DNA of 64,000 nucleotides from Beroe ovata (taxonomy: Eukaryota; Ctenophora; Nuda; Beroida; Beroidae): assembly GCA_946803715.1 (NCBI GenBank), contig CAMPET010000001.1, positions 1,287,845-1,351,844 on the forward strand, in the 5' to 3' direction. Both the position numbers and the translations under genes were made by a program. Under the pieces are notes generated by a model. The model worked only from the letters and a program-made list of their open reading frames with translations. It searched no databases and was not told where the DNA came from. Positions 1 through 64,000 of this stretch are shown here, in pieces (positions within the stretch are counted from its first letter, which is position 1; every line of letters starts with the position of its first letter).

Positions 1-36
<36 letters not shown>
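1..36. repeat. (TG)n microsatellite at window edge
   Basis: An uninterrupted TG dinucleotide run opens the window. It lies in the intron or upstream part of the INPP5A-like gene and has no coding potential. Confidence 0.95.
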
Positions 37-39
<3 letters not shown>

Positions 40-404
40 GGGCATTCATCTAGATTCATAATCTGTCTCTGTTGGGGATCTCTCTCCCAAATTCTGTGGT
101 ACAATTGTGTCATGATGCCAGTGCATTGTTTGAGTGGGATGTTATACATGTAGCCTACACTGGATTAGCAATACACCTTTGTCAATGCTGTACAATACCA
201 CCATAAAGAAGAGAGTTCAGGTGCGCCGCGCTTGTCTTGTATGGAACGCGCGGGACATTTATCTCCGTAACAAAATTACTGTCACTGCTGCTTTGTTCGG
301 CATCTATGCATTGCATTGCGCGCGCATAGTTGCGTGCGCGGCACGCGGCATTCCTAGCACGTTTTGTGCCACTTTCGCACATAACATTTTCTCATTTCAG
401 ACAG

Positions 405-1802
405 TTGGACTTGGTTAACATTCACTTATTTCATGATGCCAGCAATTTCGTAGCTAAAGACGTGAGTAACCGATCAGTGACGTCTATGAGTAACGCCTAT
501 TTGTATCAACTATCGAATGAGGTCATCGTATAACATGAGGGATTGTCTAAATTCTAATTGAGTATTGGTATCGACTACTCTTATCGACTACTCACTTTCC
601 AGATGCCTGACTTCTACGCGGGAAAGAGAAGAGATGCTCTGCAATACGTTCTGAATAAGTGAGCAATTTTAAAACTATTTCCTTGTATTTGCACAGCAGC
701 ATCCTTCTGACAGTCTCGTCTCTGTCTTAATCTAATGTCTTATGTATTCAGTGACCAATTTATCACTCTTATAGGCTGAAAACGGACTATCCTGACCTAC
801 AAAAGAATCCTATGTACATTTTTGGTGACTTTAACTTTCGATTAAACACGAAGGAAGTTATTGAGGTATTAAGAAAAGTTTTCAATCAAAATGCGATTAT
901 TTGACATTTTGAAACCAGTCTTATTGATGAAACCAGTGTTATTGATGGAAATCTCACTCTCAGTATCTCTGTGGGGGAACTGTACAATCCAAAACATTTG
1001 AAAATGACGCACTAGAGGGAGAGATCAAGTCAATAAACTATCTCCGCTCCATGGATAGACAATCAATCCTGAAACTGGAAGTAAAGAAGTTTGAGTATCA
1101 TGATATGGGCAGATTCACAGTTCAAGCAGCTAAAGAGGTACAATCCCCCCCCCAAAAAATAGCATCTTCATTCTTCCTAGTCCAGCACAATCCAATTGTA
1201 TACTTTGGCACGGCACAGTGAGTCTAATCCTCCCTTTATCCCCACTAGTTTCGGAAGTTTGACAGAGAGTTTTACACATTTGTGGGCGATCTCCACGAGC
1301 TGCCAGTCAGGTTCCCACCCAGTTATCCGTACAGCGAGAGTCTGAACTGTGGGAACCAGTTTCTCGGAACTAGGTGCCCGTCTTGGTGTGATAGGATATT
1401 CGCTTCCCCGGCAGGGATGAGAGCCATCAAGGACTCGCCTGTGGAACCGGTCTACAACAGCCTCTCTCCTGACGGCTGTGTGGGAGACCATAAACCAGTG
1501 TTCCTCTCTTTTGAGTTGAGGATAAATGAGGAGGGTAAGTGAGGAAAAATGAGGAGGGTAAGTGAGGATAAATGAGGAGGGTAAGTGAATGAGGATAAAT
1601 AAGGAAGGGTAAGTGAAAGAGGTTTGTGTCACGATGAGAGTATCGATGTTCCTCAGAATTGATGAGGTTTTGATATTACATGTCTTTGTTTTCAGAACCC
1701 CAGAATGGAAATTGCTCGTCTATACTGGATGAGTTACAGAATTCATTCCAACAAGTCCACCAAAACATCGATAACGCGATGAGTGCTTCTCCTGATAATT
1801 AA
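405..1802 (+). CDS. INPP5A: Inositol polyphosphate 5-phosphatase, INPP5A-type, 3' part
   Basis: INPP5A removes the 5-phosphate of Ins(1,4,5)P3 and InsP4 and so ends calcium-mobilising signals. Six exons join in consistent phase: 405-461, 603-658, 775-865, 964-1137, 1249-1534 and 1696-1802 (stop TAA 1800-1802). The first may begin at 401 after the AG at 399-400. The 5' exons lie outside the window. Family signatures are LVNIHLFHDASN, then the catalytic-core segments FGDFNFRL, PPSYPYSE, TRCPSWCDRI and GDHKPVF in the expected order. The middle exon (964-1137) is divergent, as it is in the family. Vertebrate INPP5A ends in a prenylated CaaX box, but this reading ends in SASPDN with no C-terminal cysteine. 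The penultimate exon's donor is embedded in a tandem repeat. The identification is secure; the C-terminal exon is supported only by phase and splice signals. Confidence 0.93.
1520..1617 (+). repeat. Tandem repeat multiplying a 5' splice site
   Basis: A unit of about 23 bases (GGATAAATGAGGAGGGTAAG followed by TGA) occurs four times. It starts on the last codons of INPP5A exon 1249-1534 and runs into the intron. Perfect GTAAGT donors fall at 1535, 1558, 1581 and 1609. The coding phase fits the first donor. Reading past it meets TGA immediately (codons GGT AAG TGA). Confidence 0.9.
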
Positions 1803-2170
1803 GGGGACACTTTGTCAAGCGACGTCATCACACACACATGATTATAGAGGTCGCCATGGCGACGTGTGTGTGTGTGTGTTTCGTACGCACTTTTTAACAA
1901 GACCACAGTAAGTACAGTGAATTCACTCATCCCACTTTCAAAAGTGGATGTATTGAGATGTTGAAGATATTATGTTTGATTTTTAAGGGAAGCTAAGTTC
2001 GGATTTGTCTATTTTTATACTGATTATAGAAAAATAATATACACCATATCTGACTTTGAATTATTCGATGTTGAAAGGCGTATAGATTCCGATATGTTTA
2101 GGTTTCTACCGTTATATACAAATTTGCAAATATTGCATTATTTTTAACTGTTCTACAACTACCGAATTTT

Positions 2171-2271
2171 GGTATACGGGGGCAACGCTCTTTTAGGCCC
2201 CAAGAATATAGAAACTCTCAAAAGGGCCCTTGAAAAGGGGTCTCAAAAGAGCGTAGCCTCCTCCTATATAC
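2171..2271. repeat. Foldback (inverted repeat) element
   Basis: Arms 2181-2201 and 2237-2258 are near-perfect reverse complements around the core ACGCTCTTTT / AAAAGAGCGT. Weaker pairing extends outward through the GTATAC / GTATAT flanks. The spacer holds a GGGCCC palindrome. It lies within the probable 3' UTR or downstream DNA of INPP5A. Confidence 0.75.
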
Positions 2272-4174
2272 GTATGTTTATCTTGGCTGTGGTCAATGGT
2301 AACTGTAATGCTGATATATGATTAATACTCGAGAGTTATACTTATATGGTCGTTATTTATATATTTTATTAATTATAGATATCAATACTATTCAACGAGG
2401 TTTTAGATATTGGCCATTGCCACGGCCTATTGTTCGGTAATGAAATTGCCGTGAATAGTAAATCCCGCCTTACGGCATCTTGATTACTGTTACTGGTCAA
2501 ATGTTTTGAATCTGTGTACAAAATTTATTTGACCTTGTCTGATAATGTTTGTTGCGTTCTTGATGCTTACATGTTTATGAGGAGTTGATTGTGTTTTCGG
2601 ATGTATTATTCTGGCTTACACTGGTCTATTTGTTTCAAGGAGGGAGTTGTGAATCTATATTTGTATTTAATTTTATTTGAGTTTTAACTTCTGGTGATAC
2701 CAATGTTTGAATTGATGTTCACGACAATAATACTTTCATAATATCCAACTTTTATCACAAAAACTTTGCCTCGAATTTGCCATCTATTTCTCATTTTTAT
2801 TTATTTATTTCTCTACAAACATGAATTACTCATCTTTACTCGAATTAGGCGTTTTTTTCTGCTCCTTCAATAATTATTTGCACTTTTATCACTTTTTGTG
2901 GAATTATCGAGTTATTAGAATACGGTTATTTATAAAACATTTGATAGTCATATATCCAATGCTCGCTTTTCATACTGGTACCAATAATTCCTAGATCCAT
3001 TTGACAAAATTTGAGACCAGTATGGGAAGTACTATCGAAATAGCTGTGATACTGGAGTGTCATGTGCTAGTTTTTATGATTTATCTGTGGCTCAAAATGA
3101 AGGAGTTATGTTGCAATGATGGTTGCTAGAGCAACTTAACAACTGTGCTGAACGTACTATATATTGTTGAGAAAAGTTGCTATGTTAGCCAAAACCAAAG
3201 AAGATGGTTTATGTGTATGTGATATGTTCAACAATTTGTGTTTAAGTTTTAGAGTTATAATGTATGGAATTTTTGGACTACTTTTTGTATATTTGATTTT
3301 GAGAGTATATAATATGAGCTATACAACATGATATATTTTAAGTAATTTTGTTAATTTCCGTGACAAACAATTGATGGATTGGCCGGAAAAAAAGATATAC
3401 TCAAGAAATTCATTTTGAGCTTGATCCATTTCCCAGTGGAATGGATCCATGGAAATGGAAATAATTTCATCGTCGGATTTTCTCAAAATGATGCAAAACG
3501 TAAAGAAGTATGTTTTTGAGGAATTAACGGTATGAGATTAACGTTATACAATATTGTGATGCGTAGATAGAAATTAGCGATAAATTACAGAAGGTAAAAG
3601 GTTTTAAGCTGTAGATCTAGTTTATGCGTTATATATTTGATTACATTATTTGGAGCATCTTTGGTATTTTTGGATGTTTTAATTTTATAAGTCTTAGGGC
3701 TATCTGTTGTCTTTTGACTCTGAAACACTGCTCGAATGATCCATATAATATAAAGTCTAGCGGAGGTCAGTGTTCACCCCAGCTTGCCATCCAATTTACA
3801 ATAACATGGGTACTCATTGTCCTACTCACAGATATGTGTGTCTGGGGAAGGTACCTCGAGAACAATGGACTCATTCAGGATAATGAAATGCCCGATTCGA
3901 GTATCGGAGAATCTTTTCCGATTTGACGAGATATTGTCTGAAGCTTCACTGGTACCACCCATAATATGCATAAGAGCAAGTCCATTAAACCGAACATGCG
4001 ATTGCGAGTAAACATTATCATGGCTCTGTGGTTTTAGCAATACCAAATGTATTGAGTATTACTATTCGTTCTGTATTGATAATGTATTTAGATTATGAAT
4101 TCGAAATTTTGTTTAATTTCCAATTTCACTGTCAACTGTTCGACTTCCACCTTGTCAGACTCAGAGTTTACCTA

Positions 4175-4254
4175 ACCTCTGTTTCACGGGCGCGCGGGCG
4201 CGGCCATCTGCATATCATGAAGGCGCGCGCGCACGAGAATGGAGAAACAGAGGT
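4175..4254. repeat. Foldback with GC-rich core
   Basis: ACCTCTGTTTC at 4175-4185 is matched by its reverse complement at 4244-4254. Between them lie alternating GCGCGC tracts that can also pair. No coding sense is visible. Confidence 0.65.
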
Positions 4255-4276
4255 CAGATAAAATTAAAATATTAGA

Positions 4277-4282
4277 AATAAA
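4277..4282 (+). terminator. Candidate poly(A) signal, plus strand
   Basis: An AATAAA hexamer downstream of INPP5A in AT-rich DNA. It is one of two plus-strand candidates (the other is at 4895) and nothing in the sequence decides between them. Confidence 0.35.
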
Positions 4283-4894
4283 ATATGACAATGTCTGATG
4301 TCACTGGTAATTTGATAATTGATTATCTGGTATCACATTGTCTGAGAATATAACAAAACAATAACATCCGGCAACGCTGGCCTGGTCTGATTATCAGATA
4401 CGATACTCAGATTATTGTCTGGCGATGCTAGACCGCTGATGCAAGCCGCGAAGCGGCTTATTCTCTGTCTGAGAATAAGTTTGCGCCGCGCGCGCGCAAA
4501 ACGAAATTCTCGACAGGGTCTATCATCGATCGACAATCAGATTACAGATATCGATTATCGCGTCGCTGGCCGCAAGCGCGTTAGCACTTAGCAGGTTAGC
4601 TCTTGCCTGTCTGACTGTTCCCGCGCTGCGTGACTGGTGACCCAAATACTCCGCGCGCGCTGCGCGTCCCCGTGGTCCTTTCTTCGACTTTACAGTTCAC
4701 TGAGTAGAACAGGGGCGCGCAACGTGTGTGCAGTTGCACATGTCTGACAATGAACTTCAGCCTCCAATTGCAGGCCATCGACGTTGCTGCGCGTGCGCGG
4801 CTCTGCAGCTCCTTTCGACGTATCTTTCAGTGTTCAGACTCCGACCCAACGGTAGCACTAGCAGCGAAATTGAACTTGGAATAGGAAACGCCGA

Positions 4895-4923
4895 AATAAA
4901 CAAAGATACTGTATCAGTTTATT
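4895..4923. terminator. Back-to-back poly(A) signals of convergent genes
   Basis: AATAAA on the plus strand (4895-4900) and TTTATT (4918-4923, which reads AATAAA on the minus strand) lie 17 bases apart around a GATAC/GTATC pair. They could serve the plus-strand INPP5A-like gene and the minus-strand supervillin, whose stop is about 510 bases away. Confidence 0.45.
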
Positions 4924-5433
4924 GATTATGATATTAATGGTGTAACAGGTAATTGTCATTTACAAGAATTTTGGTTTATACATCCATGATATAAAATTAA
5001 AAGTAAAACAGAAAGAAGTATGATAAAATTGAAAAATACAATTCGGCGAAACTTCTGATAATTACAAAAAGCAACTCATTCCGTCATAACAAAGTACATA
5101 TCTAATTAACTAAATGTTACCTTGCAAATGTAATTAATTATCGCACAGAATTAGTGGAATAATTTCATTTCTAATAGTACTTGCATGGTTATGGTCATGG
5201 TATGATAGTTCCGTTCTCGGTTTTTCTTATATCCATCAGTATCAGAACCAAATAAATTGAACCAAATACATGGTCGAAAGAGAATTTCAATTTTCTGAGA
5301 CCTTTTATGTTCAACTTCAAGTGTCACCATCACATCTGGCTTATGGCAGAAGTGAGAAAACTCTGTCATTCTGTTTCCTCAAATTTAACAAATACCTCAC
5401 GTCATTGCCCGTCTATACTTCAACTATTATAAC

Positions 5434-5842
5434 TCAGAAAAGTCCATATTTCTTCTTTTCTTTTGTCTGTTTCCATGGTTGAAGGAGTAGAAATTCCTCT
5501 TTCTCCATATTAAACATTGCCTGTGACATATTATTGGTTGTGAAGGTATGGAGAAGATTAAGATATTAAAATTTTTCGTAATTTGAAATTGAATATCATA
5601 CTAAAGAGTTGATTTAAGTCGATCACCAACTGTACAACTGCATAGATACCATGAAGTCTGAAGAGGGAAGATATTGTTCCAGCTTGAGGGGATCGCATCC
5701 CAGAGGAGGCGGTCGTTTCTGGAGTTCCTCTAACGAGTATTCTGTCTGCTGGAACTGTCTGAGTTCCATTGCGAGGGGTGTTGGGCCGGGATTGTCCGTG
5801 GGAACTCCCTCCCACTGAGAATCCCACCAGGGGAATAGGAAC
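5434..5842 (-). CDS. SVIL: Villin headpiece exons of supervillin
   Basis: The last two exons (5650-5842 and 5434-5520) join in phase 0. They encode a linker with YSLEELQKRPPPLGCDP and LKLEQYLPSSDF, then MEKEEFLLLQPWKQ and the terminal KKKYGLF. This is the F-actin-binding headpiece fold: the WKQ segment, basic cap and C-terminal GLF all match the family's usual ending. The final exon is only 87 bases long. Confidence 0.93.
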
Positions 5843-8800
5843 CTAGTGGGATACATCCCGAATGGAACCAATTGGACTTACAAAACCGAGGATTGCGATA
5901 CCTGGGAAATGATTCTCCTCTCTCACCTAAACTCATCCGGTTCTGCCCCACTTCTAACCACAACTACTTCACAGTCGTGTGTCGCATATTCCTGGGCAGT
6001 GAGAAGTGTGAGTCTGTACCGTTCTGTGAAGTCCGTGACTGCTGAACCTGTGTGAGCGATAACATCCCCATCGGGAGAGTGGGATGGCCACCATCCGACC
6101 CACACATACACTGAGGAGGGAAGATAATTTGTGAATCCTGGTTGAATAGCAGAGACAAAAGGTAGAAAGATAAATTTGCTTTGTACAAAATATGAAAAGC
6201 AGGAGCAAGAAGATAACAGTACCGGTGAATATGGCATCGAGAATGAAGATGGCTGGCTGATCATTGTTGTATAGGTCTGACTGTAGGAAGGGATAGGGGG
6301 ACGTCACCTCAGGGGCGCGGCAGATGTACTCTTTCTCAAGGAACTTAAACTCTTTCTGTTCCTGAATAATAGCGTGTCAGTTAGGGGGCGGGATGGGGTA
6401 TTGAATTTAACATTTGTCACTTGTCAAGTGATCTCATCAACAGTTATAATTTGTAATTGGGGGAGATTATAATTGGAATGACAGAGATCACTTACTTCGT
6501 AAAGATTAAACAATCGTATCGACTTATCGTAGCATCGATCATCGTGCAGAAGGGAGGGATAGTCTCGTCCTCGATCGGAAAATAGTGACCAGAACTCCTC
6601 ACTTTCATAACCTTCCTTTACCTGAAATAGAGTAAAACATGTTATTGTTACCCTAAATGTTGACACCACTGCTTGAACCACTTCAGCCAAATGACCACAT
6701 TTTCTTGACAAAAATTTTGCTTGACACCATTCCTCCACCATCACGCTTTCTTGTCATCATGTTGCTCCTTGACACAACTCATAATTGACACTATCCCCAT
6801 ATGACACTACTCCTCTACACCACTTCTACTTGACACCACTCTTCCTTGACATTACTTATCCTTGACACCACTTTTCCTTGACATCACTCTTCCTTGACAC
6901 TACTCCTCTCTGACACCATAATTCCTCCTAAACATCACGCCTTCTTGACACCACTTCACACATGATCACACTACGTTACTCACCTGTACTATTTTTGTCC
7001 CTTCTCCACACATACTCTTGCTCGCTAGCGAGGAGGCTGCAACTGATGCACCGGCGACGGTGTGTCTGGAACTCTTACATCCCTGCCACACCCAAACCCT
7101 GTTTGCACTGTCTTGTAGGATGAAACAAGCCCGAGATCTGAGACTTTGCTTGCTGAGAGAGGAAATAGTATCGAAAACAGGTTGCTTAAAATGAATTCGT
7201 GACATTGATGACTGGTTGCTGAATTTCATTGTAGAGGATCTAAGCAACGTACAGCAATAGGGGTTGCTAAGTACCTGACTTCAGGCAACTGAATTAAACT
7301 GCTCTCACACTCCAACTCCCCTCTGTGCAGGAATAACCGGTCTGTCTGTCTGTTCTGCTCACCAATCTGTCATGGACGATGTCATGGATTTGCAATATTT
7401 CTCGCCCTCCGCTTATTAATCATCCACTCAATCAACGAGAAGAGTGGAATTTAGTTAATTGAAAAGGAAAATGAAGGGTTCCGCGAGAGATGTCATGTCC
7501 GTGACATTCACACGATATCACGACAATCATTTCTACGAGAAAATTCACTACGACACAAAGCATTTCCTTGATGCAATGATTTTACTTGTAAATCCCATGT
7601 GAATCAAATTATTACTTGGACATCATACGAAACAAGTCGAGAGTGGGCTGGATTATGAGACGAAGTACATTATCTGTAAGTGGTAACTGGTAAGTGTAAC
7701 TAACCTTCCCCTTGTAAGTAACCATGCTACCCTTGAATATCTGTAGGAAGGCGGGGGGCTCGTGTGCTTGCGTTAGTGGTATCTGAGAGGAGAAGATGGT
7801 TGTTAGATGCGTGTTTGTTTCCATGGTTACTGTGTAACTGTCATCACGTGATGCAGGGCTGTCACCATGACAACAGCTATGGCACGTGTACCTGTGGCGC
7901 GCGCTCTGAGTCCACTCTGACAGTCAGGAATGCCGACTTTCCCTTCTCCTTGATACTACAATCCGACCCCTGCCAAAAGAAGAATGCAGCTCGGTCTCTG
8001 CCAGTTTCATGGTCTTGTTTCTTACCACCTGATGGAGAACTTCAGTGTAACAATACTGCGTGGTGTCAGGTGTGAGAGTCAATATGGTGGTGTCAACAAG
8101 CAATCTAGCGTGTCAACAGAGTGCTTCTCAACCATGTACAGTGAGAATACTAACCCTGCATGACTCTGTAAGCCCATCTGATGATGAAAGACTCGCCAGA
8201 GTAGAATTCGCCATATTTCTCCTTAGGATACCTGAAAAATGGTGCATAGTTAGGATACATTATGATTATGATTATGATTTGTGTTTCTATGGTAGCTGTA
8301 AGCGCAATTTTTCAAAATGTGCGCCGTCATGACAGCTATTTCACAATTCTGTCAGACTGTCTCTCTAATTCAGGCTGTCTCTACCATTCATTCCGTGCCT
8401 CTGGCTGTCACACTCGTCAGTGAGAAAGTAATTGAACTGTCGTCTGACAGTCACCATTACCACAATGAAATAATCTGCATTATAAGAATTCGATATTATG
8501 TGATTATATGATTAGAAAATAATCAGTGTTATGAGATTGAATTGAGCAGGGTTGTGATTGAGGTTGAAATTGGGTAGGGGGGAGAAGGGGCTCGTTATAA
8601 GTCATGTGATTATAGCTGTACAATTTGATCTCACGTCTACAATATTGCACCACCACACCACTGGCCACCATGCTGAATGACAAATCACAGCGCGGAGTTC
8701 CATTATTGAATACCATATGTCAAGTTGTCTCATCCTGCTATTATAGTTCCACCTAATTTACGTAAGTCTCTCTCCTCCTCTTTTGATGATATGTGAGCAG

Positions 8801-11800
8801 ATGGAATATCGCTTTTTAGTGTGTTTAGTTATAGGAACGTCCTGATTTTTATATCCATGATTCTAGGACTCTCATCAGTTGCTGTTAGCAAACACGTGGT
8901 AACCATGGTGCACTGTTACCAACGGTGACAGCGAATAACACGTATAGTCGCACAATGACAACACTCACTCTTCGTAGCTGTTGTCAGTGATTATCCACAT
9001 CTCCACTCCAGTAGTCTCCACGTCATGCCCGAATACATCCTGATAATTATTAGATAATATTAATTATCTAATTACGTTAGATAATTCAGGAGGGAGGGGG
9101 GTTGCAATCAAGTAAACCGTTGCAATCACTCTTTGGGACCCCCCTCATGGCTCATGAGATTATATGAGTGATTCTGTTTCTATTTTGACAGTTCTATTCG
9201 ACATACCTGTGACAGGTCAGTTGGCAGTCCGCTGCCCCTCCCCACATCTGTCATTTCCAACACGAGGCCAGGTGGTTGCTCTGGTAACGGTCTCCGCATT
9301 GCACGTGCATCACATGGTTCCATCTGCATGTACGTGATCTTATCCTGCAAGGGTGGGACTCAAGGGTGAGTTATACACCAGACACCAGGTAAGGATAATA
9401 CAGGCAATGGTGAGACACTGAGACAGAGTTAGAAGAGAAGGTTAGACTGGGAGAGAGGAGATTGGGTTGTGCAGCTAGCACACTAGCTGTGTTACTATAC
9501 AATCGAGCATGGGTATCACAATTAGTTAGGGTATCACAATTAGTTAGGGTTGTCAAATTATGTAGAGCCCCTGATTCAATGACATATCATAGTCATACCT
9601 ATATGCCATGTGTAACAGTTGCCAGTACCATAGGATCACATGTATCAGTACAGATTAATCAGAGACGTGCTGTGTTCCATGTAGCCGGGTATCAATTGAT
9701 ATAGGTGTCAGCATATGACACCGCCAATGCACTAGCGAGTGTAGGTATATTGACACCACGGTGAATGGTGTCAAGCACATGTTGACATAAGTTCATTGCT
9801 TACACAATACCTTGGTAAGTGAGCGCTGATTGCTGACGTGAGCGAATGCCTTTGTTCACTGCACACGAGGCTACGCATGTTGGCAACTCTTTTAGTCCCG
9901 TTTCACTCAAACACACATAACTCGCATAGTTTCACCCAAACACACAAAACTCGCATAGTTTCTCAACCACTCACACTGCAGCAGCGACCACTTACCTTCT
10001 TTGGGGCACAGGGGTTCTTGACCACTAGGACGTTCTTAGCGTTAACATCAGGCCAATCCTTGAATTTTTCCTGTTGAGAAAATTAGAGTTTAACATTGTT
10101 TCACTCAGATAGGAACAGCTGAGACAAGTATTTTCTTCAAAATAATCTCATATACCTGCTGCTTCTACCACAGAAGGTGTGCACGAAATTAAATTCCCCA
10201 GAACCCACTCTCTCTCTCACACACACACGCATGATAGATGGGTTTACAGGGATTACTACCTAATGTAGACACAGTTTATTTGTACACACACACACACACA
10301 CACGAACAATGCTTATTATCAGTTAATGGAGCTGTGACATGGAACCTATAAAGTCAATTCCAAACTATATCATAGTGTTGTTCATGTACTGCGCGCTTAC
10401 TTTGCCATGAACATTTTTGCTCAACGTGCAATTAAAAAAGAGGTTTAATGAGACATGTCATTATCGGATGAAAGATATAACATGGAGATACGGTCGGTTT
10501 TCTGCATTTATTTTTTCGTTTGCTAGATCGTACCATCTTTATCCTGGATCTTGAAGCCATTCTATCTTGCTCTCTCACTCGTTATATTCCGATACAATTA
10601 CATAATCTATCCTAATCTCTCTGATATCCCAATTCACCCTAATTTCACCCACTTTACATCAATACATCACTTGTACCGCCCATGTCTACACCAGTTACCA
10701 CCCTCCACCCTCTGCCCACTTACCCGGAAGAGGGAATGTTCCAACCCGCCTGCCACCCGTTCAAACACACCCCACGCGGGTCGTTGCTTCGACTCGAATA
10801 TCTGTCGGCCCGCAACCATGGCAACGCGCCGCGCACTCTTGTCCGCGCTCTTCCCGATCCATACGTACACTTCTGCTTCGTAATCAAAGCAGTAAATCTG
10901 AGGGAGAAAGGGGGTGTAACAGTGATGCAGGGATGTACACTGTGACGCCAGTTGTCCTCCCAAACTATAGTTCATTCTATGATAGTCGAGTGTAGTAGAA
11001 TATTATGCATATTTCGTTCATTGTGTTTTATTGTCCGCGAATGAATTGAACCATCTGATCAATAGAAACAATGAGATTTCAACACACTATTTCAACACAC
11101 CCTTACACACTTCTCTCATGAACACCTGTTACGGTTGCCGAAACGGAGCCTATAGTGTAACCATAGCAACACGCATACCTCGGTATCTTTCAATCGAGAG
11201 TGCTTTAGTTTTTTCCCGCAAAACTCGTCCACCAATTGAAATGAGTCAAGATTCAGCACGTAACACAGACTGTTTTTGTTCGAGTCCTGCTCAAACTCTT
11301 CATCGTCTTCTAACTTTTCTGTGGGAAGGTGAGAAAGTGGTCAGTGGAAGTTGGGCTAGTGGTGAGGTAAGATTCATTAATCTGTATAGTCGCGTAGCAC
11401 TAGCAACGAAACATCTATTGCATTTGCTGGCAAACAGCCAGAAACAAGGCCATTACAAACCCGAAACTTGATCGTTGTCACTGCTTGTTTTTAGAATCTG
11501 GTAAAACTGCTTCAACATGTAGCTCCCTCTACTTTGCTCAACAATCGTGGCCTGTGATTGGTTCAAGTTGACAACCCAAACTCCTGATTGGCTGCTACAC
11601 ATATTGTAACATTAACACGGCGATCTCAATTCTGGGGACTATTGCCACAGCTTACTAAACATCACTACACGACTTAGTGTTATGAAGTAGAGAGCACCAT
11701 TTCGCAAAATTGCCGAGTTGTAAATCATTACTGAACATCTTTCAGTTATTGCACGTGCTGATCCAGTGTGAGTGGCACGTGTGAACACAAGTTTACATAA

Positions 11801-14800
11801 CAATGTGATTTTTGTCCACGTTCAATCAATCCTCATGCAAGCTGGATTTTAGAATTTCGCTACACCTAACTACTTAATTAAATAATGCTTAAACGCAATT
11901 AGATTGTTACTTGTAAAATCTTTGCCCAAAAAGGGTTTTACTATGTCACTAACTACCTAAAGTTTTAGTTATAATTCGTCTCCTACTATAGTCCAAGTTT
12001 TGTTTAATTTCTTTTATGATAACGCGTAAGTTTCGAACATAGCTTGTTTGATACTCTTTAATTGCTGCAGCTTTTATTGTTACAATTACTTGTTGGTATA
12101 TAGCTGTTATCGCTGTATGGAACCGCTAATTGGTTGCAAGAAAAAACTTCCTTCTTGCGTGTATAGAGACTGAAGTTGACAGATAGTTGTACCGATAATT
12201 TTAAATTTCTTACCGCCCTAATATAATCCATCAAGTTTTCGTATGAACCCTGCATGTAGGTTTATCCTGACGTTCTACCCCATGGTATACCTTGTTCCAT
12301 GAGCTATGTGTTAAACAAGTTCATGTCGGGAACATGGGAACTAATTTGGAGGACGTGCTATCACGATATGTTTGAAAGACGTACGTTTCTCGTTTTGTGG
12401 CAAATTATANCGGGCCTCGGGCAGTGCTCCCGGCCCTACGGGCCGAGACCACGCCCATTTTCTTTCCGTGGCTGCGGGCGCTTGCCAGCGCCCTGATGTG
12501 GATCATATACCAAGGAGCTGCTTGTGTCAAGGTAGGAACAGTCCAGTGAACTTGGTGCTATTATAGACGCTGGTATCTGGTATATAGTAACATGGTATCT
12601 AACATGGTATCTAACATGGTATCTAACATGGTATCTAACATGGTATCTAAACGTTTGCTCGTCTGGACTAGTTCACCTCAGACTCTAATGTTGACATTAG
12701 TCAATTACTCGATATACTCAGATATCGATATATCATGAAACATCCACATTTTGAAGGAGTATATCCCCCCAAACTTATGTGCTATATCCATACCCTGTCT
12801 GCCATGCACTTGAACTCCTTGGCTATGGTGATCGCATTACAGATCTCTGTTCCCTTGCTCTTCTTCATGACACTGGCATGACTCCCGTTGAACTGGTAGA
12901 GGTTGCTAGGGGTAACCAGGATGTACGTGTCGTGTGTGTTTAGTGAGGAGAAGTGAGGGGCCACCAGGCGCGTCTGCATCGACAACTTCCCTGTGGAAGA
13001 GAGAGGGATGAGAGGAGTTCTGTTCAATCGGGGGGGGGGGGNGGGTTCTGTCCAAAGGGGGGGGGGAACGGGTTCTGGCCTCGGGGAACAGAAAGTTAGC
13101 AGTTTCGCCAAAAGGCAGAGGGTTTAGCATTGGGGCGGCTCAGCTCAGATATTCATAGTGGGCAACTTCATGGTGATAAATTAGCTGGGGTTAAGACGTC
13201 ACATGTTCCTTGGGCCAGTTGCTGCCAATGAAAGGGGCCATACATTCCCCTCTATTTTTAGACCGTTTTCCATTCCTATACACGATTTTTAACGATGAAC
13301 TATCGCTATAATAAGCTAAACAGTGAGACAGGACCATCTGTTTGCCATTATCTGACCATACTAAGGACTGCGCATCAGCTGTACCATGATATAGTAGTGG
13401 TATTCCGTATTTTGGTCATCACATAGACCAATGACGTGTTTCATATTCTATGATCAGTGACTTTCGTTGAAACCTAGAGGATTACATAACTCTGTTACAA
13501 TTCAGTGACTATTAAGTATAGATTCTGCTTGTTAAGTATAATATGTCCAGTGTCTTAACTGAGATGATAACCGACGATATTTCGTGTAGTTTCACAGACA
13601 CAAACACACCAACACAAACACACCCAGACACTGACACACTGACACAAACCGACACACACACAGGCACACAACACAGACACCCACACACACACAACACAAG
13701 CATATCATACACGAACACACACAGACACACTGACACACAGACGCATCAAGCATCACGTAGCTGAGTGAACATCACTCCTCATTGGTAACATCACCATTGT
13801 AGCTGATACAATATATCACTGTACTCAATACTAATCGAACTGCAGTAGTGGTGTTCTGTGACACACAAACACACACATCACTTTGAATGGGTGTGAAATA
13901 TGATTGGATTATTCTTCAACTACGATATGTCACGTAGGTACACTAGGCCTTCGCTGTGGCCAAGCGTTGTTGATATATGGACATTGCTATCGTTCGTTCA
14001 ATCGGTATTAATCTTCGCAACCATTTGCTTTATTTCATGGGAATAGGTGGCAGGAGAAGGACTGAAGGTCGGCGGTAGCGACCTAGGGTGGACTCTAGGC
14101 CGGGAGATCTCTCGAAGCTTGTCTAATAGGTTCACCAAACACTCACCAGACTTAATCAAACCTAATGAAGGTACTTATATTTGAGCTGGAAAGTACCCCG
14201 GAACCCGGATATGCTATATCATTTATAGTTTACATGCGTCACTATATCAGCCCACTATATATCATCAGCGCGTTTCATTCTTCCAAAAACCCAGCTCTAC
14301 TTCTTAAGATAGCATGTCAACAAGGACCTCATTTCTCAACGTGAGAGTAATTTCCCAGATGAATAATATATCCACATTGCAATGTCACATTATATTCCAA
14401 TACCTATGTTTTTATCAGCTATGGGAATTTATCCATGGCTCACCTTTGATTTTAAGCAGGAGTGTATCCTGCAGCTGCTCCTTCCCTCCCTCCACCTCCT
14501 TCACAGCTTTCTGGGAGTGCCCAGTCTTGAGTGCTACTTTGGTATAGTCTTCTGTAGCTTGGAGTGCATCCACTGCTTCTTTCGTGAGACCTGCAGGCGA
14601 TCGATTAGTTGGGATAACAGCTTTATTGATATGTAATACAATACATTTGAGTGATGAATGCACATTCGCATTGATCACATATCACAATGGCCACATCACG
14701 GTTACGAATTTTGAACTGGACATAAGTCACAACTGTACGGGAGATTAAATTAGGCTTGGGAATCAGAGAGATCCCTAGCACATGTATAGTGGTCGGTATA

Positions 14801-17800
14801 GCACCCACAGAGCTCATTTAGAGCTCATCGAGTTACAACCCGACATTGATAACCTGGTTTCTCTCAGTTTAGTATCGCTATCGCCATGTTTATCATTTCT
14901 CATCTCCTGGGCAGAGCTGACACGTGATCAGAAACACCTCACAGCTATACAGCACACCCGCGTAGTTTGAAGTATGTTAGTTCATGCAATAGCATGATAT
15001 TTTTTCATGAACCTTATCAATTAACCTTATCAATTAACCTTATTATCAATTTACCGTATCAATCTCTTACTAATCTTAATCATAATAAAATTATCATAAG
15101 AAAACATTTCCAAAACATCGAAAATTCGCTGAGTTTGCATGAGTGTGTCAACGAATTGAAATACCGTGCTATGTAAAATATCATGACAGCCATAAACACT
15201 GAACTTCCACGTGTGACACTATTTAGTTTCGTCAAAACGATTAAGGAAGTGCAATTAGCTAATTTAATTCTGGGGAAGTAAAAGAAAAAGTTGACACCGC
15301 TTCGCTTACCCATTTCTGGACTGTGAATAAGAAAGCTTGGCTTGTAAATTATTGCTACATGGAAATTGAATGAGGTGTCTGCATGTGAGGCCCATGGCAC
15401 ATCCACAACATTGCGATTATCTAGGCCCGTGTGTAGTTTGTGATTAACTAGGCCCACGTGTAGCGTTCATGTCAGATATTGTCATAGCGACCCCTATGAA
15501 ACAGGCCTGCGCAAGATTAGTGCATCAGAAGAACATCCATTTAGTCTCACTCCATTTAGTCTCACTCCAGCAGATCGCTGAAATTCAGTGCAAATCTTCA
15601 TCCACTGGGTAGTCTATATTGATGAGGTGCTACTACCATAGTACTACCTACACGTACTACCTACACGCACTACCCAGTACACGTGTCACACTATTTTAGA
15701 GACACAATACACAGCCTACCCCATGAGTAGCGTGTACTCGAGTTTCGCAAACCACGCTCACTGTACGTGGCTCACTGTACGTGGTTCGAGAAACTCGAGC
15801 ATTTGAGGTCGACATGCCTACTCATGCAGGGAGAGAAGAGCTATTGTTCACGCGGGTTCCAATCATGGTTCATATATGTCTCTCACATAGAGCACAGTGG
15901 TGGTGGTGGGTTTATATGTGACGATGTGGTGGCCATACCATGCAGTATACCATGGGTGTAACCATGGTAACATGGTCCGAATATTCTATACTGACGGAAG
16001 TTCACATGAGTAGGTATATATTTGATTGCTCAATAATACACTACCTATTGAGCGATGTAGATAACTATAGTTCAAGTTCAACTCGTTCAGAACTTACTTC
16101 CCATAGGAGGTAAAATGTTGATGCTTTGTAAGTGAAGCTGATTATGTCAACGTCTTGTTGACTAGAGCTGATGCACATACAGCTCTTTTTGAGACATCAT
16201 GCAGTCATGATACAAATTATAAGTCGGGGCGATTGTTTAAGTCAAATTATTTTGCTCCGATCAGTTACTCACTTTCTTAAAATGTCAAGATCATAAGTGA
16301 AAGGGTGGGGGTTGATTTCGAAGTCTGCGAAAAATTATTCGCTAAAACGCATTTAGTCTCTCAGGCTTATAACATTTTGGTTACTTTCTCCTATCTTGGA
16401 AAAGGGTCTGCTTGAACCAATGAACCAAGGGCTGGGTAATTTAGCTTATTCCAAAAATCAATGGGGTGTTTGAACCAGCCATTTTGCAAACTGACGTCGA
16501 AATCGCCCCTGCTTATAACATGAACTTTCACCCCAAAAACTTCGCATTCGCAGCAGCTTGGATCTGCAAACGAAGTCACATGATCAATTATGCAGTGACA
16601 CGACTACATTGTCATAACTCGCCAACACCCACCAAAACTTTATTACCCTTCAACCCTCATATTATTTAAGTGGATGTAGTAATAAAGGAACTTGATTTAT
16701 TCCAAGCTTGATACTCGGCACACAACGCACTACGCAGTTTGTTGGTCTCATTCTGGATTTTCCGTCTCACTTTTTCGTTCCAAACTGAGACCCGAGCTAC
16801 TAGACACAGCCTAGCTCAACTAGGCTGTATTCGAGCATGTGTCTAAATTGAAATATGCAGTACCTAATACCTATGTGTCTAATGCATTGTGCCAGGAATA
16901 CCTTTTGAGTAGACAACATGAACTAGATATGTCAGAGCATATAGGAGGAAAATAATGGGCTCATACCTAACACCTAAGGACCACAATATATTGAAGCCCA
17001 GCTATGGAACCTTGGAAAAAAGCAGGATCCACAAAAATCATTTGAAATTTCGAAACACAACTCACCCTTGTCTGAGTTGCTATTCTTGTTTTGATTTGAG
17101 TTCCTATTGGTCGCTCTGACAGGCTGAGGGGAGCTACTGGATTCATGAATCTTCTTATCGACAGTAACATCACGGGACACATGATTCAGACTGTTATTCC
17201 TCAGATTTAGGCTGTTGTCATCACGGTGACCGATCTTGTGGTCTGTGCTGTCCGATCTCTTGTCTTTGATCAAATTGCTGTCACCCGAAATGTGCACCTC
17301 GGGCTTCAAATCTGAAATAGGAATCGTGATTTTGGATGCAAAGCCCCATTGCAGGTTGAGAGGTGTACTTAATTATTCTGTTTCAGGAGCATATTGAGCA
17401 ATTGGTTTCGAGTCATCGCGATATTGATATTATTTCTGGTTCAATCTAATTCTAAACATGCTGCGATCCATATTGATAAACTGCAGCTGTCATGATATGT
17501 TAATGTTCTTAACATTATAAGATCTAGGCTTTGCAATCAATGGACTGGCATATGATTCAATGGACTGTCATATGCAATGGACTGTCATATGCAGCATATA
17601 TGACATTTTGAGACATGATCTCCTCGGCTTCATTCTGAATTTCACGACGTATAGCGCGCTTGATTGCATTAATTATTAAAGAGGGTCAGAGTGCTTTCAT
17701 CCACTTTCTCTCATGCTAACCAATGATACGCGCGGGTGGCCGGGTGGGCCGAACGATATCCCGCATATCTATTTGTCAGCCAACAGTACGATGACACTTG

Positions 17801-20800
17801 GGCCCCTTGAGAAATGTCATAGACATAATCGATTCTGAAACCTATCGTTTATCATTCTCCATCAAAGTACCTTTCCTCCATTATATTTTGAATCTTCCCT
17901 TTCATCTAAATCTATAATAGATTCCACTGAGTTTCTCAACTCACAAGATTATACAGAGTTTCCAATGCGTGGGAACCGAGTCAGATTGAGTGATTTTGAT
18001 AGGCTGTTTTTATTCGCGATCGCAATATTCCACAGTCAACATTGTAATGATAGCAAAGCAGTTCGATCGAACTGATTTATGTGTCTCAGTTTCGCTTGAA
18101 AGTACGTTTAGTGGAATTGACGTAGCATATGCTATGATCGTGCCGGATTTTATATGAAGCGGAAATTCATTCTCCACCACCAAATAAGTATGATTACCAT
18201 GAGACAGCATCAATTAACTCATAATGACTTTCATTCCCTCACTTTAATCCCGTGGTCAAACTTTTACCAGTTAAGGAAGAATGAATTTTTCGGTAGAATA
18301 ACCGTTCTCCACTACCCCTACTTCCTCGAGTGCTGTTATAACTCGTGGCACGCGGTTCTATGAAAATGCAGTACAATAAAATAGAATCGCCACTGTTCTT
18401 AAGTACTGCCGAAATATAGTAACGATATATATAGTGCGTATATTATAACAAGAAAAGTGCGATATCGGGGGGTCATTTGTCGGGGGGGTCAGTTGTCGCT
18501 CTGACAAAACGTACAATGGTAGTGGTAGTTTTGTTGTTTCACAGCTCCTCCCCTGCAATTAGGATACACATGGACCAGGATCTCCAGACTTATCCTGATC
18601 TCCATAATATGTTCCAGTAGGATATCTTGCCTCAAATATATCGTCTATAATATGAGTAGAAATAATGTAAGCCAAGACGTGATAACTGTCATATTAAGTT
18701 CATCCATGTTAATTGTGCAGACACAATATAAGGCAGCAAAAAACAAGACTTTACTAAAGATAACAAACGGTGGTATATAACAAGAGATCCTACGTAATAT
18801 ATGGTAGACTCCAGTGCTAAGTGGAAAGAGAGTATTAAGAAAAAACTAGGGACACGTGCAAATGAAAATTTCAGTTCGTGACTCGTAAGTCGTAACAATG
18901 ACACGTGTTTTGTACAAATGACACGTTCCATCAGGCTATGATAACCACACGTTACCAAGGTAACAAAACACGTTATAATACTTCACACTTCCGACACAAA
19001 TGTATGCACTCTCGGGAACATAGCCGGTATGTTCAGCTTTCGTCACTTAACAGCACCTAGGTCAGACCCGTATACATTTTGCTGGTCACGTGATTTCCGT
19101 CAAATGTGTAGAAAGATCGGCACAATATTGTCCTACGGGTACTCATCATATACCAAACCAATTGTCGCTTGGTGAAGTGACATCTTCAAGTGACGAAACA
19201 CGAAAAATGTTGTGAGTGTGTCTGTTTTTTGGCGGGAAGGAATATTCTCGGTATTCATTTTTCATGGCGGGATACCAGAACCCTGGATATTGGATAAAAT
19301 GCAGATCATAAATAAGCATAGAAATGGTGTTGAGATCAAAATGCTTTTCATAAAAATGCAAAATATGCGAGCAAAAATGACGTTTTCGAGTGTGAGTCTA
19401 TAATTCCGATAGCGACAAAATTCCCGTGTCAGGTAATGCATGGCAATTTTGTCCGGTTATGCAGAAACAGACAAACGACGAAAAGCAACTCTGAAAGTTG
19501 AAAAATGCCGCTGCTATTTCAAATTTATATTGGTTGGCCAAAAACAGATAGGTATATTATTCTGGTTGGTACAAATTGCTATCTGTCCAATATAACTTAT
19601 GAAAAGCGTGTGCCAACAAGTCTCAGTTTTATGAAAAGTCTAATAGGTCTCAAAGAGAAAAAAGGTGCTTCTTATGAACTGAGTATTCCACCTATTACAC
19701 TAATTAAGCTCTGACTTGTTGCTAATAGGTTGGTTCAGGCGAAACTGGACCAAATTTTGACACGACAGCGCACTTTCAGGAATAACTTGGAACTTATTAT
19801 TAAACCAAGTATTGAGTATCATTGTCCCCGCCATATATTGAACAAGATAGAGAAGGTAACCGGACTGTTGTCCGAAGCGGACAGTTGTCCGAATCAGAAT
19901 TTTCGGTTTTCGGACAACAGTCCGCTTCGGACAAGAATCCATTTGGCGGACTCTTGTCTGAATTTGCATGACAATTATTCAATGCAATAAAAATGGCTTT
20001 CGGGTTTCGGACAATAGTCCGTTCGGCGGTCTCTTGTCCGAATACGTCTGCAGGAGTGCTTGCGAACACATAGGGTTAGGGTTAGGGTTAGGGTTAGGAG
20101 ACGTTTTCGGACAACAGTCCAATTCGGACAAGAGTCCGCTTTTTTCGGAACCAATTCGGAACTCAGATTCGGACAACAGTCCGTTTCGGACAACAGTCCT
20201 AGAATCGATAGAGAACAGTGTCGTAATAGTAATATTGATTCCTAGATTAACATGTCCATATTGAGATTTGAGGTTGAACAATTCATTATTTTTCCTTCAG
20301 CAAGGCCATTAATAAAGTACATACGCACACCAATAAATACAGAAAAGCAGATTGTACCTAACCACAGTCTGAACATATTATTATAAAGTGGTGGGGACAC
20401 TCAACTTTTGCATGGAAAACGTGCAGATAGATGTTGCTATTTTCTGCTGTTTTCTCACTTCTCCCAAAATGTAGCTTTTTCAGCAGAATTGTTTCAGAAG
20501 AATGACTGATCCACTATCTATAATCTAAGTCCATCTCATTATCTATGAAGCTAGATTCAAACAGGGTGAACAACTATAAATAACAGTAATGTACAAGGTG
20601 GATAATTCACTTACAGTTAGTGAGGAAGTCGTCAGTCATGGCACTGGTCCTACTAGCAGCATTCCGGCACTGAAACAGAGACAGGGTTTAAGGTTCATCA
20701 TGGGGATTGGGGTTAGGTTGTTGAATGTTCAAGACGGATGGGATGGGACGGGGACTTGTGTAAGTCATTAGGTACCGGGTGGCAAGAAACGCGGCTGCCA

Positions 20801-21688
20801 CACACAGACACACTGTACACACAGATACAGTACACACACACGCACGCACAAACACACACTCACTGATACTTAATTCGGGTTCTATGACGCTGGCTGTGTT
20901 TATTCCGGCTTATTTCCTGCTTAGATACCAATTACTGAATTACAGAAACCAAAATATAACGACGCGCTTCCTTGCTTGGTTTATCAGAATTGATCATAGC
21001 AGCTTGATCTTTATAACTTGAGGCTTGCATTTAAAAGTTAGTTTTTATCACAGCTTTTTAAGATCTTCGACAGCAACTCCCATTTGATTTCACGTGTTTG
21101 TTCGAATCGCGAAATATCCACAGTAGCTACGGGCTACGTTTTGGAAGCCGTGTTTTGGCTACGTGTGGTAGCTTTAGATCACCGAGTTTTGGTTTCCACA
21201 CAATTTCTTGTAGACGGTTGAAAGTGATGATTAAGGTAGGCGAAGGTAGGCATGAAAGCAACATTTTTACCACTCTTGTACCGTCTCTTGTCGACTATTA
21301 TAGACGTCCATTACAACGCAGACCTCACACGAACATGACTGCGAAACCATGGTAACCACTTCGCGACCATTGTAAGCACTAATCTGTGTAACCATGGTGC
21401 ATCATGCATGGTTGCAGATTAAGCATTCTTTAGATATCTAGTTATTCGCACCCTAACTCCTGAGGAAAATTATGGGGATCCATTTTAATTTTAAGTCTTA
21501 GTCTAAGTCTGTTCAAATACTTCGCATATGATCTCGAGTTTTGCGGAGCAAGTTGATCCAACCGTCCTGTTCACCAAATGTCCGATCAAGAATGGCAGTT
21601 AAATTATAGTGTTTTCCCAACCGTCGGCGCCGCGCAATCTTGATTCTTGCCAAGGATAAAATCCCGACAGCGAGAGTAGGGAGTAATC
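5434..21688 (-). CDS. SVIL: Supervillin: gelsolin-like repeats plus villin headpiece
   Basis: Supervillin is a peripheral-membrane actin- and myosin II-binding protein of the villin/gelsolin superfamily. Minus-strand exons, N to C: 21521-21688, 17066-17311, 14444-14590, 12794-12990, 11482-11551, 11179-11318, 10724-10897, 9996-10070, 9207-9344, 8969-9039, 8155-8231, 7892-8028, 7705-7782, 7275-7354, 6984-7152, 6496-6621, 6223-6361, 5927-6110, 5650-5842 and 5434-5520 (stop TGA 5434-5436). All junction phases agree and give 897 residues. Family marks in order are LLLKIKGKLSMQTRLV, FDYEAEVYVWIGK, RPAWGVFERV, TDVGRGSG, AFFFWQGSD, EPPAFLQIFKG, VWVWQGCKSS, VYVWVGWW and the headpiece. The region from 17.3 kb down is secure. 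Exon 21521-21688 rests on an Arg-rich motif and compatible phase. The true 5' end is not identified. Confidence 0.93.
6656..6960. repeat. Degenerate array of TTGACACCACT-like units
   Basis: Roughly a dozen imperfect copies of TTGACACCACTNNTCC fill the supervillin intron between exons 6496-6621 and 6984-7152. The same core recurs at 27267-27318 and 29257-29460. Confidence 0.8.
12410..12500. other. GC-rich patch after a single-N join
   Basis: After an N at 12410 the base composition jumps to about two-thirds GC for some 90 bases (CGGGCCTCGGGC, GGCCCTACGGGCC), then returns to the local AT-rich background. It lies inside a supervillin intron. It could be an inserted element or an assembly artefact; I assign no function. 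Confidence 0.4.
12590..12650. repeat. 12-base tandem repeat (CATGGTATCTAA)
   Basis: About five head-to-tail copies of CATGGTATCTAA in a supervillin intron. Confidence 0.9.
13031..13068. repeat. Poly-G tracts with one N
   Basis: Two G runs flank an ambiguous base at 13042. They are intronic and probably a length-uncertain homopolymer. Confidence 0.85.
13600..13745. repeat. Compound CA-rich microsatellite
   Basis: Interrupted ACACA / CAGACA / CACTGACA tracts in a supervillin intron. The open frames on both strands here are repeat artefacts. Confidence 0.9.
15718..15828. repeat. Long foldback hairpin in supervillin intron
   Basis: The 20-base arms 15737-15756 and 15780-15799 (CTCGAGTTTC...ACCACG and its reverse complement) differ at two positions. 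Outer CATGAGTAG / CTACTCATG pairing extends the stem after a bulge. A CTCACTGTACGTGG unit is tandemly repeated in the loop. Confidence 0.75.
16801..16845. repeat. Nested small inverted repeats
   Basis: TAGACACA...TGTGTCTA encloses CAGCCTAG-CTCAA-CTAGGCTG, a perfect 8-base stem with a 5-base loop. Non-coding, inside a supervillin intron. Confidence 0.6.
19860..20200. repeat. Cluster of GGAC....GTCC palindromes
   Basis: About eleven copies of an imperfect palindrome (GGACAACAGTCC and variants such as GGACTGTTGTCC, GGACAATAGTCC, GGACAAGAGTCC) occur in both orientations within 340 bases, often flanked by TTC/GAA. A telomere-type block sits in the middle. The protein frames on either strand simply reflect the repeats. 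Confidence 0.85.
20071..20098 (+). repeat. Interstitial telomeric repeat (TTAGGG)4
   Basis: Four perfect TTAGGG units with partial flanks inside the GGAC/GTCC palindrome cluster. TTAGGG is the ancestral animal telomere unit, so this is either an old healed break or part of the surrounding repeat. Confidence 0.95.
20615..20669 (-). CDS. Candidate alternative supervillin exon
   Basis: A 55-base minus-strand segment is bounded by TTTCAG and GTAAGT and is open in only one frame (entry phase 0, exit phase 1, translating from CRNAASRTSAM). Its exit phase fits exon 17066-17311. It does not fit after exon 21521-21688, so it could be an alternative 5' route or a chance match. Confidence 0.35.
20795..20866. 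repeat. CA-rich microsatellite
   Basis: Interrupted CACACA / CAGACA tracts. Non-coding. Confidence 0.85.
21521..21688 (-). CDS. Candidate N-terminal supervillin exon with Arg-rich motif
   Basis: A strong acceptor (TTTAACTGTTTTAG) opens a 168-base exon that contains ARIKIARRRRLGKHYNL. As I recall it, vertebrate supervillin has ARYKAERRRQLAEKYGL near its N terminus, and about 10 of 17 residues agree. The exit phase after A|GTATTT (phase 1) fits exon 17066-17311. The donor is not a strong consensus. The exon feeding it was not found. Confidence 0.55.
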
Positions 21689-24606
21689 CTAAAACAGTTA
21701 AATAACATGACTGTTGCGAAAGCAAGGTCTGATTAGGTGCATTTTATAGTTCGTCGCGCGGACTCTAATAGGTCACCTATAGTGCAACTGCAAGTTTCTG
21801 TCGCATTGAATGACATTCCATTGTGGCGTGTTGTCAGACTCAGAGTCAGACGACTGTTCATATATAATTCTACTACTGTCCAATGTCCGTGATATTCTTT
21901 GGTTGATCAAGGGAATTCGTGACAGTTATCGGGTTGAATGGTCTGCGGAACAACGCCAATCACCACACGTCTGCTTTGGGACAGCCCCATTACTTCAGGA
22001 GTGGCCAAATTTGATCTGTGCAAAACATGATCACTGAAACACGTGGTGTTTGGCGACAGTCTATCGCTATATAAAGCTCGACCCATGTTTTCCCCTTGCT
22101 ATGCAGTTTCCGATTTGCAATTCACGGCGCGGCAGTCGATAGGACTTGTCACCAACTATCATTGTCATGCGGGTCTTGTCAAATAAAGGCGAGAATTCCC
22201 GTGCCCACACTCAAGACGCCGCGTTCTCCCACTGATACATTAAAATATGACCGATCTTTTGCGCATGCTTATGTTTTGTTGGGACGTATGTTTTTGACCC
22301 TAATGTGTGATTCAAGGTGCGATAAAAACAGAATTCATATTTCATTGGTCCTCACTATAGAGGATTGTATCATTTTTCATACCGTAACACCAGGATCACG
22401 ATTGCTTTCCGAACCTATGGACAGCCGCGGTGTATACTGTCTACCGGCCCCTTACAAGTACTGTAGATAGGCGGTAAGCAAATGCAGTGTTAACCATGAG
22501 TCACATGATGCACTTAAAATTAGGACATACGTATGATAAACTATGGTTACTAAAATGAGAATCACAGTTGAAAAAGAAGCTTTCACTTCCTTTATTCCAA
22601 TATTACATGATATCACTGCTCCAGTGCTCCGTTGCAAAGTTATGAGTTATCTAAGTATGTGTGTGAGAGAGAGGAGCACCATGAATCCCGCATAGACACA
22701 CTGCGTGACATGTGTCAAAATTCCGCATGTGTCTCATTCTAATTTCCAGCTCGAGACACCGTTAATGCTGGAGAGAGGGGGGAGGTAGCATGTGACAAAT
22801 TCGGTTAATGAGAGGCAGAGAGAGAGAGATGGCTGCTAAATTAGAAATCAGCCACCACTTTCATGCAATATATCCCTTTTTCACGGATAGTCCCCCTACG
22901 TAAGATTTCAATGCCGGATTTTTGTGATTGCTATGAATGGAATCGATGGTTTTACTTTAGTCCTTGCTTACGTAAAGCAATACTATGTTTCATAAGACAT
23001 GAGTTGTATGCAATTTATATACCTAATTTCACAGTCATTCCCAATATTAAAGTCTGGAATTGTTGATTTGATAACACGTTTGTTCATTTAGATACCTAAC
23101 TCTGAGATTATGCAAAACCTACTTACAATTATAACTCAGGAGCTAGGTTTCGCAACATAACTATATTGCCTAAATAATATGATAGAGCGGGATTTCTACT
23201 TAAATACTTATTTAGATACTATTCAGATATTTTTTGCAGGTGTAGTGACCAAAGCCTACTATACGGGCAATCAGACTATTTCCACGTGTAATTTAACATA
23301 CTATCAAAATATGGTATCAGAAGATGATAAGCTTCATTTGATTAGTTAGTATCCATGATCATCAAACGTAGCATGCAGCAATTTCACTGGAATTTGAACG
23401 CTATTACACTACTATCACGATAGTGCCCCATGATATTATACAACGTGATATTACACAATTACCACCAATAATCTAGGGAAGTCGTCCAAATTTACGTTTC
23501 CTGGATCCTGGTAATATACACTGCTTTTGTTGCTGCGAGGTTGCCATAGAGAGGTTGCCATAGAGAGGTTGCTATGGTATTTGTCCCTCAGTTCAGTGTT
23601 TCTATTACAGTAGATATTAAATTGTTGCTAGATTTAGTACACATCATTGACAGCGGTAGTATAATATCACCATGAACAGTGAATTAGTATATGACATATT
23701 GACATGTGATAATCTAAATCATAACCATGTTGACATCGCATGAGTTGCATAGCAACACGTGGACTGTTGCTATAGCAACCCCGGACAATGCGAGGGAAGT
23801 TGTATACAGACTTCCTCACTATAATATGTGATGAGAGGGGAAGGGAGTGGGGGGCGATTCTTTGTTCAGAGGGAGGGAAATGCAATCAGCGGATTACCTG
23901 ATCATATGCAGTATATACTAGTTCCGATACATGGCTTGTTGACAGTAATGTACACTAGTATTTGAACCGCCCTATCGCAGCTAGCGCATCGCCACAGCCT
24001 CAAAACAGCTTTTCAAACAGCTTTTGATACCAGCGACTACAGAGAACTATCTGTCTGTGGACTGCATAGTGCTGTCTGTGGACTGCATAGTGCTGTCTGT
24101 GGACTGCATAGTGCTGTCTGTGGTCTCCGTGCTGCGACCTAGTACTGTACTGCAGGGCTCATAATTAGCATCATAAGTGTCCTAACCAGCACGAGCACAT
24201 GGCAGCTGCAAATTATACTTTGTCAGATTAAACAATCTCAGGCTTGAGTCAGATTATTCTCACCTACTTAGATATCTCTTTTCTCACGAACTTATTATAT
24301 TTCATCACATATTTGAGTACAGATTTGACTTAGATCTGGATTGAGTACAATCCTATCTCTCTTGATCAAATTCATTGTCATTGTCATGAGTGTCTGTTCT
24401 TGTCATTGAACTCGTGCATGATTCGATTGCAGTGATGACAGCTTTCTATGGTCGTTATACTTAGATTTCCTTCTATTGTAACAATTTTGCATGTCCGATG
24501 AGATTCGAACTAAAGAATTAACATCCCAACTAATTATCAAAGCAACACCCCACTAATCACTATAATACCTGATCTAACACGTGTCACTACCATAGGAAGG
24601 ATCGCC
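21689..24606. other. Non-coding stretch upstream of GPCR
   Basis: I find no supportable gene. The frame at 22096-22470 (124 residues, plus) has no recognisable motif or convincing splice sites. Small tandem repeats occur at about 23533-23575 (GAGGTTGCCATAGA) and 24053-24115. Confidence 0.6.
24053..24115. repeat. 21-base tandem repeat, three copies
   Basis: GTCTGTGGACTGCATAGTGC plus T, three exact head-to-tail copies and a partial fourth, about 500 bases upstream of the GPCR start. Confidence 0.9.
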
Positions 24607-25926
24607 ATGTGTACAGGGAACGAAACCACACTCGAAGAGATGCGTCTCTGCATCCTCTCTTCTCACCACTACTACTTCCCCGTGGAGGTATTCTACGGTC
24701 TACTTTCCGTCATCTGCTTCCTCGGCGGAACATTCGGGAACATTGTCGCGTTCTTCTACTTCTTCCACCAGCGTCGTGATAACTCGACCATTATCTATAT
24801 GCCCATAGCACTTGTTGATATCGTGATATCCATCACCCAGCTTCCCGTTGGATTCAGTTATCTCGATCAGAGGAAAGCGGGCATTTTCGGGAATGCCGCG
24901 TTTTGTAACGTGTGGCATTTCGTATGGCAGATCATGTCTCGACAGAGTGTGGCATTGGTAGCAATTCTCAGCATAACCAGGACTCTATCAATCCTCTTCC
25001 CTTTGAAGATACGTATCTCCCGGAATAGTATCATGATTTCCATTGTGTCCACTGCTGTGCTCCAAACATTTACCGGTACCATCATGTACTGGTTTGGTGG
25101 CTCGGGCATCTACATGCCGGGTAACGCTGACTGTAGCCTGGTATCTATCGACCACACCTATTACTACTACCACGTAGTACCAACAATGGTATGGTACTGG
25201 TTACCAGTCTTACCAGTCATAATCAGCTGCTTTGTTTCGTTCAAAGTCCTGAAAAACTCCAAGAAACCATTGTGTAATTGGCAGAAGGTCGAGAAAAAAC
25301 AGAGCCAGGGTCAGCTCAGTTTGAACAAGTCGAAAGATAATGCCACCATGACGATTGTCCTGCTTACAGTTTTGTACGTGGTGTTCAACATTCCGATGTG
25401 TGTGTTCAACATTTTCTGGACTATTGAGGACATGAAGCATGATCCTGAGCAGAGCTATTTCGAGTTTGATACACCCACGTACTATGTCAACAACCTCGTC
25501 TACTGTCTTTGTGTACCGCTCAACTCTCTGGCTAATCCCATCCTGTACTTCTGTAGGATCAAGCGGCTCAGGACTGCACTAATCGTCAAAACCATGGCTC
25601 TGTTTGGCTCGAGCAGCAGCAACAATAACACTAACGGTGGCGTGCCACTTCAGACAATGGTTGGACAACCCCAGCATAGCCCGTTAATGAGAGGCGACAG
25701 TATGAAACAATCGAGTGTATCGAGGAAAGTGTCACGTAATGTGGCTGTCAACAGATCACCAACATCAGCGTCACGTGGCGGGAGTGCGCGGCGCGCAAAC
25801 ATGCACGTGGTAAATAGACAGGGTAGTCTAGCAACGGCCTCGCCCACCTCCCTGAGGAATGGCAGGGCCGGAACTCCCAAAGGTGTTAGGATACAGGAGA
25901 AGAGGCTGAGTGTTCCCCTCTGCTGA
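24607..25926 (+). CDS. Class A (rhodopsin-like) GPCR, single coding exon
   Basis: A seven-helix receptor of 439 residues in one uninterrupted frame. Visible marks are an N-terminal glycosylation sequon (N5), GN at 44-45 in helix 1, D71 in helix 2 (ALVD), C100 at the top of helix 3 with a partner C176 in loop 2, and NPILY at 310-314 in helix 7. The DRY position reads T124-R125-T126. Helix 6 has FNIP where CWxP is usual. The long Ser/Arg-rich tail (about 330-439) offers many phosphorylation sites. A splice acceptor (CATAG, AG at 24594-24595) 11 bases before the ATG suggests an upstream 5' UTR exon. Intronless class A receptors with relaxed DRY motifs are common in cnidarian expansions. The ligand cannot be inferred. 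The gene lies on the strand opposite supervillin. Confidence 0.93.
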   Translation: MCTGNETTLEEMRLCILSSHHYYFPVEVFYGLLSVICFLGGTFGNIVAFFYFFHQRRDNSTIIYMPIALVDIVISITQLPVGFSYLDQRKAGIFGNAAFCNVWHFVWQIMSRQSVALVAILSITRTLSILFPLKIRISRNSIMISIVSTAVLQTFTGTIMYWFGGSGIYMPGNADCSLVSIDHTYYYYHVVPTMVWYWLPVLPVIISCFVSFKVLKNSKKPLCNWQKVEKKQSQGQLSLNKSKDNATMTIVLLTVLYVVFNIPMCVFNIFWTIEDMKHDPEQSYFEFDTPTYYVNNLVYCLCVPLNSLANPILYFCRIKRLRTALIVKTMALFGSSSSNNNTNGGVPLQTMVGQPQHSPLMRGDSMKQSSVSRKVSRNVAVNRSPTSASRGGSARRANMHVVNRQGSLATASPTSLRNGRAGTPKGVRIQEKRLSVPLC

Positions 25927-26900
25927 TCCAATACAATAGATTGACCAACAATACCACTGTTTTTGATAAGCAGACCCCCTTATTCCTTAACGAAGAATGC
26001 TTGAATTGGCGTTATCAGCTGTGTGACCCTACCAGATCTATACTGATCATGCACCTAGGTTTGAGGATTCTTCTATGTTTGATGGTTTAGCTGATGAGTG
26101 TTTCAATTCGCATCCTGTCCATGAAAATAAGTCTGGTCTAAGATTGATGTCCTTGGCGCTTTCTTGGAACTCTTTTAACAATCTCAATGTAACGTAGCTT
26201 TATGTTTATGTATTCAATGATCAGAAATTCGAATTTCATTGTGTCTCAACTGACCAATAACCGAAATTGGAATCATTACCATTGAAATTAATATACCTCA
26301 CCCTAACGTTCCCCCAAATTTTGTTCCATAGACCAGATTACCTCAGATATCAATTTTTATACCTGGACACAGAAGCAGAGAAGCTGTCAACGACAATATG
26401 AAGGTATGCAATTCCTTAGAATCAAAATGACGATCTGAGCAAGTATTCTCGAGCAGGGAGGATATCACAAAGTGTGTGAGACTGGATCAGTAGTAGCTTG
26501 CATGACAATGAGTAAACTCTCTCCCCCCCCCTCCTAGTGGGTCTATAACAATGTCCAGTATAATAGGGGGATGTGTACTCCGAGAGGAAGAGAGAGAAGG
26601 GGGAGAATGGAGAACAGCGGAGAAGAGAATAGTGGGATTGGAGTAGGATGAGGATTATATAGATAGCCGAGATCACAGATGATTATCTCAGTTATGATAA
26701 TATGGGTGAGAGAGTTGACATAATATTTCGTTGCATATTATATTAAACCTCTATTATGTTGGATCTATTTTAAGGTCTACATGATATAATAGATGTGGGT
26801 TCACTAATATAAAGTTAATCACGGGAAAACATGCTTATTAACCGATTCTTTCAAATAACAGAATGCAGGGCGAGATAAAATGTATGCTTATTACACTCAC
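25927..26900. other. GPCR 3' flank / intronic DNA
   Basis: No gene is recognised. The minus-strand frame at 26422-26676 lacks motifs. No clear AATAAA for the GPCR was found in the first few hundred bases. Confidence 0.55.
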
Positions 26901-27524
26901 ATTGAGATAACAGCTCCCTCGAGCTCCAGCACCAGCACCAGCATGGTAACTCTTGGGTCGTGCACGTGCACCCCTCCTCATGCCAGTGGACGATGTCCTG
27001 TCCCTCAACCTCCACATGGATAGCAGAGTGGACGTGTCCATGGGGGGTAGATCAGAATCAAAGTCTATCAGGTAGTCAACATCCTTAGATTCTCGCAACG
27101 GTGTCAATTGTAGTGTCTCAATGCATGTTTGTGGTGTCTCTGTGCCTGTTAGCTTGTTAGAGTCTATGCTTGAGTGTGAGTGAGGGAGTTGGATTGCTGG
27201 AGACTCTCCAGGAGAGGTCAACACCCCATTTTGCCGAGAATCTGACTCCATATTATCGCTTGTCCTTGACACCACTCTTTGCGACGATTCTGACACCACT
27301 ATCTGCGGTGACACCACTTTTTCCTGCACCCCTAACGACGGAGTCCTCTTCCTGGTATTCGCCGCACCTAGTCTGGTGTTTGCTGATGTCGTACGTTGTC
27401 GTGATGGCATGAAGCTGGCTCGACGCTTGATTTTCAGCAGCTCGGGGAACAACTGCATGATAGACTTGTCAAACTTACAGAAGCTGGTCTTGGTCGTCGT
27501 TGATTGAGGCGAGAGCTTCGACAT
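26901..27524 (-). CDS. Unrecognised 208-codon exon, basic then acidic
   Basis: An open minus-strand exon runs from a possible ATG at 27524 to a consensus donor (CTCAAT|GTGAGT) after 26901, leaving in phase 0. It could instead be entered by splicing just upstream (TATTCTAG then A GCT GCT). It encodes a Lys/Arg/Ser-rich start (LLKIKRRASFMPSRQ), a Ser/Thr/Pro-rich middle, an acidic patch (DYLIDFDSDLPPMD) and a basic end. No known domain is seen. By position and strand it could be the N-terminal part of supervillin or a late exon of the large upstream gene; phase evidence does not settle which. Three TGACACCACT motifs lie inside it in frame. Confidence 0.6.
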
Positions 27525-27896
27525 TGCGAGAGCAGCTCTAGAATAATGAGGACCCTTTCTTTTCTTTATCCTAAATAAGTAGTTTCTCACAACACGATGT
27601 GTATGGGAATGTAAGGTAGTTCTAGAAATATGAAAAAAATGATTGTACTGACTCAGAGCAAAATGTCGGGGGTAACTAGAGAGTCGATGTAAACGCAACG
27701 AAAAGTTAACACAACGAAAAGTTAACACGAATTTCGAAGCTCTCAGCCAGATCTTTTCACAACTCTGATTCCGTTAGACACTAAATTTCGGAAAAAAAGA
27801 TTAAGATACAGGCTCAACTTAACCATATTTCGTCACTAAAGCAGTTAGAGATTGCGTGTAGTCATCTTGATCAGGTAGGGAGCACGTGCAGTTTGC

Positions 27897-28121
27897 TCAA
27901 TGTGGACCAATAGCAGTATATACTACCGCGGGTAGGTGTGAACTGTGAAGGAAATCAGCAGGGATGGAATACCTATTGCTCCGGGTAAGATCACAAACAT
28001 GATATGATGACGAAGTCGGGTATGTAGGCTGTGTCGATAGTGAAGTTATATTATGACTTAAATCCAACACGTCATAGCGAGTTTTAGTATTCTGAGAAAT
28101 GTTTTCAAACTCTGGCACACT
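27897..28121 (-). CDS. Candidate terminal exon of the large modular gene
   Basis: The acceptor TTTATCAG is followed by a phase-0 open frame of 74 codons (SVPEFENISQNTKTRY...) to a stop at 27897-27899. Exon 31134-31242 of the large gene leaves in phase 0, so the join is permitted. No motif supports it, and a phase-2 donor inside it could instead feed exon 26901-27524. Confidence 0.3.
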   Translation of the reverse strand, partial: SVPEFENISQNTKTRYDVLDLSHNITSLSTQPTYPTSSSYHVCDLTRSNRYSIPADFLHSSHLPAVVYTAIGPH

Positions 28122-28375
28122 CTGATAAATGATGGACTCACAACGTCTGACAGCTTGGATGAGTAGATAAAAACTAAATTTAAGCAGAAGAATAGCTTAC
28201 TACCTAGTATCATGACGGAATACTTAACTGTGATGGATAAAAACATCAAATGGCTACTCTGCAGAATTCATATATATCATAGCTTGGGAATGATGGAAAT
28301 TAACGATGACAGAAGAATAATAGGAACGAAGACAGGATATACTGGAAGTGCCTAGCGAGCGTGTGTTTGTATGTG

Positions 28376-28500
28376 CGTGTGTGTGTGTGTGTGTNNNNNN
28401 NNNNNNNNNNNNNNNNNNNNNNNNNNNNNNNNNNNNNNNNNNNNNNNNNNNNNNNNNNNNNNNNNNNNNNNNNNNNNNNNNGCGTGCGTGCGTGTGCGTG
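28376..28500. repeat. TG microsatellite spanning an 87-base gap
   Basis: A GT run leads into N at 28395-28481 and continues as GCGTGCGTG. The gap is an unresolved dinucleotide repeat of unknown true length. Confidence 0.95.
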
Positions 28501-31133
28501 TGTATTCCTAGTCGACTATACTTTGATGAATACACTCAGTGAAGAGTGTGTGCGTGATGTACACTACATCATATGTCGAAACCCCATAACTGTGCACCAC
28601 CAGCTCTGCCATGACCGTCAAAGGTGTCAATTGTTATACCACCTAAATTATCCAAAAATATAACACAAAACGGAAAATGATCAACGTTTATTGCCTTATT
28701 TGGTACTGTAATGATCTGAAAAACAAGACCTTATTAGGGTCCATGGCAACAGGTCATACGCCCCCCTTTCCCGTTACATCACGTGGTTTTCAGATCACGT
28801 GATAGCAAGTTCGTGGCAAGATGCATGGGTGGTGTTAAAAGACACACTAGCCACAGATTTTAACACAAAGAGTGAACAACAGGGGAAGTTAAGGAGGAGG
28901 GGTGAGGAGCACGCGCGTCAAAACATACTCCCACACACGCACACTGAGAGTAGCTTCTAGAATCTAGAGGTTTAATTGTGTCATCGATTGAAGTACAGCT
29001 GCTGCTACTTCTGTGTCATATGCATGACAGTATGTTTACTGGAGTTAATATGGGACATCATGTCTGACGTTCAAGGAATATTCGAGAATTACCAAACATG
29101 ATGACAACACTAATTTCTCGACAAGTGACACCACTCATGAATTTCTGCAACACTCCCAATGCTTTTTATTGCAGAAGCCGCAGCAACACTTGACAGTTGA
29201 CACAAATAATTTGCTGAAATCAGTCAATCACTTTCCACTTCTGATTCCACTTTTCCCTGACACCACTACCCTCCGACAGCCTGACACCACTTTTTTCTGA
29301 CACCACTATTCTCAGACACCACTTCGCCCCGACTCACTGCTCCGCCCTGACACCACTCCGCTCTGACACCACTTCGCGCCTGACACCACTCCGCTCTGAC
29401 ACCACTCCGCNGACACCACTTCGCCCTGACACCACTCTGCTCTGACACCACTTCGCCCATGACTCACCACTGCGCGTCGCGACGTCGTGTGGATGTTTGG
29501 AAGACCTAGGTATAGAGCTCAATGAGAAATTTATAGTGGGTAGGAAGAGTGGCGAGAAGAGGCTGCAATGAGATTCTGGAAGAACAGCACAAAGAATTAA
29601 TTAATAAGGACATATCTAATGCACGGGAATGAGGAAATATGGTCTTACAAACCCCCACAAACAAATTTCAAGGATAATGGCAGTCCATGTTCAATGTTCA
29701 TAATTATGCATCATGCAAGATGGTATATGCTAGATTTAGTCGTGATATGTACAGAATTTAGCTGGGTAATTCACCATGCTAAATTCACATAATTGAGGAG
29801 GATAGTATCTCGAAGTGTACTCGAACAGAGATGCTACTTGAAGAACACTGAAGCGCCACTCACTATCGCACTACAATTTCCAAAGAGCATTTGATTGAGC
29901 ATGGCCATCCTCCACAAAGCAATATGTAAAGGGCTGAGATGCACTGTTGCTTGCTTCGTCACCATGACGTGTACTTATATACACGGCAATGCACAAGTTG
30001 ATGGTTTTCCATGACGAACCCTTTTGATTGGATAAAAATGATGAGGCGATCACAGAGTATACTATAATCTGGTTGCACTACAACCTATCGTGGGAGTGGC
30101 AGTTTTTGATTATATTTTGTCATTCAATTATTAGTAATAAGGAAATTTTTCAGTTAATTTATCAGTAACATGTTTTACTTCCATATCTTTTAGTTCAGCG
30201 ACGAGGATGAAAATTTTGGGAAATTTCATTTATTCACTCCGCTCGTCTTGAATCAATCCCCACAGCAATTTCTATCAACTTGACGTCATTGCAATCTCAG
30301 TTCGCACCCATCGCACTAATTCAGTAGAATTAGACATTCTCACAGCAGAGTTAAACATTCACACACAGACAAATTCTCACTTGAGCAGGTATCATGAAAT
30401 TGAATAATCATTATCGTTACAAAGTTTTCATAGAAGTAAAAATATGTACAAAATTAATCATGGAATCAATGACAAAAAGAACTAAAGAACGCTAAGCGAT
30501 ATATTTCAACGGAAAAGTAACGAAAATTCGGCATTCAGCATTCGGCATAGATGATGAATATGCGTCATGATTATGTTTTCGATCATCAATCTGAGAGTCT
30601 ACGGAAAAGGTTATTCATACAGCAGACTTTAAGTTAAAGCAGACTTTAAGTTAAAGGATAGTCAAAAACGGCAATTAAATCCCCTTGTAAGTATGCACAA
30701 TTATTAACAGAGTTTCTGACCTCATTGGGTCACATATTAAAACTATAATTATTGTAAATTACATTTGAACTAATTATATATTAAACGCACACATCAGTAC
30801 TCAGCACATTGTCACTCATTCATACCATTTTAAGCAACTCGCACACACACGCACTTTGAATACACTATAAATTTGAGTTTTTCTGCACACACCCATACAC
30901 ACCATTTTAACACACCACTCGTTTTGCACGCTGATCACTGCCCATTCCTATTTCCCTCCACACTCACTCCCAATTGTACTATGTCTAATCCTAAGAGGGT
31001 AAAGAGGGAGGTTCAAAAGCTGGATGTGGGAATAGGGGGGGGGGAGAGAAGTGGGCAGAGAATAAAATTCAAGGTTATCATAATATCATACAACAATGTT
31101 GAACATCAATTATTACAGCAATCAAATACTCAC
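28500..31133. other. Non-coding stretch between genes
   Basis: No protein gene can be supported. It contains the TGACACCACT array at 29257-29460 and AT-rich DNA at 30.1-30.9 kb. It is either a terminal intron or intergenic DNA downstream of the large gene. Confidence 0.55.
29257..29460. repeat. TGACACCACT tandem array
   Basis: About eleven units of the form TGACACCACTTCGCCC / CTCCGCTC in tandem, with one N at 29411. The protein frames here are repeat artefacts. Confidence 0.9.
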
Positions 31134-34100
31134 GTCTCTGGTTACATCCTGTCTCTGGCCGAGGTTCTTGACCGGATTAGAGGTTGGGGCCCTCCTGGTG
31201 GGGCCTCTGACAGACCTCTTGGAGGCTAGCATATCGGAGGGCCTGATGGTTAGGTGATCATGAGATTACTAGAGCTTATATCGAGTACAATAGCTTGTCA
31301 ATCAAATTATCAATCTATCAAGAAATTCCGGTGGTGATGGACTATCACTGATCAGTCTCATTTGATAACTTTATTCAGAGTTAAAAACTGAATAACTATG
31401 AGTATGTACATGTCAGATATGTGCGCGATATAACGAAGTCAAACTTAAGGCCTGGGCAGCAATTAATGTTGTGATGAGCGTGATTTGGACCGTTGAGAAA
31501 GACTTTAACATTGTGTATGATGCGTCGGCGAGAAAATTTAGCGTACTCATTACAACACATGTACTCATTACAACACATGAGCTACTTATACTACAACAAT
31601 TATTATAACAGCATTTACTATGAAACTATTAGGAATGAATAATACGATGCCCCAACTGGTGTACACTAGCGGCAGCTGTATCACTCTTTACACGTGTTAT
31701 ACAGGGTTGATAAAGACTAGTGTTGCGCTTTGTGGAAGGTTACATTGGAATTGGGATAATAAAAGATAAATCCTCATAGGTTTCGGGTTCAGTGCCCATT
31801 GATCCATATTCAATAGCATGATGTACAATATACACTCAGATGTATAATGTACAATGTACATTGTGTACTCAAATATTGCACAATGTACATCGTAAATTGT
31901 ATACGGTAATGAAACTGCAAAATCATTGATTGAGATGTAACTCTAATGGCATCACAGTGATCTATAGAGCTATGATAGGTCAAGGACCAAGATATTTGAC
32001 AGAATTGCGAAATATAGGTTAAAATCGAATTTGAAAATTCTGTCGGGGACTGTCATTTGATATGATAGATCAAAGCAAGCAATTTGTCATGTTTGAAGCA
32101 AATATTCAAGTAGGTTTTCAATATGGCAAGATGAGAACTTTCATCGAGTAACCACTTCCGAAGGCGGGCAAAAGCCCGTGATAAATGGAATCAATGGAAC
32201 ATCACAGATATAGGTACCAAAATCTAACACCATGCGGGAGATAACAAAAGCGGAAACTATATTATGTGGACAAACTAAATTCCTTCATGGGGCTGAACTT
32301 TTGTCATGTAGGTACAACAGCAGCAATAAGCAAATACAATGTACATTTCTCACACGTCTTTGTGACGAGATTCAATAACATAACCGGCATTGAGCAGGGG
32401 TATGTATAGTACAAGCAATATACGGTGATTGAATTATATCCCACACAAAAATACTGCTGTGACGTCATATTCAAAGATGGGAGATATGAATTTCAGAATT
32501 CTGGAAGCATGAATTTGTCTGCAAGAATAACCAGATTATAGTAAACTGTGTGCCGCAAGACAGCTCGTAACTGAGGATCACTATAATTCAACAAGCTTCA
32601 GAAATCAGAGCATATCTACATTCTTACATTCTACCTATGCATGAGTGAACTCGACTGCAGCCCATCGAGACGCTCATGTGAAGAAACATGTGGAAGGGTT
32701 TAAGACACAGTTATATACATATTATACGAGCTTTGTTGGGATATAACCGACATTATGTATGACAAGCCATATACGGAATAATTGGAAATGGTCAGGGCTG
32801 AGGTTGATGATCATATGGATCATATGTTCATTAGAATGAGTCATGACACGTCATGAAGCTGAAACTGCAATGGGTTCAATTTTGTAAAAAGCAAAAAGCG
32901 ATGTAACAATATTCACGACTATGAAGTAAATGAACGAAATGGGAATCACCGAATTGATTAAAACAGCCTTATGATGATCGCTATTCTGAATTCTTTGTCA
33001 AAAACTTTGTTAAGCTTAGATCAGTTTTATCATAATGAAGGCTATAATACTAGGATCTGATATACAAGCAAATTTTTGGAATGACCATGAAATTTGTCAG
33101 ATGTAATTACCTATTGCAAAATAGTTATATATCTCATCTTACCTGCTGATTTCCATTCCACCGTCATTCTGGTTGCTTCCACCACCGAACTTATTTCCGA
33201 ATCTGCTTCCAATCTTGCCAACTAGGAAACGAGGTTGATAAAGTTGAGTCATGTAGTTATTCATAATAAAACCATGCCAAAAATTGAAAATCTGTAAGTT
33301 GTAAACATTAGCACCTAAATAGATACGCTTGGTCAACTGATTGATAAGGACAGAATATTCTAGTATTATCAATCCAAAGCCCCCCACACCCCCAGATACC
33401 AAATAATAATCCCAAGTTACCTCCGCGTTTAGGGGGAGCTGAGCTTTCCTGTTGAGCGAAGGGGTTCCTGAGTTTGCCAACCTTTTTCTGGACCGGATTG
33501 GCTGCTTCATTACTCTGGGGAGAAATTAGAGGTGTGAAGGTGGGAAAGTTGGAATGGCAGTATCAAATGCTCCTGCAACCAAGCGATGCATGACCCATTG
33601 TCAACACTGGGAGCTGAGTTTCAAGTAATCCTCTTTCAAGAAAACCCGACAAATAAAACATTCAATGGTGCACGAATGAAAAGCATGTGAAAAGTGCACT
33701 TTGTTCATGGAAAAGTGCAAGTGAAACAAATCTTCCACATCCAATGAATAAAGCCGGTGCTTCATAGCCTCTATACTTGGACTCTCTATTAGCAGTTTTC
33801 ACCTTCCATCCTAGCCAGTAGCCGACTGGCTAGGATGGAAGTAGGCAACCATGGGCTCGAGAAACCAGCCGGTCTATGATCCAAAATTCGGCAGTGATAT
33901 AATCCAATCTCAGATGTATGCTGGAGATATGATGAGCAAAGCGGTGGTTATATGGATATATGGTTAAACTGCTTAAATGCTTTTTCCGTGGTAAGAACAC
34001 AGAATCCGCAGCTCTGAAGATATTAAGCACTACTATAATGTATGAAGGTGCCAGGTAGTGCATGTTTACCAGTTTTTGTTTGGCGTCTAATTGTGGAACA

Positions 34101-37100
34101 TCTGATCGTGACTGCTGAAAATATGAGAGATATGGATATGAAAAACAAGAGTATGAATGAACTAATGAATATGAATGCTGATCTATTATAATTGATGAAG
34201 TGACCGTGATACACACATTTCACAATGGTTCATTCCGGATGACAAATAACAAATCAATATGATACTTGACATGAATCAACTGTTACACATCATTGGCTCC
34301 ACACACTCACATTGACATCAAAACATTGACATTACAACATAATTATAAACGGGATATGATCATGATGACAATATATATAATCCCATGATCAGTTTTGGAC
34401 ATCTGATTTCGGTCACACGATGGCTGTGTTTTCATCAGCTCCCCACTTTTGGAAAAACCATTGTTGATCAGCATATAATCTCTGTGTGTTGTTTGGATCA
34501 CCACGGTAAGGTTACCTGGAGGGACTTAAACACAGAACTACCCAACTTCCCGACCTGGCGCAATTGCTTTGCAGCCACCAGTTTGGCTGCAGCGGCATCC
34601 TTGAAAATTTTGCAGAATCACCAAACAAAATTCATGTTCCCGTAATAAAGAATTCCCCACCATATATATATATAATGAGTTTAGAAGAGAGACATATAAA
34701 TATGGTGTAAGAATGATGGTAGGAAAAGGAAAAAATATCTTCTTGTCTTTAAATCCGAGGCAGAAAATGAAAGGTCAAGATGTGACAATAATTGTGGGCT
34801 TAATAAGTTCTTACCATGCTTTACCTACCTGTCGAAATTAGAAATGCATCTTTTAATAAAACATATTTGGTAAGAGCAAAAAGGAAAGAAGAACTGAGCT
34901 AATTAACCATGAAGACATTTGGATAAACAACCTAAACAATCAGAAGTAGGTACTAGGTATCAACTTACCATAACTATCTGGAGTGAAAAAGAGCAAGAGA
35001 GGAGTAAGTTCAAAGAAGAAAGTGACAGTTATCCCCTCAAATTCAGTGATCATCAAACAAGTTGGAAGGATGAAACAAATAACAACCCTATGACAGGAAA
35101 GAAGAACAGAAGAGAAAGTTCAATCAAAAACAACATGTCATAACAAGAACCTCTTCAGTGTAGAGAGAAGCTCTCTTGCCAAGCTTTCCAACCTTCCTTT
35201 CTTCTTTAGGAGGGGCATCCGAGGTGGTGTCCTTGGGATTTCATAGTCAGAAGAGTATACAGATGGGTTAGAGGAAAGTAGGAGAGTATTCATTGCTGTC
35301 TGCATCTTCAGCCAACTAATTTTAATCCACAGAATACCTACCTATACCGTTCTTTGCTAACTTTTAGATGCAGGATAAATGCTAAAAGTTTACAACCAAC
35401 ATGCTGATTGCTGGGTGTTACTGCTTTGTTGTATGCAGGTTCCTTGTCAACTATTCTAAGTAAACTTTCAGACTATAAAAGATATCAAAGCAGTTGTAGG
35501 TCATAAGAGTAGAAAACTACATACCTACTGGCTACTACATAGAAATTCCTTCTGTAATGCTATTTTTATGCTTACATGGCATCATTGAAAAAAGGTTTCG
35601 TGATATCCATACCTTCTCGAAAAAAGGCATCACGCATAAGCCCTGCATTCCCCCAGAGAACATGTGCTTATCTTTGAAGAGAAAGAGAAAGCAAGAAAAA
35701 GATTGTTCTGGGCCAAAAGCAGTCTTGAGTTTCCTTTACCTGGTTCTTCAACCCAATTTTCCCAAGTTTTCCCACTTTCATTTCTTCCTTTTCAACTTCT
35801 TCCTTTTCTGATTTCAACTCAATTTTTCCAAGTTTACCGACTTTCGGTCCTTCTTTTGGAACTGGTTCGGCCTCGGTAGCCTTGGAATATATAAGATATC
35901 CTGATGGTGACCATTCCCACATGGAGTAAAGATAAGATAAGGAAAGGTGACACAAATAGTAGGTATCAAACCAATCACAACATAATATTGACATTTATTA
36001 TCATCGATCAGGTATTGATAATTGTTCAATTCTTCCGACACTAATTTGATCAAATTCTTGTTTTTGACCCAACTGAAAGGTATAAATCGCAAATTATGAC
36101 CCCTAACATGAAGATTCAAACAATGGAAGACACATCTCACAATACCTTGAACTCAAATTCTCCGAGTTTGCCCACAGATCTTTCGTCTTTTTGGAAGGGC
36201 TCCTCAGTCAATTGCTTGGAGGAAAAAAAGGGATAAATAAATGAAAAACAACCTATTTCGAAAACTGCAATATGTGTACAGGGAGAATAAGAAAGACATT
36301 GAAAGACCATGATCAAAGGGACATTACCTGTATCCTATACCGCACTGAATAGTACATACTATTTGGTTGCTGTGGTTATATACCCAGAGAAGAGGTAAGT
36401 AGTTCGAATATGATTGATTGTTGAAATAATTCTAATCAGAATATTAAAATGTGGGTGAATTAACAAAATAAGAAAGCATCAGGAAGCACGAATAAGGATA
36501 AGTAATGGTAAGTAAGGAAGAGTCAAGGACAACAATGTGATAGACACATACAATATAGCACACATAGTGGTGGCACTTTTGAGTCATGCATTGAATTATC
36601 ATAACATTACACCGATGAGAAGCATTGCAAATTCATGACACTTTTCCCTGAACTTGTAATACTATTCCCCAATGTGAGTGTGTCCATAAGGACATTGGAT
36701 CTCAAAACTTCATCATACAGTGTGCCGAAATTTATTCTCCACTACAATAGTCATACAATAGTCATACTTATGCGTCATACAAGTTAGAAAGAAAGAGAGG
36801 GAATGAAATATTTTGAACAGGAAACTATATCAGGAGTAAATTTTGAAACAAGTTTGATAATGTAGCAGTAAGAAACTTATTCTGGCTACTCAGAAACTAA
36901 TTCTGCAAATAGTAGAAGAAGACTCAAGAGTCATAACGCAATGGAAAAACGGATTCTCTAAGTTTAGAAATCAAGTATAAGATCAAAGGTGGAAAGGTGA
37001 CGGTATTCACTAGTGATAAATAACAAGACATGAAAATATGAAAGGGGCGGTACTAACACCACTCACCTTACCCTCAAAATAGAAGATCATGAAAAGATCG

Positions 37101-39261
37101 AGATCAAATTTCAAAATATGCTGGGGCATCAATTATGGCATGAATGAAGGATGAGCGGCTATACACAATACCCATTCAGGAGATCAAAAATCGGGCTACC
37201 CTTATGAGAAAGAATAATCCTAGAATATTAATTTCATGTGCTTGAAAGACAACAAGATAAGGATCTCACCTCGACTTTGAGCTTTCCGACATCTCTTTTT
37301 TCTTTTTCAGTTTCTGTTTGGAATTCTGGGATCGTGACTTTTCCTGGGAGAAGGATGGTGAAAGGAACTGCATTTTCATCAAATTCTAATAATTGTGTCC
37401 CTCTAACATACGTAAGGGAAGTTTCATGCCTACCCATATTAAGTAACTAGTAACCTTAGTTGTAAACCATACTTAATTGTTTAGTCACTATAATCACAGC
37501 TGTCAGTCTTCCAACAATAGCTAGGGAGGTATAATGCTTACAATATTACCTGTCTACCTATATCTTGTCTGATATGGTGTACTGAGTACTCTCTATTTGT
37601 TTCAGCAATCGTGAAATCATTTGAAACTTATATGAAGATGCCCCTTTTAAACCTGTTTGGTTGTCAGTATCGCACTCATTTCTCCCTTCATCCTGGTTTT
37701 CAGAGGCAGACTCTTGCCTTGAGGTCAAGTACTTGACAAAGACAATAAACAGGGTGGCCGATGTGATGGCTGCCACAATAGAATTGAAGAAAGTGTAGCC
37801 AATAAGTTCCAACACCACCATTGTCCCTTGGCACTACCTATATACACTGCTATATAGCACGAAAAAAATCAAGAGACTATCGACCTTGAAGATGTACAAC
37901 AAAGAGAGTACGTTTAACGAAATGAGAACTTTGCCTGGTCGATCCAATTATAACGTTTGTCTATATGTATGTATGTTCTCACAAAACTCTAAGCTTTATT
38001 ATGGAGAGCAGATCAGTGCAATTTAAAAGTGTTTGCAACTATAAAGCTTGTACATAATAGTTATAGATCAAAACACTCAACATAACAAGTCATCATCATA
38101 CTTATAAATGAGAGTCAGTTGATCTTTCTCACATGTGTATATTTATATCATATTGTGTGAGTCACATCAGAATACGATTATCCAGGATAAGAAATTCTAC
38201 ACCGATCTGAGAGACCTGGCAAGAGAATATTGACTTGACGTATTATACATCACCTATAACAATAGGACTGTCTTATCATGATAAAGCTCTAGAGAATTCG
38301 TATAGTTTTAGAGCACCCGCTATAATGAGTGTCTACTCAGTTCCTATATTGCACTCCGTTTGCAGGTCATTTTGGATAGTTCAATGATAAGGTGTCTTAT
38401 GCATTGAACGCAAGGATTGGAGATCATGAATAATTATAGCCCATATTACGGTTCATGATGCCTATTCTGGAAAATTTAGAAATATCAGCGAATTTATTAA
38501 GTCCTCGGCTCCAAACCATACGATAACGATCCTTAGCTTGAAATTCCTGCAAGGCTGTCATTAGTCATGTGAGAAATCTAAGATAGGTGGCTTTGGTTTC
38601 AGTCGGTATTCATCTCACACAATGGAACGTACAGTGTGCACTGCTCAACCATATATTGCAATAACCTACCTATGGAAGTTACGAGGTTTATTTTGTTCAC
38701 ATCAGCTGTTCTTAATAACTCAACAGTCAACATACTCTGTCGCTATTCAGTCTGAAGAAAACCTCCAACGAATTTGTCTTACGGCTAATGTTCCGCTTGT
38801 CAACAGTTATGAAATTTCAGGTATTACACACCCTGCTTTTGGTTACACTTTTGACTGAATGCTGCATCACCTTCGAAATCTAGTGCCTGAATTCATAGAC
38901 ATTGCAGCTGCCTGCCTGATATGTCACCTTCTAAAGCTATAATGATGCCGTACCTACCTGGCTATTTGCATAATTGCATGTCATACAGCTGTGAGCTGTC
39001 ATAGATTCATTTCATAATCATATGTCATTCAGTCAGCCAATATATTGCCAGCAAATACACTAAAGCTTTGATTCCACCTTCATAATTGAAATAGTCCTCC
39101 TGATGGAATCTGTAGTACCACCAAATATATCATAGCTCCACTATACAATTAGATAATATGCTGCTTCACTTCCATAACACAGTACGATAACACGGACACA
39201 AATGCTGGGTGCTCACCAACTTCCATTCCACCATCGTTACTGAGGACGTCCTTTTTGTGGC
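31134..39261 (-). CDS. C-terminal tail of short exons repeating VGKL
   Basis: Ten small exons encode a charged tail in which VGKL-like motifs recur: RDVGKLKVE (37270-37343), RSVGKLGEFEFK (36146-36214), KVGKLGKIELK and KVGKLGKIGLK (35740-35880), KVGKLGKRASLY (35151-35231), QVGKLGSSVFKS (34516-34599), KKVGKLRNPF (33421-33514) and VGKIGSRFGNKF (33143-33221). NDGGME occurs in 39217-39261 and again in 33143-33221. Exon 31134-31242 is basic (RGPTRRAPTSNPVKNLG). Phases run 1, 1, 0 through to 0, 1, 2, 0 without conflict. The long gap 39262-43678 could hide further exons. Confidence 0.7.
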
Positions 39262-42200
39262 CTGCAGAGCGGCGCAACCTAATTAGTCCTCAAACCTAAC
39301 ATTAGTGCTATAGCCGATATAACCTCATTAGGTAACCTAATTAGGTAACCATAACCGACATCGAGGCATTTGTAGAACTACAAATTGTAACGGCATTGCC
39401 TTGCATTATGGCATAACAGGCTTGGTCTATCGCTATACTTCTATCACAAACACAGTAAACTCTGATGATAATACCAATAAACACAAATAATGGGCATCCA
39501 TGATGGTAGCATACATTAGTGCTTCCTGCTATTATTGTATAGCAACCATGATCGAAAATTGAGATGATGAACACTTAAAAACAGGGCTTTGTAGATTTCC
39601 CAGTTATAGTGCTGATGGTATAATCCTGATTCCTGCTTGTAATAGTTCACAACATAAAAACAAATTATCAATCCACAGGCAATAGGCATCTCTGAAACAA
39701 TCCACATCCAAACCATACATCATGGGTTTATAGTTTTAATTTCAGTTTTCAAACATTTTGCAGACTTACCAATACGCTGAAAGTCAAGTCTGACAGGTGA
39801 TTTTGGGAGGGTTCCATCAGTTGAATTAGCACTGAACCAGTGAATGAGGGAACTGACTGATCCCGTTACAATCATACTTCTTTAAGAGCAATAATATCGG
39901 ATGAGAAATATGCAAAGGGAAGAAATGAATCAGGTAGTACCGTCAAGGAAATGAGATAGTGAAGCAACTCAAATACTGGAAAGAAGGTGGGCACAGGACA
40001 GCCAACTTAGAACAGCACATTATGGCCAACTGTTAGATCATGGAATGACCACAATGTCTCCGTCATTATCAATGAAACACAGATAACATATTCACGGAAT
40101 TGAATGTGAAATTACTCATAGGGCAATTTTACCAACTGGTGAATATAATTGTCATATGATATCACCATGATCATGGTACCAGGGAACAGCATGCTCCAAG
40201 TCTAACAAAATATATTGATGATGAAATTACCATCAATATGGTATGGTTACCCGGTGAAAGTGGTATGAAATTTGGAGGAGGTGATGAAATTGAAAACAAT
40301 GGCGGGGGGACTGCTGCAGAATGATTTAGATCACATGGTCAGAATAGAGCATCGTAATTGGTGGTTGGGTATCAGTGCCGGAGCTCTGACTGGCCAGATC
40401 TTCCCAAGAGGTAATAAGAGACATGGTTTCTTGATGACATCACACCCATATTCGAGAGAATTACGAATTACTTGAGAATGGGAGAATTACGAATTACTTG
40501 AGAATGGGAGATGGAAAACAAGACAAAGATTGGGAAAGAATAATCAGGGACCCATATCTATTGTCTCGGTTAACGAGCCTAGTTTGAACCAAACAAACAC
40601 TCAATCTGAAGCACTCAAAACAGAAAACTTTGGGTACGGCTATGGGTGACTTCTATGGAATATGGACTTCATGAGAAAAAGAGCCGGTCTATCAATGGTG
40701 CTACATTGCAAAACACCTCAGTAAGTCAATTAACACGACACTTCACCCTAATAAGCCAGAAAACTAATAGAACTGCCACAGTGCTCACCCCCATGTGGTA
40801 TGAATCCGTAACATTTGTTAATTGTTATATTGTGAGGTATGAGATTCAAAGAAAGCGCGGCAACCCGTATCGGCATCATATTGCAACATGAGTGTCAGCA
40901 GTGGAATGAAAATGCACTACCAGATAATGCACTACCAGATCTCTGCATCAGATATATAGGACGTTAACAACGTCATACTCAACTATATTATGGTGTGCTT
41001 ATAAATGTTAAAGTACTGCAAAGAAAGGTGATCTGTGTACTATGACTAACAAAACCATTAAAAACAGATCATGTTTTTATCGATAAAAAGTGGATCACTC
41101 CAATTTCATCTGGTTAAATTGCGGCCGGCCAAGCTGGGGGAGAACAATGGAAAATGGCGAGTGACGAAAAAGGAAATAGGCAAAAGGTAGTATCCTAGGT
41201 ATGTATTTTAAACCTAGCTGAAACGTGAGGACAGAGCTGAGACTCATGTTCCTGGTACCTATTACCTACCTATTCTGAAAGAGGGTTTGGTTAAGCTTCC
41301 AAAATCGAGGTAAATGTTTCCCTGCAAAACACAGGATTGCAGCACATGAAGAACGTATTTGATGAAGGAGCAAGGCACCACAAAAGCACGGCTGGCACAC
41401 TCATTATGTCGTACATTGATTATTCCAGCTATACATCTTGCCCTAGGGGGTAGCAGCAGTTTGTAATTATGGTACATAACGGTATGCAAATGCCCAACCT
41501 CAAAACAATCCGATATTACTAACTTGAGAGGAGTCAAAAAATTGTGTGCCTATAATAATTCACCATCAGAATGAACCGAAACATACCGAAGGGTCAAACT
41601 TCATGCAGTATGCGAAGGGTGTGACCTGTATAATCTATGTGTCAGTCGGCTGTAGAATTACTGCACGTCGGCGATACGACATTTAAAGATGAGATAGGGG
41701 TGATATTAACCATCTCACCAGCGCAGCATGAAGTATATTCCACCATGATGACACAGAACTGTGAGGTGCTATTCTGATGGGAATATCAGGAATAATACTG
41801 GGAAACGGAAGGAGTTGGATCAGATTAAATTAGACTGAACGTGTGGTATGGAAGGTTATAAATCGGGGGTGGCTGTGGTAATATGAGGGGGTGTCTGGAA
41901 GTGCCAAATTGTGGTGAACAATGTCAAGGCTGGCAGGTTCGAATTGAACCTGCCAGCCTCGACAGGGCTCACCACAATGTTCACTCCCACGCAGTACCTA
42001 GATATACGCTGTGTTATCACATTTGATGGTATCATTGAAGCGAAGGTGATGATCTGCTTCAGCTCCGCGCTAAACGACAAATAAACTCCGGAAAAGCATA
42101 AATCACTTGTCCGAGTTGAAAGGGAGAATCAAAGTGGCCAACAACTTGCTTGAGACTCAAGATGACTTCATAAGATCTTGTGGCTGCATACTTTGTACAA

Positions 42201-45200
42201 TGTAGATCATTCATCCCAGGTAGAAACCAGTCAATAGTGTGAAGAATGAAGATGGTATCAATCCATGCAGTAAAACCAAAGTGATCAAGACATTGAAAAT
42301 GCTACCTACTTATCGAAGTAGAATTATCAACTGGGGTAGAAGATAAGAGGAAATGTACATTGTACAGTCATATTGTATTGAATGATCGAATGTACGTTGT
42401 AACATATTATGCATTGTGCATGTTTTACTACCGTACAATAACAATAAACCATGGCATCACTACTCACTGTAATATTTCAGAGCAAACAATTTAGGTTCAT
42501 AACTGACTATGTCTATAGCTTCCAGTAATGCTTCAACTGTTGCTATGGTTTCGTGCACATGTCACGTGATCAGTCTTGATAGCTTAACGCAATGAAATGT
42601 TTTGAAAGTAATAGTACAAGTTAATGATAATGTAGTGGTTTTATTAAATCATAGAGGTGTGGCTGACTGAGTACATGCCATGCAGCAACAGTTCCACCAT
42701 AATATCTTATCGATGCTAGATTGTAAAATAGACAACCATATCATACTATTATTGTCTGTGAGACTTTTCGGCTCCAGTTTGTCTTAATTTATCTATGACG
42801 CTATTTTGGATGACTTTATCATAACCAACTTAAGCATTTGAGTGAAATAACGGATATCAGCTGGCTTCAGGTGCATTGAAAAGGAAGTGATCCACGGAAA
42901 TGGGCAAATAGCCAAAATATGTACATAATATTAAGTTCACATAATATGAGAGTATTGTGTCAGGGTACTGTGATGTCGAGGTTCTTAAATTAACTGAACT
43001 TGAGGATGATGGAACAGCACATGGGTATGATATAAGTACCTACTACACCTACCTAGCATAGGTACATCCAAATTTTGAACCAACTGATGCTAGGATCGAT
43101 GTGAAATGATTCTAGAGCTGGAATGGCAGATTGATGCTCGCACAAAGTCCGAAACGGTTGACGACAAATTATGAGACGATATCTAAATTTGGAGTCCATA
43201 TCCATATCCATATTATCAATCATTGACGACACATCAATCCAACCTATCGAACACGTAAGCAGAAATCGGCAATTGATGCTAGAATTATTCTAAAATTTCA
43301 GCAAGATTTCCTCAGGTAGTGCAGCGTCCCATGTCAGAGAGGGGATCTAGTTTTCTGAAATATCTCATGCTTTGAATCAGTCTTACAATCTCACATATAA
43401 CATAATCACCAAACAGATGATATAATAACGTGCTTCATCATGCAGATTGCAGAATTGCATCATCAGAGTGTTAATTCTTATTAATGGTTACATAATGAAC
43501 TAGTTTCTGAACATAAACTATGATAATAGTAAAGGATATTTATAGTAAGATAAGGCATGAAGATAGTCATATCAAGTTCATTTTCAAAGCCCAAAATTCA
43601 GGCAGACATTTTTGTCCCAAAAAGGAGATAAGACTTCAAAGTTCAAACACGGATCATGATGACCTATTTTTCACAAACCTGGTCCTCCATTAGCAGCTGC
43701 AGCTTGATTCTTCTGGAACTGGTTCCACTGAGCTTCATTGAGCTTGAAGGTCATCTTGCCAGACTTATCAGTGGTAGGTTTAACCTTGATACCGGCGAAT
43801 GATGGCTTAAGGAGTTTGTACTGGGCTAGAGTACATGATAGAACGTAGAATCCACCTATGGAATCATGGATTAGTACATGGGTCAAACCATACACTGGAG
43901 CCCTAATCTATAGCAGTTATGGATTACTTTTCAACTGATACCGCATTCAATACACTTACTTTCGTCCACAGACACAGCAATCTGTTCTCCATCTGAGGGA
44001 GCCTCACTGGCTGGCTGTGGCTGGGCTGGACCCTTGGCCTGATTTTCCTGGAAGATCGCCCACTGGGCAGCAGTGAGAACGATTGAGTAGCTGCCATCAG
44101 CCTGTGGCTGAGGTGCGGGGCTGAGGGTAATTCCAGAAAAGCTGTTGTTCATCTGGATCATAGACCACATGGGTGCAGGGATGTGCAGCTGATAGTCGCC
44201 ACCTTGGGGTTATTGATGATGTGAAACGGAAAAAGTGGTACTGCCTAAGTGATACTGATAGCTAAGATGAATATTATCTTCATTGGCAGTTCAACGCACT
44301 AGCAAGGAGAGACACGGAGATGCTATCGTCTCCTGGCGTGTTGATCTTTTCCTGATTGGCCTTGAATCGAACCATCTCAGCTTCAGTCATGTAGAGAACA
44401 TACACTCCACCGTCCATCTTGGGGTTCACAGAGATACCCTCAAATCCCCCACTGCTCTTCAGTGTCTCAAATTGAGAAACATGGAACTTGAGGACATATC
44501 TTCCACCTAAAATTGAAATATCATTTACTGTTCTAGGAAATGCTCTAAAAATGTTCCAACAATGGTCGAGGATATTCGATCAAATTTCCTTGTTGAATGA
44601 GGAACATACTGGCATCTTTGGTAATAGGGAAGTCTTCTCCAGGGCCAGTTTGAGCAGGAGCCGGGTTCTTCTGGTTATCCTGGAATATCTGCCACTCGGC
44701 TGGAGTCAATTTCACGTTGTAGCTTCCATCGGGGTTAGCAGATGGGGCTGGACTGAGCTTGATACCTCTGAATCCATCATTGGCTTGAACAATCGTCCAA
44801 AGTCCAGCAGGAATTCGGAGAATAAAGTTTCCACCTTGGCAAAAAAATGATAAATTAACACACATAAAACTTAAAGGTTTGTTATTAAATCAGGAAATGA
44901 TGAAATTTTTGCAGTGATTCCCCATCTTGTTATTGTAAACATACTAGCATCAGTAGTTGCGGTGATGTTATCGTTGTCAACGGCAGGCTGTGGGGCTGCT
45001 TGTTCTGGAGCGGCCTGGGCAGGAGCTGGGTTCTTCTGGTTGTCTTGGAAGGTCTGCCACTGGGCTGGAGTTAGTTTCACAGTGTAGCTTCCATCGGGGT
45101 TAACAGATGGGGCTGGAGAGAGGGTAATACCCCTGAATCCATCATTGGCTTGAACGATCTTATAGATTCCAGCAGGGATTCGAAGTATGAAGTTACCACC

Positions 45201-48200
45201 TAGGAGAGGAATTCATAAGTATGAGGAAATTATAAAAATCTAAAGCATCTTAGTAAAAGAAAAGAAGTTAAATCATGGTGTCAGAAATCAAGGTAAAGTG
45301 TGCTCAAATCTATTCCAACCTTCGTTTAAGTAGTTATAAGTTGAAATTCATGAAAATACATGAGATATTTGAGACCAAAATACGAATCCCTTTTCCACAT
45401 CAATCTCTCATAGAAACAAGGAGTGGCTTTCCCAAAATTTCGGATCAGTGATCCAAAATATAGAGTATCAACTGATGGCGAATCAGATGGGTAAGACAGA
45501 TCATTATCCCACATAAAGGTCGTACTGGCATCAGTGGCAGCTGTGATGTTGTCTTCATCAACATCAGGTTGTGGCTGTGGGGCAGCCTGTTGCTGAGGTG
45601 GGTTCTTCTGGTTATCCTGGAAGATCTGCCACTGTTCCACGGTGAGGATAACCAGGTAGCTTCCATCAGGATTCTGCTTAGGGGCTGGCGACAATGTGAT
45701 GCCTCTGAATCCATCATTAGCTTGGACAATAGTCCAGAGTCCAGCAGGGATCCTCAAGACAAAATTTCCACCTTGGATTTAGAAAAAAAGTAGTAAGCTG
45801 TAATTGCTAAAGATGACTTCTAGTTCTATAGCCGATTTTTCTGCGTCAATTATGGATCATGCGTTGCCCAGCTCAGAAAATGTGGTTAAAGATGAGGTGA
45901 AAATTTTTTGAATCTTATCACACTTCCACATGTGGAGTACAAAAGAAGAAAAAACGATGCCTATAACCAGGAATACTTACTGGCATCCTTGGCTGCAGTT
46001 ATGTTCTCATCGTCAACAGCAGGCTGTGGGGCTGATTGTTGCTGAGGTGGATTCTTCTGGTTGTCTTGGAATGTCTGCCATTCGGCTGGAGTGAGTTTCA
46101 CAGTGTAGCTTCCATCAGGGTTTGCAGATGGGGCTGGAGAGAGGGTAATGCCCCTGAATCCATCATTGGCTTGAACAATCTTATACAGTCCAGCAGGGAT
46201 CCGTAGGATGAAGTTACCACCTAAAGATAGTTACTGATGAGTAAGCTTGACAAGCAATCAGTCGATCCCCATACAGCAACATGAGCAATAACACATGTCA
46301 CAAAATCAATAATCATCTCACTGGGATCTGTGGCTGCTGTGATGTTCTCATCATCGACTACAGGTTCAGGAGCGGCCTTGGCAGGAGCAGGGTTCTTCTG
46401 GTTGTCTTGGAACGTCTGCCACTCGGATGGAGTTAGTTTCACAGTGTAGCTTCCATCGGGGTTAGCAGATGGGGCTGGACTGAGCTTGATACCTCTGAAT
46501 CCATCATTGGCTTGAACAATCTTATACAGTCCAGCAGGGATCCGTAGGATGAAGTTACCACCTAAAGATAGTTACTGATGAGTATGTTTGACAAGCAATT
46601 AGTCGCTACCCAATGAGCAACATGAGCAATAACACATGTCATAAAATCAATAATCATCTCACTGGGATCTGTGGCTGCTGTGATATTCTCATCATCGACA
46701 GCAGGCTGTGGAGCTGCTTGTTGCTGAGGAGGATTCTTCTGGTTGTCTTGGAAGGTCTGCCACTGCGCTGGAGTTAGTTTCACAGTGTAGCTTCCATCGG
46801 GGTTAGCAGATGGGGCTGGACTGAGCTTGATACCTCTGAATCCATCATTGGCTTGAACGATCTTATAGATTCCAGCAGGAATTCTTAGAATGAAATGACC
46901 ACCTGAACATAAGGTATTAGCCTCAGAATCTCAGAATGAACTGTGAAAACATGCAGTGCTAAAAAGCATGCTAATTTTGCGTATTTTCAAGAGTGCTTTG
47001 AAAGTGCCAATAGGTTAACCATCGACTAGGTACCGAAGTATTTCTTACAAAATCTAATTTTATATGATCTGGATTGTGAAATTTGTGTGATAATTCACAT
47101 TTGAAGTCGTATATTCAGTCCAGTTCTGAAGAGTAGTGTTTAATGCTAAATCATGACGTTATATAAATGCTGAACTTGATGAAGTATATTTTGCTCATGC
47201 AAGCTGTGAATGGAGTTCTTAAAGATCGGGATAACTTTGGTGGAATATTGTTCTTCAATCATGAGGTGCCTTCTGTAATGCAGTCAGAACTTCTCAGATG
47301 GTGTTTGTAGGCTCATCTCATTCCGTGTCATAAATCATGACTTCTGAAAACTATATAGGTATCAACATACTGGGATCCGTGACTGCAGTGATGTTCTCAT
47401 CATCCACAGGTGGAGTGGCAGTCACTTCTGGAACAGCTGCATCAGTGGATTCTGGTACAGATTGAGGAGCTGTCTGAGGAGCTGATTGAGGTGCGGATTG
47501 AGGGAATGGTTCCTTTAAGTTCTCCTGGAATTTCTGCCACTGATCAGGCGTCAGCTTGATGATATGGCTTCCATCCGGATTAGGAGTAGAGACTGGCTTT
47601 GGAGTTATTCCCTTCAGTCTATCATTCCCTTCAATCAATTGCCAGATTGGCGAGGGCACTCTCACAATGAAGTTTCCACCTTAAAATTGTTAATTATGAT
47701 GTCAAATTAATTGATATTGAATCTGGATTGTGCACATGCTTAATGAACACAATCAACTATGCTGATTACCCTAGGTTTTATATTGATATATTTTTCCCCA
47801 ATCATGAAAATACTCAAACAAAAAGTTCTAAAGAAGGCAAAAGAAGGCAAAAAAGGTATGCCTTTTAATTTCGAATGAATTCTGCAGTAGGTAACCGGTA
47901 ATTTATATGACAATAGAAAAAAGGAATTTATGAAAAATTCTTTCAGACAAAGGACCAAATTTGACACGGTGTGATCATCAAATAGGAACCTATACCTAGA
48001 TGATGTATTATGGATAAAAATTCGATCAGATACAATGCTTGCTAAAAATCATAGAAACTAGCAAAGAAAGAGGCATTTTAGTACTTACTGGCATCCTTGG
48101 CTGCAGTTATGTTCTCATCGTCAACAGCAGGCTGTGGAGCTGCTTGTTGCTGGGGTGGATTCTTCTGGTTGTCTTGGAAGGTCTGCCACTGGGCTGGAGT

Positions 48201-51200
48201 AAGTTTCACAGTGTAGCTTCCATCAGGGTTTGCAGATGGGGCTGGACTGAGTTTGATGCCTCTGAATCCATCATTGGCTTGGACAATTTTATACAGACCA
48301 GCAGGAATCCTCAAGATGAAGTTACCACCTAATATCAATGAAGCAATGAGCATATTTTTGAAATGAATACAGCTTACTGATGAAAACATTGTGGAAAGAA
48401 CACTGAATAATTCTCACGGGACAAACAATAAGATTATTCATACTGGGATCAGTGGCTGCTGTGATGTTCTCATCATCGACTGCAGGTTCAGGAACAGCCT
48501 TGGCAGGAGCTGCGTTCTTCTGATTGTCTTGGAAGGTCTGCCACTGGGCTGGAGTAAGTTTCACAGTGTAGCTTCCATCAGGATTTGGTTTCGGCTCCCG
48601 AGGAAGTGTAATGCCCTTGAATCCGTCGTTATCCTTCAGAATCTTCCACACTCCGGCAGGAATGGTCAGGAAGAAGTTACCTCCTGAGAAAATCAAATAT
48701 CATCTTATTACCACCGTTTTGAATCTAAAATGAAAATAATGTTGATCATAATGAATCATTTTACCCTTGTTCTATTAGAGAACTGGTATTTTGGGATGAT
48801 AAGGAATCACGCTTCTCATACTTGATGTAAACAATGGGTGATTCGATCACTAGTTTTTTTTATTATCAATCGTGACACATAGATAATTGGTGGATAAAAT
48901 GATCGATAAGTTGTCAAGCCAGGTAAGATTTCGGTTCCTACTATACGAGTACGATAAACCTCAGAGAATTCAGCAGGTTTCATCAATCAGCATGAATCGA
49001 GTTGGTTTTTAGGTTTGATGAAGAAATTAACCAGAAACTATCGATGTTGATGGATTGAATTCTAAAATCAACAAGGTATTATTATAGGTCACCATTCAAT
49101 TATAGAAATGAATGAGTATGGGTATTAGAATTTCCCATCCATGCGCTCATGGGAATAATTGTGAGCTCTCATTTTCAAGGTCAGAAGACATACTATGATC
49201 CTTTCGTGGGGAGGTTTCTGACAAGAAAAGAGTAATTGAGCTAGGTTCTTGTGGTGCAGATTGGAGGGGGCCAACGGATTGTAGGTTAACTTGGAATGTC
49301 TTCCACTGTTCTACAGTTAGCTTGATGGTGTGGCGGTTATCTGGATTCAGCTTCAAATTTGTTGGCACAGGAATGTCTTTGAACACATCATTTATCAGAA
49401 GGATCTTCCACACCGATTCAGGAATGTCGAGGATATAATTGCCTCCTTGGATAAAGGTTTGATTTCAAATTCAACCTGGGCTCATCCTTATACAGCAAAT
49501 AACTTTACAGCAAGAGATCCATGCAGCATCTTTCCAAAGAAAGCAAATACCCATTGTCCGTCCGAAAGATAGGTAAATGTTTGTCAACGATATGCCTAAG
49601 CTAAATGACTTGCTGGATGCTTATCATTTAACTTGTAACCCTTTTGGGTAGTGGGTACATCTAGAATGACTGTATGTAGGCATTTATAATATAGTGAGGG
49701 TTAAGAAGAATCAGAAAATTATTTTCAGAGAGCAAAAAGAAGTTTTGGGATATTTTGAATTAGGAAAAGGTAACATGAACCCCACAAACAAGAACATACT
49801 AGGATCCTGTGTGCTGGTGATTTCTGACATAATAACAGCAAGACTTGGCTCAGATACAGGTTGGACTTGGATGGGCTTTTTCTGGTTCGATTGGAATGTG
49901 AGCCATTGGTCAGGAGTCAGTTTGATGGTGTAGCTGCCATCAGGGTTGGGTTTGGGTGCTGTTGACAGATCAATTCCCTCCAGCACATTATTCTTCGTCA
50001 ATAGGATCCATACAGGTGCTGGTATTTGCAGCACAAAGGATCCACCTTATACAGGGTAAGAGACTATATTATCGATTCTCATTCGACCATTTGGCTTATC
50101 TTATTCGCAGATCTGACAAAATATGGGCTATTGTTGTTAGACAGAACTGTTCATATTTGGATATATATATGCTACACACTCACTCGGGTCCTTAGTTACT
50201 GCAATCTCATCTTCAGATGCTGATGGAGGGATGGCTTTCGTTTGGTTATCTTTGAATGTCTGGAATTCCTCCGGAGACATCTTGATAACAAGACTTCCAT
50301 CTGTGTAACATGATGAAAGGATAAGTGAAACACTAATTGGATGTAGACAAGCGGATTTTGACTCAGTTTAAAAACTTGGAACACAGCCTTTGGATAACGC
50401 GTTTAGGCAAGCATACAGAATTTTATCACCTGGCTCATTTTGTGGCTTGGCAGCAATGTTGTTGAAGTAGCCGACCTTATTGCAAGCCTCATACTGATCA
50501 GGAGAAAGTCTCACATTGTAAACACCGTCTTCAGCTGAAATGAATTGTGGAAATGAGTATCCATATCAGAACTTCATTATGAGTCATGACATTGGAGAAT
50601 GGAAACATTTTGTCCCTGCATATCTGGACAAATAACAATCAAAATTATCATGAGATTAACTAGGCTCCTGAAATGCAGGTTTCATTCTCAAATATAATGA
50701 CATCATTGAAGATTCAATCGATCAGAAATTATTGAGTTGAATACAATTTCTTTGATTTGAACAGGGAACATGAATTGAAAGGTAGGTAATCGTAAATCTG
50801 ATCAATGTCCAATCATACTTAATACAATGAAGTTATTGATTTCTTCATGCCAATGATCATTATACTTACTATCATCTATACGAATCTACAATTAATATGA
50901 TATTATGTAGGCCAAAGACTTGATTTTCTATCCATCAAGAGATTGGAAGGTAACTAATGACTGACAAATAAGGAATGGTTAATTTCAAAAGTCGACGAGT
51001 TTTCAGTTTAAGGAATATCTTTTTTGGAAACCACCATTCCACTCAACAAATTTGAGAATGATTTGATGGATGTAAGATGTTATCGCACACTACCGATAAG
51101 ATAGAGTCAATAAGACCATACAATACCTGGCTTATCGCGGTTCCTCTGGAATAATTCCCACTCACTAGGAGTGAGGGCTAAGTGGAAGATTTTGTCTGTA

Positions 51201-54200
51201 GAGTCTGGTGCATACCGGAGAGCGATCATGTCAAATGCACCCAGACGCTTCAAAACCTCAAATTGATCCGCTTGTACAGTCAATGTATATGAACCCTCTT
51301 TGGGGAAATAAGGTGCTTCACGACCATGCTTTCAATTTCTAATAACATATTGAAAGATTGATGGAAACATGCTTTGGTTGAATAAATCAAATGACCGTCT
51401 TAGTTGGACAATATACTTTGGTGAGATAATGGGTAAATAAGAAACATTTAAAGATTAATGTAAAGGAATTTTCTCATAATAGTTCATTAATCACATGACA
51501 GTCGATTGAGAAATTTGACTTGATAAATATCTCAACAGAATATTTGTCCTAACTGAACGGTAAAAAGACAGTGAATGAATGGAATTTTACTGATGATATA
51601 TGCAATCATCCTGATATCAATATTCTGAACGATGTTTGAGTTTCGTCATCAATACCAGTAACTGGAATCAATCATAGATATTTGATTGAAGCAGCAGTTG
51701 CTGATGTTGAAGACGCTTAGATTTGTGAACAACAAGAGTAATATGGACATGATATTTTACCTGGTGTCTGCTGTGCCATGATGGTATGCATAATGGTACG
51801 GGTGTAGTGCACCCTCATGTTGTACTGCAATTTGACCCACTGGTCGGGCAGCATCAAGACCAACATCTTGCCATCTTCAGGTCTTCGAGTGACAGTGAAA
51901 GTCAAGTCTTTCATGGCAGGATTAGATTTCATTGCCTCCAACTGATCCGGTGTAAGCACAAGTTGATACTCACCGCCTTGTAGGATAGTAAGTAACACTA
52001 CCATGCACTAGAAGTAACTCATGGGAGTGTGCATGAATTTGGTGCGATGAAAGTACATGCTTTAGGTAGCATTCCTAGGTTGCAGTATCATGGATAGTGT
52101 GGCTGCTCAGAAACACGAAGATTGATCGATATTATCTTTTTGAAGATGATATTCCTTAACGAGCAGCCACCCTATCTACTATGCTGTTTTGCTTTAACTT
52201 AAACAAGATTGCGGTGGTTCACCTATACTCCTGACAATCATTTGCGTTCTCTCATCACCAGTGTTTAATGCATGGGATTCAAAAGGTCTGCAGTGACCAT
52301 ATGCCTGGGAAAATGTGTGCATTTCTCAATCAGTTTAATTACCTGGGGTGACAGTGATACTATCACTAGAAACTCCTTCTGGAAGGAGAGCATCTGCAGG
52401 GGCTACCTCTCCCGGTGCTGATTTCACATCATCTGGGGAAGGCAGGAGTCAATTGGATATAAAATATTCATAAGCAAAGGAGTTCTGTCAATGATCTCTC
52501 TTCATAACTCTCAAGAGTAATGGAAACTGCATTTTATCATGATCTAGCTCGGATTTCTGGCAATAAGATGTTACAAGAGGTAGGTTACGTCTGAATGATC
52601 ATGATACCTATCACAAAACGATGCAACGCTTATTAATCCAGTCATCCTAATTTACTGATTAGCGACGGATTGCATGTACCTATCTATAACATCTCAGGTT
52701 ACCTATCATAGATTGGAACGGCAGCTAATTGGACTCAACATGCATCCAAATCATCATATTGTAGTAATCAGGCGAACTTATGAGAATACAAACATGCGCG
52801 CAAATAAGAGATATAATCCAACCTGCGTCACCATCTTTTTTAGGCCAACCCTTCAATATCTTTTTCAGTTGGGCCTCAGGGGTGAGAGGTAAAGGTTTGT
52901 TTACAGGTACTGCTGTGGTTTCGAGGATGGTATCAGGGGGAGCCTCTAGCTCGATAGCACTTTCATACTGCAGGTCATCGGCTTCAAGATCTATGACAAG
53001 GTCTCCAGTACCAAACTCGGAGAGATCAAACTCAGAATAAGTTTCAGAGGCTGCACATTCATCAGCATCTTTCCTTTCATCATCAGGAACGTCAGGGGCT
53101 GGAGTGGCGGATTTTATAGGAAGCAGACAACTAAAAATCAGCGAGATGGGCTACACATTTATTACACAAAGCATCTAGGCTGAAACGCCTCAAAGAAAGG
53201 TAACTTTTATTTTGCAAAGAATCAAGAAAATTGAGACGAAAAACGAAAATGAAAATGGCTGTGAGTAGAATTATAAGACCGTTTCTCCCTAGTTCCATAG
53301 TCTGGAACTGCTAATGAAAAGATGCGTCTTCGGGTCTATACTTTGATATGGGACTGGGGAGTAACAAGAGCTATAGCAAGATTCTATTGACCAAATTTCA
53401 CTGGTAGGAAACGAAATGAAACTTAAATTAAATGAAACTTAAGTTGATGTATTGAAACAAGATGTCAATCGTGTCATTCTGATCCACGATGACTATCTAC
53501 ACTAGAGCAGGCAGCTCTTAGGTACCTCCAACCGTTTCATTTTATCTTTAGTTTGCATGATCAATACACATTTAATAAGGTGGAGAAAAAGAATTCGATT
53601 CCTCCATAATTTTGGTTATATGATTGAACAAAAATCATGTTCAAAGATAGCTTTTAAAGAAGAAATGGTTCTCCCTAAATATTCAACCACGATCATAAAT
53701 TTTTTACAACCCTTAATCCTTATATCCTTGCTATTGATATAGGTAATATAAGTAGCATTATTGATGTTTTATGACTCCTCTGAGCCCATGCTGTTTCAGC
53801 AAGAAGCTTGCTAACTGATTTCTGACAACAAAGCAAAATCGGTAAGTTCTATGCAACTATGAATAATAAAGATATAAAAGGCCAAGTAAAACGGTTCCAA
53901 TGTAAATCAAACTGCTCTGCAGTCAACATTTGAGACAAAAAATTGGGGCAAAGCAACACAAACTTTAGACGAGTGCATAATCAGAACAACTCTAACATAA
54001 CTCTAGCATTGCTGCGACTATCCTATATAACTTGTTCCTGCAGAAGAACTTACTAAATTTCGCAAGGTGGATAATTAATCTTGGCATTTCGATAGAAATC
54101 TGGCACATGACAACCCATTGAGTTTAAAGTTGACAGATCCGACAACAAAAGGCAACTATCAAGTATGCATTTCGCAATTACATGAGGAAGACATGCATTT

Positions 54201-57200
54201 TGCTTAACCTTATTCAACATTTCTCAAAAGCATGCAGGAAACAATCAGTCAATCAGTGATAGATCACAGTAAAGAACTGCTATCAGACGTACCTATTAAC
54301 CTGTTGATAAGTTAAAACAGCTCAATCGATCTAGAACTCAATATACCTACAATCCATAGAAGGGTAGGCATCAATGATACTAAAAGGGTCTATGTTGCAG
54401 GAAACTAACCGAAACCAATTCAGCCAGAATTTTATATTTGAGTGGAAGAGGATCGAGGTTAAATATTGAGGTAGAACTTAACTAAGAAGGGCTTTTTCAT
54501 GCAGGAAATGATTTGGCTTTTTCACATTGAAATCAGAGACCCAAACATAAAGTTGAAATGCTTCCCGCGATTTTGTCTTGGTTGATTCAACTACGATTAT
54601 CAGATCAATCCTGATTAAAGGCTGGAATTTGTGATCATACCTTTGTTAGCTTCATCTGCCTTCTCTTTCTCTTCAGCAGCATTCTTCTCCTCTTCCAACT
54701 TCTTTCTTTCTGCTGCCTTCTTAGCTTCTTCGTTAGCCTTTTTCTTAGCTTCAGCTTCAGCTTTCAGTTTTGCCTCCTCTTCTGCTTTCTTCTGTTCTTC
54801 TGCTGCCTTCTTCTTCTCTTCTAATTTTTTCTTCGCCTCTTCCACCTTTTTCTTTTTGTCCTCTTCAGCCTTCTTTTTTGCCTCTTCTTCAGCTTTAAGC
54901 TTGGCCTCTTCCTCTGCCTTCTTCTTAGCGTCGGCCTCTGCCTTTTTCTTGGCCTCTTCATCAGCCTTTTTCTTGGCCTCCTCTTCAGCCTTTTTCTTAG
55001 CTTCGGCCTCTGCCTTTTTCTTAGCCTCTTCATCAGCCTTTTTCTTAGCCTCCTCTTCAGCTTTCTTCTTTGCTTCGGCCTCTGCCTTTTTCTTGGACNA
55101 TCAGCCTTTTTCTTGGCCTCCTCTTCAGCTTTCTTCTTTGCTTCGGCCTCTGCCTTTTTCTTGGCCTCTTCATCAGCCTTTTTCTTCTCTTCAGCAGCCT
55201 TCCTCTTCTCTTCCATCTTCTTTTTGGCTTCCTCTAATTTCTTCTGCTTTTCCTCTTCTGCCTTCTTCTTAGCTTCTTCTTCAGCCCTCTTCTTTGTTTC
55301 AGCCTCAGCCTTTTTCTTAGCTTCTTCATCAGCCTTTTTCTTTGCCTCTTCATCAGCCTGTTTCCTTGCCTCTTCAGCCTTCTTCTTGGCTTCTTCCTCT
55401 GCCTTCTTCTTAGCCTCTTCTTCAGCTGCCTTCTTCTTTTCCTCTAATTTCTTCTTAGCTTCTTCAACCTTATTTTTCTTGTCATCCTCAGCTTTCTTCT
55501 TTGCTTCTTCATCAGCTTTCTTTTTGGCTTCCTCTTCCTTTTTCTTCTCTTCTGCTGCTTTCTTCTTTTCTTCCATTTTCTTCCTTGCTTCTTCTATCTT
55601 TTTTTCTTGAGCCTTCTTTTTCTCCTCGTCGGCCTTTTTCTTATCATCAGCAGCTTTCTCCCACGGCTTTTTGGGCTTGGCTGGTGCAGCTTTAGGTTCT
55701 TCAGACTTCTTTTCATCTGGCTTTTTCTTTTCTGTAAATGACAAAAACAGATTAACTTAAATTGTGTATTTATGATGAGACGAAATGTGCAAATGACAAA
55801 TATCTAAGCCAAATCTCAGTAAGTGGATAATGAAAACATGAACATGTACTTACCTTCAGGAGCATCAAGGCTTTCAACGTTGACTTGGCCATTTTCAAAC
55901 TTAAGGTTGAAGTACAAAGGTTGTTTGGTTCCTTTAGGGGTCAATTTAAGCTTGATCAGCTCTGGATCACCACTTGAGTTGCACCTGAAAATAAATTAAG
56001 ATGTTGTCGTCGACCTTGGTCTTGATAATGGACAATGGACACGTCATGCTTGATGATAATTAACTTCAGACAGTAAGCATACTTGTAATTCTCAACATCA
56101 ACTTCAGCTTTGCCATCAGAGGTAGGTGTGCAATTTTCTGGAGTCATTTTCAGAACAACTTCACATGGGTTTGGATCATCTGGTGAAAGCTTGAACTTGA
56201 CAACCATGCTTTGTTCCGCCACAGACTGAATTCCTACTTTTCCGACTTTAGCTGCCTGAAAAATGTATGTTGTCAGCTGAATCCCATACCTATGAATTGA
56301 AGGATGAAAAGCAATGAGCATTGATTAAGGTATTCATGTCACTGAATCAATAGCACTCACATCAGCAGGAACATCTTCTTGCTCCACAGAAAGTTGTCCA
56401 TCAACAAAGCGAAGAACAAAGAAAATCCCATCAGAACCATCAGTTGGATTGAGACGAAGGCGGATGTATTCGGGCTCCCCACTTGGCAAAGGCTTGAAAT
56501 CGACCACCTCAGCAGATGCCTGTTTATCTCCTTTAGCAGCGCACTCATTTCCTAGAATGCCAATACTGACAACACATGGTTCCTTAGCTGGATCAAGATT
56601 GAATCTTACCACCAATTCTTGTTCAGTTGGTTGAGCTGGTTCAGAGGGTTTGGGTGCTTTTTCGGGCTGATCCTGCTTGATATTCAGTTTACCATCTTCC
56701 ATTGTACATGTGAAATTTAGGACAGGCAGTTTTTTGTCCTTGGGAGTTAGCTCAAGTTGAATTTCAGTTGGTTCTCCTTTGTCATCGAATTTAGAGCTCT
56801 TAACCTTAACATCAGCCTTGTCATCACTTGAAGCAGTGAGTTTGCCTTCTTTGATGTTCATTTTAACTTGGCACGGTTCCTTATCTGTTGGTGAGAGGTG
56901 GAAGTTAACAACCAGTTCATCAACGCCAGATGGCTTAGATTCTTCAGAGGGCTTAGAATCTTTCGGTTGCTTGGGCTTCTCAGCAGGCATTGTCAATAAT
57001 AATGAACCATCAGGAGCCTTCTTCTGAGGTACAAGTTGTCCGCCATGTTCTATGCTAACGAGTTCAATGGTGTCGTTACAGATCCTGAAACCAAGGAAAA
57101 GTGGCTGGTCACACTCTTTTGGTTGAGCAGATATCTTTAGTAACTCAATATCATTTTTCTCAGTCTTGATAACTTGTACAACCTTCACTTCTGTGTCATC

Positions 57201-60200
57201 GTCAGTAGTGACCTTAGGCTCCCCCTTTCCATAGTTTATCTTGACGTCATGTTTCTTGTTGTCATGAAGGTTTACAGAAATAATTGCCTCCTTAACTCGC
57301 TTTTCTTTTGGAGTAAGCTTTTTAGTTATAGGATCGATATCAGTGGCAATTGTGGTTATTTTCTTAGGCTCAACATCAGATGCACTTATACTCAATACAC
57401 CATCTTTAATGTCAAATGCAAACTTAAGAGGAGATCTCTTTCCTTGGGGAGTAAATTGCATGAATATTTTGGAAGGCTTGCCATTGCCATCTTTCTCCAC
57501 TTTGTCCAGCTTCACTCTCCCATCTCGTGGATTTGCAACATCTACCTTCACTTTGTCCCCATCTATGTTGATTTTAAGGGTAGAAGGTTCCTTAGAAGCA
57601 GGGCTTGCATAGAAGTTGACTAGGATATTCTGTGGACTATCCAAGTTGATCTTAGAAACGTTTCTCTTGAGCGACTCAACAAGTGGTTCAGGCAGTTCAA
57701 GTCCAGGGAAGTCAATCTCACCGAGTTCAATACACTCCAACACAGCCAGTTGACCACTTTCAGGCAAGTCTTTCAAAAACTTTTCTTTGCCAGTAAGGCC
57801 CTCAACTTTCTTGCTAGCAGGTTTTTCATCACTGGGCTCTTCTAGAGGCTTCTTTTCTTGAGGTTTCTTTTCCTCAGGCTTTTTCTCCTCTGGCTTCTTT
57901 GCTTCAGGTTTTTTATCCTCAGGCTTCTTTTCATCAGGCTTTTTCTCCACAGGTTTCTTTTCTTCTGGCTTTTTCTCAGCTGCTTTCTTTTTCTCTTCCA
58001 TTTTTTTCTTGGCTTCAGCAATTTTTTTCTCTTGTGCCGCCTTTTTCTCTTCCTCTGCCTTCTTCTTATCATCTTCAGCCTTCTTCTTGACTTCTTCATC
58101 AGCCTTCTTCTTCTCTTCAGCAGCCTTTCGCTTTTCCTCCATCTTTTTTTTAGCTTCCTCAATACGTTTCTCTTTGTCTGTCAGGGCAGGCTTGTCATCA
58201 CCAGTCTTTTCTGGAGCGGCTTCTTTCGGTGCTTCTGGGGCAGCTTCTTTTGGTGCTTCTGGGGCAGCTTCTTTCGGTGCTTCTGAGGCAGCTTCTTTTG
58301 GTGCTTCTGGGGCAGCTTCTTTTGGTGCTTCTGGGGCAGCTTCTTTTGGTGCCTTTTCCTCTGCAGGCTTGACAGCCTCTTGCACAACTGGAGCAGCATC
58401 CTCGACAACAGGCTTTATATCACTCTCAACTATGGGAACTTCAGATGATTCTGTCTCGGGTACATCTCCCTCCACAACAGTGGGGGCAACACTCTCAACT
58501 TCATCCTTTACCACTGGTTCTATGGTTGGGAGTGCTTCTTCTGCAGGCAAATCAGCTGATACTACTTCGGAAGCAGGCTCGACTTTCTCCACTGGCTCAG
58601 CTGGCGTCACATGGGGTTTGGCGGGTACATCTTCTGAAGTGGGTGCCTTATGAGATGGAGCAACTGAGTCGTCTACCACAGTTGGAAGATCAGAGACGGG
58701 CGAGGGAGCTGATTTGGGAGCAGATCCAGACATTTTTGGAGAGCTATCAACTGGAGTGTAGTCACGAGGTTTACTTTCGTAGGTTGAAGGGGTAGCGTCT
58801 CGTGGCTTACTTTCGTAGGTTGAAGGGGAAGCGTCTCGTGGCTTACTATCATATGTTGAGGGGGTGTAGTCACGTGGCTTGCTATCATATGTTGAGGGGG
58901 TGTAGTCACGTGGCTTGCTATCATAGGTTGAGGGGGTGTAGTCACTTGGCTTGCTATCATATGTTGAAGGGGTGAAGGTTTTCTTGGTTGTAGTTGACGA
59001 TGAATAATCACGAGTTGACGAAGAGTAATCTTTGGGCTTGTAGTCAGTAGTAGTGGAAGTGTATTCCGTGGGCTTGTAGTCAGAAGATGTTGAAGAGTAG
59101 TTTTGAGTGTTGGTCGTAGTTCTGTAATCCATTGGTTTTGATTCTCGAGTGGTTGTTGTAGTTATCTTGTAGGACGTGTCAGTTGAAGGGGCGTGGGATA
59201 TGGTTTGTCCAGATCTTGAGTAGATTGTTGAGTACTTTGAGGAGCTAGGAGTATAGCTACGCGGACTGACAGAAGAGTATGATCCTGATCTTGTGGTACA
59301 TGCGCTGTAATCCTGTGATGGTCTAACAGTTGTTACACACACAGGACCAAGACCACCCTTGAACTCAATGGGTTGCTTGCGCTCATACCCTTTGCCTTGC
59401 GTGGAGGAGTCGCTGGTATTGGCACCAATCCCAGAGGCGAGACCATACCTATCAGCAGCAGAAGACATGCCGTGAGAGTATCTAGGCTCCCCATAAAGAC
59501 CGGAGAACGAAGATCGTCGCTTGTAGGTGGTGGATGTCGAAGCTGTGCCGGTCGTGAAGGTGTCATCAATCGGTGTGGATCCATAACCAGTTCGATAGCT
59601 GTAGTCACCAGATGCTGAAAATATGGTTGGCAGTTATGAAAAAAATGTTGTACATTCTTATGATTGTGAACTAGAACAAAAAGTTGAGAAATTTATAAAA
59701 GCCCAGAGAATAGAATGAGAAGAAATGCCCATGATAAGAAATAGATCATGACCAGAAACAAGTTTTATTGATCAATAGTCAGAACTTTTTCAGATGATAA
59801 GCTGATCAATAAGTTAACTCCAGGGAACAGATTTATACTAGTCAAAACCAGAAGAAACTAACCGTTCCTGTGATATATTATACCCCAATTAAATTGTCAA
59901 AAACGGGAATCTGCTGAAAAAGACCATTTTGAACCCAAAAACATGCTGATCTCAATACTGGTGTAAAGAGGGACAAGAATATAAGACACAAGGTAAAGAA
60001 CAAGACAAAGAGACACTGATCTACTATAGAGACAATTAATGATCCCCATCACAAACCAGATGCGCTCCTCTGACGAGTATGTAGCCAGGGCATGCTGTCA
60101 TCGTAGTAAGTCGAGTATCTTGAGATGGCTCGATCATCCATGGCAACCCTCTTCGGTCCTTCTCCATGGGTGAAGAAATACCTATCGTAGAGATACCTCG

Positions 60201-62275
60201 CGTAGGTGTCTTGATCGCTTTCCGAATGACGCTGGCGTTGACCACCGGTAAAGTATTCCAAGCTCAGTGGCCTCCTGAAGTACCTCTCTGAAAGCCACCT
60301 CTGTTCGGGACCCGAGAGGTTGACATTCGTATGGTATACGTGGTGGTAATCCACTGGTGTGATCTTGTTGGTAGCTCGTCGCCAGGGTGGCAGTGCCAGG
60401 AGAATTCGCTCTGCGTCAAGAGTTCCATCACCGCTGGGGATAATGTACTCCTTCTTAAACTCTCCCTTAACCTCGCTTGACCCACTCTTCTTGGCGTATT
60501 CCGAGGGACTGAGACCTCCTGGTAAATTGTAGGACTTTTCCACCACAGCTTGGGAAGCCAGGTCTGTGTATCCGAAGATGGAAGCTCTGGCAGCACGCTC
60601 CTCCGCAGAGATTTCGCCTCCGGTCGCTCCCCCGGCATAGCCAGTTCCGGCAGTGACCTCGACAGTTCTTCTCTTACCTAGACCGGGCTACGTTAGGAAA
60701 ACCTGGACTCTCTCTTCCCAACTATAGAGAGAGCCTTAGGAACAATTATCAACTCATAGGGTACGACAAACATGGCACAAACAGTGATAACACATGCGAC
60801 ATCTTAATATAGGCAATATTTGTGCCATGCTTACAGCGCAGCAATGTATAAGCATAGCTTCAAACAATAGACAATTCCGAAAAAACCACACTCGTTATTC
60901 ATTCATTTTTGACACTTATACATCTTTTCATTCAGCTCCATGGTCACAGTGGCTATAATTAATGACTCACTGTTTCTCTGAGGGAATCCTTCATCAGTTT
61001 TCGTGTTGTAAGTTGAGGAACCATACGATCTTCTGAACCGGTAATTGGAGCCTGGTGGGGCAATGACTGGAGAAACAGGTACATACCTATTACCTACGGT
61101 GAGTTCATTAAAAACAAGCTCAAGGGACTCTTACTGGTATCGACAACGGATCCCGGTGTGTAAACATAGTCAGATCTCAGTCGTCGCATGTACCACCTGA
61201 ATAAAGTTAGTATGTACCAAATAGCACATTGCAAAGCAACATTCATGTTGTTGCTAAGCAACATTGACATTGTTGCTAGGTAACTGCGACTCACTTCTCC
61301 GGTTCGTAGTCTCTTGGCTCGTGAGCGAAGGCGTACTTGCTGTGTACAGCTCCCCCAGAGTACCTAGTCCGGAAATCACTTGTAGAGCTGTTCAGTCCGG
61401 AAGAGTAACTCCTGGGGGGAGGAAAGTGAGGAGTTGAACCCGATACACATGACCAGATGGGTAATATTATATCAGGACACAGATCTATAGACCTGAGATT
61501 CATATCACAATGCTTGGGACTCATTGAAGGAAATTGACCACCATTATCATACGATCATAGATTATATACGATCATAGAAACTGTGTTGGATGAGGATATC
61601 ATGTGAGAGGTATATGAGTGCTACACTTACGTTGAAGATACAGGCACGTAGCCGGATCCCCCAGCTGAGGAGGATGAGTATCGTGTCTCGTAGATACCAG
61701 ACCTGTTGGCGCCCACGGGGCCGAACCCGACGTAGTTAACCTAAAGACGGGGAGCAGTGGCGTCAATGATGATGGCACTCTGCCAACCATTGCCATGCCA
61801 ACAGTTGAAGTAGCGGGTATGATAGTGAGATGTAATACCTTAGCATTGCGGGAAACATTTACTGGGTTAGCCTCGAAGTAGCCGCTCCTATGAACGTGTG
61901 TGCTGACATGTCTCTCCGGCCGGTAGAAATTGATCTGAAGTGGAGTAAACACGTGGAGTAAACACATGAAGTGGACACCAGAATTAGCTGACACCAATGT
62001 GAGTTATCGACCACTGATAGAATTGGTAGGAATAATATGGGGGAAGAGAAGATCGGATATCATTCGACATGACTATTGACTACTATATAAGCCATGACAA
62101 TTGCTGAATATCACGTGATTGTTGGATACCACCACGTGACTGGTGTCAATGATACCAGTCACGTGGTGGTACCCTATCTTACTACCTTCTTGAAGGTGTA
62201 GTGGTGTACTTCTGGTGTTATGTAGGAACACAGTCCGTACTTGTTGAGGATGTTGTCTGTCCTCGAGTCAGTCAT
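31134..62275 (-). CDS. Large unrecognised modular protein gene, about 41 exons
   Basis: Exons, all with matching phases: 62186-62275 (ATG 62275), 61839-61934, 61631-61740, 61295-61411, 61135-61196, 60971-61066, 60057-60677, 56361-59614, 56083-56255, 55854-55984, 54641-55731, 52823-53098, 52343-52432, 51761-51976, 51127-51297, 50430-50534, 50184-50300, 49800-50045, 49194-49445, 48444-48683, 48089-48328, 47371-47679, 46663-46902, 46322-46561, 45981-46220, 45526-45771, 44945-45199, 44610-44834, 44300-44506, 43960-44202, 43679-43855, 39217-39261, 37270-37343, 36146-36214, 35740-35880, 35151-35231, 34516-34599, 34070-34114, 33421-33514, 33143-33221, 31134-31242. Roughly 3,660 residues. I see no signal peptide, catalytic motif or known domain. 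The layout (head, two Lys/Glu helices, tandem beta-rich repeats, short-motif tail) suggests a structural scaffold. The stop codon is uncertain. Confidence 0.8.
33803..33841. repeat. Perfect 17-base hairpin
   Basis: CTTCCATCCTAGCCAGT (33803-33819), loop AGCCG, then the exact reverse complement (33825-33841). It is intronic, between exons 34070-34114 and 33421-33514 of the large gene. Confidence 0.9.
37558..37821 (-). CDS. Small membrane-anchor ORF or alternative first exon
   Basis: ATG at 37819-37821 opens an 87-residue frame with one hydrophobic helix (about residues 7-32, including FFNSIVAAITSATLFIVFV) and then a polar Ser/Glu/Asp-rich stretch. TATATAG-like boxes lie about 20-35 bases upstream. 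An internal donor (ACAG|GTTTAA) leaves in phase 1, which fits the acceptor of exon 37270-37343. It could therefore be an alternative first exon giving a membrane-tethered VGKL tail. It may equally be a stand-alone small gene or a chance frame. Confidence 0.4.
   Translation of the reverse strand: MVVLELIGYTFFNSIVAAITSATLFIVFVKYLTSRQESASENQDEGRNECDTDNQTGLKGASSYKFQMISRLLKQIESTQYTISDKI
39262..43678. other. Long intron, or undetected exons
   Basis: No convincing exon is seen between the last B module and the tail. The flanking phases are compatible, so it may be one 4.4-kb intron. It contains the 41908-41978 foldback and short direct repeats at 40450-40507 and 40911-40938. Confidence 0.5.
41908..41978. 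repeat. 33-base-arm foldback hairpin
   Basis: Left arm 41908-41940 and right arm 41946-41978 are reverse complements with about four mismatches. The inner 13 bases (GGCTGGCAGGTTC) are perfect and the loop is GAATT. It is intronic. The GGTTCGAATT core resembles a tRNA T-arm but no cloverleaf surrounds it. Confidence 0.85.
43679..51976 (-). repeat. Array of seventeen B modules on symmetric phase-1 exons
   Basis: Each module is about 55-100 residues. It pairs two similar half-repeats: GGNFILRIPAGLW followed by VQANDGFRGI, then NPDGSYTVKLTP followed by QWQTFQDNQKNP. A Pro/Ala/Gln linker and an acidic end (DDENITAATDPS) follow. Most exons are 225-255 bases; 47371-47679 is longer, with a PQSAPQSAPQ linker. 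All enter and leave in phase 1, usually splitting a Ser codon (A|GT). One module is divided over exons 50430-50534 and 50184-50300. The first two (51761-51976, 51127-51297) and last three (44300-44506, 43960-44202, 43679-43855) are the most divergent. No family is recognised. Confidence 0.85.
46219..46671. repeat. Recent tandem duplication of exon plus intron
   Basis: The introns after exon 46322-46561 and after exon 46663-46902 are near-copies (CTAAAGATAGTTACTGATGA, AACATGAGCAATAACACATG, AATCAATAATCATCTCACTG) offset by about 341 bases. Non-coding sequence is conserved along with the exons, which marks a young duplication. Confidence 0.85.
52093..52176. repeat. Foldback with partly paired interior
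   Basis: GATAGTGTGGCTGCTC (52093-52108) pairs with GAGCAGCCACCCTATC (52161-52176) with one mismatch. The roughly 50-base interior can pair further. The size resembles a microRNA precursor. It is intronic in the large gene. Confidence 0.6.
52343..53098 (-). CDS. Acidic linker exons
   Basis: Exons 52823-53098 and 52343-52432 encode an acidic, unstructured-looking linker (for example EFGTGDLVIDLEADDLQY) between the Lys/Ala/Glu helix and the first B module. The acceptor at 53098 was chosen because its phase fits exon 54641-55731. An upstream AG (about 53133) gives the wrong phase unless another exon exists. Confidence 0.65.
54641..55731 (-). CDS. Lys/Ala/Glu long-helix exon with a one-N gap
   Basis: This exon encodes about 360 residues made of EEAKKKAEEEAKKKADEE and EEKKKAAEEKKK variants. 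That is the composition of a single alpha helix or coiled-coil rod. The reading frame is broken at the N at 55099: flanking repeats imply about ten missing bases (expected CTTGGCCTCTTCATCAG, seen CTTGGAC-N-ATCAG), so I read this as an assembly collapse and not a mutation. Entry follows TTTACAG; exit is AAAG|GTATGA, phase 1. Confidence 0.85.
55854..57640 (-). repeat. Five tandem copies of beta-rich repeat A
   Basis: Each copy is about 90-100 residues: V-x-F-x-L-[SD]-P with a following PC (for example VVNFHLSPTDKEPCQV, VVRFNLDPAKEPCVV, VVKFKLSPDDPNPCEV), a Lys/Asp-rich middle, then I-x-L-x-L-T-P or equivalent, and a closing strand ending in DGKLNI / DGQLSV / NGQVNV. Four copies lie in exon 56361-59614. 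The fifth is split over exons 56083-56255 and 55854-55984. Copy 2 (about 57060-57300) is the most diverged. The alternating pattern predicts a beta sandwich. I do not recognise the family. Confidence 0.75.
56361..59614 (-). CDS. 3.25-kb exon: tandem repeats, Lys/Glu helix, four A repeats
   Basis: One 1,084-codon exon. In order it holds a Ser/Thr/Tyr-rich region; at least six copies of a 12-residue unit (YTPSTYDSKPRD and variants, about 58750-58975); an acidic Val/Pro/Glu region; six copies of EAPKEAAP (58205-58352); a Lys/Glu/Ala helix with KPEEKKP repeats (about 57840-58200); and four copies of the beta-rich A repeat (about 56365-57640). The entry codon is split A+GCT..., and the exit is the phase-0 donor GAT|GTGAGT. 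The Ser/Phe-rich plus-strand frames opposite it are shadows. Confidence 0.85.
60057..62275 (-). CDS. N-terminal Tyr/Arg-rich head (seven exons)
   Basis: Start ATG at 62273-62275 opens MTDSRTDNILNKYGLC. Exons follow with RPERHVSTHVHRSGYF, VNYVGFGPVGANRSG, SDFRTRYSGG and RRLRSDYVYTPGS, then a 621-base exon with KSYNLPGGLSPSEYAKK, ERYFRRPLSLEYF and RYLYDRYFFTHGEGPKR. The block is rich in Tyr, Arg, Ser and Gly with no membrane segment. The polypyrimidine-rich CTATTATAG about 30 bases before the ATG could be a 5' UTR acceptor. Every internal exon obeys phase. The 60057 donor (GTTTGT) and the 60677 acceptor are weaker than the rest. Confidence 0.75.
62127..62171. repeat. Perfect 18-base hairpin beside the first donor
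   Basis: TACCACCACGTGACTGGT (62127-62144) and its exact reverse complement (62154-62171) are separated by nine bases. Each arm contains a CACGTG E-box. In the minus-strand transcript the hairpin begins about 14 bases after the first exon's 5' splice site. Confidence 0.9.
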
Positions 62276-63196
62276 GACGCCGTATAACTCCTATCTCTTG
62301 CACTATAATAGGGGGAGGATAGGGCTGATCAGGTTAGCGAAGGTTGAATATATTAGAATCCTAGGAACGAGCACTAAGTAACAGACTTGATATTTGGATA
62401 TGATTACTGATAAAGCACAGCATTAATAACTTAATAAGCAATGTGATATGTATCAAAAGCAAAACTATTCAGATTTTCCAGTGCGATATCAACAACAGCG
62501 GCAACATATGCGAGCAACTCAGCAACACGCTAAATGAACGGGCGCTTAGCAAGACAGGTATCACGGTGAAAAAAGCGTCCAGTACATCATATTGCAGATA
62601 TTGTAGCACCTCAACATTCGTAATTAAGTAATTACTGCGTGTAGCGGAATGTTTCACAGACTAAAACAGGGTTACATGCTGTCTTATTGTGTTCTAAACA
62701 TAATAGGGGTATCATATCAATATGGTCAGGGAAGCCATGATGGAGGAAGTTGGGCGAAGCGATGGCTTGAGTTTGATTATTGCAGTGCTGATCCATTACA
62801 GATTATGTTTATCGATAAAATACCAGTTAAATGAGATCATACCTACTGAATAGGGAAGAAACTCAGATATGTATGGGATTGACCGATGAAATACCGATAG
62901 AAACATCTCATTCCTCTCCTAATTCTATACCGACCATAATCCGAGCACGCGCACCCGCACAATGCCCCTGCATCTTATCTGCAACTTTCTTCAGGCGAAG
63001 CCAAAGACTTGCAATAAACTTAACTTTCCTTGAAATTACTGTTCCAAAGATTTTATATAAACGAGTCAACATTTAATCGGTTATTTGACAACTGCATGTG
63101 TTAACTTTCCCGAGGGTTGAAGTTGAACATCCTTAAAAGCTAGTATGTCAATCGCAAAATATTTCCTCTTGCTTCTTATCAGCCGTAACTCCTGAC

Positions 63197-63234
63197 CAAA
63201 ATCGTAGCAACGTACTTGTGTTACTACGATTTTG
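63197..63234. repeat. 15-base-arm hairpin
   Basis: CAAAATCGTAGCAAC and its reverse complement (one mismatch) flank an 8-base loop. Confidence 0.75.
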
Positions 63235-63437
63235 TTAAACCCACAGCAGCTCAATACACGAAAATTGGCGTGTTATATAAGTTCGAGAATATTAATATTA
63301 TGCAGCTTATCCAAAATGCTTAAAATTTACTGCAAGAAACTTGAATGTTAGCAGGTGCAGTTTGCCAGGTAGGAGGAAGAATATTAAGTAAGGTTTTAAT
63401 TTGGCAGGGGATATATAAATTAGCACGATGTCTATTG

Positions 63438-63452
63438 AATGTGTCAGTGTGT

Positions 63453-63499
<47 letters not shown>

Positions 63500-63502
63500 A
63501 GT
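63438..63502. repeat. (TG)n microsatellite
   Basis: A GTGTCAGTGTGTCAG lead-in to a long perfect TG run that ends in TCAGTGTGAG. The open frames through it are artefacts. Confidence 0.95.
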
Positions 63503-64000
63503 GTGAGGGAACAAAAACACTCACACCTCCATTTCACGAATCTCCCTCCTACCAAAACACATTCCAGCCCATCATAAACTATGAATTTTATACAGTCGAC
63601 GAAAACAGTCATGAAAATTCAGCATATCTTCAGGTCAAGAGCGCCAGTAAAAACTCGAACAAACAAGACATAAAAATTATTATGAAAACTCGCTTCTAAA
63701 ATGTGTTGAAAGGCGTCGTTATTCTCATATTAGCTCCGCTTGGCCATGGTACCACACACTTCATATATCAGTATTTAGTGTTGGCGCTGAAGTGCAATGG
63801 AACTATGAACACAAGTGGAAACACATATAGGAAAGTAGGAAGACATATCATAGGAAGACAATATAACTGGTGCAACAAATGCCAATAGAATGCGATCAGC
63901 TTAACGATCAGCTTAACGATACTAGGTTAACGATTCCACTGGTAAGGATACCAGGTAATAGTATTAGTTTAACAATACCGTGAAACCAGGTAATGAATGG

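Follow-up and report, generated by a model that had tools for sequence, protein, structure and literature searches.

The myosin II-binding sequence of mammalian supervillin is located at or close to an extensive disordered region; archvillin, the muscle isoform, has additional sequence at its N-terminus and is found together with dystrophin at the sarcolemma (consulted part of PMC6192639). Most ctenophore muscle is described as smooth, and giant fibres are described for Beroida (consulted part of PMC3502136). Connectitin has been reported to be absent from ctenophores (PMC12198301, partial text), which raises the question of what large proteins organise ctenophore muscle and cortex. We found no literature pairing ctenophores with supervillin. 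A search on supervillin and sponges showed nothing relevant in the titles and beginnings of abstracts of the papers listed, and the word supervillin is absent from the main text of PMC10282587, PMC10280926, PMC3502136, and PMC8527503.

The window, the whole stretch of DNA analysed here, comprises 64,000 nucleotides of the Beroe ovata genome and has a G+C content of 36 to 47%, except for one stretch of 33%. Four published ctenophore assemblies measure 92–156 Mb at 37–43% G+C (PMC11184263); the assembly containing the window is smaller. The glutamate receptors of the genome point to a ctenophore: the ligand-binding domains of two of them match chain ML032222a, a Mnemiopsis leidyi protein, at 225 and 196 bits and chain 4zdm, a Pleurobrachia receptor, at 171 and 153 bits, and all further chains among the best 60 (of 318 and of 321) score at most 92 bits. 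A glass sponge origin was considered and rejected, since the genome has Wnt genes (9 matches) and innexins (14 matches), and PMC10280926, on O. minuta, reports that glass sponges lack the former and sponges the latter. A search for COX1 gave no match. Its minus strand holds a block of modular exons running from 62275 to 31134, which is probably the 5′ part of one giant supervillin-type gene whose product would be an actin-anchored, extensible scaffold or tether. We favor one gene over an orphan because the last exon of the block (V8) carries a supervillin linker, colinear exons follow downstream, and a headpiece lies at their end. As modelled, the gene extends from about 62275 to 5434 on the minus strand, some 57 kb, with about 4,200 residues in the modelled exons. 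Its likeness to supervillin sequences makes the identity of the gene well supported, and we infer a single transcript that would join the N-terminal modules to the gelsolin part.

A simple splice and codon model gave most of the exons of the 5′ block, and relaxed passes supplied the rest. The exons have AG/GT borders with matching phases and form a stop-free model of 39 exons and 3588 codons (1747 + 1841). A single assembly N at 55099 interrupts the long K/E helix and coincides with a change of open frame, and the exon concerned (K) was therefore written as two pieces around it. The encoded protein starts with a Ser/Tyr/Thr-rich head, followed by a 69-aa K/E helix, a 56-aa EKKP stretch, five A modules, a long K/E stretch, an acidic spacer, seventeen B modules, eight VGK[L/I] motifs, and an exon with a splice donor at 31134. 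All features are listed in Table 1.

Much of this architecture had already been described in a reading of the letters alone (hereafter the sequence-only reading), which counted about 41 exons and 3,660 residues; its agreement of phases holds, with the counts now 39 exons and 3588 codons. Both Lys/Glu helices (69 aa and about 363 aa) and all five A repeats (85–88 aa each) were recovered, as were the seventeen B modules, which occupy 18 exons since B3 is split. The VGKL tail is also present, as seven VGKL motifs by DNA pattern and one VGKI in V7. The same reading treated 31134 as the end of an unrecognised gene, and neither point is supported: the last exon matches the supervillin linker (20.8 bits), gelsolin-like exons and a headpiece lie downstream, and with a splice donor at 31134 the gene most likely continues for about 26 kb.

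Table 1. Modelled features of the giant supervillin-type gene and its surroundings, in order along the minus strand (positions within the window)
Feature	Positions	Strand	Remarks
Exon N1	62241..62275	-	likely start codon (inferred), MTDSRTDNILN
Exon N2	61863..61887	-	short, uncertain
Exon N3	61631..61740	-	phase/border model
Exon N4	61295..61411	-	phase/border model
Exon N5	61135..61196	-	phase/border model
Exon N6	60971..61051	-	phase/border model
Exon N7	60057..60677	-	phase/border model
Exon A1	56361..59614	-	head with KP[RS]D and APKEAAPE repeats, first K/E helix, EKKP stretch, A modules I-IV; relatives P0001, P0002
First K/E helix	57975..58181	-	69 aa
EKKP-repeat stretch	57807..57974	-	56 aa
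A module I	57366..57629	-	
A module II	57036..57290	-	
A module III	56658..56921	-	AlphaFold2 pLDDT 88.7, seven strands
A module IV	56367..56624	-	
Exon A2, first part of A module V	56083..56255	-	P0001 reads through at A1/A2 border
Exon A3, second part of A module V	55854..55984	-	
Exon K, long K/E helix	54641..55731	-	helix 55729-54641, about 363 aa read; N at 55099 and frame change
Exon C1, acidic spacer	52823..53098	-	phase/border model
Exon C2, spacer	52343..52432	-	phase/border model
B module 1	51761..51976	-	
B module 2	51127..51297	-	
B module 3, first exon	50430..50534	-	
B module 3, second exon	50184..50300	-	
B module 4	49800..50045	-	
B module 5	49194..49445	-	
B module 6	48444..48683	-	
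B module 7	48089..48328	-	AlphaFold2 pLDDT 82.1
B module 8	47371..47679	-	
B module 9	46663..46902	-	
B module 10	46322..46561	-	
B module 11	45981..46220	-	
B module 12	45526..45771	-	
B module 13	44945..45199	-	
B module 14	44610..44834	-	
B module 15	44300..44506	-	
B module 16	43960..44202	-	groups with P0014, P0016
B module 17	43679..43855	-	groups with P0019, P0020, P0021
Exon V1, VGKL	37270..37343	-	B17-V1 join by phase alone, across 6.3 kb
Exon V2, VGKL	36146..36214	-	
Exon V3, two VGKL	35740..35880	-	
Exon V4, VGKL	35151..35231	-	weak splice sites
Exon V5, VGKL	34516..34599	-	
Exon V6, VGKL	33421..33514	-	
Exon V7, VGKI	33143..33221	-	
Exon V8, supervillin pre-gelsolin linker	31134..31242	-	linker profile match
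Possible alternative 5′ exon or part of nested gene	26900..27536	-	phase-0 donor at 26900, as V8
Candidate exon linking V8 to gelsolin part	20615..20669	-	phase 0 to 1
Supervillin exon leading into first gelsolin-like repeat	14444..14590	-	
Gelsolin-like exon	12794..13047	-	5′ border uncertain
Gelsolin-like exon	10724..10897	-	
Supervillin exon, EKFKDWPD	9996..10070	-	
Predicted exon	9207..9344	-	
Gelsolin-like exons	7892..8231	-	two exons, 8231-8155 and 8028-7892
Gelsolin-like exon	7705..7782	-	
Predicted gelsolin-like exon	6984..7152	-	
Supervillin exons (RAPEV..PFLQSDLYNN; VYVWVGWWP)	5926..6361	-	borders approximate
Exon with start of headpiece region, DPLKLEQYL	5650..5814	-	
Last exon, villin headpiece end and stop codon	5434..5520	-	PF02209

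The assignment of V8 rests on a profile of the conserved basic NPLK linker that precedes the first gelsolin repeat, built from three named supervillins only. Among the 3281 open reading frames of the window, V8 was the best match to this profile (20.8 bits, E 4.9e-5), and the runner-up scored 5.0 bits. When V8 was joined to a candidate exon at 20669–20615, to the exon at 14590–14444, and to the next one, the 163-residue composite matched the snail, skate, and bear supervillins at 73 (73.2 for the snail), 69, and 66 bits, respectively. These alignments cross the V8 junction with 9 to 11 gap columns in all, and the phases agree. The exact VGKL motif occurs in none of nine named supervillins, of which the snail protein (P0003) has one VGRL, and a looser pattern matched one of seven tested (the skate protein, P0004).

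Further downstream, the gelsolin-like repeats were detected by PF00626 in three stretches (E 1.4e-18) and by gelsolin chains among solved sequences (E 1.3e-28). The villin headpiece scored 33.5 bits with PF02209 (cut-off 27; profile positions 8–36 of 36) and is one of seven such matches in the genome. Of 59 solved sequences listed at E ≤ 0.1, supervillin 2k6m (E 0.0043) is the one that has its best stretch in the headpiece. DUF7904 (PF25480), which is annotated in most of the named supervillin matches, was marginal at 30.3 bits against a cut-off of 30. A database search with a 2308-residue composite query scored the 7998 candidates with the most words in common and yielded 11 proteins: two unnamed relatives of the A region and nine named proteins, all of them supervillins, which cover 20% of the composite. 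Three named supervillins searched by tblastn matched between 13051 and 5437. In the assembly of 77.8 Mb and 534 contigs, the C-terminal half of the snail supervillin found six places, four within the window, one on contig C67, which encodes gelsolin repeats and a headpiece, and one on contig C158.

Two long unnamed database proteins are related to the A region, namely P0001 (46% identity, E 4e-193) and P0002 (41%, E 4e-157). P0001 continues past the A1/A2 border and then resumes in the following A exon. A single A module searched across the genome gave four matches, all in this locus, which is a lower bound for a single-sequence search. The long K/E stretch contains 158 E–K pairs at i,i+4, whereas 500 shuffles of it gave 73.6 ± 6.6, and a period of 8 is the strongest; this is the pattern of single-alpha-helix rods. 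The EKKP stretch is reminiscent of the PEVK region of titin.

The B modules are coding and under purifying selection, with a dN/dS of 0.03 to 0.24 in 25 of 28 pairs drawn from eight of the seventeen modules; the other three pairs were saturated. All 18 B exons are of class 1-1, and the starts of B9, B10, and B11 are spaced 341 bp apart. The 100 bp on the 3′ side of B9 and B10 are 91% identical (about 52% for shuffles of the downstream flank), and the 60 bp on the 5′ side of B10 and B11 are 87% identical. Some of the duplications are recent enough for the introns to be still alike, and the suggestion of the sequence-only reading that the gene grew by exon duplication is supported by the shared exon class and these flanks.

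Relatives of the B modules were found in 10 unnamed proteins among 431 candidates (E ≤ 0.01), which brings the relatives of A and B in other sequences to twelve unnamed proteins in all. Genome searches with one B module (13 matches) and with B17 (8 matches) found copies in this locus only, both counts being lower bounds. In a FastTree tree of the B modules and their relatives (76 columns), B16 is joined by P0014 and P0016 (support 0.96) and B17 by P0019, P0020, and P0021 (0.995), while B5 to B14 form a group of their own without any outside sequence (0.98). Based on this grouping, the last B modules look older than the split of the lineages, and the central ones look to have expanded in this lineage.

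The sequence-only reading had held that the parts match no family it knew, and had proposed profile searches and Foldseek for A and B separately. For single modules these searches gave no convincing family or fold, which supports that part of the claim; the whole B array, on the other hand, passes the cut-off of a known family, and the last exon is a supervillin linker. Fifteen A sequences compared one by one with Pfam (E ≤ 10) touched ten families, none convincingly (best E 0.06). The best match of A among solved-structure profiles was the designed chain scIg12 (E 0.0014), which we take as a likeness of idealised beta strands and not as domain identity. B gave nothing below E 0.5 with such profiles, and AlphaFold2 models of A and B, compared by Foldseek and VIA-align, gave weak, generic matches only.

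The spliced 1841-residue piece matched seven Pfam families at E ≤ 1, of which three were above their cut-offs: CarboxypepD_reg (PF13620) at 93.6 bits, CarbopepD_reg_2 at 57.8, and MBG at 55.2. CarboxypepD_reg is an Ig-like beta domain, from a family often found in secreted proteins. Its match to the B array (cut-off 32.3) appears to be a sum over copies: four stretches pass alone at E ≤ 1, the best of them 43 residues long, and the family was absent from all 26 single B modules and relatives at E ≤ 10. At that threshold the 26 sequences instead gave MBG in six (best E 0.021), DUF4106 in two (best E 0.025), ToxA_barrel in one (E 7.6e-4, which we attribute to chance), and four other families once each (E ≥ 0.084). 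The model of a single B module has two helices, and an Ig-like fold would clash with its predicted alpha/beta fold. We read the match as a short DGSY-type strand motif (the DGSYTVKL region) summed over the copies, which would not imply membership in the family. The Pfam scans leave the odds of the supervillin reading unchanged, because the main claim rests elsewhere.

The intron that follows V8 is at least 10 kb long. It harbors, on the opposite strand, a 470-aa open frame (24514–25926, plus strand) that resembles a seven-helix, GPCR-like receptor (PF10316, E 4.5e-4, below the cut-off). On the same strand as the gene, a 311-aa open frame (27773–26841) may be where a short supervillin isoform begins, or may belong to another gene. 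A short tandem repeat at 29269–29600 (minus strand), with WCQSGVVS-like peptides, is probably a minisatellite. Overlapping frames on both strands at 19700–20300, with similar repeated peptides (GLLSE, SDNSP), are perhaps a short inverted-repeat element. Near the start of the window, at about 1249–1542 on the plus strand, lies an open reading frame piece that we take to resemble a type I inositol polyphosphate 5-phosphatase.

A single supervillin gene could also have two promoters, with the giant form beginning near 62 kb as a minor product and a short conventional isoform beginning in the exon at 27.5 kb. The donor of that exon shares phase 0 with V8, which speaks for such an arrangement. Its frame, however, has no match to the fetched supervillins (blastp, E ≤ 1) or, for the part 27536–26841, to Pfam (E ≤ 0.1), and it may be an unrelated nested gene; we judge this arrangement somewhat unlikely. 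The same frame figures in a reading that we consider unlikely, in which the locus is divided between two genes: a giant orphan scaffold gene that stops around B17 or V8, and an ordinary supervillin starting at V8 or with the frame at 27.5 kb, whose piece 27536–26900 with its phase-0 donor could be a supervillin first exon. Only a few codons beyond their donors, B17 and V8 both meet a stop, which would allow either exon to be the end of a protein of its own. None of 2289 scored candidates of 1974 to 6280 aa matched the B–VGKL part at E ≤ 0.001, and so none of them is a full-length giant relative that joins the parts. Against a division into two genes, V8 carries the supervillin linker and joins the upstream exons in phase. 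The three B17 relatives, P0019, P0020, and P0021, share a glycine at the donor position and diverge beyond it (judged by eye), as expected if B17 is spliced onward. The long intron with its nested frames also speaks for two genes, and is a weak objection to a single one because nested intronic genes are common in the ctenophore Hormiphora (consulted part of PMC8527503).

More distant readings concern the nature of the product. The sequence-only reading had left room for either a cytoskeletal or a matrix-type scaffold specific to the lineage. Modules encoded by class 1-1 exons are common in extracellular proteins, and together with the repeat-summed CarboxypepD_reg match they would fit an extracellular matrix protein built from new modules. 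Judged by eye, the predicted N-terminus is nevertheless hydrophilic and the modules contain few cysteines, and the protein includes a K/E helix and an actin-binding C-terminal part, which makes a matrix protein highly improbable and leaves the lineage-restricted scaffold of cytoskeletal type. Least credible of all is a pseudogene or misassembly, as might be read from the N and frame change at 55099; the low dN/dS, the relatives in other sequences, and the 3588 otherwise open codons all argue against it.

One supervillin-type gene is therefore the reading that we carry forward, and from its parts we propose how the product might work. The headpiece and gelsolin-like part would hold actin and the cell cortex, as in other supervillins, and the K/E stretch is predicted from sequence to be a single-alpha-helix rod of some stiffness. 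Together with the EKKP stretch, the A and B modules and their Pro/Gln-rich acidic linkers may provide a long, extensible spacer in which binding sites recur, and the head and VGKL motifs may dock partners. We infer these spring, rod, and docking roles from composition and repeats. The whole protein would then link actin to membrane or contractile structures as a long tether or scaffold, with its actin/cortex end C-terminal, and by our estimate it could span more than 100 nm with folded modules and linkers. A titin-like role is possible because ctenophore muscle is mostly smooth (PMC3502136) and connectitin is reported absent (PMC12198301), as far as the consulted parts of both sources go. In its strongest form, which we think less likely than not, comb jellies would have independently built a giant elastic, actin-anchored filament by extending a supervillin N-terminus with a pair of novel domain families, a long single-alpha-helix rod, and a spring of EKKP repeats, for a titin-like job in smooth muscle or cortex. 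Such a supervillin, giant and with two module families that seem to be unclassified, is a testable candidate for a long structural tether in ctenophores, and would represent a known actin organiser that enlarged its N-terminal region by exon duplication.

The comparison with titin and connectitin concerns giant size, repeated modules, and the EKKP stretch, and is one of possible working only. Ig, FN3, and kinase families did not appear in Pfam scans of eight pieces of the giant gene, of the 1841-residue piece, A module V, and the first 350 residues, or of 26 B and 15 A sequences singly. Villin and gelsolin families share the gelsolin repeats, and villin also the headpiece, but the linker and all named relatives found belong to supervillin. 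The second supervillin of this genome, on contig C158, has a weak linker match (12.1 bits) and gelsolin-like pieces and a headpiece akin to those of named supervillins; no A, B, or VGKL match was found in the 31 kb of it that were analysed at E ≤ 0.001, and its 5′ end may be cut by the contig end. Supervillin/archvillin (SVIL) itself is matched in the pre-gelsolin linker, the gelsolin-like repeats, a marginal DUF7904, the C-terminal headpiece, and a long low-complexity N-terminal region. By analogy with the mammalian proteins, the end enlarged here is the one where the myosin II-binding sequence and the extra archvillin sequence lie. The ctenophore gene differs from SVIL in having about 3,550 residues before the linker, where it carries A and B modules, VGKL motifs, and a long K/E helix. 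Great length is no novelty in itself, as P0003 from the snail reaches 3280 residues and has about 2,400 ahead of its linker; the novelty is the content of the N-terminal part.
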